NCBI GenBank assembly: GCA_016841325.1
Contig: JAENZJ010000005.1
Span: 1-64,000, forward strand
Direction of reading: 5' to 3'
From: Thermincola carboxydiphila
Lineage (GTDB): Bacteria > Bacillota > Thermincolia > Thermincolales > UBA2595
Length of the DNA: 64,000 nt
The notes under the pieces were generated by a model that searched no databases, had not been told where the DNA came from, and saw only the letters and a list, made by a program, of their open reading frames with translations. Below, piece after piece: positions 1-64,000 of the stretch. Position 1 is the first letter of the stretch, and every line of letters starts with the position of its first letter. A program made the translations under genes and the position numbers.

Positions 1-74
1 CCATTCCGGTGGGCATGGTGTATCTTTGAGTGAGATAACGGATGCCGGCTGAAAGTTCTCCATCGGAGCCGCCG
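1..74 (-). pseudogene. Fragment of a second cotJC copy (73/74 bp identical to 20365-20438), truncated on its 5'-coding side; continues off the left window edge
   Basis: Direct comparison: ccattccggtgggcatggtg...gccgccg matches 20365-20438 with a single mismatch at position 56. Confidence 0.85.
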
Positions 75-349
75 GACTTCATGTTTTATTTTCTGAGAAC
101 AGGACATAAACAATAGAAAGATTACTGATGAAGTCGATATTCAGTGTTTATTATGAGAGGTTAAGTTAAGATTTTAGACCTCTTTTTTTGTATTTCCAAA
201 TTTCAACCCTTAATAACCGCATTTTAGCCCCTAAAAGCCGCATTTGAGGTAGAAATAACAGGAATTAATGGTAATTTTGTTAAATTAATCTCAGGAATTT
301 GAAATTTTAACATATCTTTAAATTTAAAGAATGTGATATAAGGGGAGAA

Positions 350-3300
350 GTGCTGATGATTAGAAAAGGAAGAACTGACGGATATCGAAGAATTTTAAGT
401 ATCATTTTAAGTATACTGATTGTGTTTCCGACTTATTTGTTTCCAATAACTAATGTTGGCCCAAGTAGTCCTGCCAAGGCAGAAGATGATACCGTTGCCC
501 CGACAGTGAGCATAACCTCCCCGGCTAATAATACAATTGTGGGTACGGCCGGAGATACAGTGACAATCACGGCCAATGCCAGTGATGCAGTAGGGATAGC
601 GAAGGTAGAGTTTTATGTAGACAATACGCTGGTAGGCGAGAGTGTGTATGCCCCTTACAGCTGCAGTTGGGTAGCGACAGGAGGAAGCCATACTGTTTTC
701 GCAAAAGCATATGATGCGGCAGGAAATGTAGGGACAAGCAGCAGCATAACGATAAAGGCGAGTGCTGAAGTAACGGTAACCAGCCCGGGTGATGGGAGTA
801 CGGTAAGTGGGATGGTAACCAACTTCACCGGTACATTCAGCACACCACTGAACCCTGGCTATTATACCATGCTGTATATAGATGGTAACCAAGTAGCCCA
901 ATATGTTACCAGTGGTCCGAGTGTAAGTATTAATTACAACTGGGATACAACACAGTATGCAAACGGCAGTACTCATGAAATAAAGATATCAGGCTACACA
1001 GCAACGGGGAACGTTTACTCATATGGCACAAGCACAGTAACAGTGAACAACGAAACAGATACCGTTGCCCCGACAGTGAGCATAACCTCCCCGGCTAATA
1101 ATACAATTGTGGGTACGGCCGGAGATACAGTGACAATCACGGCCAATGCCAGTGATGCAGTAGGGATAGCGAAGGTAGAGTTTTATGTAGACAATACGCT
1201 GGTAGGCGAGAGTGTGTATGCCCCTTACAGCTGCAGTTGGGTAGCGACAGGAGGAAGCCATACTGTTTTCGCAAAAGCATATGATGCGGCAGGAAATGTA
1301 GGGACAAGCAGCAGCATAACGATAAAGGCGAGTGCTGAAGTAACGGTAACCAGCCCGGGTGATGGGAGTACGGTAAGTGGGATGGTAACCAACTTCACCG
1401 GTACATTCAGCACACCACTGAACCCTGGCTATTATACCATGCTGTATATAGATGGTAACCAAGTAGCCCAATATGTTACCAGTGGTCCGAGTGTAAGTAT
1501 TAATTACAACTGGGATACAACACAGTATGCAAACGGCAGTACTCATGAAATAAAGATATCAGGCTACACAGCAACGGGGAACGTTTACTCATATGGCACA
1601 AGCACAGTAACAGTGAATAATTCGCCGTCTGATATCATTCCACCCACGGTTATCGCCTCTCCTGCCGGCGGGACATTTACTACTCCAATAGATATCACAC
1701 TATCAGCAGATGAACCCGCAGCAATTTACTATACCGTTGATGGCAGTGAGCCCACTGTATCGAGCTTTGTTTACAGTGAACCAATTAGCATTTCCGCTAA
1801 TACCAATCTAAAGTTCTTCGGAGAAGACCTGTCAGGAAATTTATCAGAAATCGTGGAAGAAAACTACATTATTGATACTGATGCACCTGCAGTAACAATA
1901 ACATCTCCTATAAACGGTGCATCTGTTAGAGGTATGCAAAACATCCAAGTTACTGCCTCAGACCCGAATGGAATATTAAGAACAGATCTATATATTGACG
2001 ATATTTTAGTTGGCTCAGATACCGTTTCAAATTATGTGTATCAGTGGAATACTGATTTTGATGATGAAGGACAGCATGTTATCAGTGCAAAAGTATATGA
2101 TACTGTTAATAATGTTGCTATCACCAGTGTGACAGTAAATGTTGACCGGGCTGTTCCGGTAATTTCCAACGTCAAAGTAATACGTAACGCAACAAATGCT
2201 GTTGTAACCTGGGATACCAGTGAGCCGTGTGATTCAATGGTGGATTATGGAACAACAAGCTCCCTGGGATTATCCAGTCCGATTGATTCAAATTTAAGTA
2301 CACATCACAGAGTAGTTGTATTGCTGGAACCTAGCAGCGGGACAACAGGACAGACATTTTATTTCAGAGCAGTTTCAAAGGACGGAGCAGGGAATGTAGT
2401 AAATTCTGCAACAACAAGCAAGTTGATCAAAATGTATATAGGCACCTGGCTCATGAATGGTAATTACCGTCCTGTTGACACAAGCACAGCGCTTCAGACT
2501 GACTTTATCGGCGGGGAAGCTGTTGCTGAACCATATGAGGGCAAGTTGGATTCGGGAAAAGTATGGGCCAAGGTTGAAACAGATACTGACCGAAATATAT
2601 ATATCCCGACGTTCATGGGGCCTAATATTGGATATTCCACATATGATTATACAAATGTATATGCATTTACCTATGTGTATTCTCCTGTCAGCCAAAGTGC
2701 AGATCTTAAACTTACCATTGATGATCAAGCCAAAATTTGGTTAAATGAAAACCTCGTTTTCACGGCTGATGGAAGTGCCGGCAGCTTTACAGCCAGTAAT
2801 GTCCAGCTGAATCAGGGGTGGAACAAACTTTTAATTAAGGTTAAAAACAACTTCGGGGGGTGTGGATTTGATGCAGCTTTTGCCCAGCCCGGTACATCTA
2901 TCCCTGTTTATGGGCTGTTATACCAGTTAGAACCGAACTTTGCAGAAGAACCTGATATTACTCCGCCAGCCATATATCCGACGATTGGAATAGACAGTGC
3001 CGGAAATGGACAGGTCTCATGGCAGACCACAGAACTGAGTCCGGCTTATATGGAGCATGGTCCGACAACCAGTTACGGAACCGTTATTTCCACTACCAAT
3101 AAAACAGTTAATCACTTAGCTGCCATCAATAACCTGGGCTCTGCAGAAAACTATTGTTTTAATTTCACATCAACAGACAGATTAGGCACCAGTTCTTCCA
3201 AAGAAGTGGTTTATCCTCTGATTCATGATGCCGGCATAACCTTAACGTCTGCAACGGCAACTGTTAGCTGGGCTACCTATGCTCCTGCTGACAGCCAGAT

Positions 3301-6300
3301 TGAATGGGGGACTACAACAAGCTTTGGACAGCAGAATATCCTTGATAGCTCAATGGTGTCCAGGCACTCAATGGTTATTACCGGCCTTAGCCCCAATACC
3401 ACCTATTATTTCCGAATAAAATCCAGGATTGATGATGGTACCCTGTATACTTTTGAACTCAAAGGAACAACTCAAAGCACTTATATCCGTAATTGGCTTG
3501 TAAATGGCTTATACTCTACACCTGATGCTAATGACCTTCTGACAATGGATTTCTTAAACAGTGAACAAAATGTTATTCCTTATGAACGCAAACCTGAGGG
3601 TGACTATATATGGGCGAAGGTTATTTCGACATACGATACAATCAATGTTAGAAACCTTTTTCCGGCTCCACTTGTAGGAGAGTACCAGTACAAAACAATG
3701 TATGCACATACATACGTATACTCCCCAGAACCCCAGAGCCCTTATTTAAGTATGGGTTCTGATGATGGGATAAGAGCCTGGGTCAACGGCGAATTAGTCT
3801 GGTCAAATGACGTTGTCAGAACCTGTACTAATGACCAGGATAAAGTTCAGGTACTACTTAATCCGGGTTGGAATAAGCTTTTGATAAAAGTAAAGAACAT
3901 GACAAGCAGCTACGGGTTCTCTGTGAGGTTTACGGATGCTGAAGGCAATCCACTGGATTTTAAATACCAGTTGGATGACCCCGCTCAGTTTAGTATAACT
4001 CCGGATACCGTTCCACCAAATATATATAATGTTAAGACATCGATTACCGAATATAACAAGGTGCGAGTGGAATGGTGCACAGATGAAGCCGCTACCAGTT
4101 ATCTTGAATGGGGTAAAGATACAAATTATGGGTCAAGTCTCTCTTCTGCCATTTTGAGCATTAAACACTGGTATGACATAGGTCCGTTAGAAGCAAATAC
4201 CACATATCACTTAAGGCTTGCAGGCTCAGACTATGCCGTAAATAACTTTGTTTATGATGACTTTACCGTTTTGACCGGCCAGGGGACTGCGCCTTTTATC
4301 AAAAGCTGGCTGATAAACGGCACCTATACCAATACTGACAGTGATACCAGGCTGACAGTTGATTATCTGGGCGGTGAGTCAATCGCCAAACCCCTCGACG
4401 GGGAAGGCACTCTGGCCATGGGCAAGAACTGGAAGGAAATAACTTCTGAGGGCGACTACATTGATCTTTCAGGTGAGTACGGTACTTCACCGGATTCAGT
4501 TGCTTATGCCCATATTTATGTCGAATCTATTACTGCAAAATCAGACCATTATCTGTGGCTGGGAACCACAGGCGGAGCCAACGTTTTTGTCAACGGAACG
4601 AGTGTATTTACCCATGTGTACAGCAGGGAACACCAGTTTAACGAAGACATTATCCCACTTCAACTGAAGGATGGCCTTAATACAATATTGATTAAGCTAA
4701 CCCCCGGAGAAAACGGCCAATTCGGGTTTTCAGCAAGGGTTGCAATGATAAATGGGAATCCACTGGGCATCAGTACCTTTGCAAATTACCAGTCACAGGG
4801 CGACCCTGAACCGTTCTTTACGGGGTATGGAGAATTAGTTCAGGCATATACTGGCCTGCAGTATGGAAAGAACAATGTTTCTATCAGGACCTCGTACAAT
4901 CTCGGGCAATCATGGTTTCAATCGGTCCAGCTTGCCAGCGACGCTTCTGGTCCAAGCTGGGCTCAAATAGGTAATAAAAAAGGATTATTCTATAAAAAAC
5001 TGGTTGACGGGAAATGGCAGGTAGCCTATAAGGTTACAGAGAATGACGTCAATTCCTGGACTGATGAAATTATCTTATCTAATTCGGCAGTGAGCATATA
5101 TAATGTGGATGCCACAGAGGACCCGGCTGCAAAGAAGGTATATGTGTTCTACAGTGATGACACAGGAATTTTAAGGTACAGGGTTTCATCCGACCTTGTC
5201 ACATGGACGGCTGAACAAACTGTGCCTGTCACCCTGGCCCCCAATTCTTATCCTAACAGGTATCCCTCCTTTGGCATTGAAAAGCTTAGGAACGGGAACT
5301 GGGGACTGGCCTATATAGCAGCTGACGACAGTACTTATCACTACTCAAAAGCATTGTTTACCACGTCAAAGAACCTGATTGACTGGCAAGAACCCTCAAT
5401 TTTAATGGCCAGCACTCTTTGGGAGAGACCCAGCCAGGTCCATTACTATGAGGATGACAACGGCAACCTGTTTGCCGGCATCCAGAGATGGAAGCACTTG
5501 TCAACATTCAATATGTATTCAAGCAAGAGTGTCGACGGAGGGGCAAGCTGGAGCAATCCCGTTATTGTAGACTCTGATGAATCTTCCTGGTCAAGTGAAC
5601 ATTATGATCCTATTGGTAATGTTAAACTTTACTACGGGAAAAATGGCAAGATTAAGGAAGCTTACTTGCTTAAGATTTATGACGGCCCTGTCGTTGAGGA
5701 TAATGTTTTTGGATTTGGCCACAACTCCGGGGAGGAAGGCTTTGGAGTAAACCCGGCCATAGGTAATTACTCATATCAAAATGAAGATGTGAAAATCCCT
5801 GGTATAGGTGTGCCTCTTGACTTCACCAGAAGCTATAATTCCTCAGGAGCCAAGGCCGACGGAGTTTTGGGCTATGGCTGGACCCACAACTATAATCTGG
5901 AACTGTCAGTAAACCTCAATGGAATAATAAATGTAAGTACCGAAGACGGGCGCATGGATTCTTTCCTTCTGGGTCCTGATAACAACTACATTCCATTCCC
6001 CGGAGTATATGATACACTGATTAAAAATGCTGACGGGACCTGGAGCCTGAAGCGTACCAACAAGACAACCCTGGATTTTGACAATGAAGGCAAAATTACT
6101 AAGATCACTGATAAGAACGGCAATACCCTGGCCTTTACATATGATTCAAATAAACGGCTGATTAAAGTAACAGAAGCTGCCGGGAGGACCCTCACCTTTG
6201 ATCATGATTCAAATGGTCACATAGTTAAAGTAACCGATCCGCTTAACCGGGAGTATATATACGGGTATAACAGCGGTAACCTAACCACATATACAGACCC

Positions 6301-9300
6301 GGGAGGTGGAACAACAACATATATATATGATACAGAACACCGCATTATAGAGGTGAAAGATCCGCGAAACAACCGGGCCATTAAGGTGAATTATGACGCC
6401 AATGGCAAGGTTGCCAGCCAGGAGGATGCCAAGGGGAACGTGACTTCCTTTGGGTATGATTTAACGACCAGGAAGACCACTATCACTGAAGGGGGTAAAA
6501 CCAAGACCCAGGAATTCGACGGGTATTTCCGGCTGGTTAAAGAAACTGACCCGCTTGGGTATATCACTACATATACCTATGATGGGTTAGGAAACAGGAA
6601 AACCATAACCAACGCCAATGGCAATGTGACCTCTTATGACTATGACTTAAACGGCAATTTAACCCGGACTACTGACCCATTGGGCAACACTAGTGAAAAC
6701 TATTATAACGATGACAGTGACCTGATTTACAGAAAAGACCCCAATGGTAACATCACAAGATTTGATTATGACAGCAAAGGCAACCTGCTGACTACCCATA
6801 TGCCCAGTGGTAAAGATATATCCTATACCTATTATGCAAACGGCCTGCCGCAAACTGTGACTGATGCCAATAACGGGACCACGACCTTCATATATGATCA
6901 GTACGGCTATATAGAAAAGCAGACAGACCCCCTGGGTAACAGCATCAGCTACACCTATGACGCGGTCGGGCGAAGGCTGAGTGTCACTGATGCGGTATAC
7001 AATACTACTTCCTTTACTTATGATAACCTGGATAACCTCCTGACAGCCACTGACCCATTGAACAGGACAACGGTTTATGAATATGATGCCAATGGGAATA
7101 AGATTAAGGAAACTAATCCCCTTGGGAAAATTACCACATATACGTATGACGAGCTTAACCAGCTTACCCAGGTTATCGATGCGGCAGGCAGCATCACTGC
7201 CATGGAGTATAATGCAGACGGCAACCTGGTCAAAGTGACAGACGCTTTGGGTGGTATCACCACCAATACCTATGATGACGGCGGGCGCTTGACTTACACC
7301 ACGGATGCCAATGGTCACAGTACTGCTTATTCATATGACGGGAATGACAACCTGCTGACCATGATTGATGCCCTGGGCAAATCTACCACCTTCACTTATG
7401 ATACCAATGACCGCCTGTCTTCGGTTACTGACCCTCTGGGCAGGACAACGACATACGAATATGATGCCGGTGGGAACAAAACTAAAGAGATTGACCCCCT
7501 TGGTTTTTCAACCCTCTTTACTTATGATTCGATGAACAATCTTGTAACTGTTCGGGACGCTGCTTACAGGGTAACCACATATTATTATGACGGTAACAGT
7601 AATAATACCAGAATAGTTGATGCCGAGGGGAATGTAACAGAGAATGAGTATGATAAAAATAACCGTCTGGTCAAAGAGATCAGGCATAACATTCCTGCAG
7701 ACCAGATAACAGAATACAGGTATGACCCCAATGACCGGGTTATTCAAACAATTTATCCGGGCGGGGTTACAACTTCAAATTCTTATGACAGTGCCGGCAA
7801 CCTGATATCCTTCACTGACGGCAGGGGATATACCACCGTTTACGAATATAACGCCCTGAATAAAGTAGTAAGTGTCACAGATGCGGTATATAACACCCGG
7901 ACCATAAACTATGACGACCTGGGCAGGGTCAGCAGTGAAACTGACTGGCTCGGCAATGTTACTTCATATGAGTATGACAAACTGGGCCGGAAGGTTAAGG
8001 AGAATTATCCTGACCTCAGCAGCCGGACATTTACCTTTGACCCGGTCGGAAACCTGCTTACCGAAACTGACGGGGAAGGCCATATCACTTTATACACATA
8101 TGACGAACTGGACCGTCCGGTCACAGTAACCGATGCGGTCTATGGCATTACCAGGTATACCTATGATGATGCCGGTAACATGATTTCCGAAACAAATGCC
8201 CTGAATAACATTACAACATACCGTTATGACGGCCTTGACCGGCTGATCGAAACTGTCCTGCCGGGAGGAACAACAACAACCTACAGTTATGACCCTGCAG
8301 GAAACCTTAAAACAGCCACAGACCCCAATGGACATACGACAGTTTACGATTATGACAATATTGACAGGCTGATTAAAATTACAGATGCCCTTGGTAATAC
8401 AACCCAATACGAATATGACGCACTGGGCAACCGGACGAGACTAATTGATGCCAGGGGCAAGGCCACACGGTTCAGCTATAACGAGCGGAACCTGATGGTG
8501 TCGGTAACTGACCCCCTGAACCATACAATGTCCTATGAATATGACGCCAATGGCAATATGGTTAAAATGACAGATGCCAGGGGCAGCAGCACCCTGTATG
8601 AATTTGACCCGTTAAACCGCATGATTACTGTCACCGACCCCCTGAACAGAGCCAGGAATTTAGCCTATGATGCCAATGGCAACCAGACCAGTGTCACAGA
8701 TGCCAAAGGACAGGTAACCGGGTATGATTATGATGCCATGAACCGGGTGACCACCATCACCAGACCGGATAATCAAACCATCAGTTACACATATGACAAG
8801 AACGGCGCCAGGACGATGATGTCTGACCCCACAGGTGACGTCAACTATACCTATGATGACCTGAACAGGCCGGTAAAAGCCAGCTACTCACGAAACGGGC
8901 TGGACATGAACTATGCTTATGATGCCATAGGCAACAGGACTCTGCTCACCGTAACCAGGGGAGAGACAGTAATCTACAGTGTTTATTACAGCTATGATGA
9001 ACAGAACCGGCTCACCGAACTGACTGACAAAGACGGAAACACATTCACCTTCGGTTATGACAGCGCCGGAAATGTCACCGAAGTAAACTATCCTAACGGC
9101 ACAAAAGCCACATTTACTTATGACGATGTCAACCAGGTAACCGCCATCAATAACCTGAAAACTGCCGGAGGGAACATCAGGAACTACACATACACATATA
9201 ATCCTAACGGCTACCGGACCCAGATGACGGTTGACGGAGCAGAAGTCATTGATTATGACTATGACGACCTGGGCCAGCTCACCGGGCTAACAGACAAGAG

Positions 9301-11026
9301 GGGACATTATGACTTCATCTATGACCAGGTTGGCAACAGGCTGCAAATGGTGTATACCGATGTTAACTCCAGCGTCTATTCCATGGGCTATACCTATGAT
9401 ATCGCCAACCAGCTCCTTACAGCCGGACCCAATGCATACACCTATGATGCCAATGGCAACAGGCTGACCAAGACTACCGTTAACGGTACCGTATACTATG
9501 AATATGATTACCTGGATATGCTCACCGGCATCACATCACCGGACGGTACCGTAACCTATACCTATGACGGTGATACCAGGAAAGTAAGCCGGGAAAGCGA
9601 CACCTCCGGGGTCACTTACTTCCTCTTTGACGGCGATACAGCCATACTTGAAGGGGTAAGCCCTGACCTGGCAAATCCGACATCGTATGTAGAAGGACTT
9701 AACGGCCTGCTGTCGAAAGTATCACCAGAAGGCATCATAGCCTATTACTACTATGACGCCCAGGGCAACCTGGGAGCTATGGCGGATGAACTGGGCAATA
9801 TCACTGACACATACGGTTATGACGCCTGGGGAGCACTATCAGAACATACCGGCAACAGTGATGAGAAATATACATATGTGGGCAAATACGGAGTAGCCAT
9901 CGAACCTGATGACGGTCTGCTGATGATGGGCCGAAGATTCTATGACCCGGAACTGGGCATCTTCCTGCAAAAGGATGTCTTCCCCGGATATATCCAGGAC
10001 CCCACAACCCTGCACCCATATATGTACACACGTAACGACCCGGTTAACAAGATTGACCCGGATGGACAGCTGTGGATCTGGGACAAGACCAAGCAAGTCG
10101 TCAAAGGAGCCGCTGAAAAAGGGAAACGGGCTGTCAGAAAGGTAGTCAATAAAGGGACAGAAGTTGTCAAAGCGGCAGTAGAGACAGTCAAAGGTGCGGG
10201 TCAGGCCGTAGTGAAGACCGGGAAGAGCATAGTCCATAAAGGGGCTGAGATAGCAAGTTCCACGAAAAGAAAGGTCAAAAAGGGGATTGCTACCGGAAAG
10301 GCAAAAGTACAGAAAAAGAAAGAACAGGTTGTTCAAAGAGGCAAAGAGGTCCTGACACGAGGTAAGGAACGGGCAATAGCTGCCGGACAGGCTGCCAAAA
10401 GGGTTGCCATTAATGCACCTGCAGCGATATGGGAATGGAGACAGAGTAACTTTGAAAAGGCTGAGCAATATAACATTAAGCATGCAAAGAAAATGTTACA
10501 ATTATCGGGTATTAACGAAGATGACCCTGATTATGAACAGAGCTTAGAATCCCATATTAAACTGCAAGAAGCAGCTTTCAATAGTGCGACTTATGGTGGA
10601 GGATTGAAAGTAGTTGGAAATGTTGCAAGTAAAGCCCCAGGTGTCATAAGCAAGGTTTTGCAAAAAGTAAGGTCTAAGGGAAATGGTGGTGCTAAAATAC
10701 TTCAAAACAAGGCTCAAGGCGAAGCATTTGAGCAAGTTGTTAAACAAGAAATTTTGCAAACTCAGGATAATGTTGTTCAACAAATTACAGTTAAAACACA
10801 AAGCGGAGTAAGAACACGCCTAGACCTTATTGGCACTACCAAACAAACAGGGAATGTTGTTATAACAGAAGCGAAATCATCTGCAACAGCCCCGTTAACT
10901 CCCAATCAAAGACTTGCATTCCCTGAAATTGCTAAAACAGGTGCCACGGTTGTTGGTAAAGGTAAAACCCCATTCACAGGAGGCACACAAATTTCTCCAA
11001 CCGAAGTAGATATAATACGTCCTTAG
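350..11026 (+). CDS. Giant secreted Rhs/YD-repeat polymorphic toxin: signal peptide, two identical Ig-like/OmpL47-type modules, FN3 + PA14-like modules, BNR/sialidase-like region, DUF6531-like region, many YD repeats, Rhs core end (DPxG), Lys/Ala-rich linker, PD-(D/E)XK-like toxin tip
   Basis: 3558-aa ORF with RBS aggggagaag; N-terminal hydrophobic segment ending AKA; dozens of Y(T/E)YDxxGN motifs; RRFYDPELGIFLQKD and NDPVNKIDPDGQ core end; C-terminal RLDLIG...ITEAKS resembles D-x(n)-ExK. Confidence 0.93.
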   Translation: MLMIRKGRTDGYRRILSIILSILIVFPTYLFPITNVGPSSPAKAEDDTVAPTVSITSPANNTIVGTAGDTVTITANASDAVGIAKVEFYVDNTLVGESVYAPYSCSWVATGGSHTVFAKAYDAAGNVGTSSSITIKASAEVTVTSPGDGSTVSGMVTNFTGTFSTPLNPGYYTMLYIDGNQVAQYVTSGPSVSINYNWDTTQYANGSTHEIKISGYTATGNVYSYGTSTVTVNNETDTVAPTVSITSPANNTIVGTAGDTVTITANASDAVGIAKVEFYVDNTLVGESVYAPYSCSWVATGGSHTVFAKAYDAAGNVGTSSSITIKASAEVTVTSPGDGSTVSGMVTNFTGTFSTPLNPGYYTMLYIDGNQVAQYVTSGPSVSINYNWDTTQYANGSTHEIKISGYTATGNVYSYGTSTVTVNNSPSDIIPPTVIASPAGGTFTTPIDITLSADEPAAIYYTVDGSEPTVSSFVYSEPISISANTNLKFFGEDLSGNLSEIVEENYIIDTDAPAVTITSPINGASVRGMQNIQVTASDPNGILRTDLYIDDILVGSDTVSNYVYQWNTDFDDEGQHVISAKVYDTVNNVAITSVTVNVDRAVPVISNVKVIRNATNAVVTWDTSEPCDSMVDYGTTSSLGLSSPIDSNLSTHHRVVVLLEPSSGTTGQTFYFRAVSKDGAGNVVNSATTSKLIKMYIGTWLMNGNYRPVDTSTALQTDFIGGEAVAEPYEGKLDSGKVWAKVETDTDRNIYIPTFMGPNIGYSTYDYTNVYAFTYVYSPVSQSADLKLTIDDQAKIWLNENLVFTADGSAGSFTASNVQLNQGWNKLLIKVKNNFGGCGFDAAFAQPGTSIPVYGLLYQLEPNFAEEPDITPPAIYPTIGIDSAGNGQVSWQTTELSPAYMEHGPTTSYGTVISTTNKTVNHLAAINNLGSAENYCFNFTSTDRLGTSSSKEVVYPLIHDAGITLTSATATVSWATYAPADSQIEWGTTTSFGQQNILDSSMVSRHSMVITGLSPNTTYYFRIKSRIDDGTLYTFELKGTTQSTYIRNWLVNGLYSTPDANDLLTMDFLNSEQNVIPYERKPEGDYIWAKVISTYDTINVRNLFPAPLVGEYQYKTMYAHTYVYSPEPQSPYLSMGSDDGIRAWVNGELVWSNDVVRTCTNDQDKVQVLLNPGWNKLLIKVKNMTSSYGFSVRFTDAEGNPLDFKYQLDDPAQFSITPDTVPPNIYNVKTSITEYNKVRVEWCTDEAATSYLEWGKDTNYGSSLSSAILSIKHWYDIGPLEANTTYHLRLAGSDYAVNNFVYDDFTVLTGQGTAPFIKSWLINGTYTNTDSDTRLTVDYLGGESIAKPLDGEGTLAMGKNWKEITSEGDYIDLSGEYGTSPDSVAYAHIYVESITAKSDHYLWLGTTGGANVFVNGTSVFTHVYSREHQFNEDIIPLQLKDGLNTILIKLTPGENGQFGFSARVAMINGNPLGISTFANYQSQGDPEPFFTGYGELVQAYTGLQYGKNNVSIRTSYNLGQSWFQSVQLASDASGPSWAQIGNKKGLFYKKLVDGKWQVAYKVTENDVNSWTDEIILSNSAVSIYNVDATEDPAAKKVYVFYSDDTGILRYRVSSDLVTWTAEQTVPVTLAPNSYPNRYPSFGIEKLRNGNWGLAYIAADDSTYHYSKALFTTSKNLIDWQEPSILMASTLWERPSQVHYYEDDNGNLFAGIQRWKHLSTFNMYSSKSVDGGASWSNPVIVDSDESSWSSEHYDPIGNVKLYYGKNGKIKEAYLLKIYDGPVVEDNVFGFGHNSGEEGFGVNPAIGNYSYQNEDVKIPGIGVPLDFTRSYNSSGAKADGVLGYGWTHNYNLELSVNLNGIINVSTEDGRMDSFLLGPDNNYIPFPGVYDTLIKNADGTWSLKRTNKTTLDFDNEGKITKITDKNGNTLAFTYDSNKRLIKVTEAAGRTLTFDHDSNGHIVKVTDPLNREYIYGYNSGNLTTYTDPGGGTTTYIYDTEHRIIEVKDPRNNRAIKVNYDANGKVASQEDAKGNVTSFGYDLTTRKTTITEGGKTKTQEFDGYFRLVKETDPLGYITTYTYDGLGNRKTITNANGNVTSYDYDLNGNLTRTTDPLGNTSENYYNDDSDLIYRKDPNGNITRFDYDSKGNLLTTHMPSGKDISYTYYANGLPQTVTDANNGTTTFIYDQYGYIEKQTDPLGNSISYTYDAVGRRLSVTDAVYNTTSFTYDNLDNLLTATDPLNRTTVYEYDANGNKIKETNPLGKITTYTYDELNQLTQVIDAAGSITAMEYNADGNLVKVTDALGGITTNTYDDGGRLTYTTDANGHSTAYSYDGNDNLLTMIDALGKSTTFTYDTNDRLSSVTDPLGRTTTYEYDAGGNKTKEIDPLGFSTLFTYDSMNNLVTVRDAAYRVTTYYYDGNSNNTRIVDAEGNVTENEYDKNNRLVKEIRHNIPADQITEYRYDPNDRVIQTIYPGGVTTSNSYDSAGNLISFTDGRGYTTVYEYNALNKVVSVTDAVYNTRTINYDDLGRVSSETDWLGNVTSYEYDKLGRKVKENYPDLSSRTFTFDPVGNLLTETDGEGHITLYTYDELDRPVTVTDAVYGITRYTYDDAGNMISETNALNNITTYRYDGLDRLIETVLPGGTTTTYSYDPAGNLKTATDPNGHTTVYDYDNIDRLIKITDALGNTTQYEYDALGNRTRLIDARGKATRFSYNERNLMVSVTDPLNHTMSYEYDANGNMVKMTDARGSSTLYEFDPLNRMITVTDPLNRARNLAYDANGNQTSVTDAKGQVTGYDYDAMNRVTTITRPDNQTISYTYDKNGARTMMSDPTGDVNYTYDDLNRPVKASYSRNGLDMNYAYDAIGNRTLLTVTRGETVIYSVYYSYDEQNRLTELTDKDGNTFTFGYDSAGNVTEVNYPNGTKATFTYDDVNQVTAINNLKTAGGNIRNYTYTYNPNGYRTQMTVDGAEVIDYDYDDLGQLTGLTDKRGHYDFIYDQVGNRLQMVYTDVNSSVYSMGYTYDIANQLLTAGPNAYTYDANGNRLTKTTVNGTVYYEYDYLDMLTGITSPDGTVTYTYDGDTRKVSRESDTSGVTYFLFDGDTAILEGVSPDLANPTSYVEGLNGLLSKVSPEGIIAYYYYDAQGNLGAMADELGNITDTYGYDAWGALSEHTGNSDEKYTYVGKYGVAIEPDDGLLMMGRRFYDPELGIFLQKDVFPGYIQDPTTLHPYMYTRNDPVNKIDPDGQLWIWDKTKQVVKGAAEKGKRAVRKVVNKGTEVVKAAVETVKGAGQAVVKTGKSIVHKGAEIASSTKRKVKKGIATGKAKVQKKKEQVVQRGKEVLTRGKERAIAAGQAAKRVAINAPAAIWEWRQSNFEKAEQYNIKHAKKMLQLSGINEDDPDYEQSLESHIKLQEAAFNSATYGGGLKVVGNVASKAPGVISKVLQKVRSKGNGGAKILQNKAQGEAFEQVVKQEILQTQDNVVQQITVKTQSGVRTRLDLIGTTKQTGNVVITEAKSSATAPLTPNQRLAFPEIAKTGATVVGKGKTPFTGGTQISPTEVDIIRP
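488..1617 (+). repeat. Two tandem copies of a 560-bp sequence (488-1047 and 1058-1617, offset 570 bp), apparently identical at nucleotide level
   Basis: Direct comparison; duplicated antisense ORFs in the ORF track are also identical. Confidence 0.92.
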
Positions 11027-11050
11027 GTAAACAAATGGAGTGTGATTTAA

Positions 11051-11374
11051 ATGTCGTTAGAGCAAATAAACGAAATAGATACAATAGGTATTGATAATGC
11101 AACAGGAGTTGTTGTCCTATCGATTATTGATGGATTAGATTGGCAAGATGAACAAAACCATTTGGAAGTACTTCAGGAAAAGATTAATAACTATTTAAGT
11201 TTTATAGAAAGCGGAGATATTTATAACGCATATCCAGATGCAAAGGAGCGAGCTATAGAAATAAAAATATTTGCAAAATATGATTTTACTGAGAAAGCTT
11301 TTCAATTTTTAATTAATGCGGAGAAAATAATTGCTAATGCAGGGTTTAAACTAAGGTGGATAGTAAGAGGATAA
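11051..11374 (+). CDS. Putative immunity protein for the Rhs toxin tip (DUF6572-like)
   Basis: 107-aa ORF directly downstream of the toxin stop; MSLEQINEIDTIGI...VVVLSIIDGLDW...EHLEVLQEKINNYLSFIESGDIY...YPDAKERAIEIK resembles the DUF6572 family from memory. Confidence 0.75.
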   Translation: MSLEQINEIDTIGIDNATGVVVLSIIDGLDWQDEQNHLEVLQEKINNYLSFIESGDIYNAYPDAKERAIEIKIFAKYDFTEKAFQFLINAEKIIANAGFKLRWIVRG

Positions 11375-11622
11375 ATCATTCTGTACGCTATTAGGATTAT
11401 CTCAAGAGAGCGCAATAGTTAGTGTAAAATATCCTTGAGTAAATTTTAGTAAAAATAATTCGGTTGCCTGATGTCGATCTACAGTGTAAGAGGTTTTTAT
11501 TAATAAAAGAGACAATCCATAAAATTTATCGAGACGTTTAATAATAGACTGGTCATTTTAGCTTTTCACCGGTGAGATGCTGTACGATGCATTCTATAAT
11601 CAAAATTGGTTTTTTTATACGA

Positions 11623-11835
11623 GCAGGTATGGTCGTTTGTGGAGGTTTTCGTCTTGTTCGAATCGTTGCCCAACTTGCTGACTCCGTTGGGGAAGTGCCG
11701 GGCGGAGCCAGGACGGCGGAGCGGCCCGCCGCCACGGATGGCGGCTGGGCCGTGAAATCCGGCACTTTCACATAAGGGTGAAGTTAGTTGGGCAGATGAG
11801 AACAACGAAAAACCGGAATAAATGACCATGCCTGC
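11623..11835. mobile_element. 213-bp MITE-like imperfect palindrome (element A), same family as 30551-30764
   Basis: Imperfect inverted termini GCAGGTATGGTC...GCCCAACT / AGTTGGGC...GACCATGCCTGC; inner gccatccgtggc hairpin; similar in sequence and size to the element at 30551. Confidence 0.6.
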
Positions 11836-11903
11836 GGCGGAATTATGATAAATCAAACATTGAAGGACGGATTATCTAAAATTATCCAGCATCTATGCAA
11901 TAT

Positions 11904-11926
11904 GACCCCTTTGGGGATCTTTTTTT
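11904..11926 (+). terminator. Possible intrinsic terminator (gacccctttggggatctttttttg)
   Basis: Short GC stem followed by T run. Confidence 0.45.
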
Positions 11927-11968
11927 GTCAGGCTAAAATAATCCACCAAACACCGTTATTATACGGCT

Positions 11969-13738
11969 ATGACAAACTATGACCATCTGGGCCAGCTCAC
12001 CGGGCTGACGGACAAGAGGGGACATTATGACTTCATCTATGACCAGGTTGGCAACAGGCTGCAAATGGTGTATACCGATGTTAACTCCAGCGTCTATTCC
12101 ATGGGCTATACCTATGATATCGCCAACCAGCTCCTTACAGCCGGACCCAATGCATACACCTATGATGCCAATGGCAACAGGCTGACCAAGACTACCGTTA
12201 ACGGTACCGTATACTATGAATATGATTACCTGGATATGCTCACCGGCATCACATCACCGGACGGTACCGTAACCTATACCTATGACGGTGATACCAGGAA
12301 AGTAAGCCGGGAAAGCGACACCTCCGGGGTCACTTACTTCCTCTTTGACGGCGATACAGCCATACTTGAAGGGGTAAGCCCTGACCTGGCAAATCCGACA
12401 TCGTATGTAGAAGGACTTAACGGCCTGCTGTCGAAAGTATCACCAGAAGGCATCATAGCCTATTACTACTATGACGCCCAGGGCAACCTGGGAGCTATGG
12501 CGGATGAACTGGGCAATATCACTGACACATACGGTTATGACGCCTGGGGAGCACTATCAGAACATACCGGCAACAGTGATGAGAAATATACATATGTGGG
12601 CAAATACGGAGTAGCCATCGAACCTGATGACGGTCTGCTGATGATGGGCCGAAGATTCTATGACCCGGAACTGGGCATCTTCCTGCAAAAGGATGTCTTC
12701 CCCGGATATATCCAGGACCCCACAACCCTGCACCCATATATGTACACACGTAACGACCCGGTTAACAAGATTGACCCGGATGGACAGCTGTGGATCTGGG
12801 ACAAGACCAAGCAAGTCGTCAAAGGAGCCGCTGAAAAAGGGAAACGGGCTGTCAGAAAGGTAGTCAATAAAGGGACAGAAGTTGTCAAAGCGGCAGTAGA
12901 GACAGTCAAAGGTGCGGGTCAGGCCGTAGTGAAGACCGGGAAGAGCATAGTCCATAAAGGGGCTGAGATAGCAAGTTCCACGAAAAGAAAGGTCAAAAAG
13001 GGGATTGCTACCGGAAAGGCAAAAGTACAGAAAAAGAAAGAACAGGTTGTTCAAAGAGGCAAAGAGGTCCTGACACGAGGTAAGGAACGGGCAATAGCTG
13101 CCGGACAGGCTGCCAAAAGGGTTGCCATTAATGCACCTGCAGCGATATGGGAATGGAGACAGAGTAACTTTGAAAAGGCTGAGCAATACAACATTAAGAT
13201 GGCAAAAGATGGGTTGAAATGGCGAGGAATAGACGAAAGTGACCCGGATTATGAACAGAAACTAGAATTAGAAATTCACATGGTAGAAACATCTTTTGAT
13301 GTCGCAACTGCGAGTGGAGGATTGAAAGTAGTTGGAAATGTTGCCAGTAAAGCCCCAGGTGTCATTAACAAGGTTTTGCAAAAAGTAAGGTCTAAGGGCG
13401 CGGGTAAGGCTGTTGGACCATATCAGGTAAGGACGTTTGATGAACTATCTAAACTGTCAAAACCTAATGACGGATTAGAAATTCACCATGTCGTGCAGAA
13501 ACATCCTGCTGGACAGGTTATTGGTGGATATGAACAAAGTATGGCACCATCAATCGCACTTCCTAGAATAGAGCACAGAGCTATACCTAATTTAAGAGGT
13601 TATTATTCAGGCAATGCTAGAGATTTACTTTCACGCGATATACGAAATTTGAGAAACTATACAGATGCACCAAATAGTTCGTTAAGAGAACTGATAAATC
13701 TAAATAAAGAAATGTATCCAGATGCATTTAGAAAATAG
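11969..13738 (+). CDS. Displaced (orphan) Rhs core-end/C-terminal cassette with HNH-like toxin tip
   Basis: 589-aa ORF; 11989-13198 is near-identical to 9271-10480 (offset 2718); tip GLEIHHVVQKHPAGQVIGGYEQSMAPSIALPRIEHRAIP resembles HNH/EndoVII-type toxin motifs; no signal peptide or obvious RBS. Confidence 0.85.
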   Translation: MTNYDHLGQLTGLTDKRGHYDFIYDQVGNRLQMVYTDVNSSVYSMGYTYDIANQLLTAGPNAYTYDANGNRLTKTTVNGTVYYEYDYLDMLTGITSPDGTVTYTYDGDTRKVSRESDTSGVTYFLFDGDTAILEGVSPDLANPTSYVEGLNGLLSKVSPEGIIAYYYYDAQGNLGAMADELGNITDTYGYDAWGALSEHTGNSDEKYTYVGKYGVAIEPDDGLLMMGRRFYDPELGIFLQKDVFPGYIQDPTTLHPYMYTRNDPVNKIDPDGQLWIWDKTKQVVKGAAEKGKRAVRKVVNKGTEVVKAAVETVKGAGQAVVKTGKSIVHKGAEIASSTKRKVKKGIATGKAKVQKKKEQVVQRGKEVLTRGKERAIAAGQAAKRVAINAPAAIWEWRQSNFEKAEQYNIKMAKDGLKWRGIDESDPDYEQKLELEIHMVETSFDVATASGGLKVVGNVASKAPGVINKVLQKVRSKGAGKAVGPYQVRTFDELSKLSKPNDGLEIHHVVQKHPAGQVIGGYEQSMAPSIALPRIEHRAIPNLRGYYSGNARDLLSRDIRNLRNYTDAPNSSLRELINLNKEMYPDAFRK

Positions 13739-13756
13739 AGAAGAGGGTGAGAAAAC

Positions 13757-14125
13757 ATGAATAGCGACGATTTTGTTGAAAGGATAAAGTTATATGTCAG
13801 AGATGCTGCTGTTGAGGATTCAATTAGCAAGTTGGGGAAACCACCTGGGAGAAAACCTAGACAACGACATCTAAATCAATCAGAGTGGTATAACAAACTA
13901 TCAGAGGAGAACAAAATAATGCTTAAGAGCATTATTGAGGAGGCTGTTGATGAATCATTATTTGGATTTCTGGCTGTTTTAGATGGTGTAAGGGTAATTG
14001 AAGATGGTCAAAACAGAGGAACGCTAGAATTAAATTACCAAAATCAAAATGAAAAAATCCTTCTTAATAACCCAGATAAAGAGTATTTACATGATATATA
14101 CAACTCTTTAACTAATAAAGAATAA
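13757..14125 (+). CDS. Putative cognate immunity protein of the orphan Rhs tip
   Basis: 122-aa ORF immediately downstream of the toxin tip with RBS gaagagggtgag. Confidence 0.6.
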   Translation: MNSDDFVERIKLYVRDAAVEDSISKLGKPPGRKPRQRHLNQSEWYNKLSEENKIMLKSIIEEAVDESLFGFLAVLDGVRVIEDGQNRGTLELNYQNQNEKILLNNPDKEYLHDIYNSLTNKE

Positions 14126-14175
14126 TTTTTATCAATGATACTGTTAGAGAGATACTTGGCTAAATACTCAGATAG

Positions 14176-14220
14176 CATAGAGGGGTCATCAATGACCACT
14201 ATATGCTCCTTGACAAATGC
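14176..14220 (+). other. Hairpin plus conserved tail CTCCTTGACAAATGC, copy 1
   Basis: GGTCATcaATGACC stem flanked by ATAG/CTAT, then tail identical to that at 19726-19740. Confidence 0.6.
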
Positions 14221-14778
14221 AGAGTACATCTTTGCAGACACCTTGAGAAGCTTGAAATTTGGCTGTTCGGTAGCAATTACAGACACCTCAAAGGTGTACC
14301 TTGCTCAATTTACAGCCACCTAAGGAAAAACAGATATTTTCGTTCAAAGTCCCTGCGCGGTCGGCATTGCCGACTGCTGTGGATCGGCGGGTGCGCCTTA
14401 AGGTGCATCCGCCTTTAACCTGCATGGTTTTCGACCCTATGGTTCACCCCATGTTTCAGTAGTATTCTTGGGGGCTGAATTTCGGAATTTGGAAGTCTCG
14501 CAAAACGCCTCCAAATCCATTTTAAATTTTGCTATAGGTATGTTTACCCTACCTTGGCTACCAAAATCGAACACAGGGGCACACGGTGGCCCACGTTGCC
14601 AGATAACAATATTAGCAAACTTGCCATTGGTATTAGACATTTGTGTGCCGGATAACGAGGGCATATATGAAACACACAGCTTCTGTAGACTGCCGGTAAC
14701 GAACTGTAAATGTCAATTAAAAATTAGGCCATTTCCCGGTCTAATTTTAGGCCACCAAAGTCATAAAAAAATGAATTC

Positions 14779-15531
14779 CTAACTGCTATTTTTCGAAATA
14801 CTCTGCCTGAACCGGTAACTCTCACCGTTCATGTTGAGGATATGAGCCCGGTGGGTTAGACGGTCAAGTAAGGCTGCTGTCATCTGTTCATCCCCGAATA
14901 CTTCGGTCCATTTGGCAAATTCCAGATTAGTCGTGATGATAACACTTCCTCGCTCATATCGGGATGAACAAAATTGAAAAAGAAGTTCGGCCCCAGACTT
15001 ATTGAAGGGGACAAATCCTAATTCATCAATAATAACCAAATCTGGTGTGAGCCATTGTTTCTCCATTTTGTTAAGCCGGTATTCATGCTGTGCTGCCACC
15101 AGTTCATTCACTAAACCGGCAGCGGTATAGAATTTAACTCTAAACCCCTGGCGGCATGCGGCAAAAGCAAGAGATATGGTTAAATGAGTTTTACCGACAC
15201 CGGCATTACCGACCATGATGACATTTTCCTTGTGTTTAATAAATTCCCCGTTGGCCAGGGCTAACACCTTAGGTTTGTTTAGACTGGGAATTGCCATAAA
15301 ATCAAAGTTATCCAGAGTCTTTATCATAGGAAAAGTTGCTTGTTTAATCCGGCGTTGAATCCGGTTGTTATCCCGCTGGTGCACTTCCTGCTCCAGGACA
15401 CCAAGCAAGAATTCCTCATAAGTCAGGTTGTTATCAGAAGCCTCACGAGCCATTGATTGATAAACCTTCGCCGCCTGAGGCATCTTTAACTGCTTGAAGT
15501 AAGCATCGATGAGCATGGTTTTACCGGTCAT
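14779..15531 (-). CDS. istB: IS21 helper ATPase IstB
   Basis: Walker A GNAGVGKTHL, LVIIDELGF; IstB/DnaC-like architecture. Confidence 0.95.
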   Translation of the reverse strand: MTGKTMLIDAYFKQLKMPQAAKVYQSMAREASDNNLTYEEFLLGVLEQEVHQRDNNRIQRRIKQATFPMIKTLDNFDFMAIPSLNKPKVLALANGEFIKHKENVIMVGNAGVGKTHLTISLAFAACRQGFRVKFYTAAGLVNELVAAQHEYRLNKMEKQWLTPDLVIIDELGFVPFNKSGAELLFQFCSSRYERGSVIITTNLEFAKWTEVFGDEQMTAALLDRLTHRAHILNMNGESYRFRQSISKNSS

Positions 15532-17064
15532 GATAGACCACCCCCTTCCTGCAGCAGGACATTATACCTGTTAAGGTCCGGACGGTCTACAGTAACAGAT
15601 GGAAGTCCGGCTAATTTATCTGCTCTCAGGGGTGAGGGCCTGTGAGTAGGGGTATTAAACTGTAACAGGAAGTTGTACACTCCGTCATAACTAAACACCT
15701 TATGGGCCATAGCCATTTCCACTGCATTTTTAACCAATTCAGCGGGATAGTTACGATGAAGCAGAAGTATTCTAACAAAATCCTTGTTTGCTTTAGGAGT
15801 ACGCTGGGCCAGTCCTTTCCTGTATTGTCCGTAAACTGCCGGAAGTGACGATGGGTTAAACACTCGTGTGTTATCATCAAGGGCTCTTGGCTTATGCAGG
15901 AGCAGTTCCAGATAGTGATCCAAACAAAGATGGTCCTGCTTACGCCCGTATAACCTTGGATGAGTGGCAATGACTTCGCTGCCCAAAACAATGTCTATGG
16001 TATCAATTGATGCTCTCACGGTAACTGGTTTACCAACAAATTTAACTGGCACCGAATAGCGGTTCGTTTCAAACTGTACCATGGAATATGTATTTACCTT
16101 GGCTTCTACATGTCTATGACAAGGAAAAGGCAATCGGGGTAATGACCTTAGTTCTTTACGTTCTGCTTCCCATAAAGCCAACTTATTTCTGTGTGTCAAA
16201 CACCACTGATGGAGCCTTTGGTTCAGTTCTTCAAAGGACCTGGCTTCCGGTATTGGAACAAAGAAATTCTGGCGTACATACCGTACTAAACCTTCAACGC
16301 CACCTTTTTCGTTGCCTTTGGCCAGATTGCAGAAATCAGGTTCAAAGAGGTAATGAGTTCTAAATGCAATAAAGTTATCCTGTTCAACCCGGTCTTTGCC
16401 TACAAGAACTTTTTTAACTGCTGTGGTTAGGTTATCATAGGCTATCCGGTGTGGAACTCCACCAAAGTATTCGAATGCCTGTCTATGACCGTCAAAGAAG
16501 GCTTCCTGCTTTTCAAAAGGATATGCCCTGGCGTAGAAGGCCCCGGATGATGATAACCGTTGCAGAAAAAAGGTGTGCTTTTGTTTCAACTCCGTTTAAA
16601 AGAAATATTGCTTCACCCCAGTCAGTTTGGGCTTGATTGCCTAAACCGAATTGCAGAGGCAGAAATGCTTCTCTGTTTTTGGCCCTGACTTTACGCAGAT
16701 AATCTGCAACAGTATTGTAGCCACCAGGGAAACCATATTCGTCAACGAGCCTGCGGAAAATCCGCATTCCAGTATGACGCTGCTTTCTGGGTTTGTTTTC
16801 ATCAGAGGCTAAAATCTCCTGAATGACCGGGATATATGGGCCAAGAACCGGATGAGGTTTCTCAACCGTAAGATTATATATTGGGGGTTCAACCAACTCC
16901 ATATCTAAATATTTGGTGATGGTGTCACGGTGGTGACCGGTCAATCTACTAATTTCTCTGATAGATAGACCTTCCCTAAAGTGCATTTTTCTGATATTCT
17001 CTATTTGAGCCATCTTAACCATCTCCATTCCTCCTGTACATAGTTGTCTGGACAACACTATCAT
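15528..17064 (-). pseudogene. istA: IS21 transposase IstA, split by a frameshift near 16555-16565
   Basis: 16513-17064 encodes the N-terminal HTH and start of the catalytic core (HLFSAT...); 15528-16589 continues in another frame (FYARAYPFEKQEAFFDGHRQAFEYFGGVPHRIAYDN). Confidence 0.85.
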
Positions 17065-17399
17065 ACAGGAAAATTTGGTTAAGGTGGCCTAATTTTTGCC
17101 CGGTATTTGGTACAATTTTAGATTAGCATTTACAACGAACATATAAATTGGCTTGTACCCCATGGTCCATGGTGAACCATGGATTTACAGAAAATCTGTT
17201 CTGTGGTAAAATTTGCGCCAGAGGGGGGTTTAAGGGGGTAAGAAATTATCCCGGAAAAATCCCTCGTTTTCTTTTTCTGCATGTCATACTTTTACTTCTC
17301 CATAAAAAATATACCGCAAAAATGACTTGCAACCCATTTCAAACAGAGTTAACATCACACAACAATAGTGAAAATAACCTGTTTGAAACGGAAAGTTAG

Positions 17400-17470
17400 C
17401 GGTAGATAGGCTGTCGCGCCCTTGCGGGTCTGAAAAGACTAACGCTATCATCTGAGGTTGCCGGTGCTGG
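17400..17470 (+). ncRNA. Candidate IS110 bridge-RNA region (5' non-coding end)
   Basis: Non-coding leader upstream of an IS110 transposase containing GTCT-GAAA-AGAC hairpin; location as expected for IS110-group elements, structure not computed. Confidence 0.35.
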
Positions 17471-17474
17471 GAGC

Positions 17475-18740
17475 TTGAAGTGGATGCAGGACAAAAGAAG
17501 GGATGATATGCAGAGAAGAGAAAATTACCTCTATGTGGGTATGGACTTGCATAAGGACACACATACCGCCGTAATGGTAAACTGCTGGAATGAAAAACTG
17601 GATGTTATTGTTATCGAAAATAAGCCCAGCGAGTTTAATAAGCTGGCAAAACGAGTAAACAGGATGGCTGTAAAGCTGGGTCTATCCCCTATTTACGGCT
17701 TGGAAAATGCCTATGGCTACGGCAGAAGCCTTGCCGTTTGGCTGATTGAAAAAGGGTACATAGTAAAGGATGTTAACCCGTCACTAGCTTACGACCAGCG
17801 CAAAAGCGCACCCATGATGAAGAAAAACGACGAGCATGACGCTTATTGCGTGGCAACGGTGTTAATCAACCAACTTCATACCCTGCCCGACGCAAAGCCG
17901 GAGGACAACCATTGGACGCTGTCACAGCTTGTCAACCGCCGGGATACTCTTGTAAAAGACGGTATCCGGCTGAAAAACGGTTTGCATGAGCAGGTGTCGG
18001 CGGCTTACCCAAGCTACCATAGATTTTTTTGTGATATTGACCGGAAGACGGCGCTGTATTTTTGGAAACACTATCCGTCACCCATCTATCTGCGGAATAA
18101 ACCCGTTGATGAACTGTTTGAAGAATTCAAAGCGATCGCGTCCAATACAACGAAAAGTAAGATTGAATTGATATTTGAATGTGTCCATAATGATGGTAAT
18201 ACGATACGGGAATATCAGGAATCAAGGGATTTTATCACCCAAAGCCTTGCGCGTTGTCTTGAGCAGCAAAAGGAAGAAATAGCCCTGATCGATTGTGAAA
18301 TCGAAAGGATGCTAAGGTATTTTGACTATAAACTAACAACAATACCGGGCGTCAGCATTGCCACGGCAAGCAAGCTGATTGCCGAAATTGTTGACATACG
18401 CCGTTTTCCAAGTGCTGATAAACTGGCTCGTTATGCAGGAATTTCATCAATCAAGTTTAGTTCCGGCGGCAAAGGCAAGGAGCAGAGCTCAAAACAAGGT
18501 AACCGTGAGCTGCACGGATTATTTTATTTTCTGGCGGTATCCATGGTCACGGTTCCAAAGACAGGAAAGCCGAATCAGCCTATATTTTACTCCTATTATC
18601 AGCGTAAAATCAGCGAAGGAAAAACGAAATCACAGGCGTTGGTCTGTATTATGCGCCGATTAGTAAACATTGTTTACGGCATGATGAAGAACAAGACGGA
18701 GTATCGTCCCTTTGAGGATCATGTTGTAGTAGAACAGTAA
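17475..18740 (+). CDS. IS110-family transposase (DEDD N-terminus, transposase_20 C-terminus)
   Basis: VGMDLHKDTHTAVM... and TTIPGVSIATASKLIAEI...LARYAGISSIKFSSGGKGKEQSSKQGNRELHG. Confidence 0.93.
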   Translation: MKWMQDKRRDDMQRRENYLYVGMDLHKDTHTAVMVNCWNEKLDVIVIENKPSEFNKLAKRVNRMAVKLGLSPIYGLENAYGYGRSLAVWLIEKGYIVKDVNPSLAYDQRKSAPMMKKNDEHDAYCVATVLINQLHTLPDAKPEDNHWTLSQLVNRRDTLVKDGIRLKNGLHEQVSAAYPSYHRFFCDIDRKTALYFWKHYPSPIYLRNKPVDELFEEFKAIASNTTKSKIELIFECVHNDGNTIREYQESRDFITQSLARCLEQQKEEIALIDCEIERMLRYFDYKLTTIPGVSIATASKLIAEIVDIRRFPSADKLARYAGISSIKFSSGGKGKEQSSKQGNRELHGLFYFLAVSMVTVPKTGKPNQPIFYSYYQRKISEGKTKSQALVCIMRRLVNIVYGMMKNKTEYRPFEDHVVVEQ

Positions 18741-18866
18741 TAATTGTTATAGCACAGTATTGAAATCATGCCATAATTTCTAAAATTGAATACGGGTTCC
18801 CAACCTTAATCTGAGATATAGATTCTTCCACCTGAGGGCGCGGGAAAGACAGGAATCATTGAATAG

Positions 18867-19103
18867 CACCATCTGTTACCACAGCAGTTTAAGAAACAAT
18901 TTGAAAAAGCTGGACTGGATATAGAAAAATATAAGATACCTTTGGATAAAGCTGATCATAGACTTAAACCCGACGGTTTGCATACAGGTACAAATAATTG
19001 GAATAAGCAATGGACGAATTTCTTCGAACAAAATCCAAATGCAACCAAGCCTGAGCTTCTTAACCAATTAGATAAAATGATGAAAAATTCTGGCTTAAAA
19101 TAG
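18867..19103 (+). pseudogene. Truncated Rhs/polymorphic toxin tip, SitA6/DUF2380-like HH nuclease fragment
   Basis: Frame translates HHLLPQQFKKQFEKAGLDIEKYKIPLDKADHRLKPDGLHTGTNNWNKQWTNFFEQNPNATKPELLNQLDKMMKNSGLK*, preceded directly by an in-frame TAG. Confidence 0.8.
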
Positions 19104-19114
19104 GAGGGCATACT

Positions 19115-19702
19115 ATGTTCTATGTATTAAGAAGGGATGATAGATATCCTGACGTTTGGTATAGTGACAGTGATGATTTCGATCCATTTATTTCGGTTAA
19201 GTGTCCCAAATGCCCTGAACATCAAAGAGGAGAAAGAGATATAAATGTTAACCTTTGGATTGATATAAAGAAACCTAAAATGGGCGATTGTGTTTCCACA
19301 GTATATAGCGATTGGCTAATAACCGACCGTGTTGCTGAAATTTTTAAGGCACACAATCTAACAGGTTACAAATTGCATCCTGTTAAGGTATGCAATAAGA
19401 AGCTTGACTTTAACCTTTGGGAGCTTGTTATAACGGGTAGTGCCGGAAGAGCGCATACTGATTCTGGTTTAGACCTTAAACTTTATTGCGAGTACTGTGG
19501 CTTAACAAGGTACACACCAATTAAGAAAGGGTTGGGTATTATTGTTGACGAAGCACGTTGGGATGGAAGTGATTTCTTCACAATTATTGAATACTATAAG
19601 TATATTTTGATTACAGAAAAAGTAAAAAAAATAATCGAAGAAAATAATCTAAAGGGTGTTAGGGTGGTCTTGCCCTCTGAGCTTGGAAGCGATGAGACAT
19701 AG
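19115..19702 (+). CDS. Double-CXXCG motif immunity protein, SitI6-like
   Basis: 195 aa with CPKC and CEYC motifs, RBS aggaggg, directly after the toxin fragment. Confidence 0.8.
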   Translation: MFYVLRRDDRYPDVWYSDSDDFDPFISVKCPKCPEHQRGERDINVNLWIDIKKPKMGDCVSTVYSDWLITDRVAEIFKAHNLTGYKLHPVKVCNKKLDFNLWELVITGSAGRAHTDSGLDLKLYCEYCGLTRYTPIKKGLGIIVDEARWDGSDFFTIIEYYKYILITEKVKKIIEENNLKGVRVVLPSELGSDET

Positions 19703-19740
19703 GGGTAAGCAATAACCCCGCTATGCTCCTTGACAAATGC
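19698..19740 (+). other. Hairpin plus conserved tail CTCCTTGACAAATGC, copy 2
   Basis: catAGGGGTaagcaatAACCCCgctatg then tail identical to 14206-14220. Confidence 0.6.
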
Positions 19741-19844
19741 GGATTTCCTCATAGCATAACCCCTATTACGACCCCCAAAAATGTAGTCCACTCATAATGA
19801 GAAAATCGTGTGGCAACATAACCCGGATCAACTATAAAGGCATT

Positions 19845-19890
19845 GAACCCTATAAACCTCATGAAATGAGGTTTATAGGGTTCGAAATTT
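19845..19890 (+). terminator. Strong hairpin/terminator at the right end of the toxin island
   Basis: Perfect 18-bp inverted repeat GAACCCTATAAACCTCAT gaa ATGAGGTTTATAGGGTTC followed by gaaatttttt. Confidence 0.85.
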
Positions 19891-19951
19891 TTTCAGGGTT
19901 CAGTTGTTTGTTAAGCTCCGGTCAGGCCTTTACTTGTGCCTATCTTTTCAC

Positions 19952-20524
19952 TTAAAATACCTTCTTACTGTTCATCCATGTCTGTACATTATCCAGGACT
20001 TCTCCGAACCTCTGGAAGTGGACTACCTCCCGTTCCCGGAGGAACTTCAGGGTATCATTGACACAGGGGTCGTCACTCAGGTTGAGGAGGTTTTCGTACA
20101 CAGCCCGGGCCTTCTGTTCCGCAGCCAGGTCCTCGTGCAGGTTGGAGATGGGGTCATCCTTGGCGTCTATATATGCCGCGGTCCACGGGTTGCCGGCGGC
20201 GTTTATGGGGAAAATACCTTTGCCGAAGTCAGCGTAATAGGCTCCCATGCCCGCTTCTTGCATTTGTTGGGGGGAGACCCCCTTAAGCAGTTTGTACACT
20301 ACAGTTCCCACGATCTCGAAATGAGCCAGTTCCTCAGTACCTATGTCGGTGAGGACCCCTTTGGCCATTCCGGTGGGCATGGTGTATCTTTGAGTGAGAT
20401 AACGGATGCCGGCTGAAAGCTCTCCATCGGAGCCGCCGTATTGCTCAATGATGATTTTTGCCAGCCTTGGATTGGGACCACTTACCTTGGCAGGGTATTC
20501 TAGCTTTTTTTCATATATCCACAT
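19952..20524 (-). CDS. cotJC: Spore coat protein CotJC / manganese catalase family
   Basis: MWIYEKKLEYPAKV...EELAHFEIVGTVVYKLL...HEDLAAEQKARAVYENL. Confidence 0.93.
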   Translation of the reverse strand: MWIYEKKLEYPAKVSGPNPRLAKIIIEQYGGSDGELSAGIRYLTQRYTMPTGMAKGVLTDIGTEELAHFEIVGTVVYKLLKGVSPQQMQEAGMGAYYADFGKGIFPINAAGNPWTAAYIDAKDDPISNLHEDLAAEQKARAVYENLLNLSDDPCVNDTLKFLREREVVHFQRFGEVLDNVQTWMNSKKVF

Positions 20525-20540
20525 ACTTTCTTAACCCTCC

Positions 20541-20807
20541 TTAGTACTCGATTTGCCATGGCCACGGTTCATCAATCCAGCGCCAGGGGTGCTGGCTGGG
20601 GGAAGTGCCGAAGTTAGTCAGGGGACCGTAGCATTTTTCGTATTCAAATTTGAGTTTTTTCAGACACTCGGTTACCTGGTTATATTCTGTCAATGCCTTG
20701 ACATCATTAGGGTGGGTGTCCAGGAAGAGGTTGAGTTCCACGGCAGTAAACTCGTAGCTCATTATTTCCTTGAGCAAATGTGCCTGGTGAGAGATTTTCC
20801 TATTCAT
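20541..20807 (-). CDS. cotJB: Spore coat protein CotJB
   Basis: Position and sequence (LLKEIMSYEFTAVELNLFLDTHPNDVKAL...WRWIDEPWPWQIEY). Confidence 0.9.
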   Translation of the reverse strand: MNRKISHQAHLLKEIMSYEFTAVELNLFLDTHPNDVKALTEYNQVTECLKKLKFEYEKCYGPLTNFGTSPSQHPWRWIDEPWPWQIEY

Positions 20808-20822
20808 AACTACCTCCTGTCA

Positions 20823-21023
20823 TTAATACCACTCAGGTGTATATGGGTGAGGACAATAAGGCCTCACCAGTTCCGGAAAAATAGTGCCATGATACAGGGC
20901 GATTTCCGGGTCAAAGACCAGTCTCATATACTGGTAAGGTGTCCATGCCTGTGCCAGACGGGCCTGGGGAAAGCAAGCTCCGATGGGTTCCGGAGGCAGA
21001 CAGTTATTATGTGATCCAAACAT
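20823..21023 (-). CDS. cotJA: Spore coat associated protein CotJA
   Basis: PQARLAQAWTPYQYMRLVFDPEIALYHGTIFPELVRPY. Confidence 0.85.
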   Translation of the reverse strand: MFGSHNNCLPPEPIGACFPQARLAQAWTPYQYMRLVFDPEIALYHGTIFPELVRPYCPHPYTPEWY

Positions 21024-21180
21024 TTTTTGACCCCCTTTTAAACAAAGTTTTTCCTATGTTCAGGATATGCAGAAAATCCGGTATTTGTTATTCGTCAACC
21101 CAATATGTTAACAAAAAAAGAGCCCGGTCGGGAGGCATTTCTCCTATTCAGGCACTTATCAATAGAATCTTTTGTTCTAC

Positions 21181-21561
21181 TCATAAAACATTCTTTATAT
21201 TGAGGGCTTCCTTTTCCGGGACATGTTTTAGAAGCAGCTTCAGTTCTGCCATTTCAGACATAAAACCTGACAGGTCCCTGGTGTCCATGAATTTCTTTGT
21301 CCGTGACATGGCCGTATTTATCTGGTCCAGCTCTATGTGATCAATCAGGATGGTCCATGGGGTGATGGTCCTTTCCCATATGGCATGCATTCTGGAGAAA
21401 TCTGAGTCGGCCTGCTGCCAGTCGTCATTGGCGACACTTTTTTCTATCTGTTCAGCCATTACCAGGAGCTCATTTGCGGTGCTGTCAAGATAATAATAAG
21501 CAAAGGTTCCGAAACCCAAAAGGACAGCCAAAATCAGCACTGTTACGGCCACAACCTTCAT
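21181..21561 (-). CDS. DUF4363 family protein
   Basis: 126-aa ORF with N-terminal TM; adjacent to DUF421 protein. Confidence 0.7.
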   Translation of the reverse strand: MKVVAVTVLILAVLLGFGTFAYYYLDSTANELLVMAEQIEKSVANDDWQQADSDFSRMHAIWERTITPWTILIDHIELDQINTAMSRTKKFMDTRDLSGFMSEMAELKLLLKHVPEKEALNIKNVL

Positions 21562-22259
21562 TTACTGTCACCTCCGCCCGCGCTTTTTCCTGATTTTCGC
21601 TGGCAAAACAGCTTGCCCTCAGTATCCAGACACGCAAAGAGTACTTCCCGGGGACTTTCTATTCCCCGTTTTTTAAGCTCCTGATTAAGCCAGTCAATAC
21701 TCAGGTTTAGTTTCGTCAGATTCCTGTGGATGATATGTCCGTCCATTATCAGGGTAAAGGGAAGCCCTTCGTATCTGGTTGGCAGATGTAAATCTTCCGG
21801 TATAACCGGTCTCTTTTGAGACTTCTCAATAACACTGAGCTGGCCGCTGGTTTCCAGGATAGCAAATTCAACATCAGATATATTAGGGACATCTTTTGCC
21901 CTCAGCTGTTCCATCAGGTCACTGAGGTTATACCTCAGTCTCTTAAGTTCGGATTCCACAATTTTTCCGTTTTCGATGAGAACACTGGGTGTGCCGCAGA
22001 TAACAGCCCTGGCCCGGTCACTTTTTAAAGAGACATATGAAAGAATAACCTGGGCGGCAATCAGTGTTACTATGGGGGTAATTCCGTTTATTAAGGGTAT
22101 TCCCGGGCTTTCCATGGGTATTGCGGCCAATTCTGACAACATCAAAGTGACCACCAGTTCAAAGGGCTGAAGCTGGCCGATCTGTCTTTTGCCCATGACT
22201 CGCATGGCCACAACCACAAGGACATACAGTATCAGGGTGCGAACGAGGACAATCAGCAA
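21558..22259 (-). CDS. DUF421 (YetF/YdfR-like) membrane protein
   Basis: MRVMGKRQIGQLQPFELVVTLMLSELAAIPME... Confidence 0.9.
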   Translation of the reverse strand: MLIVLVRTLILYVLVVVAMRVMGKRQIGQLQPFELVVTLMLSELAAIPMESPGIPLINGITPIVTLIAAQVILSYVSLKSDRARAVICGTPSVLIENGKIVESELKRLRYNLSDLMEQLRAKDVPNISDVEFAILETSGQLSVIEKSQKRPVIPEDLHLPTRYEGLPFTLIMDGHIIHRNLTKLNLSIDWLNQELKKRGIESPREVLFACLDTEGKLFCQRKSGKSAGGGDSK

Positions 22260-22335
22260 CCCCTTATCCCTCCTTTAAAACACTGTAATCGGATGTTAAA
22301 ACAACAGATACATAAACATTGTAACCATGAGTTAA

Positions 22336-22414
22336 GTCTTTTATCCGATAGCTAACCGCCGCTAGGCCTCCCACCCCGTCGGTGGGATGCAAGCGGCGCT
22401 AAGCCCCTGGATAA
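22336..22414. repeat. Compact nested palindrome upstream of the DUF421 gene
   Basis: TTTATCC...ACCGCCGCT...CTCCCACC ccgtc GGTGGGA...AGCGGCGCT...GGATAAA. Confidence 0.5.
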
Positions 22415-22575
22415 ACAGTAACTGTTCAGTCCCCTAATAATTCCGTTCACAAGGCAATTTTGCTGTTTCGTCCCCAAATAATAGAAAAACTACGCCTGTA
22501 GTGATAAAGTAGTATTAAGTTAAAAGGTCGATAAAAATCATTAACACCCCCTATAATGAAAAGGGAGGGAAGGCC

Positions 22576-22755
22576 ATGAGTATGGTGTTTTCTGTTCTCG
22601 CGATTGTGATAATTATTTTGATCGGAGCCAGTCTGCTGACCTTGCTGGGGATCGTATTGTCACTGGGACACTATGACAAAAAAGAAGTTATTGCCAAATT
22701 TACAAGTGAACCTGATGATCCCGGCCGTTGGAGCCATCTGCCTGAATGTAACTGA
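22576..22755 (+). CDS. Small membrane protein (59 aa), hypothetical
   Basis: Good RBS gggagggaagg; MSMVFSVLAIVIIILIGASLLTLLGIVLSLGHYDKKEVIAKFTSEPDDPGRWSHLPECN. Confidence 0.7.
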   Translation: MSMVFSVLAIVIIILIGASLLTLLGIVLSLGHYDKKEVIAKFTSEPDDPGRWSHLPECN

Positions 22756-22847
22756 AAGGCCCCACAGATTAAATTTTTGCAGGAGACAATAGAGTGATGC
22801 CTTTAAGTCCCATTGATATATCCCACAAACTTATATTGAGTGGACCC

Positions 22848-22876
22848 ATGACAGGATGTTTATCCTGTCATTTTTG
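22848..22876 (+). terminator. Intrinsic terminator
   Basis: ATGACAGGAT gttt ATCCTGTCAT ttttg. Confidence 0.85.
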
Positions 22877-23065
22877 TTTGTTGTGTTCACTATCACATGA
22901 AAACTGAAACACACTGTAAGAAAAAATTAACACTGTTAGGAAACTATGCATTACCTGTTAAAAAGCTGCTGGGGCCATATCAAACATAGGTTTAGCCCGA
23001 TGTGTTTAAAAAAGCATAATGCATACTATATTTCCATTTGACGCCAAAATATGACAATTTTCGGC

Positions 23066-23081
23066 TGGCACCAAAATTGCA
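23066..23081 (+). promoter_or_regulatory. Sigma-54 (-24/-12) type promoter for the formate dehydrogenase operon
   Basis: TGGCACCAAAATTGCA matches TGGCACN5TTGCW, ~105 bp before the start codon. Confidence 0.75.
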
Positions 23082-23186
23082 TATAAAGAATATGGGTTTG
23101 TATGCATTTTCGGGAGGTGAAGGCTGCTGGACAATTAAGACAACATTTTTACAAAAACTAATGATTCGGAAGGAGGATTATTTCAC

Positions 23187-26100
23187 TTGCAGATTTCACG
23201 AAGAAGCTTTCTGAAATTATCCGGGGCTACCACTTTATCTGTGATGCTGGCAGACCTGGGTTTCGACCTCTCACAGGCTTCTGCCCAGGTCCGGGGATTC
23301 AAAATCAAATCCGCCAAGGCCACTCCGACAATCTGCCCTTACTGCAGTGTGGGTTGTGGTATTCTGATTTACAATGAAAACGGTAAACTGGTCAATGCTG
23401 AAGGTGACCCTGACCACCCAATCAATCAGGGTTCACTCTGTAGTAAAGGGGCTGCGGTTTACCAGCTGCATGAGAATGAGAGAAGGCTTAAAAAGCCCCT
23501 GTACAGGGCTCCCGGGAGTGACAAATGGGAAGAAAAAGACTGGGAATGGATGATTGAAAAGATAGCTGAAAGAGCCAAAAAAACCAGGGATGCAAATTTT
23601 ACAGTTAAGGAAACCGTGACTGTTCCTCAGACCGGACAGGCTGCCGATATAGTTGTCAACCGGACCGAGGCTATAGGATGCCTGGGCGGCGCCGCCCTGG
23701 ACAATGAAGAATGCTATCTGCTGCAGAAGCTTATGAGAGGAATGGGCCTGGTATATATTGAACACCAGGCACGTATCTGACACTCTTCCACGGTCGCCGG
23801 TCTGGCGCCATCATTCGGAAGAGGGGCAATGACCAATCACTGGATAGACTTAAAAAATACTGACCTGGCCCTGATTATCGGAGGGAATCCGGCCGAAAAC
23901 CACCCTCTTTCATTCAAATGGCTTACTAAGGCCAAAGAAGACAGGGGAGCCAGGATTATCCACGTAGACCCGCGGTTTACCAGGACATCGGCCAAGGCTG
24001 ATATTTATGCAAAAATGCGTTCCGGCACTGATATAGCCTTTATTGGAGGGATATTTAACTATATCCTCCAAAACGACCTGTATCATAAGGAATATGTCCT
24101 GAATTACACTAATGCTCCACTGCTCATCGATCCCGGGTACAAATTCGAAGACGGCCTTTTCAGTGGATACAACCCGGAAAAACGCAGTTACAGTACCGAT
24201 ACCTGGAAATACCAGACAGATGCGGAAGGCAAGCCCTTAAAGGACATGTCCTTATCCAGTCCTTACTGTGTGCTCAACCTGATGAAAAAACACTATGAGC
24301 GGTATGATATTGATACCGTCTGCAAGGTGACCGGCACACCCAGGGATGTCTATCAGCAGATCCTGGAAAATGTCGCCGCCATGGGGGCCAAAGATAAGAC
24401 CATGACCATTATGTATGCCATGGGGACAACCCAGCACACCGTAGGGTCACAGAATGTCCGCTCCTACGCCATGCTCCAGCTTCTCCTGGGCAATATCGGA
24501 AGGCCCGGAGGCGGGGTTAATGCCATGCGGGGTGAATCCAATGTCCAGGGTTCCACTGATATGGCTTTACTGTTTCATATCCTGCCGGGCTATATTGGGA
24601 CACCGGCTGCCAAACCTGAGCATGCCACACTCCAGGCTTACCTGGAAAAGGAAACTCCCAAGTCCGGTTACTGGTCCAATAAGCCCAAGTTTATGGTGAG
24701 TATGCTTAAAGCCTTCTGGGGAAAAGCAGCTGTTAAGGAAAATGAATTTGCTTACCAGTACCTGCCCAAATTGAATGCAGCCAAAAACTACTCCCATATA
24801 GCGCTATTTGAAGCTGGTGCCAAAGGTGACCTGAAGGGGTTATTTGCTTTTGGACAGAATCCCGTGGTCGGTGGACCCAATTCGGAAATAGAGGCCAAAG
24901 CCCTGGAAAACCTGGACTGGATGGTTGCCGTAGACCTGTGGGAGACAGAGACCGCAGCCTTTTGGAGCCGTCCCGGGGCCAAACCGGCTGACATCAAAAC
25001 AGAGGTGTTCCTCCTGCCGGCCTGTGCTTCCTACGAAAAAGAAGGTACCATATCAAACAGCGGCCGCTGGATCCAGTACCGCTGGAAGGGTGTCGAACCC
25101 GCAGGTGAATCAAAGGCTGACCTGGATATCATTAACGAGTTGGGCAACAGGCTCAAAAAGCTTTATGCCGGTTCCACCAGGGCTGAAGATGCCCCAATTC
25201 GTGACCTTCACTGGGACTATGGCCAGGGTGCCTGTGATATAGACAGGGTGGCCCGTGAAATCAACGGTTATGACACTACCACCGGGAAACTGGTTCCCGG
25301 GTTTGCCAAGTTGATGGATGACGGTTCCACCTGCTCCGGAAACTGGATTATGTCCGGAATGTATCCAGAGGAAGGCAAAAATCTTACCCAGAGAAGGGAC
25401 AACAAGGATAAGTCTAAAATCGGGACATACCTCAACTGGTCCTTCTCCTGGCCGGCTAACAGGCGAATCATCTATAACCGGTGCTCTGCAGACCTGACCG
25501 GCAGTCCGTGGGCTGCCGATAAGGCAGTTATCTGGTGGGATCCCCTCCAGAGCAAGTGGGTTGGTGAAGATGTACCTGACTTTAATGCCACCCTTGCTCC
25601 TGATAAGCCAGGGGGCTGTAACCCGTTTATCATGAGGCCTGAAGGCCTTGGCGGCATTTTTGGATTAAATGCAATGAAGGAGGGGCCCTTCCCGGAACAT
25701 TACGAACCATGGGATACCCCGCTGGACAGGAACCCCTTCTCAGGACAGCTGCTGAACCCTGTTGTCAAGGTATGGCGTCCCGAAGAAATGGGCACTCCGG
25801 ATAAATTCCCGATAGTAGCTACAACTTACAGGCTTTCCGAGCACTGGCAGGCAGGCGCCATGACCAGGAATGTCCCCTGGCTGGCGGAACTCTTCCCTGA
25901 CATGTTTGTGGAAATAGGAGAGGACCTGGCCAAGGAAAAGGGCATTAACAACGGTGATATGGTAGTTGTTGCATCTGCCCGGGGTGAAATCAAGTGTTAT
26001 GCCATGGTTACCAGGCGCTTTGAGGCCTTTAACCTGGACGGCCGCACGGTCCACCAGGTCGGTCTGCCCTGGCATTATGGATTTAAAGGGATTGCTACAG

Positions 26101-26198
26101 GCGAGACTGCCAACGTACTCACTCCACATATCGGTGATGGCAATACCATGATACCTGAATATAAGGCCTTCTTGGTCGATGTAAGGAGGGCTGGCTAA
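23187..26198 (+). CDS. fdnG: Formate dehydrogenase alpha subunit, selenocysteine-containing (in-frame TGA at 23778-23780), Tat signal
   Basis: ORFs 23187-23780 and 23829-26198 are in the same frame; IEHQARI-U-HSSTVAGLAPSFGRGAMTNHW; CPYCSVGC cluster motif; N-terminal SRRSFLK; TTG start. Confidence 0.95.
23783..23823 (+). promoter_or_regulatory. Bacterial SECIS element
   Basis: CTCTTCC...GGAAGAG stem with GGTCT apical loop, loop 18 nt after the UGA. Confidence 0.9.
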
Positions 26199-26998
26199 TG
26201 GCAGATCAAATGGGAATTCTTATTGATGTCAGCAAATGTACCGGATGCCGCGGCTGCCAGGTTGCCTGCAAGCAGTGGAATAACCTGCCGGCAACCCGGA
26301 CAGCTTTCTCCGGGAGTTATGAAAACCCGCCCAGAATTGAGGGCAACACCTGGACAAGGGTTAAGTTTGTTGAAGACATGCAGAGTGGGGGGAATGTCAG
26401 GTTTCTTTTCCGTAAAACCCAGTGCATGCACTGTACTGAGGCCAGCTGTGTGGCCGTATGTGCCTCCGGAGCAGCCACCAGGCTGAATAATGGAACTGTC
26501 GTCATCGACCAGGATAAGTGTATTGGGTGTAAAAACTGCGTTGTTGCCTGCCCGTTTGGAGCTGTTGCCTTTGACCCGCAGACCGGGACCAGCAGGAAAT
26601 GCCGGTTGTGTTATGAACGGGTTGAGAATAACATGCCTCCCGCATGTGTGAAAACATGTCCTCCGGGAGCCCTGCAGTTCGGTAAACGCGAAGAACTGCT
26701 GGCAGCTGCCGGGGAGCGTGTCAGCCAGCTGAAGGCTGCCGGCAAAGATGCCTCCATATATGGGCAAAAGGAAGTGGGTGGTACCGGTGTCATATACGTA
26801 CTGGACGCCACGCCTAAACTCTATGGCCTCCCTGAGAACCCAAGGCCGGCCACAGCCGGTTTAACCGGCAACTGGCTGGGTGTTCTGGCGGGAGCCGGGA
26901 TTATGGCCCTGGCGCCTTTCAAACTGCTGTTTAGTGATAAGGAGACAGATATTCAGCAAACTCCGGGATCGGGGGTGGATGAAAATGCATCAAATTAA
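26198..26998 (+). CDS. Formate dehydrogenase iron-sulfur (beta) subunit
   Basis: Multiple 4Fe-4S motifs CTGCRGCQVAC, CMHCTEASCVAVC, CIGCKNCVVACPF. Confidence 0.93.
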   Translation: MADQMGILIDVSKCTGCRGCQVACKQWNNLPATRTAFSGSYENPPRIEGNTWTRVKFVEDMQSGGNVRFLFRKTQCMHCTEASCVAVCASGAATRLNNGTVVIDQDKCIGCKNCVVACPFGAVAFDPQTGTSRKCRLCYERVENNMPPACVKTCPPGALQFGKREELLAAAGERVSQLKAAGKDASIYGQKEVGGTGVIYVLDATPKLYGLPENPRPATAGLTGNWLGVLAGAGIMALAPFKLLFSDKETDIQQTPGSGVDENASN

Positions 26999-27875
26999 CT
27001 GGCCTGCAATGATTGCAGTTTACCTGTTTATGGCCGGGGTCGGAGTGGCAGCCTTTTACACCGGTGTCCTTGCCGATTTGTTCAGTAACGGCAGGTACCG
27101 GAGACTAGCTAAATATGGGTCCTATCTGGGTGTGCCTTTAATAGCCATCGGTGTGTTGATGCTGCTTCTTGACCTGGGCAAGCCATTGAGTTTCTGGCGT
27201 TTCCTGTTGAATTTTAATCCTACTTCCACCATGTCTGTGGGGGTTTGGCTGCTTTCGGCTTTTATAGTAACCGGAGGGCTGAATGCACTAACCTGGCTGG
27301 CTGAGGAGAAATTTGCCGGGAATACGGGGCTCCTGGGGATATTCAAGAACAAGCCGGGCCTCAGGAGGTTTACCGCACTGATTGGGATGCCTGTGGGCCT
27401 ACTCACTGCGGGATATACCGGGGTACTGCTGGCAAGCACATCTTCTGCCCTCTGGAGCAGTACACCATACCTCGGGCTCCTCTTCCTTGTATCGGCGACT
27501 TCTACAGGAATTGCAGCACTGATGCTGGTACTGGCATGGCGCAGGGAAGACTTTGCCGTGATACAGAAACTGGCCAGGGCCGATGCACTGGTGATTGTAT
27601 TTGAGATAATTATATTTGCACTGTTGCTGATTACATTAGGGTTCAGAGCGCCTGAAGCTGCTGCGGTCATCTTGAAGGGCAGCTATTCAGCTGTATTTTG
27701 GCTAGGGATCGTTGCCTGCGGCCTGGTAATCCCCCTCATTGTTGAGTTATACAATATGTTTTCCGTAAAGCTGCACACCGGCAAGGATTTTACAGTGCCG
27801 GTAGTGGCCTCTGTACTCATCCTGGTGGGTGGATTCCTGCTGAGATATGTGATTTTGTTTGCCGGGCAGATTTAA
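26979..27875 (+). CDS. NrfD/polysulfide-reductase-like membrane subunit of formate dehydrogenase
   Basis: Multi-TM; start overlaps the beta subunit; PAMIAVYLFMAGVGVAAFYTGVLADLF. Confidence 0.88.
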   Translation: MKMHQINWPAMIAVYLFMAGVGVAAFYTGVLADLFSNGRYRRLAKYGSYLGVPLIAIGVLMLLLDLGKPLSFWRFLLNFNPTSTMSVGVWLLSAFIVTGGLNALTWLAEEKFAGNTGLLGIFKNKPGLRRFTALIGMPVGLLTAGYTGVLLASTSSALWSSTPYLGLLFLVSATSTGIAALMLVLAWRREDFAVIQKLARADALVIVFEIIIFALLLITLGFRAPEAAAVILKGSYSAVFWLGIVACGLVIPLIVELYNMFSVKLHTGKDFTVPVVASVLILVGGFLLRYVILFAGQI

Positions 27876-27918
27876 ATGTAAAGGTTCAGGTATCTACTCA
27901 GGGAAGGTGGGGATTATT

Positions 27919-28731
27919 ATGTCTATACGGGAAAGGGTCAGCCTGCCCCGGGAAGTTATCAGGCTTTCTGAGGGCCTGCGCAGTATTCAGGAAGAGGTTC
28001 TGCACCTTACCCATCCCAATGAACGGGTTTTCTCACCACCGGATGGCTGGGTATGGGACGGTGAACAACCTGTTATTACAAGTGTCAGCCCGTCTGTTGA
28101 CAAGGTCATGGCCCGTGGGTTGTTCCGACACATTCTGGAACTGTTGGTGACCTGTAAACCCGAATGGGCCGGTGATGCCGGGAAACTCAAAGCTGTCGGT
28201 GAAGATGATTTCTGCAGGCTTATTGAGTATACCATAAAGGGTGAGAACCCGGATTTTAACCGGATTATCAAGACCCTGGGGATCGCTCCGGAGGCGGCCG
28301 GTTTTGTATTCTTCCATACCGTCAGGCCATTTCTCAAACTCTATTCCATGGCAGCATGTTCGTCTCTCAATCTAGACGAATGGATGGAAAATTACTGCCC
28401 GGTTTGTGGCGGGAAACCTTCTCTGGCCAGGGTTGAGAGGGGTGATGGAAGGCGTTACCTCAAGTGTGACCACTGTGGACACGAATGGCTTTTCAGGCTG
28501 TTGGCCTGTCCCAGGTGTGGTAATGATGACCACAGTTCCCTGGTGTTTCTGCGGATTGAGGAGACTCCCGGTTATGAGCTTCACGTCTGTGAGTGCTGTC
28601 ACGGGTATATTAAGGTTGTTAATGAAAAAACCGGCGGTGACCGCCGGGTGATGGAGGATGAAGCTGCAACTGTCTACCTGGATTTAATTGCAGAGCAGCA
28701 GGGTTACCGCACCGATACAGGAAATGCCTGA
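27919..28731 (+). CDS. fdhE: Formate dehydrogenase accessory protein FdhE
   Basis: CPVCGGKPSLARV...CDHCGHEW...CPRCGN zinc motifs and operon position. Confidence 0.9.
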   Translation: MSIRERVSLPREVIRLSEGLRSIQEEVLHLTHPNERVFSPPDGWVWDGEQPVITSVSPSVDKVMARGLFRHILELLVTCKPEWAGDAGKLKAVGEDDFCRLIEYTIKGENPDFNRIIKTLGIAPEAAGFVFFHTVRPFLKLYSMAACSSLNLDEWMENYCPVCGGKPSLARVERGDGRRYLKCDHCGHEWLFRLLACPRCGNDDHSSLVFLRIEETPGYELHVCECCHGYIKVVNEKTGGDRRVMEDEAATVYLDLIAEQQGYRTDTGNA

Positions 28732-28748
28732 GTGTAAGGAGGGATATC

Positions 28749-28949
28749 ATGCTCGGTCTGGGGCTTCCCGAAATAGTTATCATCCTGGTTATAGTGCTGG
28801 TCCTTTTCGGACCCGGCAAGCTCCCCGATATTGGCAAGGCCTTTGGTAAGAGCATCAGGGAGTTTAAAAATGCAACCAGTGAACCAGGAGAAATTGCCAG
28901 GGAAATTAAAGACGAAGTCATGGGAGTAAAAGAGGTACTGAATAAGTAG
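28749..28949 (+). CDS. tatA: Sec-independent translocase TatA/E
   Basis: LGLPEIVIILVIVLVLFGPGKLPDIGKAFGKSIREFK. Confidence 0.93.
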   Translation: MLGLGLPEIVIILVIVLVLFGPGKLPDIGKAFGKSIREFKNATSEPGEIAREIKDEVMGVKEVLNK

Positions 28950-28983
28950 TAAGTATATTTTCGGTATTAAATGTTAATTAAGA

Positions 28984-29166
28984 CAGGGGTGGATGTGTTC
29001 CGGAAGGCGGAGTCTGTCGTCCGTCCGGTATCGCAACCCGCGAAGCGGGAGCGGTTGCCGGCGGAGATGTCGGGGGACCCCCCAATCTGTCGAAACGGCG
29101 GCCTTCCTGAAGGCCGGGGTTTCGGTAACGGATTGGGGGCCCCGCCGGAGGAATACATCCACCCTG
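28984..29166. repeat. 183-bp multibranched palindromic element between convergent genes
   Basis: Inverted termini CAGGGGTGGATGTGTTCC / GGAATACATCCACCCTG; internal ccccccaatct/ggattggggg and cggccttc/gaaggccg stems. Confidence 0.65.
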
Positions 29167-29193
29167 TTTACAGTTTAATACTAAAGATAATTT

Positions 29194-30429
29194 CTATGAC
29201 AGGCCGAACTCTTTGGCCAGCTCTCTGAAGGCAGGCAGCGAGTTCAGGATTATTTGTTTATCGATACAGTAGGCGATCCGGAAATAGCCGGGTTTTCCGA
29301 AACCAGCTCCCGGTACCAGGAGGATATTGTATTTCTGAGCCGCCCTGACGAATTCGACATCATCAGGAATGGGTGACTGCGGGAAGAGGTAAAAGGCGCC
29401 TTGAGGCTTAACCATCCTAAAGCCCATCTCAGTCAGGCTGTTGTACAAAATATCACGTTTTTCCTGGTAGAGGGCTATATCAACACTCTCCCTCTGCAGG
29501 CCGGTTACCAGCCGTTGCATCAGTGCCGGGGCATTCACAAAACCCAGGATCCTGTTGGCAAAAGTCATTCCCTCCATCACCAGGGACAGGTTCTTCACCC
29601 GGGGGCTTACTGCAAGGTAGCCGATACGCTCTCCCGGGAGGGCCAGGTCCTTACTGTGGGAGGTAACAATAATGCTATTGTCAATGTATTTAAATACATT
29701 GGGTACTTTGACTCCGTCATAGCTGATTTTGGCATATGGCTCGTCAGAAATGACATAGATATCTGTCCCCAGCTCTGCCTCTTTTTTCTGCAGCAGTTTC
29801 CCCAGGGCTTCCAGGATTGCCGCACTGTAAACAACACCTGTTGGGTTATTGGGTGAGTTAATGATAATGGCCTTGGTTTTTCCGGTTATTGCAGCTTCAA
29901 TTGCTGCCAGGTCCGGCTGGAAGTCGTCTTTGGCAGGCGCTGCTTTGACAACTCCGCCGTGATTGTTTATATAAAAGTTGTATTCAACAAAATAGGGGGG
30001 CAGGATGATGACTTCTTCACCCTGGTTCAGCAGGGTCTTGAGGATGACATTAAGCGCCCCGCCGGCACCCACTGTCATTACAATATGTTCTTCAGTAAGG
30101 TCCAGACCCGACTCTTCGGAAATAACCTCAGCAACAGCCCGCCGTGTCTCAGGATAGCCGGCATTGCTCATATAGCGGTGCATGCCCGGGGTGGGGCTCA
30201 GAGCCGCTTTTTTCAGTTCTTCCTTAAACGCCTCAGGAGGTTCGATGTCAGGATTCCCCAGGGTAAAATCATAGACCTTGTCCGCACCGTGTATTTTCCT
30301 GAGTTTTTCTCCTTCTTCAAACATGGCCCTGATCCATGAGGAGCGTTTCAGATTTTCTTCAACTTTATTTGAGATTCCCAATATGTAGACCCTCCTTTGA
30401 TTTTCTGTGATATTTGTGGTTTTTGACAA
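29194..30429 (-). CDS. Pyridoxal phosphate-dependent aminotransferase class I/II
   Basis: FTLGNPDIEPP, NSPNNPTGVVYS, SHSKDLALPGERIGYLAVSP; true start may be internal (GISNKVEEN...). Confidence 0.92.
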   Translation of the reverse strand: MSKTTNITENQRRVYILGISNKVEENLKRSSWIRAMFEEGEKLRKIHGADKVYDFTLGNPDIEPPEAFKEELKKAALSPTPGMHRYMSNAGYPETRRAVAEVISEESGLDLTEEHIVMTVGAGGALNVILKTLLNQGEEVIILPPYFVEYNFYINNHGGVVKAAPAKDDFQPDLAAIEAAITGKTKAIIINSPNNPTGVVYSAAILEALGKLLQKKEAELGTDIYVISDEPYAKISYDGVKVPNVFKYIDNSIIVTSHSKDLALPGERIGYLAVSPRVKNLSLVMEGMTFANRILGFVNAPALMQRLVTGLQRESVDIALYQEKRDILYNSLTEMGFRMVKPQGAFYLFPQSPIPDDVEFVRAAQKYNILLVPGAGFGKPGYFRIAYCIDKQIILNSLPAFRELAKEFGLS

Positions 30430-30550
30430 AGAAATTAATGTTATTATAGCACAAACTAAAGATTTATCACAATTGAAACGTGAATACTAGATGCTGTCAA
30501 GATAATTTCGGTAACTTATCCTTCAATGTTAATTTCTCTATTTCTGCCAC

Positions 30551-30764
30551 CATGTATGGCAATTTGCTCCGATGTTTTCAGTGTTCTCATCTGTCCAACT
30601 AAACTCCTTCATTGATATCGCAACGGATTCCCGCCAATTCGCCTTCCATGGCTCAATGGCGGCTCCGGCCATCCGTGGCCTCCGCCCGGTGCTCTATCAA
30701 GGGATTCGTTAAGTTGGACTACGCCTCGAACACAATGAAAAATCTCCGCAAACTGCCATACATG
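30551..30764. mobile_element. 214-bp MITE-like imperfect palindrome (element B), same family as 11623-11835
   Basis: CATGTATGGCAATTTGC...CCAACT / AGTTGG...GCAAACTGCCATACATG termini; inner gccatccgtggc; size match with element A. Confidence 0.65.
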
Positions 30765-30769
30765 TCTCA

Positions 30770-31095
30770 GATATCTCCCATACCGTCAAGCCCGGTTTCC
30801 TCATCCCACCTTGCTATATGTTCTCCTATAGCTTAAACTTCCTGACGGATGCTCTCATGACTTAAACTTACATTTAACATTTCTTTTAGAAACCTTGCTG
30901 AATTACGATATGAATTCTCTGCAGCCAAACTTGCTGCCATCTCTGCTAAACGCGGGGAAAACCTTGCCGTACTGCGGAATGTTTTATCATATTATCTATT
31001 TGCTCAAGCACTGTTTTCAGCATCTGTTCAAAAAGTTCTCTTAAAATCTTAAATAATTCACTCTCAAGTTCATTGAATTTTATCAGGTTTGCCAT
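30770..31095 (-). pseudogene. Degenerate ISLre2/UPF0236-like transposase N-terminal remnant
   Basis: MANLIKFNELESELFKILRELFEQMLKTVLEQID... then, frameshifted, LAEMAASLAAENSYRNSARFLKEMLNVSLSHESIRQEV*. Confidence 0.65.
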
Positions 31096-31148
31096 TACAC
31101 TATGAAGTAGAATTATACAGGTATTTACCTGAAGGAGGAATGTAGAAC

Positions 31149-31556
31149 ATGGATGGGGTAGAACGGGCAGTACGGAGGATTGCGTCAAACGACAGGTTTG
31201 CACAACTGGTGGGGACAGTGATTCAGGAGGTCAGGCCGGGGTATGCCCGGGTAAGTCTCGAGGTACAGGATAAGCACCTGAATTCTGTGGATATCGCCCA
31301 CGGTTCAGCAGTTTTTACACTGGTGGACATGGCCTTTGCCCTGGCATCTAATTCCCACGGCCAGGTTGCCCTGGCTTTGAACATGAGTATAAATTTTCTC
31401 AAGGCAACGGGCGCCGGCAGCATCCTTACCGCTGAGGCGACTGAGGACAAGCTGACAAACCGCACCGGGCTTTACCGGATTGCTGTTACTGATGAAACCG
31501 GTGAGATTGTCTGTGTGGCTGAAGGATTGGTTTACAGGAAAAAAGAGCTTATCTGA
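31149..31556 (+). CDS. PaaI-type hotdog thioesterase
   Basis: HGSAVFTLVDMAFALASNSHG motif. Confidence 0.88.
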   Translation: MDGVERAVRRIASNDRFAQLVGTVIQEVRPGYARVSLEVQDKHLNSVDIAHGSAVFTLVDMAFALASNSHGQVALALNMSINFLKATGAGSILTAEATEDKLTNRTGLYRIAVTDETGEIVCVAEGLVYRKKELI

Positions 31557-31568
31557 GAGGCAGGTATC

Positions 31569-31615
31569 AGGGACCGTCCCATAAGTAAATTACTTATGGG
31601 ATGGTCCCTTAATTT
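31569..31615 (+). terminator. Intrinsic terminator
   Basis: AGGGACCgTCCCATAAGTAA/TTACTTATGGGAtGGTCCCT then aatttttt. Confidence 0.85.
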
Positions 31616-31694
31616 TTTCGCATAAATAGGTGTGGCGGGTAGAAAAATAGCATCAGAAGGAGTAAGGTGACTTTGGGAGAAAGGACATACGGTT

Positions 31695-32171
31695 ATGAAC
31701 GGGTTGTTCTGGGTAAATATATTTATATTGCTAATGCTTATAATGATTATACTTGTCCCCCGCCGGGCCATAGTAAGGCTGTTCCCTGTTGGTTTTATCG
31801 GAGGATTCGGTCAGGCCGTCATTATCCTGGGACTGTTGGTACCGGTACTTGGGTTTTGGCGGTTTAAATATACCGACGTTTTTTCCTTTGCCGGAGTCCC
31901 CTGGTTTATAGGCCTGGCTTGGATTCCGGAGGTAATCGTGTATTCATATTATATGAAATACCTGAACAGCCGCGGTGAAGTCCTTGCCTACCTGGCAGGT
32001 TTTATACTCCTGACGGGGTTATCTGTTCACTGGCTGTTCCGGGCCGGGCACCTTATCTATAACGGCTGGAACAGTATTTTGACACTGCCGGTAGCTCTGG
32101 CGGCCCATGCAACGATAACCTACTATATCCTCAAAACATCCGGGGCATTAAATAAAAAGGAGGCACCATAG
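31695..32171 (+). CDS. Hypothetical membrane protein
   Basis: 158-aa multi-TM ORF upstream of and adjacent to the transporter gene. Confidence 0.65.
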   Translation: MNGLFWVNIFILLMLIMIILVPRRAIVRLFPVGFIGGFGQAVIILGLLVPVLGFWRFKYTDVFSFAGVPWFIGLAWIPEVIVYSYYMKYLNSRGEVLAYLAGFILLTGLSVHWLFRAGHLIYNGWNSILTLPVALAAHATITYYILKTSGALNKKEAP

Positions 32172-32173
32172 CA

Positions 32174-33298
32174 TTGGAAGAAGCAAAAAATGGTACAGGG
32201 ATCAAGACAGCAAATAAAGTCCGGGAAACCCCCGGCTTATCTGTTTTTAAAATTGCGGCAACATATGTGGGAACGGTGGTGGGAGCCGGATTTGCTTCCG
32301 GTCAGGAGGTACTGCAGTTTTTTGGGAAATTTGGCCTGTTTGGTTTTGCCGGGCTGTTGGCTGCAACCGCCATGTTCGCTATCTTTGGCTGGGCGGTCCT
32401 GGACCTGGGCATGAGACTCAGGGCCCAGTCGCACCTGGAAATAATAAAACATATCGGGGGACGCTGGCTGGGAACCGTAATCGATTATGTGATAACATTT
32501 TTCCTCTTTGGTGCTTTTACGGCAATGGCTGCCGGGGCAGGGGCAATCTTTGCCGAGCAGTTCCAGTGGCCGTCTGTTCTGGGAAGTGCTGTGATGGTAG
32601 CTGTAACTGTGGTTACCGTAATGCTGGGGCTCAGGGGTGTTATCACCTCTATCAGTATGGTTGTCCCGGTGTTATTGAGTGCGGTGGTGGGAATGGCCGT
32701 CTGGACGGCTGTGAATACGAATTTTTTTTCAAATCCCGCTATTGGCACAGTTCCCTTTAAGCCGGCCGTGCCTTTCTGGCCGCTGGCTGCAGTACTGTAT
32801 GTCTCGTACAACCTTGTAATGTCAGTGGCCGTTTTGGCCCCTACAGGAGCCAGGTATAACCGCCCCGGACTGTTATCCAAGGGGGCGATCCTTGGAGGCA
32901 TCGGTTTGGGGATTGGGGCAGCGGCAATCCTTGTGGCCCTGGCCCCGAATCTGCCGGCAGCGGCTAGGTTCGAGATTCCCATGTTACATGTTGCCGGAAC
33001 CCTGAGCCCATTATTCGGGACCCTCTACAGCATAGTACTCCTGGCTGAAATTTATACAACCGCTGTCGGGAGCCTTTATGGTTTCGTAGTCCGGCTGACC
33101 CCTGAGGAAAGTCCCAGGGCCAGGTTTTACATTATAGGTACCGCTATTGCGGCATTCCTGGCCAGCCTGCTGGGATTTTCAACTCTGGTAAGGACAGTAT
33201 ATCCGGCAGTTGGATATGCGGGCCTGCTGCTATTGCTGGGCCTTACTTACGGGCTTATCAGGAGAGGAAAAGACCGGCAAAATCAGCCACAGTATTGA
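32174..33298 (+). CDS. YkvI-like membrane transporter
   Basis: FKIAATYVGTVVGAGFASGQEVLQFF, ~10 TM. Confidence 0.8.
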   Translation: MEEAKNGTGIKTANKVRETPGLSVFKIAATYVGTVVGAGFASGQEVLQFFGKFGLFGFAGLLAATAMFAIFGWAVLDLGMRLRAQSHLEIIKHIGGRWLGTVIDYVITFFLFGAFTAMAAGAGAIFAEQFQWPSVLGSAVMVAVTVVTVMLGLRGVITSISMVVPVLLSAVVGMAVWTAVNTNFFSNPAIGTVPFKPAVPFWPLAAVLYVSYNLVMSVAVLAPTGARYNRPGLLSKGAILGGIGLGIGAAAILVALAPNLPAAARFEIPMLHVAGTLSPLFGTLYSIVLLAEIYTTAVGSLYGFVVRLTPEESPRARFYIIGTAIAAFLASLLGFSTLVRTVYPAVGYAGLLLLLGLTYGLIRRGKDRQNQPQY

Positions 33299-33392
33299 AG
33301 GAAATAACAGCCCGGTGTGGAATTATTTTATATTAGGAATATTTGTCAAAAGGATGCCTTTTGACTAAACAGCCGCCGGGGGGTTATCAAAC

Positions 33393-34196
33393 TTGTTAAA
33401 AAGAATAATCTTATTATTAGTCGTCATGGTTTCAGGTTTGCTGACAGGTTATTACTCAGAACCGGTTTATGATTTCATATGGTCAGGCAGGGAGGTTACA
33501 CCTGCGGGGTCCGTGGGTGTCGAAGGCCGGAAGGACGGGGCAGGCAGTGCGGGTGAAACTTCTCCCGGGTATATATCTGCAGAAGAGGCTGTCAGTGCAG
33601 TAAAAAAAATCTCATGGGTGGATAACCTGATCAGGGTGTCTGAACTTGACGGGACCACACTGGCATTTGAAACAGACCGGGAACCAGCGGCTGACTATCC
33701 TATATGGCTGGTTGAGGTTACGGAACGGTTTCCTGACCGGGTCCCGGAAACCAGATATTTTCAGGTTGATGCCGGGTCAGGCCGGGTACTTGATGTCCAG
33801 GAGAAGGATCTGAAAATCTCGGGCATAGGCCTTGGGATGACCAGGAATGAAGTCAAAGAAACCGCCGGCAGTCCCGGCAGAACTAAGAGGAAGTGGGATA
33901 ACGGGGTCCGGCAAACCCTGAGAACAGATAGTTATGAGGGAATGGAAGTAGTCTATGACAAGGACGATATTGTCGTCAGGGTGGCTGCAACGGATCAGGG
34001 CCTTCCGGGTCCCGGCGGGGTTGAGGTTTATGATTCCAGGGAGGATGTCCTCAGGAAATTGGGAAAGGCAGGAACTGTGCAGACTAACATGCTGATTTAT
34101 CCCGTTTTGGGCCAGGAAAATTACAAGCTGTTTTTGGATTTCAACGGTGAAGGCCGGGTAACGGCTGTCACCATCAGTTCGGGCCTGCTTGACTGA
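33393..34196 (+). CDS. PepSY-like domain lipid/secreted hypothetical protein
   Basis: N-terminal TM; YPIWLVEVTE...RYFQVDAGSGRVLDVQEK. Confidence 0.6.
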   Translation: MLKRIILLLVVMVSGLLTGYYSEPVYDFIWSGREVTPAGSVGVEGRKDGAGSAGETSPGYISAEEAVSAVKKISWVDNLIRVSELDGTTLAFETDREPAADYPIWLVEVTERFPDRVPETRYFQVDAGSGRVLDVQEKDLKISGIGLGMTRNEVKETAGSPGRTKRKWDNGVRQTLRTDSYEGMEVVYDKDDIVVRVAATDQGLPGPGGVEVYDSREDVLRKLGKAGTVQTNMLIYPVLGQENYKLFLDFNGEGRVTAVTISSGLLD

Positions 34197-34245
34197 AAGC
34201 AGGTTCTGTATTTTAATAGGCTGTATGAATAAGAGGTGATTTTAA

Positions 34246-35103
34246 TTGCAGGAGAAATGGGTTTTGGGTATTATTCAGAACAGGGTTACCGAAGATAAAG
34301 CCCGGAATATAGAGAAGGCCCGGAATATGATCAGGGAGGCTGCTGCAGGGGGTGTAAAGGCAGCTGCCCTTCCCGAGATGTTTAACTGCCCGTATGACAA
34401 CAAGGTGTTCCCGGTGTTTGCTGAATCATATCCCGGAGGGGAAACAATCCAAATGCTTTCGGAAGCTGCAGCAGCGAATAAAATTTATGTATTTGGCGGG
34501 TCTGTCCCCGAAAAAGAGGGTGACTGTATATATAATACATGTTTTGTTTTCGGGCCTGACGGGAAGCTGCTGGCCAGGCACCGTAAACTACACCTTTTTG
34601 ATGTTGATATTAAGGGGAAAGTGAAGTTTAAGGAATCAGACACCCTGGGTGCCGGGAATGAGGTCACGGTTGTGAACACTTCCCTTGGCAAAATTGGTGT
34701 GGCTATCTGCTATGATATCCGTTTCCCGGAACTCGCCAGACTGATGACTTTACAGGGCGCTGTATTGATGATAGTGCCTGCTGCCTTTAATATGGTTTCA
34801 GGTCCGGCCCACTGGGAACTGTCTGTCCGTATGCGGGCGGTTGACAACCAGTTTTATGTAGCCGGGATAGCACCGGCAAGGGATGAAGACGCTTCCTATG
34901 TGGCTTATGGACACTCCATGGCAGCTGACCCCTGGGGGCAGGTGGTCGGGTCCCTGGAAGAAAAAGAAGGACTGCTGACAGTTGACATTGACCCGCAGGA
35001 AATAACCCGGGTTCGCAGTGAGTTTCCCCTTCTGAAACACCGCCGCCAGGACCTTTATGAGGTCAAAGGAGGACAAACGGGTTCCCGGGATAACTACGGA
35101 TAA
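34246..35103 (+). CDS. Carbon-nitrogen hydrolase (nitrilase/omega-amidase family)
   Basis: LPEMFNCPYD, RKLHLFD, GKIGVAICYDIRFPELAR. Confidence 0.93.
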   Translation: MQEKWVLGIIQNRVTEDKARNIEKARNMIREAAAGGVKAAALPEMFNCPYDNKVFPVFAESYPGGETIQMLSEAAAANKIYVFGGSVPEKEGDCIYNTCFVFGPDGKLLARHRKLHLFDVDIKGKVKFKESDTLGAGNEVTVVNTSLGKIGVAICYDIRFPELARLMTLQGAVLMIVPAAFNMVSGPAHWELSVRMRAVDNQFYVAGIAPARDEDASYVAYGHSMAADPWGQVVGSLEEKEGLLTVDIDPQEITRVRSEFPLLKHRRQDLYEVKGGQTGSRDNYG

Positions 35104-35120
35104 AAAAGGGTGCTCTGCCA

Positions 35121-35570
35121 ATGAGTTCCTTCATAATAAAGCCGTCCCGGACAAACAATATTGACATGAAATACCGGATTATCTTTTACGGGTTGCTGGG
35201 TGTAGCTATGGAAATACTGTGGACAGGTGCCGGTTCAATGTTGAGGGGTGACTACAGCCTCCGGGGGGTAAGTTACCTCTGGATGTTCCCAATTTACGGA
35301 GCCGCATATCTTTTGGAACCTGTTCACGAACGAATAAGAGACCTCAGGTGGTATGTCAGGGGATTTATCTGGGTGCTGGTTATTTTCAGTATGGAGCTTA
35401 CTTCCGGGTTGGTTATTAAAATGACAGTGGGCAGGATTCCCTGGGACTATTCCGGCCATTCCCCGTATTCAGTGGGAGGTCTTATCAGGCTTGATTATGC
35501 TCCAGCGTGGTTTGTGGCTGGGCTTCTCTTTGAACAGGCCCATGATTTTCTGAGGAAAATGCTCAGGTAG
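35121..35570 (+). CDS. Putative membrane protein (ABC-transporter type IV-like)
   Basis: 149-aa multi-TM, YLLEPVHERIRDL...GRIPWDYSGHSPYSVGGLIRLDYAPAWFVAGLLFE. Confidence 0.65.
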   Translation: MSSFIIKPSRTNNIDMKYRIIFYGLLGVAMEILWTGAGSMLRGDYSLRGVSYLWMFPIYGAAYLLEPVHERIRDLRWYVRGFIWVLVIFSMELTSGLVIKMTVGRIPWDYSGHSPYSVGGLIRLDYAPAWFVAGLLFEQAHDFLRKMLR

Positions 35571-35633
35571 CTCCCTGAAACCGCATCCGGTGCCTGGAAG
35601 CCTGGACCGGCGGAGATTGTTCTCCGCCGGAGC

Positions 35634-35771
35634 TTACTTATCCTTGATCGGCCCCATTCCCACAGGCTCGACAAAAGTCTCACTATAAGCCGGTCTATAC
35701 GGCTTTTCCTGAACGACCTCTTTTTCTTTGCCGGCTGATTCATCCTTGGCCTTTTGTTCCTGCTGTTTCAC
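35634..35771 (-). CDS. Small hydrophilic protein (45 aa)
   Basis: GTG start with RBS aaggaggtctgac; VKQQEQKAKDESAGKEKEVVQEKPYRPAYSETFVEPVGMGPIKDK. Confidence 0.6.
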   Translation of the reverse strand: MKQQEQKAKDESAGKEKEVVQEKPYRPAYSETFVEPVGMGPIKDK

Positions 35772-35907
35772 GTCAGACCTCCTTCCCGGACATAATCGGT
35801 ATAGTGTTCTTTTATAAGTATTTCCCCAAAGTGCTGCATTATTGTATAATAGTTTCAGAGAGTATTGGCTATATTATCCAGATAAAGGATTTTTCTAATC
35901 TGTTGCA

Positions 35908-36675
35908 ATGGTGGGGGATGAGATGCAAAACGGTAATAATATTTTATTAAATCAAAACAAGTTATTGCAGGACAGGAAGGTCCTTGTCATTATTCCTGCC
36001 TTTAATGAAGAAAAGAACCTTCCCGGAATTATCGGCAGGCTTCGTGAATTTGCCGGAATTGACATAATTGTGATTAATGACGGTTCTGAGGACGCCACCC
36101 CAGCAGTTGCCAGGGAGGCAGGGGCAAATGTAATTGATCTTCCCTTCAACCTTGGCATAGGAGGGGCAGTCCAGACCGGTTACCTGTATGCCCATAAAAA
36201 CAATTATGATGTGGCTATACAGGTAGATGCTGACGGGCAGCATAACCCGGAGGATCTGATGCAAATTATCGAACCTGTACTCAGGGGTGAAGCTGACATG
36301 GTTCTGGGTTCCCGGTATGTTGCGGAAACGGGGTACAAAACTCCGTTGTTCCGTAAAATGGGGATGGTGGTATTTTCCACAGTTGTTTCACTCATTAACA
36401 GGCAACCCCTGAAAGACACTACCAGCGGCTACCGGGCAGTCAGCAAACGGGTGATTAAGTTTTTTGTCAACAATTACCCGACCGACTATCCTGAAGTTGA
36501 AGCCCTGGTGTTACTCAAAAAGAGCGGTTTTACCATCAAAGAAGTGCCTGTTACCATGGCGCCGCGGGAATATGGCAGGTCATCAATTACCCCGGTCAGG
36601 TCGGTTTACTATATGATTAAAGTATTGCTGGCACTTTTTATGAACCTGCTCAGAACTCATAAGAGGGAGGTTTAA
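35908..36675 (+). CDS. Glycosyltransferase family 2 (DPM/polyprenyl-phosphate type)
   Basis: VIIPAFNEEKNLPGII...DIIVINDGSEDAT...QVDADGQHNPEDL. Confidence 0.93.
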   Translation: MVGDEMQNGNNILLNQNKLLQDRKVLVIIPAFNEEKNLPGIIGRLREFAGIDIIVINDGSEDATPAVAREAGANVIDLPFNLGIGGAVQTGYLYAHKNNYDVAIQVDADGQHNPEDLMQIIEPVLRGEADMVLGSRYVAETGYKTPLFRKMGMVVFSTVVSLINRQPLKDTTSGYRAVSKRVIKFFVNNYPTDYPEVEALVLLKKSGFTIKEVPVTMAPREYGRSSITPVRSVYYMIKVLLALFMNLLRTHKREV

Positions 36676-36680
36676 GGCAG

Positions 36681-37073
36681 ATGATTAACATATTTATGTT
36701 TTCCGCCCTGTTCAGCCTGGGTTTTCTGGTGATTGTACTTGAGCTTGTCCGCAGTAAGAGGCTTAAGGAGCAGTATTCCCTGTTGTGGCTGTTCATCAGC
36801 GGAATAATGTTGATTCTGACACTGTGGCGGGGCCTGATAGAAAAAATTGCTGAACGGCTGGGGGTTTATTATGCACCATCACTTTTGTTTATTGTGGGAA
36901 TTCTGTTCTCTTTTGCCCTGATACTTCATTATTCTGTAATCATATCCAGGCTGCATACCCAGAATGTCCGGCTGGCCCAGGAAATCGGGGTACTTAACAA
37001 GAAGGTGGAAGACCTTTATGAAACCTTCAACAGGGGGGAAGAGATTGAAAACAATCGTTTTGATTCTCCTTAA
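36681..37073 (+). CDS. DUF2304 family membrane protein
   Basis: SKRLKEQYSLLWLFISGIML; adjacent to GT2. Confidence 0.85.
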   Translation: MINIFMFSALFSLGFLVIVLELVRSKRLKEQYSLLWLFISGIMLILTLWRGLIEKIAERLGVYYAPSLLFIVGILFSFALILHYSVIISRLHTQNVRLAQEIGVLNKKVEDLYETFNRGEEIENNRFDSP

Positions 37074-37584
37074 TGTTATCCTGCTCACTTCCGGGCAGTT
37101 ACTCTGGAAAATGGGTCTGACAAGAGAAGGAGGCATCTCACTGGACAACATGCTTCGGGTTGCCCTGTCTCCGTTTATCCTTGCAGGTCTGGCCCTGTAT
37201 GTGGTGGCAACGGTTATCTGGTTTATCGTCCTTTCAAGGGCTGAGCTAAGTTATGCTTATCCCTTGCAGAGCATGGCTTATATTATCGGGGTAGTAGCCG
37301 CCTGGCTGTTATTCAATGAAACTGTGCCGGTGATTCGCTGGGTGGGAGTATTTGTGATAATTGTAGGAGTGGTACTGGTTTCTTACAGTAAACCACAGGA
37401 AGGCACCCGGGTATCGGGAGCTGCTCCAAAAGCCTATAAGGCAGAAGTCATGGTTAACGGGACCGGCACAGAGAGGGTACAGGCAGGGCGCTTTTCTGAG
37501 GTACCGGCAGACACCGGTGATTATGGTACAGAGGATTATAGTACAGATGATTTTGGTATCAAAAATAAAGGAGAAAACAAATGA
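37046..37584 (+). CDS. EamA/SMR-like membrane protein
   Basis: ELSYAYPLQSMAYIIGVVAAWLLFNETVPVIRWVGVFVIIVGVVLVS; start approximate. Confidence 0.8.
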
Positions 37585-37937
37585 CGGAATCGGTGATTCT
37601 GTTTATTATCCTGGCAATTATCTGGGTTTTGATAATTTTTAACCGCAAATTGAAGAGACAGATAGAGAAAAATGCCCGAAGCATAAATATCACAAGGGAG
37701 TATATCGGATGGGGGACTGCTCCCTGCCAATGCGGGACCCCGAGAAGCAAGTGGCAGGCCCTTGCCATGCTGCGCCCGGAGAATACTGTTTTATTGAAGT
37801 GTCCTTTATGCGGCCGGCTTTGGGAGGAGCAGATGAGTGTCTATGGGAATAAATGGCGGCAGGTTGATTCCGGTTATGCTAAAGAGCAGTATCAATACGG
37901 GCAGGAGGCTGACTCCGGCAGCCGGCTGGAGTTATAG
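37581..37937 (+). CDS. Hypothetical protein with N-terminal TM and zinc-ribbon-like Cys pairs
   Basis: APCQCGTPRSKW...LLKCPLCGRLWEEQ. Confidence 0.6.
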   Translation: MTESVILFIILAIIWVLIIFNRKLKRQIEKNARSINITREYIGWGTAPCQCGTPRSKWQALAMLRPENTVLLKCPLCGRLWEEQMSVYGNKWRQVDSGYAKEQYQYGQEADSGSRLEL

Positions 37938-38048
37938 GCGGCACAGGATGTGGAGCATTACATAACGGATCGCCGTCCGGGCCACGAATATTTTCCGGGA
38001 ATGCGGTATATCATAGATTAAAATATAACAGGAGATGGAGGAATTTTT

Positions 38049-38222
38049 ATGAATACTGACACCGGGAATGTTACCGGAAATTTCGCCAACAATGACGCCG
38101 GCAATGAACGGCAAACTTACAACAGGTCCTATTTCTACAGGCTCAATCAGGAATTAAGCGGACAGGCAGAGATTGAACCTTACCAGGCAGATACCGCAAT
38201 GGAAAGGCCACATACCTCATAA
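38049..38222 (+). CDS. Small hydrophilic protein (57 aa)
   Basis: RBS gagatggagg; MNTDTGNVTGNFANNDAGNERQTYNRSYFYRLNQELSGQAEIEPYQADTAMERPHTS. Confidence 0.6.
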   Translation: MNTDTGNVTGNFANNDAGNERQTYNRSYFYRLNQELSGQAEIEPYQADTAMERPHTS

Positions 38223-38236
38223 AAGGCGGTGAATCT

Positions 38237-39076
38237 ATGCCCTACAGAATGGCCCCTGATATCTACATTTATCAGAGCTCCATTTGGCAGACCAACAGTG
38301 TGGTTATATTAAACCAGACAGCAAACATTGTTATTGATCCCTGCTATTTCCCTGCTGAGGTCAGGGTAATCGCTGATTTTTTCAACAGAAAACGCAGTTT
38401 TAACAGGTACGTAATTTTTACCCATTCAGATTTTGACCACATAGTCGGTTACCAGTATTTTAAGAACACTAAACTTGTGGCCCATGATGAATTTGCCTTT
38501 TGTGACCGCGATTCTCAGCTAGTCCAGCTAAGGGAAATTGACCAGACCTACTACGTACACCGCACAATCCCCTTTGTTTTTCCTGAACCTGAGATTACGT
38601 TCCGGAATGACTGCCGGATTCCCTTAAAGGAAGATGAATTGGTGCTTTTTCATGCTCCCGGTCATACCGGAGACTGTATTTTCATCATCAGCCCGGCCCG
38701 GGGCGTCATGTTTGCCGGGGACTATCTGTCTAACCTGGAATTTCCCTTTGTAAATTTCAGTACAGCAGCATATAAGAGGACCCTGGACCTTGCCGAAAAG
38801 CTGGTCAGGGACTACAACATCACCAGTATTGTTCCCGGACACGGAGACATTGCTGTCGGGAAGGATGAGATTACCGGGCGGCTTGAAAATGACCGGGAAT
38901 ACCTGCTGGTCCTGACTGAGTGGGCCCAGGACCTGTTTGTACAGGGACTGCAGGCCAGAGAGATTGCTGAAGTGCTTGCCGGTTTAAAATACAGAAACCG
39001 CCCCATCGAAGGGGCTATGCTTAAAATGCACATGGAAAACATTAAACTTGTTATTTCAGAGCTGCAGACTTTTTAA
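38237..39076 (+). CDS. MBL-fold metallohydrolase
   Basis: FTHSDFDHIVG, FHAPGHTGDCIF, GHGDIAVG. Confidence 0.92.
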   Translation: MPYRMAPDIYIYQSSIWQTNSVVILNQTANIVIDPCYFPAEVRVIADFFNRKRSFNRYVIFTHSDFDHIVGYQYFKNTKLVAHDEFAFCDRDSQLVQLREIDQTYYVHRTIPFVFPEPEITFRNDCRIPLKEDELVLFHAPGHTGDCIFIISPARGVMFAGDYLSNLEFPFVNFSTAAYKRTLDLAEKLVRDYNITSIVPGHGDIAVGKDEITGRLENDREYLLVLTEWAQDLFVQGLQAREIAEVLAGLKYRNRPIEGAMLKMHMENIKLVISELQTF

Positions 39077-39110
39077 ACATTTCATCAATAGTTTTTAACA
39101 TTCACTAATA

Positions 39111-40133
39111 ATGATGCTTTTTTATATAATATCATGGGTGAATGTTATGGCTGCTATAACAAAGAAAAAGCAAAGAGCAAATGCCGTCTTTGAGGGCGGC
39201 GGAGTTAAAGGGATTGGTATAGCAGGGGCTTTGTCGGTTGCCAGTGAGTATTACAGCTGGATGTATGTGGCCGGTACTTCTGCCGGGGCTATAGTGGCAT
39301 CGCTGGTTGCTGCAGGGTACACTGCGGAGGAAATCAGGGATCTGATTTTCAGTATCGATTACCGCCGGTTTGAGGATAATGACATGGTGGGCAAACTGCC
39401 GTTGTTTGGACCGGCCTGGAACCTGAAGACCAATCTCGGGTTGTATAAAGGTGATTACATCGAAAATTGGATCAGGGAGGCTCTCAGGGCCAAAGGGGTT
39501 GAAAATTTCGGCGACCTCGTGGTTGTGAACAGGTCTAAGGATTTTCCGGGGCGATACCGCCTCCGGGTCATTGCTTCTGACATATCGACAGGCCAGATGC
39601 TGGTGCTCCCCCAGGATATTTCACGTTATGGCATGGACCCTGATAAACTTCAAGTTGCCAGGGCAGTAAGGATGAGCATTAGTATTCCCTTTTTCTTTGA
39701 GCCGGTTGTGGTTACATATAAAGGAGAAGATGGCGGGGAGATTAAAAGTTACATTGTGGACGGGGGGCTTTTAAGCAATTTTCCTGTTTGGCTTTTTGAC
39801 AGGGGTACCGGGGCCAGGGGTATTCCAACTATCGGTTTCAAGCTCACAGGGCCTAATGAAGAGAGGCGTCATGATATTGACGGGCCAATTTCAATGCTGA
39901 AGGCCCTTTTTAGTACAATGCTGGAAGCCCATGACAACAGGTTTGTTGAGGAAAAGAACTTCCAGCGCACTATAGCCATCCCGACCCTGGGAATCAGGGC
40001 AACAGATTTCAGTATTTCCGAGGAGCGTATCCGGTCATTGTATGAATCCGGTGCGGCGGCAGCCCGGGAATTTTTTAAAGACTGGAATTATCGCTTATTT
40101 TTGTTAAAATACGGTAACCGTCTGGGGATTTAG
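39111..40133 (+). CDS. Patatin-like phospholipase
   Basis: FEGGGVKGIGIAGAL, GTSAGAIVA, DGGLLSNFPVWLF. Confidence 0.93.
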   Translation: MMLFYIISWVNVMAAITKKKQRANAVFEGGGVKGIGIAGALSVASEYYSWMYVAGTSAGAIVASLVAAGYTAEEIRDLIFSIDYRRFEDNDMVGKLPLFGPAWNLKTNLGLYKGDYIENWIREALRAKGVENFGDLVVVNRSKDFPGRYRLRVIASDISTGQMLVLPQDISRYGMDPDKLQVARAVRMSISIPFFFEPVVVTYKGEDGGEIKSYIVDGGLLSNFPVWLFDRGTGARGIPTIGFKLTGPNEERRHDIDGPISMLKALFSTMLEAHDNRFVEEKNFQRTIAIPTLGIRATDFSISEERIRSLYESGAAAAREFFKDWNYRLFLLKYGNRLGI

Positions 40134-40170
40134 GAACCTTCTGCCTCCGGAGACTCACCGGCAGTCAGGG

Positions 40171-40641
40171 TTATTCTTCATCCTGACTGATGATACGGGA
40201 AGGGAACCGGCCCCACCGGACCACAAAATAGGCCATGGATACGGTATAAACTATATTTGTTGTAAACATCAGCAGATTTGTCAGGGCATGTTCCTGCAGA
40301 ACCGGTACTATATTAAAAGCCCTGTCCAGCAGACCTGAGCCAAGGACCCACACGAGGCCGGTAAAACCGAGGGCCTTTAACAGCCAGTAGTCTTTTCCGG
40401 TAATTGAAATGAAGTACACAAAAACTACTGCAAAAAATCCGCCCATCACCAGATCGGCAAGTAATCCGACAATATATCCGGCAGTAGTGTTCAGGGCGTT
40501 TTCATTAAGAAAAAAATTACCGGCCATTAAAAGGTGGTTGGTCTTGGCCAGACCTGTCAGATAAAATATATACCCCAAAGCTGTTTGTAGGATACTTCCT
40601 ATCAGCCCGCCGAATATAGCTGTCACGATCCTGTCTGACAT
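40171..40641 (-). CDS. Hypothetical 4-TM membrane protein
   Basis: 156-aa hydrophobic ORF with RBS. Confidence 0.6.
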   Translation of the reverse strand: MSDRIVTAIFGGLIGSILQTALGYIFYLTGLAKTNHLLMAGNFFLNENALNTTAGYIVGLLADLVMGGFFAVVFVYFISITGKDYWLLKALGFTGLVWVLGSGLLDRAFNIVPVLQEHALTNLLMFTTNIVYTVSMAYFVVRWGRFPSRIISQDEE

Positions 40642-40851
40642 AATCAGACCTCCTTATCAGTTATGTGTGATTTAAGATATAAATTCCCTTATAAAAGGGT
40701 TTTTATCCGGAAATTATATCATGGACAAACTATGCCGGAACAATTTTGGGCTCCGCATGATTTGGGAAATAAGGATATCATATGGGCGCCCCTTATAATT
40801 GAGCGTATAATTATGTGGGGAAACCGGAGAAAGGAGCAGGGTATTTCAGTG

Positions 40852-41295
40852 AATAAAATAGCACCAAAGGAAAGGCATACACTGGTGAATGAGATACAAA
40901 TCAGGGTCAGATATGAAGAAACCGACAGAATGGGTTATGTTTATCACGGCAAATATTTTACCTGGTTTGAAGTGGGGCGGACAGAGCTGTTCAGGTCCAT
41001 GGGACTCCCCTATACCCTGTTTGAGGAGAGGGGAATAATGCTCCCCGTTACCCGGGCAGAGAGCAGGTACAGGGTTCCGGCAGGCTATGATGACCTGATA
41101 ACTATACAGACAACTGTAACCCGGTTAACTCCGGCCAGGATAAATTTTGAATACAGCTTATATGCCCAGGATGGCAGGGTCATCGCAGAGGGTAATACGG
41201 GACATGCCTTTGTGGACAGCAGCGGTCGGCCGGTAAACTTGGCAAAAAGGGACCCGGAACTTTGGCAGAGGATAACCTGTCAGATTACCACATGA
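40852..41295 (+). CDS. YbgC-type acyl-CoA thioesterase
   Basis: IRVRYEETDRMGYVYHGKYFTWFEVGRTELFR; start approximate. Confidence 0.9.
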   Translation, partial: NKIAPKERHTLVNEIQIRVRYEETDRMGYVYHGKYFTWFEVGRTELFRSMGLPYTLFEERGIMLPVTRAESRYRVPAGYDDLITIQTTVTRLTPARINFEYSLYAQDGRVIAEGNTGHAFVDSSGRPVNLAKRDPELWQRITCQITT

Positions 41296-41308
41296 AAGGG
41301 GACTACAG

Positions 41309-42106
41309 ATGGGATTTTTCAGACAGCTCAGGGACAGTTTTACAGCTTTTGAAGCTTACCGGGAATTTGCTTTTCAGAAAAAGGGAAAGACCTTTAAATA
41401 TTTTATCCTCCTGTTTACACTGACATTTTTGGTTAGCGGTATCAGGTTCGTTTTTGACTTTAATGAGGGTGCGGCCGGGATCAGGGAAACCGTGGAACAA
41501 CATGTCCCTGAGTTCATGCTGGCAGGAGGAGAACTCACTGTCCGGGGTGAACAGCCCATCATATTGGGCGATGACGGCTATACCGTTATGATAATTGATA
41601 CCACCGGACAGACCCGTGAATCGGTACTGGACAGTTATGCCGAAGGAGTCCTGATTTTGAAGGACCGGCTGGTTACCAAACAGAACTACCAGCAGAGAGA
41701 AATCATGTTCTCGGATTTCAAAGAAATTTCTTTTGACAAGCAGGACCTGATTGGTTTGCTGCCTATGCTCAAATGGCTGCTGGCAGTGATTGCTGTTTTG
41801 GGTTACATCCTTAAGTTGGTATGGGTCCTGATAACAGTACTGATTCTGGCCTTAATCGGAATGATCATCAGCAGTAATATCAAGTCAGGCCTGAAGTTTG
41901 AGAACCTATGGAATATGGCGGTATATGCCTTCACCCTGCCGTGGTTGATTGAGATGCTCAAAAATCTGGCTTACCCGGCACTACCTCTATTTTGGGCGAT
42001 TAAATGGGGCCTCGCAGTATACATTTTGTACAGGGGTATTCAGGCAGTCGGGCCTCCTGTGCCTAATGAGGAGCCTCCGGATTCATCAGGGGACATAGTA
42101 ATATAA
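41309..42106 (+). CDS. DUF1189 family protein
   Basis: FRQLRDSFTAFEAYREFAFQKKGKTFKYFILLF. Confidence 0.8.
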   Translation: MGFFRQLRDSFTAFEAYREFAFQKKGKTFKYFILLFTLTFLVSGIRFVFDFNEGAAGIRETVEQHVPEFMLAGGELTVRGEQPIILGDDGYTVMIIDTTGQTRESVLDSYAEGVLILKDRLVTKQNYQQREIMFSDFKEISFDKQDLIGLLPMLKWLLAVIAVLGYILKLVWVLITVLILALIGMIISSNIKSGLKFENLWNMAVYAFTLPWLIEMLKNLAYPALPLFWAIKWGLAVYILYRGIQAVGPPVPNEEPPDSSGDIVI

Positions 42107-42138
42107 CAGGAAAGGAGGCAGGTTAGCCTGCCTCTTGA

Positions 42139-42348
42139 TTATTCCCTGATATTGCCTTTTTCGCCCAAATCTTCATCAGCTTCATAAGGTGTCACCCTGT
42201 CCCCGGCAGAGGTATATTCTGTTGCCTGATAGGGTTCCAGGATATCTCCTGCATTTGCGGTGATTTTCCCCCGGGTTGCCTTTTTGCTGACTTCCTCAGT
42301 TATTTCTCTATATTGTTTTTCCTGTTCTAATCCCTTTTCCTTCTCCAA
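42139..42348 (-). CDS. Small hydrophilic protein (69 aa)
   Basis: MEKEKGLEQEKQYREITEEVSKKATRGKITANAGDILEPYQATEYTSAGDRVTPYEADEDLGEKGNIRE. Confidence 0.55.
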   Translation of the reverse strand: MEKEKGLEQEKQYREITEEVSKKATRGKITANAGDILEPYQATEYTSAGDRVTPYEADEDLGEKGNIRE

Positions 42349-42486
42349 TGTGATTACCCCCTGTTTAATCTCTTAATAAGTGTAAACACCGCTTCCCTAA
42401 TAGTGTACCCCTGAATGAATTTACTATGTACAGGGGAAATTGACAGGGTTACCACTGAGATGATAACATTAAAAGAACACTAAAGG

Positions 42487-43512
42487 GTGGTGATCAGGTT
42501 GATGCAGATGCGAAGGCTGGGGAAAACAGGTTTACAGGTTTCTGCAATAGGTTTTGGCGGGATTCCGATTCAGAGAGTGACCTCCTCCCAGGCTGCAAAA
42601 GTTGTGGAGGCTGCAGTATCCGGTGGGATCAATTTTATTGATACTGCCAGGGCATATACCGACAGTGAAACCAAACTGGGGGGCATTATCGGAAAGTTCA
42701 GGAATAAGCTGGTTATAGCTTCGAAGTCCATGGCCAGAACCAGAGAAGATATGGCGCGGGACATTGACTTAAGCCTGCGGGAAATGAAGACAGACTACAT
42801 AGACTTATATCAGCTACATAATGTAAAGGATGAAGGAAGCCTGGAAAAGGTGATGGCTCCGGGAGGCGCTCTGGAAGCCCTACAGGATGCGCGGGACAGA
42901 GGGAAGGTCCGTTTTATAGGTGTCACCGGGCATATAGCTGACATCCTTGTAAAGGTAATCAGAACAGGGCTTTTTGATACCGTACAGGTTCCCTTTAACC
43001 CGGTGGAAACAGTTGCCCTTAATGAATTGCTGCCACTGGCCCGGGAACTGGATATGGGGATAATTGCCATGAAGCCGTTTGCGGGAGGTGCCTTCAGGAA
43101 CAAGGCTGCCTGCCTGAAGTTCATTCTTGAAAGCGGATTTACAACTGCGATTCCCGGAATGGACGAAGTGTCTCAGGTTACTGAAAACATTGCTGCAGGT
43201 GGGGCTGGTGCTTTTTTAACAGATGAGGAAAAAAGACTCCTGGCAGATGAAACCGACCTGCTGGGCCGGAAATTCTGCCGCAGGTGTGAGTATTGCCAGC
43301 CGTGCCCCAGGGGAATCGATATCCCGACGATTTTTCTTCTGGAAGGATACTCGACCCGTTACGGACTGCAGAAGTGGGCTGTGGAACGATATCAGCCGCT
43401 GTCTGCCAAGATATCGGATTGTATTGAATGTGGGGAGTGTGAGGAAAAGTGTCCTTACAGCCTGCCCATTAGGGAAATGCTGAAGGAAGCCGGACAACAC
43501 CTGGAAGAATAG
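42487..43512 (+). CDS. Aldo/keto reductase with C-terminal 4Fe-4S domain
   Basis: RRLGKTGLQVSAIGFGGIPIQ; CRRCEYCQPCPRGIDIPT; CIECGECEEKCPY. Confidence 0.93.
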   Translation: MVIRLMQMRRLGKTGLQVSAIGFGGIPIQRVTSSQAAKVVEAAVSGGINFIDTARAYTDSETKLGGIIGKFRNKLVIASKSMARTREDMARDIDLSLREMKTDYIDLYQLHNVKDEGSLEKVMAPGGALEALQDARDRGKVRFIGVTGHIADILVKVIRTGLFDTVQVPFNPVETVALNELLPLARELDMGIIAMKPFAGGAFRNKAACLKFILESGFTTAIPGMDEVSQVTENIAAGGAGAFLTDEEKRLLADETDLLGRKFCRRCEYCQPCPRGIDIPTIFLLEGYSTRYGLQKWAVERYQPLSAKISDCIECGECEEKCPYSLPIREMLKEAGQHLEE

Positions 43513-43531
43513 GAAGGAAGAGGGTATTGAA

Positions 43532-44293
43532 ATGCTAGGACCGGTAAAACGGAAATCACCGGTAATGTCAACCCGATTGGCTTTCCTGCTGTTTTTCACT
43601 ATGTTCTACTGGGGGATCCATTTCATTACAGGAAAGACCAATCTTCAGTTAAGCCAGGTTGTCTTTGACATCTTTGCGGGTGTATTTACCGGGGCCATAG
43701 TCCATGTTGCCATAGCCAAATTTTTCGGTCCTCTGCTGTTCGGTCGCGGTTTTTGCGGCTGGGTTTGCTGGAATGCCTCCCTTTTTGAACTGCTCCCTGT
43801 CAGGGCTGCAAAAAGGAACATTCCCGAGAAGTACTTTATGTATAAGTATGTAATACTTATAATGACACTGGCGGTTCCCGGGGCCCTTATTGCTGCGGGT
43901 TACGGTTTCCGGAGCCCGGAAGCCCAGTTTAAGTGGCTGTTGACAGAAAATGCTCTGATATATTTGACTGGAGTAGGTCTGGCGTTCTTATTGGGGGACC
44001 ACAGGGCGTTTTGTAAGTACTTATGCCCTGCAGGGGCATTAATGACCCTCACTTCTCCCAGAAGTGTCCTGAAGATAGAAAAAAACCACCTTACCTGCAA
44101 CAGGTGCGGCAGGTGTGAAGAGGCCTGCCCCATGGATGTTCCTATTATGTCTTATATAACAGCAGGTCAGCGGGTATCACACCCTGAATGTATTCTGTGT
44201 ACCGAGTGTATCCAAAACTGCCCCAAAAACTGCCTGACAGTCGGAATTGGAAAAAAGTCAGATACCACTCCGGAATTTGGCAAGTCTTTTTAA
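43532..44293 (+). CDS. 4Fe-4S binding membrane protein (NapH-like)
   Basis: GRGFCGWVCWNASLFELLP, CNRCGRCEEACPMDVP, CILCTECIQNCP. Confidence 0.9.
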   Translation: MLGPVKRKSPVMSTRLAFLLFFTMFYWGIHFITGKTNLQLSQVVFDIFAGVFTGAIVHVAIAKFFGPLLFGRGFCGWVCWNASLFELLPVRAAKRNIPEKYFMYKYVILIMTLAVPGALIAAGYGFRSPEAQFKWLLTENALIYLTGVGLAFLLGDHRAFCKYLCPAGALMTLTSPRSVLKIEKNHLTCNRCGRCEEACPMDVPIMSYITAGQRVSHPECILCTECIQNCPKNCLTVGIGKKSDTTPEFGKSF

Positions 44294-44396
44294 AACGGAA
44301 CTTTGGTTGCGGCTGTGAGCCGTGCTGTGGTATGGTATAAAAATTTGGGGGAATAATAATTCAAAGCAATCGATTTGAAGGTGGTGACAGGAGACA

Positions 44397-44975
44397 ATGT
44401 TGAGTATTATCAGGGAATTTATCAGATTAAACCAGTCACTGGCACTCCTGCCCCTTAAGGCAGCACGCAAGCTGCTGGATGACAAAAATACAACCGGCAA
44501 ACAAATGGTGGATGTGGCTGAAGACCTGGTAAGCACTCCCTTTGTGGCTGCCAGCAAGGCCATCGATAACAGCTGCCGCCAGTGTCCCGTAAAAGAGGAG
44601 CCTTCCGGAGAGCGCCGGTACGCCAGGCAGGGCCGGGGTCCCGGAGCAGGTAATATCCTTATTGACCCGGAGGTTGCAGTCCTGTCTGATACAGAAATGA
44701 ATTCGGGGGAACGCAAGATGTTGCTGTCAGTGACCGGCTTATTGTGCGGTGGGTGAGTCAGGCGTGTCAGGCAGACCCTGGAAGGGTTTGAAGGAGTGAC
44801 CAAAGTTGATTTCCATCCGGCCCGGGAAGAATTTGAAGTGTCTTACAGGGCAGATTCACCCAGAGGGGAAGAGTTTGTTAAGGCAGTTAATGAGATTATT
44901 ATTTTTCCGGGAGTACGCAGTTTTCTGGGGAGCATGGGTGACAGACTGCATAATTCCAATGACACGGGACCATAA
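44397..44975 (+). CDS. Predicted HMA (heavy-metal-associated)-domain selenoprotein, Sec at codon 120 (TGA 44754-44756)
   Basis: Frame is open across the UGA: LLSVTGLLCGG-U-VRRVRQTLEGFEGVTKVDFHPAREEFEVSYR, matching the HMA GMxCxxC...GV pattern with U at the second Cys; hairpin 44772-44790. Confidence 0.75.
44772..44790 (+). promoter_or_regulatory. Candidate bacterial SECIS hairpin
   Basis: CAGACCC-TGGAA-GGGTTTG 7-bp stem, loop begins 23 nt after UGA with G in the second loop position. Confidence 0.6.
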
Positions 44976-45021
44976 TAAGACACGAATAAAATATAATGCT
45001 ATAAGGAAGTGAGGAATTGGG

Positions 45022-45210
45022 ATGAAAGTCGAAGTTATTGATAACGTCTGTGTCAGCTGTGGTATGTGTATCAGTACTTGCCCCGATGTCTTTGAATGGG
45101 GTGATGATGACAAGGCTGTTGCCAAAGTCCCTGATGTGCCGTCAGGCATGGAAGACCTGGCCCATGAAGCGGTAGAAGGATGTCCCACAGGTGCGATTAA
45201 GGAAGAATAA
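45022..45210 (+). CDS. Ferredoxin (single [4Fe-4S])
   Basis: CVSCGMCISTCPDVF...CPTGAI. Confidence 0.92.
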   Translation: MKVEVIDNVCVSCGMCISTCPDVFEWGDDDKAVAKVPDVPSGMEDLAHEAVEGCPTGAIKEE

Positions 45211-45213
45211 AGA

Positions 45214-45265
45214 AAAGGGGAGTGACTCCGTCTGTATACCATGATCGGAGGCAGCTCCCCTTTAT
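45214..45265 (+). terminator. Intrinsic terminator
   Basis: aaaaGGGGAG...CTCCCCtttatt. Confidence 0.75.
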
Positions 45266-45297
45266 TAGTTGAAATCTCTATTTTTTGGTGATGTAAT

Positions 45298-45465
45298 CTA
45301 TTTTTTCGTCATATCATCAAGCAGTCCCCTTACCTGACTCCTGATTGCCTCCAGGTACTCCTCTCTTGCCAGGTGTTGTGCTTCTTTTTCCTCAGGAGTA
45401 AGTCCGATGGTTTTCTGTTTATGCCAGAAATAATTTATTTTTTCGATTAATTCACGGGATATCAT
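45298..45465 (-). CDS. DUF896 family protein (YnzC-like)
   Basis: MISRELIEKINYFWHKQKTIGLTPEEKEAQHLAREEYLEAIRSQVRGLLDDMTKK. Confidence 0.85.
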   Translation of the reverse strand: MISRELIEKINYFWHKQKTIGLTPEEKEAQHLAREEYLEAIRSQVRGLLDDMTKK

Positions 45466-45679
45466 TTTTTACATCCTTCCTTAGCAGTCATTTTCGAAAG
45501 CTTACTTAATATAACCCAAAACCACGCAGATTACAACCTGATGCCCAAAAGACTTTTTCTTTCCGGAGTTTTATTTCAAGAGGGAGGAAAATTTTTCCCG
45601 GGAGAGAATAATACTGTTAAAGGTTATGCAGTACTTTGAAACTTAAGCCTTTAATCCGCAGGATAAGGGGAGAATTGAT

Positions 45680-46081
45680 TTGTATACTGACGGCAGGCAT
45701 CTCAGATTCACAGTGGTTATTGTCCTGGCTGTAATCAATTCCATAGTGACATCAGCCTACCTTATTATGACCGACCGGGGTATTATGGAGGCTGCTTACC
45801 AGACAGAGGCTGTTTCGGAAGCCATTCTACCGCTGGCGGTTGCAGGGGTAATACCGGTAATTATCGGTTCTTACGGACTGTATATGCGCCGCATGTGGGG
45901 ACTGGGGTTTTTTACTCTTGGCAGTGGAGGTTTTCTCTTTGCTTCACTGGCAGGGGTTATTCTGTCTCTGGAGAGCAGTATATTTGGAATACTGTTTTAT
46001 CTTTCGCTTTACCTGATCTTGTTTAATATCATTGCCAGTATTTATATTTGGATTTTCAGGTTCAATCTCAAAGATTTTTAA
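45680..46081 (+). CDS. Hypothetical membrane protein
   Basis: 133-aa multi-TM ORF. Confidence 0.6.
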   Translation: MYTDGRHLRFTVVIVLAVINSIVTSAYLIMTDRGIMEAAYQTEAVSEAILPLAVAGVIPVIIGSYGLYMRRMWGLGFFTLGSGGFLFASLAGVILSLESSIFGILFYLSLYLILFNIIASIYIWIFRFNLKDF

Positions 46082-46087
46082 AAAAAG

Positions 46088-46132
46088 TCCTCCGGGGAGG
46101 CAAGTGTAAAATAATCCGGGGAGGATTTTTTG
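46088..46132 (+). terminator. Intrinsic terminator
   Basis: tcctccgggg...ccggggaggatttttt. Confidence 0.7.
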
Positions 46133-46208
46133 CTTAGTTTTTTTGGTATATGGTATAATACTACCGGAAGTTCAAAAACGGCTGTCAGCCGTACCCGGGG
46201 AGGTAACT

Positions 46209-46514
46209 ATGGGGGAACAGAAGAAGCCGGTAAACCCTAAATATATTCCATTTGTATCGGCACCGCTTTTTATCCTGGGTGTCCTTCTGACAGCCCTGAA
46301 CTGGCGCCGCCTGGGATACCCTGAAAAGGCCCGGAATACGATGAAATGGGGAATTATCGGTTTGGTTTTAATCCTTGTTATAGCCAGTTATTTTCCGGCG
46401 GACATATTAAAAAAGATGTGGTCAATAGGGGTGGGAATTAATGTGGGAACGGGGATGGCCCTGAAGACCCTGCAGATGCCCGAATACACTAAAGCCTTGG
46501 GAGGCGCTGAGTAG
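46209..46514 (+). CDS. Hypothetical membrane protein
   Basis: ATG 46209 with RBS gggaggtaac; two TM segments. Confidence 0.6.
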   Translation: MGEQKKPVNPKYIPFVSAPLFILGVLLTALNWRRLGYPEKARNTMKWGIIGLVLILVIASYFPADILKKMWSIGVGINVGTGMALKTLQMPEYTKALGGAE

Positions 46515-46518
46515 AGAG

Positions 46519-47007
46519 GTGTTAGCCGTGAAATTACGCTGTTTTTGCCCGGAATTTACCGAGGAAGAATTTGACAGCATGGAATTAAAGGAGTTAGATC
46601 TCTCGGGTAAGTATTTCTATATGTCAAAGACACCCATGGTATCTCATTTTCCCATGAACCCCGAAGTGAAGATTGAAAAAACCCTTAAAGAGATAGAAGA
46701 AAAGGGGTACCGGACCGTATCCCCGCTGTTCGTCCTTTTCAAGGACGGTCTCTTTTCAGGTAATATAATGATTGAAATTGTCTCACCGAATGATAAAGAC
46801 AGTCATGTGAAAGCCTTCGATAAACTGAGGCTTTTGGGTAAGACTTATAAAGGACCCAGGTATCTTGTGCCCAAAGCGTTGAAGAAGTTTGACGGGTACT
46901 TAATGTCAAAACAGATGATGATAACTGAATTCTTTTTTTGGTACCATTCATGTAAAGTTTGTGAGAAACAAAAAGGCGGCCGGGCAGTCATTCTGGGTAA
47001 AATATAA
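46519..47007 (+). CDS. Hypothetical protein
   Basis: 162-aa ORF coupled to the preceding gene. Confidence 0.6.
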   Translation: MLAVKLRCFCPEFTEEEFDSMELKELDLSGKYFYMSKTPMVSHFPMNPEVKIEKTLKEIEEKGYRTVSPLFVLFKDGLFSGNIMIEIVSPNDKDSHVKAFDKLRLLGKTYKGPRYLVPKALKKFDGYLMSKQMMITEFFFWYHSCKVCEKQKGGRAVILGKI

Positions 47008-47017
47008 CAAATATGCA

Positions 47018-47046
47018 GATAAGAGACGGATTCTCCGTCTCTTATC
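47018..47046. terminator. Perfect 13-bp stem-loop (terminator-like, no T run)
   Basis: GATAAGAGACGGA ttc TCCGTCTCTTATC. Confidence 0.55.
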
Positions 47047-47096
47047 AGGTTTAACAGCGGATTGATGATTAAACAAAAGTAAGGAGCCTGTAGCCA

Positions 47097-47732
47097 ATGA
47101 GAAAATCCAAAACGGGGGACATACTTCGGACTCTGAATGAACTTTACCCTAATCCACAGACTGAACTTAATTTTGAGACTCCTTTCCAGTTGTTGGTGGC
47201 TACCATCCTTTCAGCACAGACAACCGACAGGCAGGTCAATGCAATTACCGCACGGCTCTTTAGGAAGTATGCCACACCTGAAGAATTTGCCCTCCTGACA
47301 CCAGAGAAATTGGAACAGGATATCAAAAGCTGCGGGCTGTATAAGAATAAAGCCAGGAATATTGTTGCAACCAGTAAAATATTGGTAGAAAAACACAATT
47401 CCCTGGTCCCTGACAACTTTGCAGACCTGACAGCGCTTCCGGGAGTCGGGCGGAAGACTGCCAATGTGGTCCTGGCAAACGCCTTCGGGAAAGATGCCAT
47501 TGCTGTGGACACACATGTCTTCAGGGTATCCAACAGGCTTGGACTGGCTGCTGCAGATACACCGGAAAAGACCGAGCAGGACCTGATGAAAGTTATTCCA
47601 AGGGGCCAATGGAATCGTGCTCATCACTGGCTTATATTCCACGGACGCAGGGTCTGCAGGGCACAAAAACCGAAATGTAATGAATGTCAGTTGAGTGCTT
47701 ACTGCAAATATTACCGTAGTCAGAGAAAATAG
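47097..47732 (+). CDS. nth: Endonuclease III
   Basis: LSAQTTDRQVN, LPGVGRKTANVVL, VDTHVFRVSNRL, C-terminal Cys cluster. Confidence 0.96.
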   Translation: MRKSKTGDILRTLNELYPNPQTELNFETPFQLLVATILSAQTTDRQVNAITARLFRKYATPEEFALLTPEKLEQDIKSCGLYKNKARNIVATSKILVEKHNSLVPDNFADLTALPGVGRKTANVVLANAFGKDAIAVDTHVFRVSNRLGLAAADTPEKTEQDLMKVIPRGQWNRAHHWLIFHGRRVCRAQKPKCNECQLSAYCKYYRSQRK

Positions 47733-47834
47733 AGGATTGACAAAGAAAATAGCGAATATTGGTATTCATATCCGGCAACGGTTCATATAATAAAAATGCC
47801 CGAATTTTGGAGGAAATTTTACGGAGGTGCTGTT

Positions 47835-48878
47835 TTGCCGGAATTAAGAAAAGACATGATTACCGGAGGCCTGGTCATTATTGCCACAGAAAGAAGCAAA
47901 AGGCCACAGGATTTTTTGCCGGGGAAAGAACCACCAAAAGGGAGCGGTGGATGTGTTTTCTGTTATGGAAATGAGACCCGTACTCCCCCTGAAGTGTTTG
48001 CAGTCAGGCCCGGCGGAGGACCGCCGGACTCTCCGGGATGGACGATACGGGCTTTTCCCAACAAGTTTCCTGCTGTTAGTGCAGACGGTAACCCTGGCCC
48101 TGTTTCTCAGGGAGACGAGAAAGTCTTTAATGCTGTTGGGTTACATGAGGTTGTTGTGGATACACCGGATCATTTTGAAACTTTCGGAAAGTTGGCTGAT
48201 AACCGCGCCGAACTGGTAATGGAAGCTATAGCTTCCAGGTACCGTCATTTGACAGGAGACCCACGGGTAAAGTACATCCAGGTTTTTAAAAACTCCGGGG
48301 CGGCAGCGGGAGCATCCCTGGAACACAGCCACTGGCAGATAATCACGGTTCCCATGGTTCCTGAATCAGCTGCCAGAGAATTAAACGAAACCAGGAAGTT
48401 TTGGCTGGCTAACGGAGAATGCCCTTACTGCAGATTAATTTCTGATGAAATAAGAGATGGCTCGAGAATTATCGACACCAACGGGGATTTCATTGTTTTA
48501 ACCCCTTTTGCCTCCCGATTTCCCTATGAGATATGGATTGTGCCTGCCAAGCATGAACCCTGCTTTGAAAAAACAGGCACAGATAAAATCAAATCCCTGG
48601 GCAGAATAGTTCGGAGCTCCATCAGGAAACTGGAGCGGACCCTGACCAACCCGCCTTATAATATGGTAATAAGCAGTTGCCCTCCGGGTGCAGAATGCAG
48701 CAGTTACCACTGGCATATTAAAATTTTGCCCAGGATTACCACTATTGCAGGTTTTGAACTGGGTTCCGGAATACATATAAACCCGGTATCACCTGAAGCA
48801 GCTGCAGAACTGCTTAGGGAAGCTGACCCTGATTTGTGCGATAATACCGGAATGAATGGAGTCGAAGCCAATGACTGA
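47835..48878 (+). CDS. galT: Galactose-1-phosphate uridylyltransferase (HIT superfamily)
   Basis: CVFCYGNE...HSHWQIITVP...; start approximate within ORF 47796-48878. Confidence 0.88.
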   Translation: MPELRKDMITGGLVIIATERSKRPQDFLPGKEPPKGSGGCVFCYGNETRTPPEVFAVRPGGGPPDSPGWTIRAFPNKFPAVSADGNPGPVSQGDEKVFNAVGLHEVVVDTPDHFETFGKLADNRAELVMEAIASRYRHLTGDPRVKYIQVFKNSGAAAGASLEHSHWQIITVPMVPESAARELNETRKFWLANGECPYCRLISDEIRDGSRIIDTNGDFIVLTPFASRFPYEIWIVPAKHEPCFEKTGTDKIKSLGRIVRSSIRKLERTLTNPPYNMVISSCPPGAECSSYHWHIKILPRITTIAGFELGSGIHINPVSPEAAAELLREADPDLCDNTGMNGVEAND

Positions 48879-50346
48879 TGGTAAAAAACTCAAAATACTT
48901 TATGTCGCCTCAGAGGTGTCGCCTTTTGCCAAAACCGGCGGGCTTGCTGATGTGGCCGGCTCGCTGCCGCGCTCTTTAGCTCTGATGGGACATGATGTAA
49001 GAGTAGTGATGCCCAGGTATAAATCTATCTCGTGCCGGTTTAATACTATATATGACTTCCCGGTAATGATCAGCGGGCGCAAAGAGGCTGCCATAATCCG
49101 TGAGCACCGGATTAATCCTGACAGTTCCGACCGGAGGACTATGCCGGTTTACTTTGTGGATAACTACCAGTATTTTGAGCGCAATAACCTTTACTGTTAT
49201 TTTGATGAGGTGGAACGCTTCGCCTTTTTCTGCCGGGCGGTTATTGAAATGCTTCCCGGAATTGAATTTCAGCCTGATCTAATCCACTGTAATGACTGGC
49301 AGACAGGACCGATTCCTGTTCTCCTCAGGGAACAGTACTTTAAAAACCCCTTTTACCGGGAAATGGGTAATTTATTTACTGTCCACAATCTGTATTATCA
49401 GGGTAATTACCCCAAAGACTGCCTCCGTTTGCTGGGATTGAGTGACGCATACTATCACCCCGAGAAACTGGAGTTTTACGGGGATATCAGCTTTCTCAAG
49501 GCAGGACTGGTGTATGCAGATATCATTAACACTGTCAGCAGGACATATGCCAAAGAAATCCAGACACCTCTGTATGGTGAACGTATGGACGGATTGCTGC
49601 GGAAGCGCTCTGGTGATTTGTACGGTATTGTAAACGGTATTGACTATAATGAGTTTGACCCCGGTCAGGATAACCTGATAGCACAAAACTATGACTGCAA
49701 TTCAGTTGAATTGAAGGTAAGAAATAAATATGCCCTGCAGAAAGCAATGAATCTTCCGGCAGGTGACAGGCCGCTCCTGGCCATAGTTTCCAGACTGGTA
49801 GACCAGAAAGGGCTGGACCTGCTGGTTAAAATTTACGACCTGTTAATGTCAGCCGATATCCAGGTGGTAGTCCTGGGTTCAGGAGACCAGTATTATGAGA
49901 GCTTTTTCCGGGATATGGCTGCAAGGCACCCCGGTAAAACCGCTGTCCACATCGGTTTTAATGCTCCTTTGGCACAACAGATATATGCAGGTGCTGATAT
50001 GTTTCTGATGCCTTCCAGGTTTGAACCCTGTGGTCTGGGTCAGCTTATCAGCCTGAGGTATGGGACTATTCCTATTGTCCGTGCTACCGGAGGGCTTGCT
50101 GATACTATCAGGGATTATGACCCCGGTACCTGTACCGGCAATGGTTTTACTTTTAGTGATTACAGGTCTGAAGACCTGTTAGCTGCCATTGAGCGGGCTC
50201 TAAACATATACCGGGGAAGGCCTGAGCTCTGGAGGCAGCTTGTCAGGGCTGCTATGTCGGAAGACTTTTCCTGGTCTGCCTCAGCCCGGGAGTATGTGAA
50301 ACTCTACCATATAGTCAAAGACGTCAGAAAAAATTGTGTTAAATGA
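48856..50346 (+). CDS. glgA: Glycogen synthase (copy 1)
   Basis: VASEVSPFAKTGGLADVAGSLP; PSRFEPCGLGQLISLRYG; overlaps galT end. Confidence 0.95.
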   Translation: MESKPMTDGKKLKILYVASEVSPFAKTGGLADVAGSLPRSLALMGHDVRVVMPRYKSISCRFNTIYDFPVMISGRKEAAIIREHRINPDSSDRRTMPVYFVDNYQYFERNNLYCYFDEVERFAFFCRAVIEMLPGIEFQPDLIHCNDWQTGPIPVLLREQYFKNPFYREMGNLFTVHNLYYQGNYPKDCLRLLGLSDAYYHPEKLEFYGDISFLKAGLVYADIINTVSRTYAKEIQTPLYGERMDGLLRKRSGDLYGIVNGIDYNEFDPGQDNLIAQNYDCNSVELKVRNKYALQKAMNLPAGDRPLLAIVSRLVDQKGLDLLVKIYDLLMSADIQVVVLGSGDQYYESFFRDMAARHPGKTAVHIGFNAPLAQQIYAGADMFLMPSRFEPCGLGQLISLRYGTIPIVRATGGLADTIRDYDPGTCTGNGFTFSDYRSEDLLAAIERALNIYRGRPELWRQLVRAAMSEDFSWSASAREYVKLYHIVKDVRKNCVK

Positions 50347-50366
50347 CTAATGAACTGCTGCCGGTA

Positions 50367-51128
50367 TCAGCGCGGCCAGAGGGAGCTGTTTTTCAGGGCT
50401 CCCAGCAGGTTGTCGCGAAGTGAGGGAGCCAATTTCTCCCAGGATGAAACAACTTTCTTCATATCCTGCCTCTTTGTCTGGCCGTTGGCCGGGCAGGGGT
50501 TATGAATAACAGGAAGGGACAGTCTTTTCACCAGTTTGATGATTGTCCTTTCCTCTACATATATCATGGGCCGGATAAGGGTAATATCTGCCCTGTCGAG
50601 GTATGTCCTGGGCTTAAAAGTTTTAAAGCGGCTTTCAAAAGACATACACAGGAGCAGAGTTTCCAGGGCATCATCCAGGTGGTGTCCCAGGGCCACCTTA
50701 TTGCAACCCAGGTTCTTGGCAATGTTGTGAAGTGTTCCCCGCCGCAGCCTGGCACAAAGGGAACACGGATTTGACTCCTTTCTTGTCTCGAATACGATGG
50801 GGCCGATATTGGTATGTTCAATATGATATGGGACTCCCGTTTCCGCGCAATAGTTTTTCAGCGGTGTCAGGTCACCTTCCCAGCCCATGTCAAGGGTAAT
50901 TGCAGTAATTCTGAAGCTGACCGGAGAAAACTTCTGCCACTCAGTCATGGTATAGAGGAGTGCGGTACTGTCTTTACCACCTGACAGCCCTAAGGCAATG
51001 TGGTCTCCCTCTTCGACCAGTCCGAAGTCCTCATTTGCTTTCCCGATCCGCTGCCACAATTCTTTTCGATAAATGCGTTTCAATGTTTTACCTCCCGGAA
51101 ATTCAGGAATAATGTTAGTATAAACCAA
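50367..51128 (-). CDS. TtcA/TtuA-type tRNA thiolation ATPase
   Basis: LGLSGGKDSTALLYTM; CSLCARLRRG; GHHLDDALETLL. Confidence 0.88.
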   Translation of the reverse strand: MVYTNIIPEFPGGKTLKRIYRKELWQRIGKANEDFGLVEEGDHIALGLSGGKDSTALLYTMTEWQKFSPVSFRITAITLDMGWEGDLTPLKNYCAETGVPYHIEHTNIGPIVFETRKESNPCSLCARLRRGTLHNIAKNLGCNKVALGHHLDDALETLLLCMSFESRFKTFKPRTYLDRADITLIRPMIYVEERTIIKLVKRLSLPVIHNPCPANGQTKRQDMKKVVSSWEKLAPSLRDNLLGALKNSSLWPR

Positions 51129-51167
51129 ATACCGGTGAAAATCCAGTATACTGTCGGAGGGGTATCT

Positions 51168-52118
51168 ATGGAACTAAAGAAAATATGTGAATTGCTGCAG
51201 GGATCATTCCCTTTTCATGTACGCAGGCACCGCCAGATTTTGGGCCTTCTTTACCCGATTGTCAACCTGAAAAATGCCAAAAAATATGACCCGATAGGAT
51301 TCGTTTTTCCGGAAGTAAACTTAAAGGCAGGAATTAATTACCGGAAATATTACCGGTGGGCATTTTTTGACTACTATAACGGGCTGATGATTAAAGGCGC
51401 TTCTAAGGTAAACAGGGTTTTTTGCACCGTATTCCCCAACCGGCGGCCTTTGGAGAGAATTTTAGAGACGGCAGCCAGGGGCGACCTGGTGTTTACCCAT
51501 CATTGCTGTGGGTTTGACCGGAAGAAGGGATTTTTGCCTATTCCACTGGACATTCTGGAGAGGATTAAGGAAAAGCAGCTATCAGTTTACAGCCTGCATA
51601 CACCCTTCTTTAACAACGGGCCCTGGTCAACTTCAGTCCAGTTAGCTGAAAGCCTGGGTATCAGGCGGGAGGGGGAATTTGCTGCTGTTAACGGTAAGCC
51701 CACGGGAGTTTTTGGACAGGCCCCTGTCAGTAATCTCAATGACCTGAAGGACCTTCTCTGCAGGCAAACCGGCGCCCGTGATATCAGTATCATTACAAAC
51801 AGGAACAGCACCTCTGCCGGGCGGGTCGCTGTGATTGCCGGAAACGGCGGATATGAGCATTTTATCAGTGAAGCCGGCCGGCTTGGCTGTGATACCTTTC
51901 TTACCGGAACCGCCATTGAGGAAGCAGATATACCTGATTCCCTGGAGGCCAACCTCCGTTTCCGCAGGCTGGCTGAACAACTGAAAATGAATGTAATCGG
52001 CGGGGGCCATTATTTTACAGAGAAGCCGGCCCTGCAAAAAATGGTGTGCTTTTTTGACAGACACGGAATTTATGCTGAATTTGTGCCCGACTCGGAAGAT
52101 CGGTCAGGTGTTATCTGA
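51168..52118 (+). CDS. Nif3-like dinuclear metal center family protein
   Basis: DLVFTHHCCGFD...VYSLHTPFFN...NVIGGGHYFTEKPALQKM. Confidence 0.75.
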   Translation: MELKKICELLQGSFPFHVRRHRQILGLLYPIVNLKNAKKYDPIGFVFPEVNLKAGINYRKYYRWAFFDYYNGLMIKGASKVNRVFCTVFPNRRPLERILETAARGDLVFTHHCCGFDRKKGFLPIPLDILERIKEKQLSVYSLHTPFFNNGPWSTSVQLAESLGIRREGEFAAVNGKPTGVFGQAPVSNLNDLKDLLCRQTGARDISIITNRNSTSAGRVAVIAGNGGYEHFISEAGRLGCDTFLTGTAIEEADIPDSLEANLRFRRLAEQLKMNVIGGGHYFTEKPALQKMVCFFDRHGIYAEFVPDSEDRSGVI

Positions 52119-52165
52119 AGGCTGTTCCAGCAGTTAACTTCAAAGTTGAATTTTGGGCATAAAAG

Positions 52166-52192
52166 AAAGAGCAGTCACAAGGACTGCTCTTT
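52166..52192. terminator. Bidirectional terminator
   Basis: aaagagcagtc acaa g gactgctcttt between convergent genes. Confidence 0.8.
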
Positions 52193-53502
52193 TAGTTGAG
52201 TGTAATTTCCGCCAGTACCTGGTTGAATTCATCGACAAAGAGTACTGACTTTACGGGCTGTTCCGGAATTGGAATTCTGGCCATTGAGTATGGGTAAGTG
52301 ATAACCTCAATTACCATTGCACCTTTGGCAGGGTCGGCCCGGCTGGTCCAAACCCGGTAAGTTATTCCTTCTTCATCAGTGACAGAGGAAATCTTATTTA
52401 TATCTACTGTATATCCTCCGGTCTTTTTTTCTCCCCTGGTGACCAGGAAATAGAGGCTATTTCCAAATTCTGCAGCCAGGTAATTTTCTACAGCCTTATT
52501 TGTCTCGGCCCACTTCTGGAGTTCGGGTAACGGGTAATTATTGTCTACAGGCTCAAAAGAAACAGGTACACCACTATCGGGGATAATGGACTGGGCTATT
52601 ACCACTGTCAGCGTCTTATCACCGGAGGTGTTAACCCTGATATAGTTTCCGGGAGTCAGTTGTTGAATTGCAGTGGGTTTGCCATTCAGGTAAATTAAAG
52701 AGTTTTCAGGCACTTGGACCTGGAAGGTATTGCCTGCTGCGTCAGTGATCTCAACAGCACCTTTTTCGGGACTGAGATTTTTAATAATCCCGGAAACACT
52801 GTCTGAACTCAGGTGAAGTGCAATGTTGCTAAGCATAACTGCCGTTTCAGCCCGGGATAACGGGGTGTCAGGCTGAAACCTGCCATCAGGAAAACCGTTC
52901 ATTATCTTATATTCACAGGCGAGTAAAACATATGCCCTCATGTCTTCCTTGATTTTCTGGGCATCGGAAAATGGCAGAGTGATATTGGCCCTCTTGCGTG
53001 CCGGTTTTGCTAAACCCAGGCTTCTGACGGCTAAAACTGCTGCTTCTTCTCTGGTCAGGGGTTGCTGCAGAGAAGCCTTTTGCAGCTCACTGTACAGGAG
53101 AAGTTCCTGCTTTAAGGCCAAAGCCACATAACCGGCTGCCCATTCAGGGATATTAAAGTTTATTTGCAGATATTTGTTGGCATCAAGGTCTAAGTCAGAT
53201 GGTTCATAATCTAAAAGTTTTCCCAGGATAACTACTGCTTCCAGCATTGTTACCGGTTTGTTGGGTTTGAAGGTTGAATCCTCGTAACCGTTGATGACAC
53301 CTTTAGCGTACATCTCCGCAATTGCTGCCTCAGCCCAGCTTCCCTTGGCATCACGAAATGGAAACGGATCCGGTACTGACTGGGAAATTACAGGCGGCAT
53401 ATTGAATTCCTGTACATAAGAAAAGGAAAACCCGGTTGTGAGAAAACAGGAAGCCATAAAAGAAAAAGCTGTCAGGGTGGAAACCAATTTGGTCCGAAGC
53501 AT
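52192..53502 (-). CDS. S-layer homology (SLH) domain protein
   Basis: Signal peptide; WAEAAIAEMYAKGVINGYEDSTFKPNKPVTMLEAVVILGK; NGFPDGRFQPDTPLSRAETAVML. Confidence 0.92.
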   Translation of the reverse strand: MLRTKLVSTLTAFSFMASCFLTTGFSFSYVQEFNMPPVISQSVPDPFPFRDAKGSWAEAAIAEMYAKGVINGYEDSTFKPNKPVTMLEAVVILGKLLDYEPSDLDLDANKYLQINFNIPEWAAGYVALALKQELLLYSELQKASLQQPLTREEAAVLAVRSLGLAKPARKRANITLPFSDAQKIKEDMRAYVLLACEYKIMNGFPDGRFQPDTPLSRAETAVMLSNIALHLSSDSVSGIIKNLSPEKGAVEITDAAGNTFQVQVPENSLIYLNGKPTAIQQLTPGNYIRVNTSGDKTLTVVIAQSIIPDSGVPVSFEPVDNNYPLPELQKWAETNKAVENYLAAEFGNSLYFLVTRGEKKTGGYTVDINKISSVTDEEGITYRVWTSRADPAKGAMVIEVITYPYSMARIPIPEQPVKSVLFVDEFNQVLAEITLN

Positions 53503-53698
53503 CAGGTGAGGCCTCCCTTCTGTTTTGCTAAATTTTTCAGCTAAATATTGTTAATATAACCTATCGAAGTCAGAAAAGGTTTTGTGGGGGTAGTCAGGTA
53601 TTTTACGATGCCAAACGGAATAAAAATATCCGGGTTTTCACAATCTAAAGTAAGATTATAAGTGAGGCAAAAATGAACTTTCTTCGGAGGTAGAAATT

Positions 53699-55186
53699 AT
53701 GATGCTGGACAGGAATTTGAAGGTATTATTGGCAGGGGCCGAGGTAGTGCCTTTTGCAAAAACAGGAGGGCTTGCCGATGTCATGGGCTCACTGCCCAAG
53801 GCGCTGACTGCCATGGGCAATGATGCCAGGATCGTCCTTCCCAGGTACCAGGGTATTGATGATGTAAAAACTGTTACCGATTTTCCGGTAAGGATAGGGG
53901 GCCGGACCGAAACATGCATTGTCAGGCAGTCCCATATTGAGGCCAAATTGCCTGAAGGAGGGACAAAACAGGTCCCCGTATATTTTATTGATAACTATCA
54001 TTATTATGATCGTGAGGGAATCTACTGCCACTTTGATGATGCTGAGAGGTTTGCTTTTTTTGACCTGGCTGTACTGGAAATGCTGAAACAGATTGAATTC
54101 CAGCCTGATGTCATTCATTGTAATGACTGGCAGTCAGGGCTGATTCCTTTTCTCTTAAAGGAAAAATATAGCCGGCATGACCCGTTTTACAGCAGGACAG
54201 CCACCGTTTTTACAGTCCATAACCTTCTCTACCAGGGAAATTATTCCCCTGACTTTATGAAGATAATTGGGATTGGCAGTGAGTATTTTAACCCTAATTC
54301 CCTGGAATTTTACGGGCAGGTCAGTTTTATGAAGGCCGGACTTGTATATGGTGATGTTATTAACACCGTCAGCAAGAGATATGCTCAGGAAATTCAAACA
54401 CCCGAGTTTGGGCTGGGTTTTGAAGGGTTGCTGCGGAAAAGGTCTCAGGACCTTCACGGTATAGTCAACGGAATCAACTATCATGAGTTCAATCCGGAAA
54501 CTGACCCGCGTATTTTTAGGGCATACAATTCACGTTCAGTTCAGGATAAGTACGAAAACAAGTTCAGCCTACAGAAAGAAATGGACCTGCCTGTCAGAGA
54601 TGTGCCGGTGATCGGACTGGTTTCAAGGCTTGTTGACCAGAAGGGCCTTGACCTGATTCCAGAAATAGTTGATGAGATGCTAAAAGAAGATATCCAGTTT
54701 ATCGTTTTGGGGGAAGGTGACCGGTATTATGAGGAAATGTTTGCCGGCATCAGGGACCGTTATCCCCAAAAGATGGGGTTATATATCGGGTATAACGGCA
54801 TCCTGGCCCAGAGGATTTATGCCGGCTCAGACATGTTCCTGATGCCTTCCAAGTTTGAACCGTGCGGTTTGGGACAGCTCATCAGCCTGAGATACGGAAC
54901 AGTCCCGATAGTGAGGGCTACCGGAGGGCTTGCCGATACCATTGTTGATTATGACATGGATACGAATTCGGGTAACGGTTTTTCCTTCGAAGTTTATGAT
55001 TCGGCTATGCTGCTGGAAACAGTTAAACGGGCACTAAGGTTATACCGCGATTATCCCGATAGGTGGCGGAGCCTGATTGTTTCCGGAATGGAAAATGATT
55101 TTTCATGGAACAGGTCTGCTGCAGAATACCTTGAATTATATGACCTGGCCATTAACAAGCACACCCGCAGTTACAGGATAGCCTGA
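53699..55186 (+). CDS. glgA: Glycogen synthase (copy 2)
   Basis: AGAEVVPFAKTGGLADVMGSLPKAL; PSKFEPCGLGQLISLRYG. Confidence 0.95.
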   Translation: MMLDRNLKVLLAGAEVVPFAKTGGLADVMGSLPKALTAMGNDARIVLPRYQGIDDVKTVTDFPVRIGGRTETCIVRQSHIEAKLPEGGTKQVPVYFIDNYHYYDREGIYCHFDDAERFAFFDLAVLEMLKQIEFQPDVIHCNDWQSGLIPFLLKEKYSRHDPFYSRTATVFTVHNLLYQGNYSPDFMKIIGIGSEYFNPNSLEFYGQVSFMKAGLVYGDVINTVSKRYAQEIQTPEFGLGFEGLLRKRSQDLHGIVNGINYHEFNPETDPRIFRAYNSRSVQDKYENKFSLQKEMDLPVRDVPVIGLVSRLVDQKGLDLIPEIVDEMLKEDIQFIVLGEGDRYYEEMFAGIRDRYPQKMGLYIGYNGILAQRIYAGSDMFLMPSKFEPCGLGQLISLRYGTVPIVRATGGLADTIVDYDMDTNSGNGFSFEVYDSAMLLETVKRALRLYRDYPDRWRSLIVSGMENDFSWNRSAAEYLELYDLAINKHTRSYRIA

Positions 55187-55203
55187 ACATTAAATAAGGT
55201 CTT

Positions 55204-55260
55204 AAGCTAAAAAGGCAGGTAACTTCCTTTCCCGAGGAAATATTACCTGCCTTTTTAAGC
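55204..55260 (+). terminator. Intrinsic terminator
   Basis: aaaaaggcaggtaa...ttacctgccttttt. Confidence 0.85.
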
Positions 55261-55402
55261 GAAAACCGGTATATGCCCCGGGTTGCAGCTGCCGATATGT
55301 GCCGAAAATAAGGAAATTTTATAAAAATATCAGAATATAGTGAAGGAATTATGTGGCATTCGTCGAATATAAGCTTAAATACAGAGTGTCCCTTCGGGGA
55401 GG

Positions 55403-56668
55403 TTGTCTATGACCCGGTACTACATAGCAGTAACATTAATTAACATTCTTCTTGCCTCATTTTTTTATTTCAAATCAACAAATACGGGCTTGTCAACCAA
55501 GGCCTTTATTTTTATTGGCGGGCTTTCGCTGCTGATCGGGATTGGTTTTCCGCTTTTAACAGGATTTTTTGATATTTACGTTGTCATTGGCATTAATTTG
55601 TTAATAATAAGCTTGGGAACTTATAAAATTACCCAACTGGAACATAGGGCTCCATCGGATGCCGAGACAGAGAACCCAGGCCTGAGGGATAAGAAACCTG
55701 AGAATACAGACCCGGCTGTGCTGGTTGCGGCTGCTGCCGAGGATATTTTATCAGATGAATGTTCGGACGGAGCGGAGAATCGAGATATACCAGCAGCACT
55801 TTCTGAAGGCTTTGTGGAAAAACAGGCAGAACCACATACAGAAAGACCGGAGACAGAAGAACGGGAAATAGAGGAAATGGTAATAGAAGAACCGGTAATA
55901 GAAGAACCGGTAATAGAAGAACCGGAATTTCAGGAGAAGGAACCACGAGGAGCAGATAGTGAAGAAGTGAAAGCCGGGCAAGAGGTACCTGAAGAATTAC
56001 CAGTGGAAGAGTCAGTAGCCTCAGAAGGAGCAGAAGGAACTGAAGGGACAGAAGGAACAGAAGGAGCAGTCGCCGCAGAAGGACCGGAAATAATTGAAGA
56101 CAAAGCGGTAGAGGATACAATAGAGGATAGAGTAGTGGAAACAGTAGAAGCAGCCGCAGGCGGGGAAGGAGAACAAGGAGCGGAAGATAATACAGGCATG
56201 CTGCCTGGTCAGGATAATACCGTACAGGGAGAAGAGACTATGATTTCTCAACAGCATGGTGCCCAAGAAATACAGGAATTGATATATTCTTATGTCGACA
56301 GGGGATTTGATGCCAAAACCGGAGGAAAACTTGACCTGGCAATAAAATACTTTTCTTCAGCACTTGACCTGGACCCACCCCCGGACCTGAAGAAGATGCT
56401 GGTTTATGATCTGCATTCCATGTACAGGGAACTGGGACAATATCCGGAAGCCAAACAATGCATGGAGGATTTACTGGAGAGCACGTCCGGGGACTTATCC
56501 AATGAAGAGGTCCGGGAAATAAAAATCAGTATTAAATATGTGGAGATATTACAGGAAATGCTTAATAAGGCCAATACGCCAAATTTGCCCTATTCAAAGC
56601 TGCCGGCCCTGATCAAGGTCAGTGTGGAGGGGAAGGTAGACCAGTGGCTGAACGAAGCTTTTAACTAA
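55403..56668 (+). CDS. Membrane-anchored protein with Glu/Pro low-complexity repeats and C-terminal TPR-like domain
   Basis: Two N-terminal TMs; VIEEPVIEEPVIEEP, EGTEGTEGTEG; LDLAIKYFSSALDLDPPPDLKKMLVYDLHSMYRELGQYPEAKQCMEDLL. Confidence 0.75.
   Translation: MSMTRYYIAVTLINILLASFFYFKSTNTGLSTKAFIFIGGLSLLIGIGFPLLTGFFDIYVVIGINLLIISLGTYKITQLEHRAPSDAETENPGLRDKKPENTDPAVLVAAAAEDILSDECSDGAENRDIPAALSEGFVEKQAEPHTERPETEEREIEEMVIEEPVIEEPVIEEPEFQEKEPRGADSEEVKAGQEVPEELPVEESVASEGAEGTEGTEGTEGAVAAEGPEIIEDKAVEDTIEDRVVETVEAAAGGEGEQGAEDNTGMLPGQDNTVQGEETMISQQHGAQEIQELIYSYVDRGFDAKTGGKLDLAIKYFSSALDLDPPPDLKKMLVYDLHSMYRELGQYPEAKQCMEDLLESTSGDLSNEEVREIKISIKYVEILQEMLNKANTPNLPYSKLPALIKVSVEGKVDQWLNEAFN
55880..55924 (+). 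repeat. 3 x 15-bp perfect tandem repeat gtaatagaagaaccg
   Basis: Direct reading. Confidence 0.95.
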
Positions 56669-56741
56669 TCGTTCTGATAAAGTCTGACCAGACTTTTAGA
56701 TTTTTCATATAAAGTAAAGCCTTATGATAGGAGAGTAGGTA

Positions 56742-57527
56742 ATGAAACGAAGTGAAGAACTGTTGGGATTGTCAGTCATCAGCATTGAAGACGGGAAAGA
56801 GCTGGGAACGGTAAGTGATCTGGTAATAAATGCCGGGAATGGGCTGGTACAGTATTTGGTCGTAGATAACGGTCTCCGGTACCTGGGTATTAAGGTTTTA
56901 CCATTCAGACTTGTTGAAGGTGTTGGGGAGGATGCAGTTACCGTGCAGAATTCTTCCTGTATAGTTGACCTTGGTGATGAGCCCGAAATACACGCGCTTC
57001 TCGAGCAAAACGTGCGGGTCAAAGGTACCAGGGTAATGACCAGAAAAGGTAAAATGATTGGTACCGTCAGCGAAATTATAGTCGATGAGGACAATGAAGG
57101 CCGTATCGAAGCCTGTGAGATGACTCCTTTGGATGATACAGAGAGCAAACAATTAATTCCTTCAGACAAGGTTATTACTTTTGGCAAAGATGTCCTGATA
57201 GTTAATGAGTCATTGGAATCTTCCGGCGAAAATACTTCAGGTCAAGTGAAGGATTCAGTTGACGGCACTCCTCCTGAAGCTTCAGAAATGCCTGCTTCAG
57301 AAATGAAGGATGCAGAGAAAGCAGAGGCCCAGCAACAGTCTGAAGCTGCAAAATTATTTGAAGAAAGGCAGCGGAAATATCTTGTAGGCAGAAAAGTAAG
57401 CAAAAGGATTGAAACCGAGACGGGAGAAGTTGTAGCTGAAGAGGGAGACGTTATTACCGAAGAATTACTGGATAAAGCCAAAGCGGCCGGTAAGTTCTCC
57501 GAACTTTCCATGAATACCAGGGCGTAG
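56742..57527 (+). CDS. PRC-barrel domain protein
   Basis: LLGLSVISIEDGKELGTVSDLVIN; second PRC unit GKMIGTVSEIIVDEDNEGRIEACE. Confidence 0.85.
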   Translation: MKRSEELLGLSVISIEDGKELGTVSDLVINAGNGLVQYLVVDNGLRYLGIKVLPFRLVEGVGEDAVTVQNSSCIVDLGDEPEIHALLEQNVRVKGTRVMTRKGKMIGTVSEIIVDEDNEGRIEACEMTPLDDTESKQLIPSDKVITFGKDVLIVNESLESSGENTSGQVKDSVDGTPPEASEMPASEMKDAEKAEAQQQSEAAKLFEERQRKYLVGRKVSKRIETETGEVVAEEGDVITEELLDKAKAAGKFSELSMNTRA

Positions 57528-57562
57528 AACTTTCGGAGCAATCCAGGTAGGGGGAGCGAAAA

Positions 57563-58831
57563 ATGACCGTTTTTCATAAAAAATACCTGTTGATTGCCGC
57601 TTTTCTGATATCCCAGGGCTTGGTCAGCATTATTGGTGGACTGGCTTTTGCTTCTGTCCCCGGGGAGAATACTATTTTCCCTGGGGTTTTTATTAGCGGT
57701 ATTGATGTCGGGGGAATGACCGGCAAACAGGCTGCAGCCTTGCTGGGGAAGAACCGTCACAAGCTTCAGGCTGAAAACATAATTTTACAGTATAATGACA
57801 GAAAATGGCTTTACACTTTTGAAGAAATGGGGATTACCTTTAATATGCAGGCCACTGTTGAGAAGGCGCTTCAGGAAGGGAAAAGCGGAAATCATCTTTT
57901 CAGAGTGCTGGAAGCATTTAGAATCAGGTACAGTAACCCAAATCTTCCCCTGGAATATACTTTGGATGAATCCAAATTTAAGGATGCCCTTAAGGAGATC
58001 GCCAAAGAACTTAATGTTCCACCGGCAAATGCCACTGCTATACATGAAAATGGCAAAATCAGCCTGATTCCGGAAACTGAAGGTAAATTAGTTGACATAC
58101 CGGCAACCATGGCACAGGTCAAAAAGGCCATTAACAGGCCTGGTAACGAGTCTGTGGAAATCCAGGTTGCCCGGGTGGTGCCGGATATCAGGGTTTCACA
58201 CCTTAAGGGTATTAATGAGGTGCTCGGTACCGGCATTACATCTTTTTCGCCTGCCGATAAGGAAAGGGCCAAAAACATAGACCTGGCTGCCAAAATGTTA
58301 AATGGTACAGTTATCCAGCCGGGACAGATTTTCTCCTTTAATACGGTGGTTGGCCCTAGGGTGAGGGAAAAGGGTTACCGCAGCGCCCCGGTACTGATAG
58401 ACGGACGGCTGGCTGAGGGTACGGGGGGTGGTGTCTGCCAGGCTGCCACAACACTCTATGAGGCAGCATTGTACTCCGGAATGGAGATCAAGGAGAGACA
58501 TCCCCATTCTTCGCCCCCTGCATATATTAGTCCCGGTATGGATGCAGCAGTTGTATACGGGGAAATGGACCTGAAATTTCTTAATAATACCGGTAAACCG
58601 GTATACATATCCGCTGTTGTTGCCGATAACCGGGTTAGTATCAGGCTTTTGGGTTCCGGAAAACCAGGTGAATCTGTTCAGGTAGTTTCCGAGAACAGTA
58701 CTGATGATCAAAATCAGAGGGCAGAAAGGTCTTATGTCAGGGTTTATAGAATATTCTATAACAATGGTACAGAAGATAGGAGGGAACTAATGTCTGAAGA
58801 TTACTATCGCAAAGGGATAATAATAAAGTGA
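57563..58831 (+). CDS. VanW family protein with peptidoglycan-binding-like repeats
   Basis: FSFNTVVGPRVREKGYRSAPVLIDGRLAEGTGGGVCQAATTLYEAAL. Confidence 0.92.
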   Translation: MTVFHKKYLLIAAFLISQGLVSIIGGLAFASVPGENTIFPGVFISGIDVGGMTGKQAAALLGKNRHKLQAENIILQYNDRKWLYTFEEMGITFNMQATVEKALQEGKSGNHLFRVLEAFRIRYSNPNLPLEYTLDESKFKDALKEIAKELNVPPANATAIHENGKISLIPETEGKLVDIPATMAQVKKAINRPGNESVEIQVARVVPDIRVSHLKGINEVLGTGITSFSPADKERAKNIDLAAKMLNGTVIQPGQIFSFNTVVGPRVREKGYRSAPVLIDGRLAEGTGGGVCQAATTLYEAALYSGMEIKERHPHSSPPAYISPGMDAAVVYGEMDLKFLNNTGKPVYISAVVADNRVSIRLLGSGKPGESVQVVSENSTDDQNQRAERSYVRVYRIFYNNGTEDRRELMSEDYYRKGIIIK

Positions 58832-59133
58832 CTTGGAGGTTCCGGCCAATTATGTTTGCAGGTTTGTGTACTGTGGAATTGCGGTTAGACTGGTCTAACT
58901 CCCTAAAGGACAAACGGCGGGAAATCAAGAGCCTGATTGACAGGGTCCGTTTTAAATTTAATGTTTCCATTGCAGAGACAGGGTGTCAGGATGAGTGGAG
59001 GAAGGCTGTCCTGGGTTTTGCAGCGGTAAGCTCGGACCGGAGACATGTAGACAGTATGGTTAATGAGGTAATCAAATTCATTGAACGGAATACGGATGCA
59101 GAAATGATGTCATTTAATACCGAGATAATATGA
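58828..59133 (+). CDS. DUF503 family protein
   Basis: ELRLDWSNSLKDKRREIKSLIDRVRFKFNVSIAETGCQDEWRKAVLGFAAVS. Confidence 0.9.
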   Translation: MTWRFRPIMFAGLCTVELRLDWSNSLKDKRREIKSLIDRVRFKFNVSIAETGCQDEWRKAVLGFAAVSSDRRHVDSMVNEVIKFIERNTDAEMMSFNTEII

Positions 59134-59162
59134 AGGGGATGTCATAGGACAGCCCCTTTTTG
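59132..59162 (+). terminator. Intrinsic terminator
   Basis: aaGGGGatgtcataggacagCCCCtttttg. Confidence 0.65.
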
Positions 59163-59280
59163 CATGAAAAGAAAGGGTAAGTGTATTTCGTTATTTGCCA
59201 TTCAACTAAATTTTCCAGCACTAAAATTTTCTAGGTAAAACAATAATAATAATGAAAATACTTTACTAGGAGTGGTTTAA

Positions 59281-59832
59281 GTGTTCAAAATCAAAGATAG
59301 AGTTGTTTTAGGTGTTGTGGCTGGTTTAGCCGGAAATGTCCTTAAAATGGCGGTTGATGAAATTTCCATCAAAAAGAAGATATCACAGCGTTCATTTCGT
59401 GAGACTGCCGCAGGTGTGTGGGTATCAAAAAAAAGTGAAGCCACCAATATAAAAGGACAAATCCTCGGGGGGTTACTTGATTTTGGAATGGGTATATTGG
59501 GCGGTATTTCAACGGTGCATTTCCTGTCGAAAACCGGGCGTGACCATGTCATAATCAAAGGAATTACTTCAGGAATAACGATGGGTTCGTTAATTACTTT
59601 CGTTATGGGAACTCTGCCCCAAAATCAAGTTAGACCCAAAGATGCCGCAAGCAACCTATCCTATATGCTGAGTCATGCCGTATACGGACTTGTAACAACT
59701 ACTGTAACCGCAAAATTAGGACACCCATCGTTATTTGATGCCAAACCAAAAAACGACTATCTTGATCCTACAGAACCGACGACAGAGCAAACAATTGGAC
59801 AAAACATCTATCAAGTTAAGGAACAGAAATAA
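59281..59832 (+). CDS. Hypothetical membrane protein
   Basis: 183 aa, multi-TM, RBS aggagtgg. Confidence 0.6.
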   Translation: MFKIKDRVVLGVVAGLAGNVLKMAVDEISIKKKISQRSFRETAAGVWVSKKSEATNIKGQILGGLLDFGMGILGGISTVHFLSKTGRDHVIIKGITSGITMGSLITFVMGTLPQNQVRPKDAASNLSYMLSHAVYGLVTTTVTAKLGHPSLFDAKPKNDYLDPTEPTTEQTIGQNIYQVKEQK

Positions 59833-59893
59833 CAAAATAGATTCATTTGTAACATAAAGGCTGCCTGAGGGGCAGCCTAAGTAATGGATGATA

Positions 59894-60625
59894 TTACTGA
59901 AATGACCTCCAGTGGAGGTAGTTATAAAGGTCTCCCAGGGTGTGTATATTTCGCGAAGCCAGTATTTTCAGAAACTCCAGCAGAATTTCAGCTGTTACCA
60001 GGGCATCACCGAGAGAGGTATGCCGCCCCTCCGGAGACAGGTTATAGAACCTGATGAGGGCGTCCAGGGTCTGGCAGTTTTTTCCTGTGAGGAGGGCATT
60101 GGCCAGGATAAATGTATCGACTATGTGATGAGATATTTTAGTATGGCAGTATTGTTTTAGTTTAATATTAATGAAATGGAGGTCAAAATCTGAATTATGG
60201 GCTACCAGCACACTGTTTCTGGCGAAATCAAGGAATTCATTAAGTACCCAGAGGATAGACGGGGAATTTTCCACCATTTCATTGGTAATTCCGGTGATTT
60301 CAGTGGCAAGGGGTGGGATTTCCCGATGGGGGTTGACCAGTTGGTCAAAATATGAATCCTTTTTAAGCTGCCCGTTTTCTACCACCACAGCGCTCACTGA
60401 GGTGATCTCATCTCCGCTGAAGGGATACAGCCCGGTTGTTTCCAGGTCGAAGACTACGAATCTGGCCTTCATCAGGGGGGTATCCAGGGGGATTTTATTT
60501 TTTTCTGCCGCGATTTTATACCTAATCTCGAGAAGCACCGCGGGGTCTATCTCTCCCGAGACAATGTCTTTTCTGGGGCTTCTCAAACCTACGGCCCATT
60601 GAAGGATTCTAAACAGATCTTTCAT
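59894..60625 (-). CDS. 3'-5' exonuclease (DnaQ-like DEDDh)
   Basis: FVVFDLETTGLYPFSGDEITSVSAVVV; VAHNSDFDLHFI; HTSLGDALVTAEILL. Confidence 0.93.
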   Translation of the reverse strand: MKDLFRILQWAVGLRSPRKDIVSGEIDPAVLLEIRYKIAAEKNKIPLDTPLMKARFVVFDLETTGLYPFSGDEITSVSAVVVENGQLKKDSYFDQLVNPHREIPPLATEITGITNEMVENSPSILWVLNEFLDFARNSVLVAHNSDFDLHFINIKLKQYCHTKISHHIVDTFILANALLTGKNCQTLDALIRFYNLSPEGRHTSLGDALVTAEILLEFLKILASRNIHTLGDLYNYLHWRSFQ

Positions 60626-60664
60626 CTGTACACACTTCCTCCGGTAAAATGCCGGCAGGTCAGG

Positions 60665-62578
60665 TTAATAACCCTCTACCCTGAAACAAGAGCCGGTAAA
60701 ATTTTGCAGCCTGGTTATTGCCTTAAATGATTCCCGAAGGACTGCCTGCTCCCGTTTGCTTAAATTATACGGGTTGAGATAGTTATCCGGTTCCAGGCCA
60801 AGGGCCAGTTTACGGAGGTTCTCCCTGTTCCTGAAGGTAAGCAGAGTTTCGTAAGCTGCATCGATAAACTCTGCATCATCCTTTGGCAGGGTGCCGTTGG
60901 CAGTCAGTTGTGCTATCCGTTCAAAGGTGTTGGTAGCGGTAATCCCGTCCCGGATGGAAAAAATCCGGGTACAGTCAACGATGTGAACCAGTGCAGCACC
61001 TTTGAGGTCCAGCTCACCCTTGTGTTCCTTGGACTTTTCTGTGATGAACTGTTTGAAAAGCCCCAGGGGCACGGCGTGTGACAGGTCGTCCCTGGCCAGG
61101 AAATGTAATACAATCGGTGACTCATTGATAAGGCGAAAAACGTTATTTTTCAGGCGATCTGCCAGTCTTACTGTGCCATAGACAGGGCGGAAATCCAGGA
61201 AAATTGTGAAGTTACGCAGCATTTCTGAATGAGGCTCCTGAACCCAGTAAGTAACCGTTTTGATCCATTCCTTGTATGGTTTGCGCCACTGCCCGTTGGT
61301 TGCCATTACATTACCGCTGCAAAGGGCAAAACCACAGCGGTTAAGGGCATCCACAACCTTTGCCGCCAGCCGGGGGAAGTATTCTTCTGCTTCCTCTATT
61401 TTAGCAGGGTCAGTGTCATCATATATAATCCCATTATCCTGATCTGTCCGGATAATCTGTTCTTTCCGGCCGCTGCTGCCCATAGTAATCCAGCAGTAGT
61501 CGACAGGCGGTAGACCATAGCCTTCATCAAGCATCTGCCTCTCACAAATCTGGATAAGTTTCCTGGTCAGTCTGTCATAGAGTTCTGTCATTACCTCACA
61601 GATTTCTCTTGATGAAGCCTTTTCCGCCACCAGGGCTTTAAGGACATTATCGATATCATGACTGGACCTGACCAGGCCGTCTATTGTTGTCTCAGACTCG
61701 ACATTACTTACAGTTGTAATGGCGCCGGTACTCCGGCTCTGCACCAGGTCACGCAGGGTAACGATCCCAAGGAGTTCCCCATTGTCAATAATGGGAAGCT
61801 GCTTAACCTTGTTCTTCACCATTGTCAGCAGGGCCTGGAAGTAAAAGGCATCAGGGGGCAGGGTCACCGGATTGGGTGTCATCACATCCCTGACTTTTAT
61901 CTCAGTGAAATTACTGTCTCCCCTGGTGAGAATTCTGGCAACCATGTCGGATTCAGTTATAATGCCAACCGGATGTTTGGATTTATCGACAACCACAAGT
62001 GAACTAATCCGGTTTTTAGTCAGTTTCCTGGCGGCCGTTGTTACCAGGTCATCTTCCCTGCAGGTGATGACCGGTGATGTCATGATGGCCGATACCCGTT
62101 TTCTGAATGGTTGGGCGTCTTCCATTCCATATGCATCATAAGACTGTTCCAGAATTACTTCATTATACATGTCTCTGAGCCTGTCTGTCAGCAGCCTGCT
62201 GAAAAAATCAGAAAACTGGGGGCTCTGCTGCAGCAGTTTGTCAAATGTATCCCGGTCGATAAGCAGGCAGGTACAGTCCGTTGCAGCCCTTACCGATGCA
62301 GGATAATTCTTTTCAGAAAGAATCACCGTCTCACCGAAAATATCATAGGGGCGGCGCAGGCCTACCACCGACTCCACGCCTTTTTCATTACGGACAATTA
62401 TTTCGGCGACACCGTCAATTATAATAAACAGGGAATTCAGGGATGGGTCTCCCTGTTTAAATATGTAGCTCTCCCTGGGATATGTCTTTTCCTGAATATT
62501 GGGGCGGATAGATAACAACAGTTGGAGGTCCAGCTGATTGAAGGGAGTAATTTTTTCAAGAATTTCGATTTTTTGCAT
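60665..62578 (-). CDS. cNMP-binding/CBS/DUF294 nucleotidyltransferase-like signal protein
   Basis: N-terminal cyclic-nucleotide binding domain, two CBS motifs, MGSSGRKEQIIRTDQDNGIIY. Confidence 0.93.
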   Translation of the reverse strand: MQKIEILEKITPFNQLDLQLLLSIRPNIQEKTYPRESYIFKQGDPSLNSLFIIIDGVAEIIVRNEKGVESVVGLRRPYDIFGETVILSEKNYPASVRAATDCTCLLIDRDTFDKLLQQSPQFSDFFSRLLTDRLRDMYNEVILEQSYDAYGMEDAQPFRKRVSAIMTSPVITCREDDLVTTAARKLTKNRISSLVVVDKSKHPVGIITESDMVARILTRGDSNFTEIKVRDVMTPNPVTLPPDAFYFQALLTMVKNKVKQLPIIDNGELLGIVTLRDLVQSRSTGAITTVSNVESETTIDGLVRSSHDIDNVLKALVAEKASSREICEVMTELYDRLTRKLIQICERQMLDEGYGLPPVDYCWITMGSSGRKEQIIRTDQDNGIIYDDTDPAKIEEAEEYFPRLAAKVVDALNRCGFALCSGNVMATNGQWRKPYKEWIKTVTYWVQEPHSEMLRNFTIFLDFRPVYGTVRLADRLKNNVFRLINESPIVLHFLARDDLSHAVPLGLFKQFITEKSKEHKGELDLKGAALVHIVDCTRIFSIRDGITATNTFERIAQLTANGTLPKDDAEFIDAAYETLLTFRNRENLRKLALGLEPDNYLNPYNLSKREQAVLRESFKAITRLQNFTGSCFRVEGY

Positions 62579-62851
62579 AATAAAACCACCCCCGAGGATG
62601 CCTGTTTAAAACAATATACTACAAATTATTACTAATATACAATGATTTTATGACTGACGGGCGATATAGGAGGGTTAACGGTCGTAGGCGGTGACCAGTG
62701 GAGGACGTCAGACTCGCCCTTGGGAACATGCCAGCCTCCCCTGTATGTAAAAAAAGAAGGATACTCCCAAGTTTACGAGTTATCCCTCTACCGAATTTAT
62801 ATATATAAAGTATCCGCTCATTTCTATGAACCAACAATCCCTATTGTTTAA

Positions 62852-64000
62852 CTATTGTCTGGCCTGTTGCTTCGTATAATTCAGGAGACCACCGGCTTTA
62901 ATGATTACCACCTGGCGCGGGGTCAGGTCATGGCGTACCCTGAACTCGTTCCCGCCGGTAATGTTCTTGACAACCAGTTCATTGCTGGTACCAATGGGAG
63001 ATACGTCTATTTCCAGGATATCTTCCTCTTTGAAGGTATCGTAATCATTTTCATCAACAAAGGTAAGGGGGAGAATGCCAAAATTGACCAGGTTTGCTTT
63101 GTGAATTCTGGCAAAGGATTTGGCAATTACGGCTTTTATGCCCAGGTACATCGGGGCAAGGGCGGCGTGTTCCCTGCTGGAGCCCTGGCCGTAATTATGG
63201 CCTCCGACCACGAAACCCTCACCTGCTTCCCTGGCTCTGTCGGGGAATGACAGGTCAATTCCCGAAAAGACGAACTGGGAAATTGCCGGAATGTTGGAAC
63301 GTAGGGGTAGAATTTTGGCCCCTGCCGGCATTATATGGTCTGTGGTAATGTTGTCCCCCAGCTTTAACAGGGCAGGCCCGCTCAGCTTAGCAGGCAGCGG
63401 CCGGTTCACCGGCAGAGCTTTGATATTGGGTCCCCGCAGGACCTCAACCTGGGACGGGTCTTTGGCAGGGGGGATAATCATGCTGTCATCTATCAGGAAT
63501 TTTTCCGGCATCTCTACATGAATATATTCCCCTAACTCCCTGGGGTCAGTGAGAACTCCCGTTAAAGCCGATGCCGCAGCAACTTCAGGGCTTGCCAGGT
63601 AGACTTTGGCATCAGCGGTCCCGGACCGGCCTTCAAAGTTCCTGTTAAAGGTCCGCAGTGTGACAGCTCCTGAGGACGGCGACTGCCCCATACCGATACA
63701 TGGGCCGCAGGCTGTCTCCAGTATCCTGGCTCCGGCAGAGATTATGTCTGCCATGGCGCCGTTCCTGGCCAGCATTTCAAATACCTGACGGGAACCCGGG
63801 GCAATACTGAGACTGGTTGCAGGATGGATCTTTTTCCCTTTGAGAATACCGGCAACCCTCATCAGGTCGGTATAAGAAGAGTTGGTACAACTGCCAATGA
63901 CTACCTGGTGTACCGGAATCCGGCCCACTTCGCTGACTTTGGCCACATTGTCCGGGCTGTGGGGCTGGGCTACCAGGGGTTCCAGTTCGGAGAGGTTTAT
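62852..64000 (-). CDS. acnA: Aconitate hydratase (partial, 5' end off the window)
   Basis: VVIGSCTNSSYTDLMRVAGILKG, ACGPCIGMGQSP, GHNYGQGSSREHAALAP; frame open to window edge. Confidence 0.93.
   Translation of the reverse strand: MNLSELEPLVAQPHSPDNVAKVSEVGRIPVHQVVIGSCTNSSYTDLMRVAGILKGKKIHPATSLSIAPGSRQVFEMLARNGAMADIISAGARILETACGPCIGMGQSPSSGAVTLRTFNRNFEGRSGTADAKVYLASPEVAAASALTGVLTDPRELGEYIHVEMPEKFLIDDSMIIPPAKDPSQVEVLRGPNIKALPVNRPLPAKLSGPALLKLGDNITTDHIMPAGAKILPLRSNIPAISQFVFSGIDLSFPDRAREAGEGFVVGGHNYGQGSSREHAALAPMYLGIKAVIAKSFARIHKANLVNFGILPLTFVDENDYDTFKEEDILEIDVSPIGTSNELVVKNITGGNEFRVRHDLTPRQVVIIKAGGLLNYTKQQARQ

What the first reader, a model, noticed from the sequence alone, without database searches (positions are those of the whole stretch)
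350..19742. Polymorphic toxin island with three different toxin/immunity modules in one Rhs locus
A full-length secreted Rhs protein with a REase-like tip and DUF6572-like immunity gene is followed by an orphan Rhs-CT with an HNH-like tip and its immunity gene. A truncated SitA6/DUF2380-like tip with a double-CXXCG immunity gene comes next. All are on the same strand and in the toxin-then-immunity order. This fits the serial displacement model of Rhs/CDI tips, but in a Gram-positive sporulating lineage where delivery is poorly understood.
Basis: partly seen in the sequence, partly recalled or inferred. Interest (0 to 1): 0.7.

Follow-up and report, generated by a model that had tools for sequence, protein, structure and literature searches.

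The report
Secreted toxin gene with spare tips
A spore-forming bacterium carries one giant secreted antibacterial toxin gene with its antidote gene, followed by one spare toxin tip and one broken tip, each with an antidote; this is a well-known arrangement, but here the spare tip shares 1,178 identical bases with the active gene, as if it had recently been recombined with it.

Summary
The main gene (350-11026) is a WapA-like Sec-exported YD/Rhs protein with a PD-(D/E)XK-type tip. Its immunity gene is DUF6572 (4e-38). The same tip/immunity pair occurs in Cronobacter CdiA, a Chitinophagaceae Rhs and a Kofleriaceae remnant. An unexpressed-looking orphan fragment (no RBS) carries an HNH-like tip; its pair recurs on Aeromonas plasmids and in another Bacillota family. 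The third tip is the DUF2380/SitA6 type. It lies behind an IS110 element, has no start codon and carries an in-frame stop; its pair recurs in one other genome.

The orphan matches the main gene without a mismatch over 1,178 bp, with divergence on both sides, in the same frame. That mosaic points to recent recombination, so the orphan best reads as a silent tip donor. This is the published Rhs orphan-module model (Jackson 2009; Koskiniemi 2014) in a Bacillota genome: a new member of a known kind. Two extras stand out. DUF6572 acts in Streptococcus suis as a type VII adaptor, but this genome has no EssC above cut-off, so here it is probably the cognate immunity protein. A cotJC fragment repeats at both island edges.

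The parts
350..11026 (+). Main Rhs/WapA-like secreted YD-repeat toxin, 3558 aa (likely true start ATG 356); Sec-type N-terminus, Big_7/Fn3-like/BNR-like N-half, DUF6531, YD shell, Rhs core, Lys-rich linker, tip
   Evidence: basic N-terminus, hydrophobic stretch and AKA motif read by eye; GGGGAG upstream
488..1620 (+). Two tandem copies (563 bp, 99.8%) of a Big_7-containing unit inside the main gene
9258..10680 (+). Core/linker segment shared with the orphan: 9293-10470 is 100% identical (1,178 bp); 4 mismatches in 9258-9292; 49 mismatches in 10471-10680
10679..11023 (+). Tip 1, PD-(D/E)XK-type predicted nuclease (115 aa)
   Evidence: VRR_NUC E 0.011; invariant D49, E64, K66
11051..11374 (+). 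Imm1, DUF6572, predicted cognate immunity of tip 1
11624..11867 (+). Divergent copy of a dispersed element related to the TwoAYGGAY RNA motif, in the spacer between Imm1 and the orphan
11969..13738 (+). Orphan Rhs fragment (589 aa) without Shine-Dalgarno; in frame with the main gene
13397..13735 (+). Tip 2, predicted HNH/EndoVII (SHH-like) nuclease (113 aa)
13757..14125 (+). Imm2, predicted cognate immunity of tip 2
14181..14236 (+). Hairpin-bearing 3' flank of module 2; 79% copy at 19701-19756
14703..17134 (-). IS21-family element, istA frame split in two (15528-16589, 16513-17064), istB 14779-15531
17475..18740 (+). IS110-family transposase
18837..19103 (+). Tip 3 remnant, DUF2380/SitA6-type HNH domain; no start codon, in-frame TAG at 18864-18866; begins with the GAGK junction also seen at tip 2
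19115..19702 (+). Imm3, Gmx_para_CXXCG/SitI6-like immunity gene with strong AGGAGG RBS
19701..19756 (+). 3' flank of module 3, homologous to 14181-14236

Best explanation
A WapA-like polymorphic-toxin locus. The main protein is exported by the Sec pathway (inferred from its N-terminus), its YD shell encloses and presents the C-terminal tip, and the tip is a nuclease delivered to neighbouring bacteria; the small gene behind it protects the producer and its kin (all inferred from family knowledge). The orphan module is probably not translated as it stands. It keeps an old tip/immunity pair that homologous recombination through the shared core can put back under the main gene's expression and export signals, at the cost of tip 1 and Imm1. 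Module 3 is an older displaced module whose toxin has been broken by IS traffic and a stop codon, while its immunity gene stays intact and probably still gives protection. Shown: the genes, the conserved tip/immunity linkage, the identity block and frame, the missing RBS. Inferred: toxicity, neutralisation, export, exchange in living cells.
For: Architecture and domains. Pairing of tip 1 with Imm1: Cronobacter CdiA CT 42% followed by DUF6572, Chitinophagaceae Rhs CT 57% followed by an Imm1 homologue at 54%, Kofleriaceae tip remnant followed by a DUF6572-type gene. Pairing of tip 2 with Imm2: Aeromonas plasmid 58%/50% and G280 64%/54%. Pairing of tip 3 with Imm3: G097 37%/35%. Recombination: 1,178 bp with no mismatch between 4 mismatches in 35 bp upstream and 49 in about 200 bp downstream; if the 4 core mismatches were spread evenly over 1,213 bp, all falling in the first 35 bp would have a probability of about 7e-7 (my arithmetic). 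Orphan silent: no Shine-Dalgarno match, whereas the main gene, Imm2 and Imm3 have one and Imm1 a weak one. Closest precedent: Salmonella LT2 main/orphan share 522 bp at 95% and fuse under selection (PMC3967940). Related loci carry orphan copies too.
Against: No toxicity, neutralisation or export data. Tip folds rest on motifs and weak HMM hits; AlphaFold models were poor (pLDDT 47 and 53) and Foldseek gave nothing. No strain of the same species with swapped tips was found, so exchange is inferred from one genome. The Streptococcus suis DUF6572 domain is reported not to neutralise toxin (PMC12558993).
Confidence: 0.82

Rival explanations
1. The orphan module is a recent plain duplication or a circle integration, not a site of repeated exchange; the identity is just youth, and the locus is simply decaying under IS elements.
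For: IS21 with a split istA and IS110 sit in the locus; module 3 is broken. Jackson 2009 (PMC2935791) proposes single integrations of circular intermediates.
Against: A single young duplication should be uniformly identical; the mosaic of 11% mismatch, then 1,178 identical bp, then strong divergence needs a second event. A G003 orphan starts at nearly the same core position, so this orphan boundary is probably not new.
Confidence: 0.25
2. The orphan and immunity genes work inside the cell as toxin-antitoxin modules rather than as spare tips.
For: Such a role has been reported for Salmonella RHS elements (PMC7043789, abstract listed). Imm2 and Imm3 have good RBSs.
Against: Orphan 2 lacks a Shine-Dalgarno site and module 3's toxin cannot be made as full length.
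Confidence: 0.1
3. DUF6572 (Imm1) is an export adaptor for type VII secretion, not an immunity protein.
For: In S. suis the DUF6572 domain binds EssC and is dispensable for neutralisation (PMC12558993).
Against: The genome has no EssC match above cut-off, only a 113-bit match of the kind FtsK-like ATPases give, while one control genome did pass the cut-off. The main protein has a Sec-type N-terminus. DUF6572 follows the same tip in Cronobacter, Chitinophagaceae and Kofleriaceae, groups not known to me for EssC systems.
Confidence: 0.1

Closest known systems
Rhs main/orphan locus of Salmonella Typhimurium LT2 (Koskiniemi 2014, PMC3967940)
   Same: Full-length gene plus downstream fragment with its own tip and immunity gene; shared homology block; orphan lacks translation and export signals
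   Different: Here the shared block is 1,178 bp at 100% (LT2: 522 bp at 95%), the main protein is a 3,558-aa Sec-type protein rather than a T6SS-type effector, and there is a third, broken module
WapA of Bacillus subtilis and Streptococcus suis (PMC12704120)
   Same: Large Sec-exported YD-repeat protein of a Bacillota species with polymorphic CT and downstream immunity gene
   Different: No LysM or sortase wall anchor was identified here; different N-terminal domains; different tips
CdiA-CT/DUF6572 pair on Cronobacter malonaticus plasmid p1 (NC_023024)
   Same: Same tip family (42%) directly followed by DUF6572
   Different: Carried by a hemagglutinin-repeat CdiA-type protein, not by a YD shell
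SitA6/SitI6 of Myxococcus (TIGR02269/TIGR02264)
   Same: Tip 3 and Imm3 are related to these families
   Different: Not a lipoprotein, apparently once joined to an Rhs linker, scores below the equivalog cut-offs, toxin broken

Membership tests
Rhs/WapA polymorphic toxin | Long YD-repeat shell with Rhs-associated core followed by a variable C-terminal tip | tested here: met
   PF05593 35 stretches E 4.6e-202; TIGR03696 4.5e-15 in the orphan; tips differ between main and orphan after a shared core
Rhs/WapA polymorphic toxin | Immunity gene directly downstream of the tip | tested here: met
   Adjacent pairs recur in unrelated genomes
Rhs/WapA polymorphic toxin | Sec-type signal (Gram-positive version) | tested here: inconclusive
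   Basic N-terminus, hydrophobic stretch and AKA motif read by eye; no signal-peptide predictor available
Rhs/WapA polymorphic toxin | Tip is toxic and immunity neutralises it | not testable with these tools
   needs expression assays
Rhs orphan module (as described in PMC3967940) | Fragment with partial core homologous to the main gene, own tip and immunity, no initiation signals | tested here: met
PD-(D/E)XK nuclease (tip 1) | D...E-x-K active-site pattern in a REase fold | tested here: inconclusive
   Pattern invariant in 3 sequences, VRR_NUC E 0.011 below cut-off; fold not obtained
DUF6572 (PF20212) | HMM score above 27 bits | tested here: met
   130.3 bits
HNH/EndoVII Tox-SHH (tip 2) | HMM score above cut-off, [SG]HH motif | tested here: not met
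   14.5 bits against a cut-off of 22.7; motif reads IHH
DUF2380 (tip 3) | HMM score above 26.3 bits | tested here: met
   47.2 bits
SitA6 lipoprotein (TIGR02269) | Full-length score above 85.75 and lipoprotein signal | tested here: not met
   38.7 bits, C-terminal part only, no N-terminus
Gmx_para_CXXCG / SitI6 (Imm3) | HMM score above cut-off | tested here: not met
   No hit for the window protein; its G097 homologue (34.5% identical) passes PF09535 at 27.3 bits, so it is related but not a scored member

The most novel reading that the evidence does not exclude
Tip exchange at this Gram-positive locus is active now, through gene conversion and tandem duplication of the whole island: the 1,178-bp perfect block is a conversion tract, and the 74-bp cotJC fragment fused to the Rhs upstream region at the contig edge is the junction of a second copy of the 20-kb island, the intermediate proposed for Salmonella.
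Probability: 0.2. Interest if true: 0.5.

Novelty: new member of a known kind. Interest (0 to 1): 0.36.

Why it matters
Orphan Rhs tips have been worked out mostly in enterobacteria. A Bacillota locus with an 1,178-bp perfectly matched, in-frame donor is a clean place to test whether tip switching also happens in Gram-positives. The tip 1/DUF6572 pair, found next to each other in four phyla and here in a genome without a type VII EssC above cut-off, makes a testable counterpoint to the recent report that DUF6572 is a secretion adaptor.

Tried and rejected
A fixed 5' module boundary (site-specific mobilisation) was considered because the G003 orphan starts at nearly the same core position; G009, G001 and G002 orphans start elsewhere, so it was dropped. 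The 56-nt hairpin repeat after Imm2 and Imm3 as a recombination site: only two copies in the genome, none at Imm1, no exact copy in relatives; kept as a shared flank only. Structure prediction gave low-confidence models and a Foldseek search of tip 1 gave no meaningful hits. PDB sequence searches gave nothing. PADLOC gave nothing useful. Viral-contig scans for tips 1 and 2 and a genome-contig scan for the orphan found no relatives. Naming the organism was not possible.

Full report
What is there. The window starts at base 1 of a 161-kb contig. From the left edge lie: a main Rhs gene (350-11026, 3558 aa), Imm1 (11051-11374), a 600-bp spacer, an orphan Rhs fragment (11969-13738), Imm2 (13757-14125), an IS21 element with a split istA, an IS110 transposase (17475-18740), a toxin-tip remnant (18837-19103), Imm3 (19115-19702) and then the spore-coat genes cotJC/B/A on the other strand (cot names from my reading of the sequences). 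Pfam gives 35 RHS-repeat stretches, Big_7, Fn3-like, BNR-like and DUF6531 domains in the main protein. The genome has a second Rhs locus on contig C1.

The tips. Tip 1 (10679-11023) has D49, E64 and K66 invariant with homologues from Bacteroidota and Cronobacter, a PD-(D/E)XK-like pattern; VRR_NUC scores E 0.011, below cut-off. Tip 2 (13397-13735) has a weak Tox-SHH match (E 0.063) and a His-His pair kept in the Aeromonas homologue. Tip 3 scores DUF2380 2.2e-12 and TIGR02269 7.4e-10. AlphaFold models with one or two sequences were not usable, so the folds are motif-based inference.

The immunity genes. Imm1 is DUF6572, 4.1e-38. The tip 1/Imm1 pair is adjacent on Cronobacter malonaticus plasmid p1 (CdiA-CT 42%, then an annotated DUF6572 gene), in a Chitinophagaceae MAG (57% and 54%) and, as a tip remnant, in a Kofleriaceae MAG. 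Elsewhere DUF6572 genes sit near other CDI or Rhs genes or alone. The tip 2/Imm2 pair recurs on Aeromonas plasmids (58%/50%) and in G280, where the tip has lost its first half. The tip 3/Imm3 pair recurs in G097 (37%/35%), whose immunity protein passes the Gmx_para_CXXCG model. Conserved adjacency across phyla is the main evidence that each small gene belongs to its tip. None of the immunity genes has a match in the two congeners examined, and tip 1 has none either, so the pairs look laterally acquired.

DUF6572. A 2025 Streptococcus suis study found that the DUF6572 domain at the end of immunity proteins binds the EssC ATPase and plays no part in neutralisation (PMC12558993). In this genome the EssC model gives only a 113-bit match against a cut-off of 778, while one of the control genomes passes. 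A type VII role for Imm1 is therefore unlikely here, and the tight link to tip 1 favours immunity. This is inference until tested.

The orphan as a donor. Main 9258-10680 and orphan 11976-13398 align without gaps. There are 4 mismatches in the first 35 bp, none in the next 1,178 bp (9293-10470), and 49 in the rest, which is the variable pre-toxin stretch and a short, nearly conserved segment before the tip. The two copies are in the same reading frame relative to their start codons (from the coordinates). The orphan has no Shine-Dalgarno match; the main gene, Imm2 and Imm3 do, and Imm1 has a weak one. The core of the related genome G003 differs by about 9% from this main gene. A perfect block between diverged edges is best explained by recent recombination or gene conversion. 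This matches the published model: displaced tips (Jackson 2009, PMC2935791) that can fuse to the main gene (Koskiniemi 2014, PMC3967940; 522 bp at 95% there).

Module 3. The tip frame begins with the same GAGK junction as tip 2, then has a TAG at 18864-18866, and no full-length frame links it to an upstream start. A 56-nt hairpin-bearing stretch follows Imm2 and, at 79% identity, Imm3; its 18-nt centre occurs nowhere else in the genome. This supports a common origin of the flanks of modules 2 and 3. Decay grows with distance from the main gene, as serial displacement predicts.

Comparison across relatives. A main gene with about 81% identity exists in another genus of the family (G003, contig broken in the repeat), and one with about 57% in another family of the order (G009) with a different tip and its own orphan. 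A congener (G001) has several Rhs loci with direct repeats of 0.1-2.9 kb at about 82-97%, and G002 has tandem orphan fragments on a short contig. Orphan modules are thus ordinary in this lineage.

Verdict. A sound, ordinary finding of a known kind, with a clean identity block and a useful DUF6572 pairing. Export, delivery, toxicity and neutralisation are untested.

Noticed in passing
window 1-74 and 20365-20438: A 74-nt piece of cotJC (98.6% identical, same orientation) lies at the contig's first bases, joined to the Rhs upstream region, and again inside the intact cotJC right of the island; the contig probably breaks in a longer repeat. Could be a tandem island duplication or an insertion scar.
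   Followed up: partly
window 11624-11867 and 30510-30772 (-); G000 C36:229269-229539, C11:54171-54441: Dispersed element with three copies about 99% alike and one divergent copy beside the orphan. The C36 and C11 copies match the Rfam TwoAYGGAY motif weakly (E about 0.01-0.02); many shorter relatives in the family include two above the gathering score (L098, L099). One copy lies just upstream of an aminotransferase gene. A stem GTCCAAC/GTTGGAC reads GCCCAAC/GTTGGGC in the divergent copy.
   Followed up: partly
window 488-1620: 563-bp tandem duplication (99.8%) of a Big_7-containing unit near the N-terminus of the main Rhs protein.
   Followed up: no
L021 (G000 contig C1) 1-3951: Second Rhs locus in the same genome, in fragments, with tips weakly resembling PG_binding_1 and zinc-dependent phospholipase C.
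   Followed up: partly
window 19845-19883: Near-perfect 20-bp stem hairpin (z -9.5) between Imm3 and cotJC, possibly a bidirectional terminator.
   Followed up: no
L054 (G003 C22) 1-105: Sequence resembling the 3' end (domain V) of a group II intron just upstream of an eroded Rhs orphan; recognised from memory, not tested.
   Followed up: no
G000 C44:19065-19413: Internally deleted derivative of the window's IS21 element (three pieces at 93-96%).
   Followed up: no
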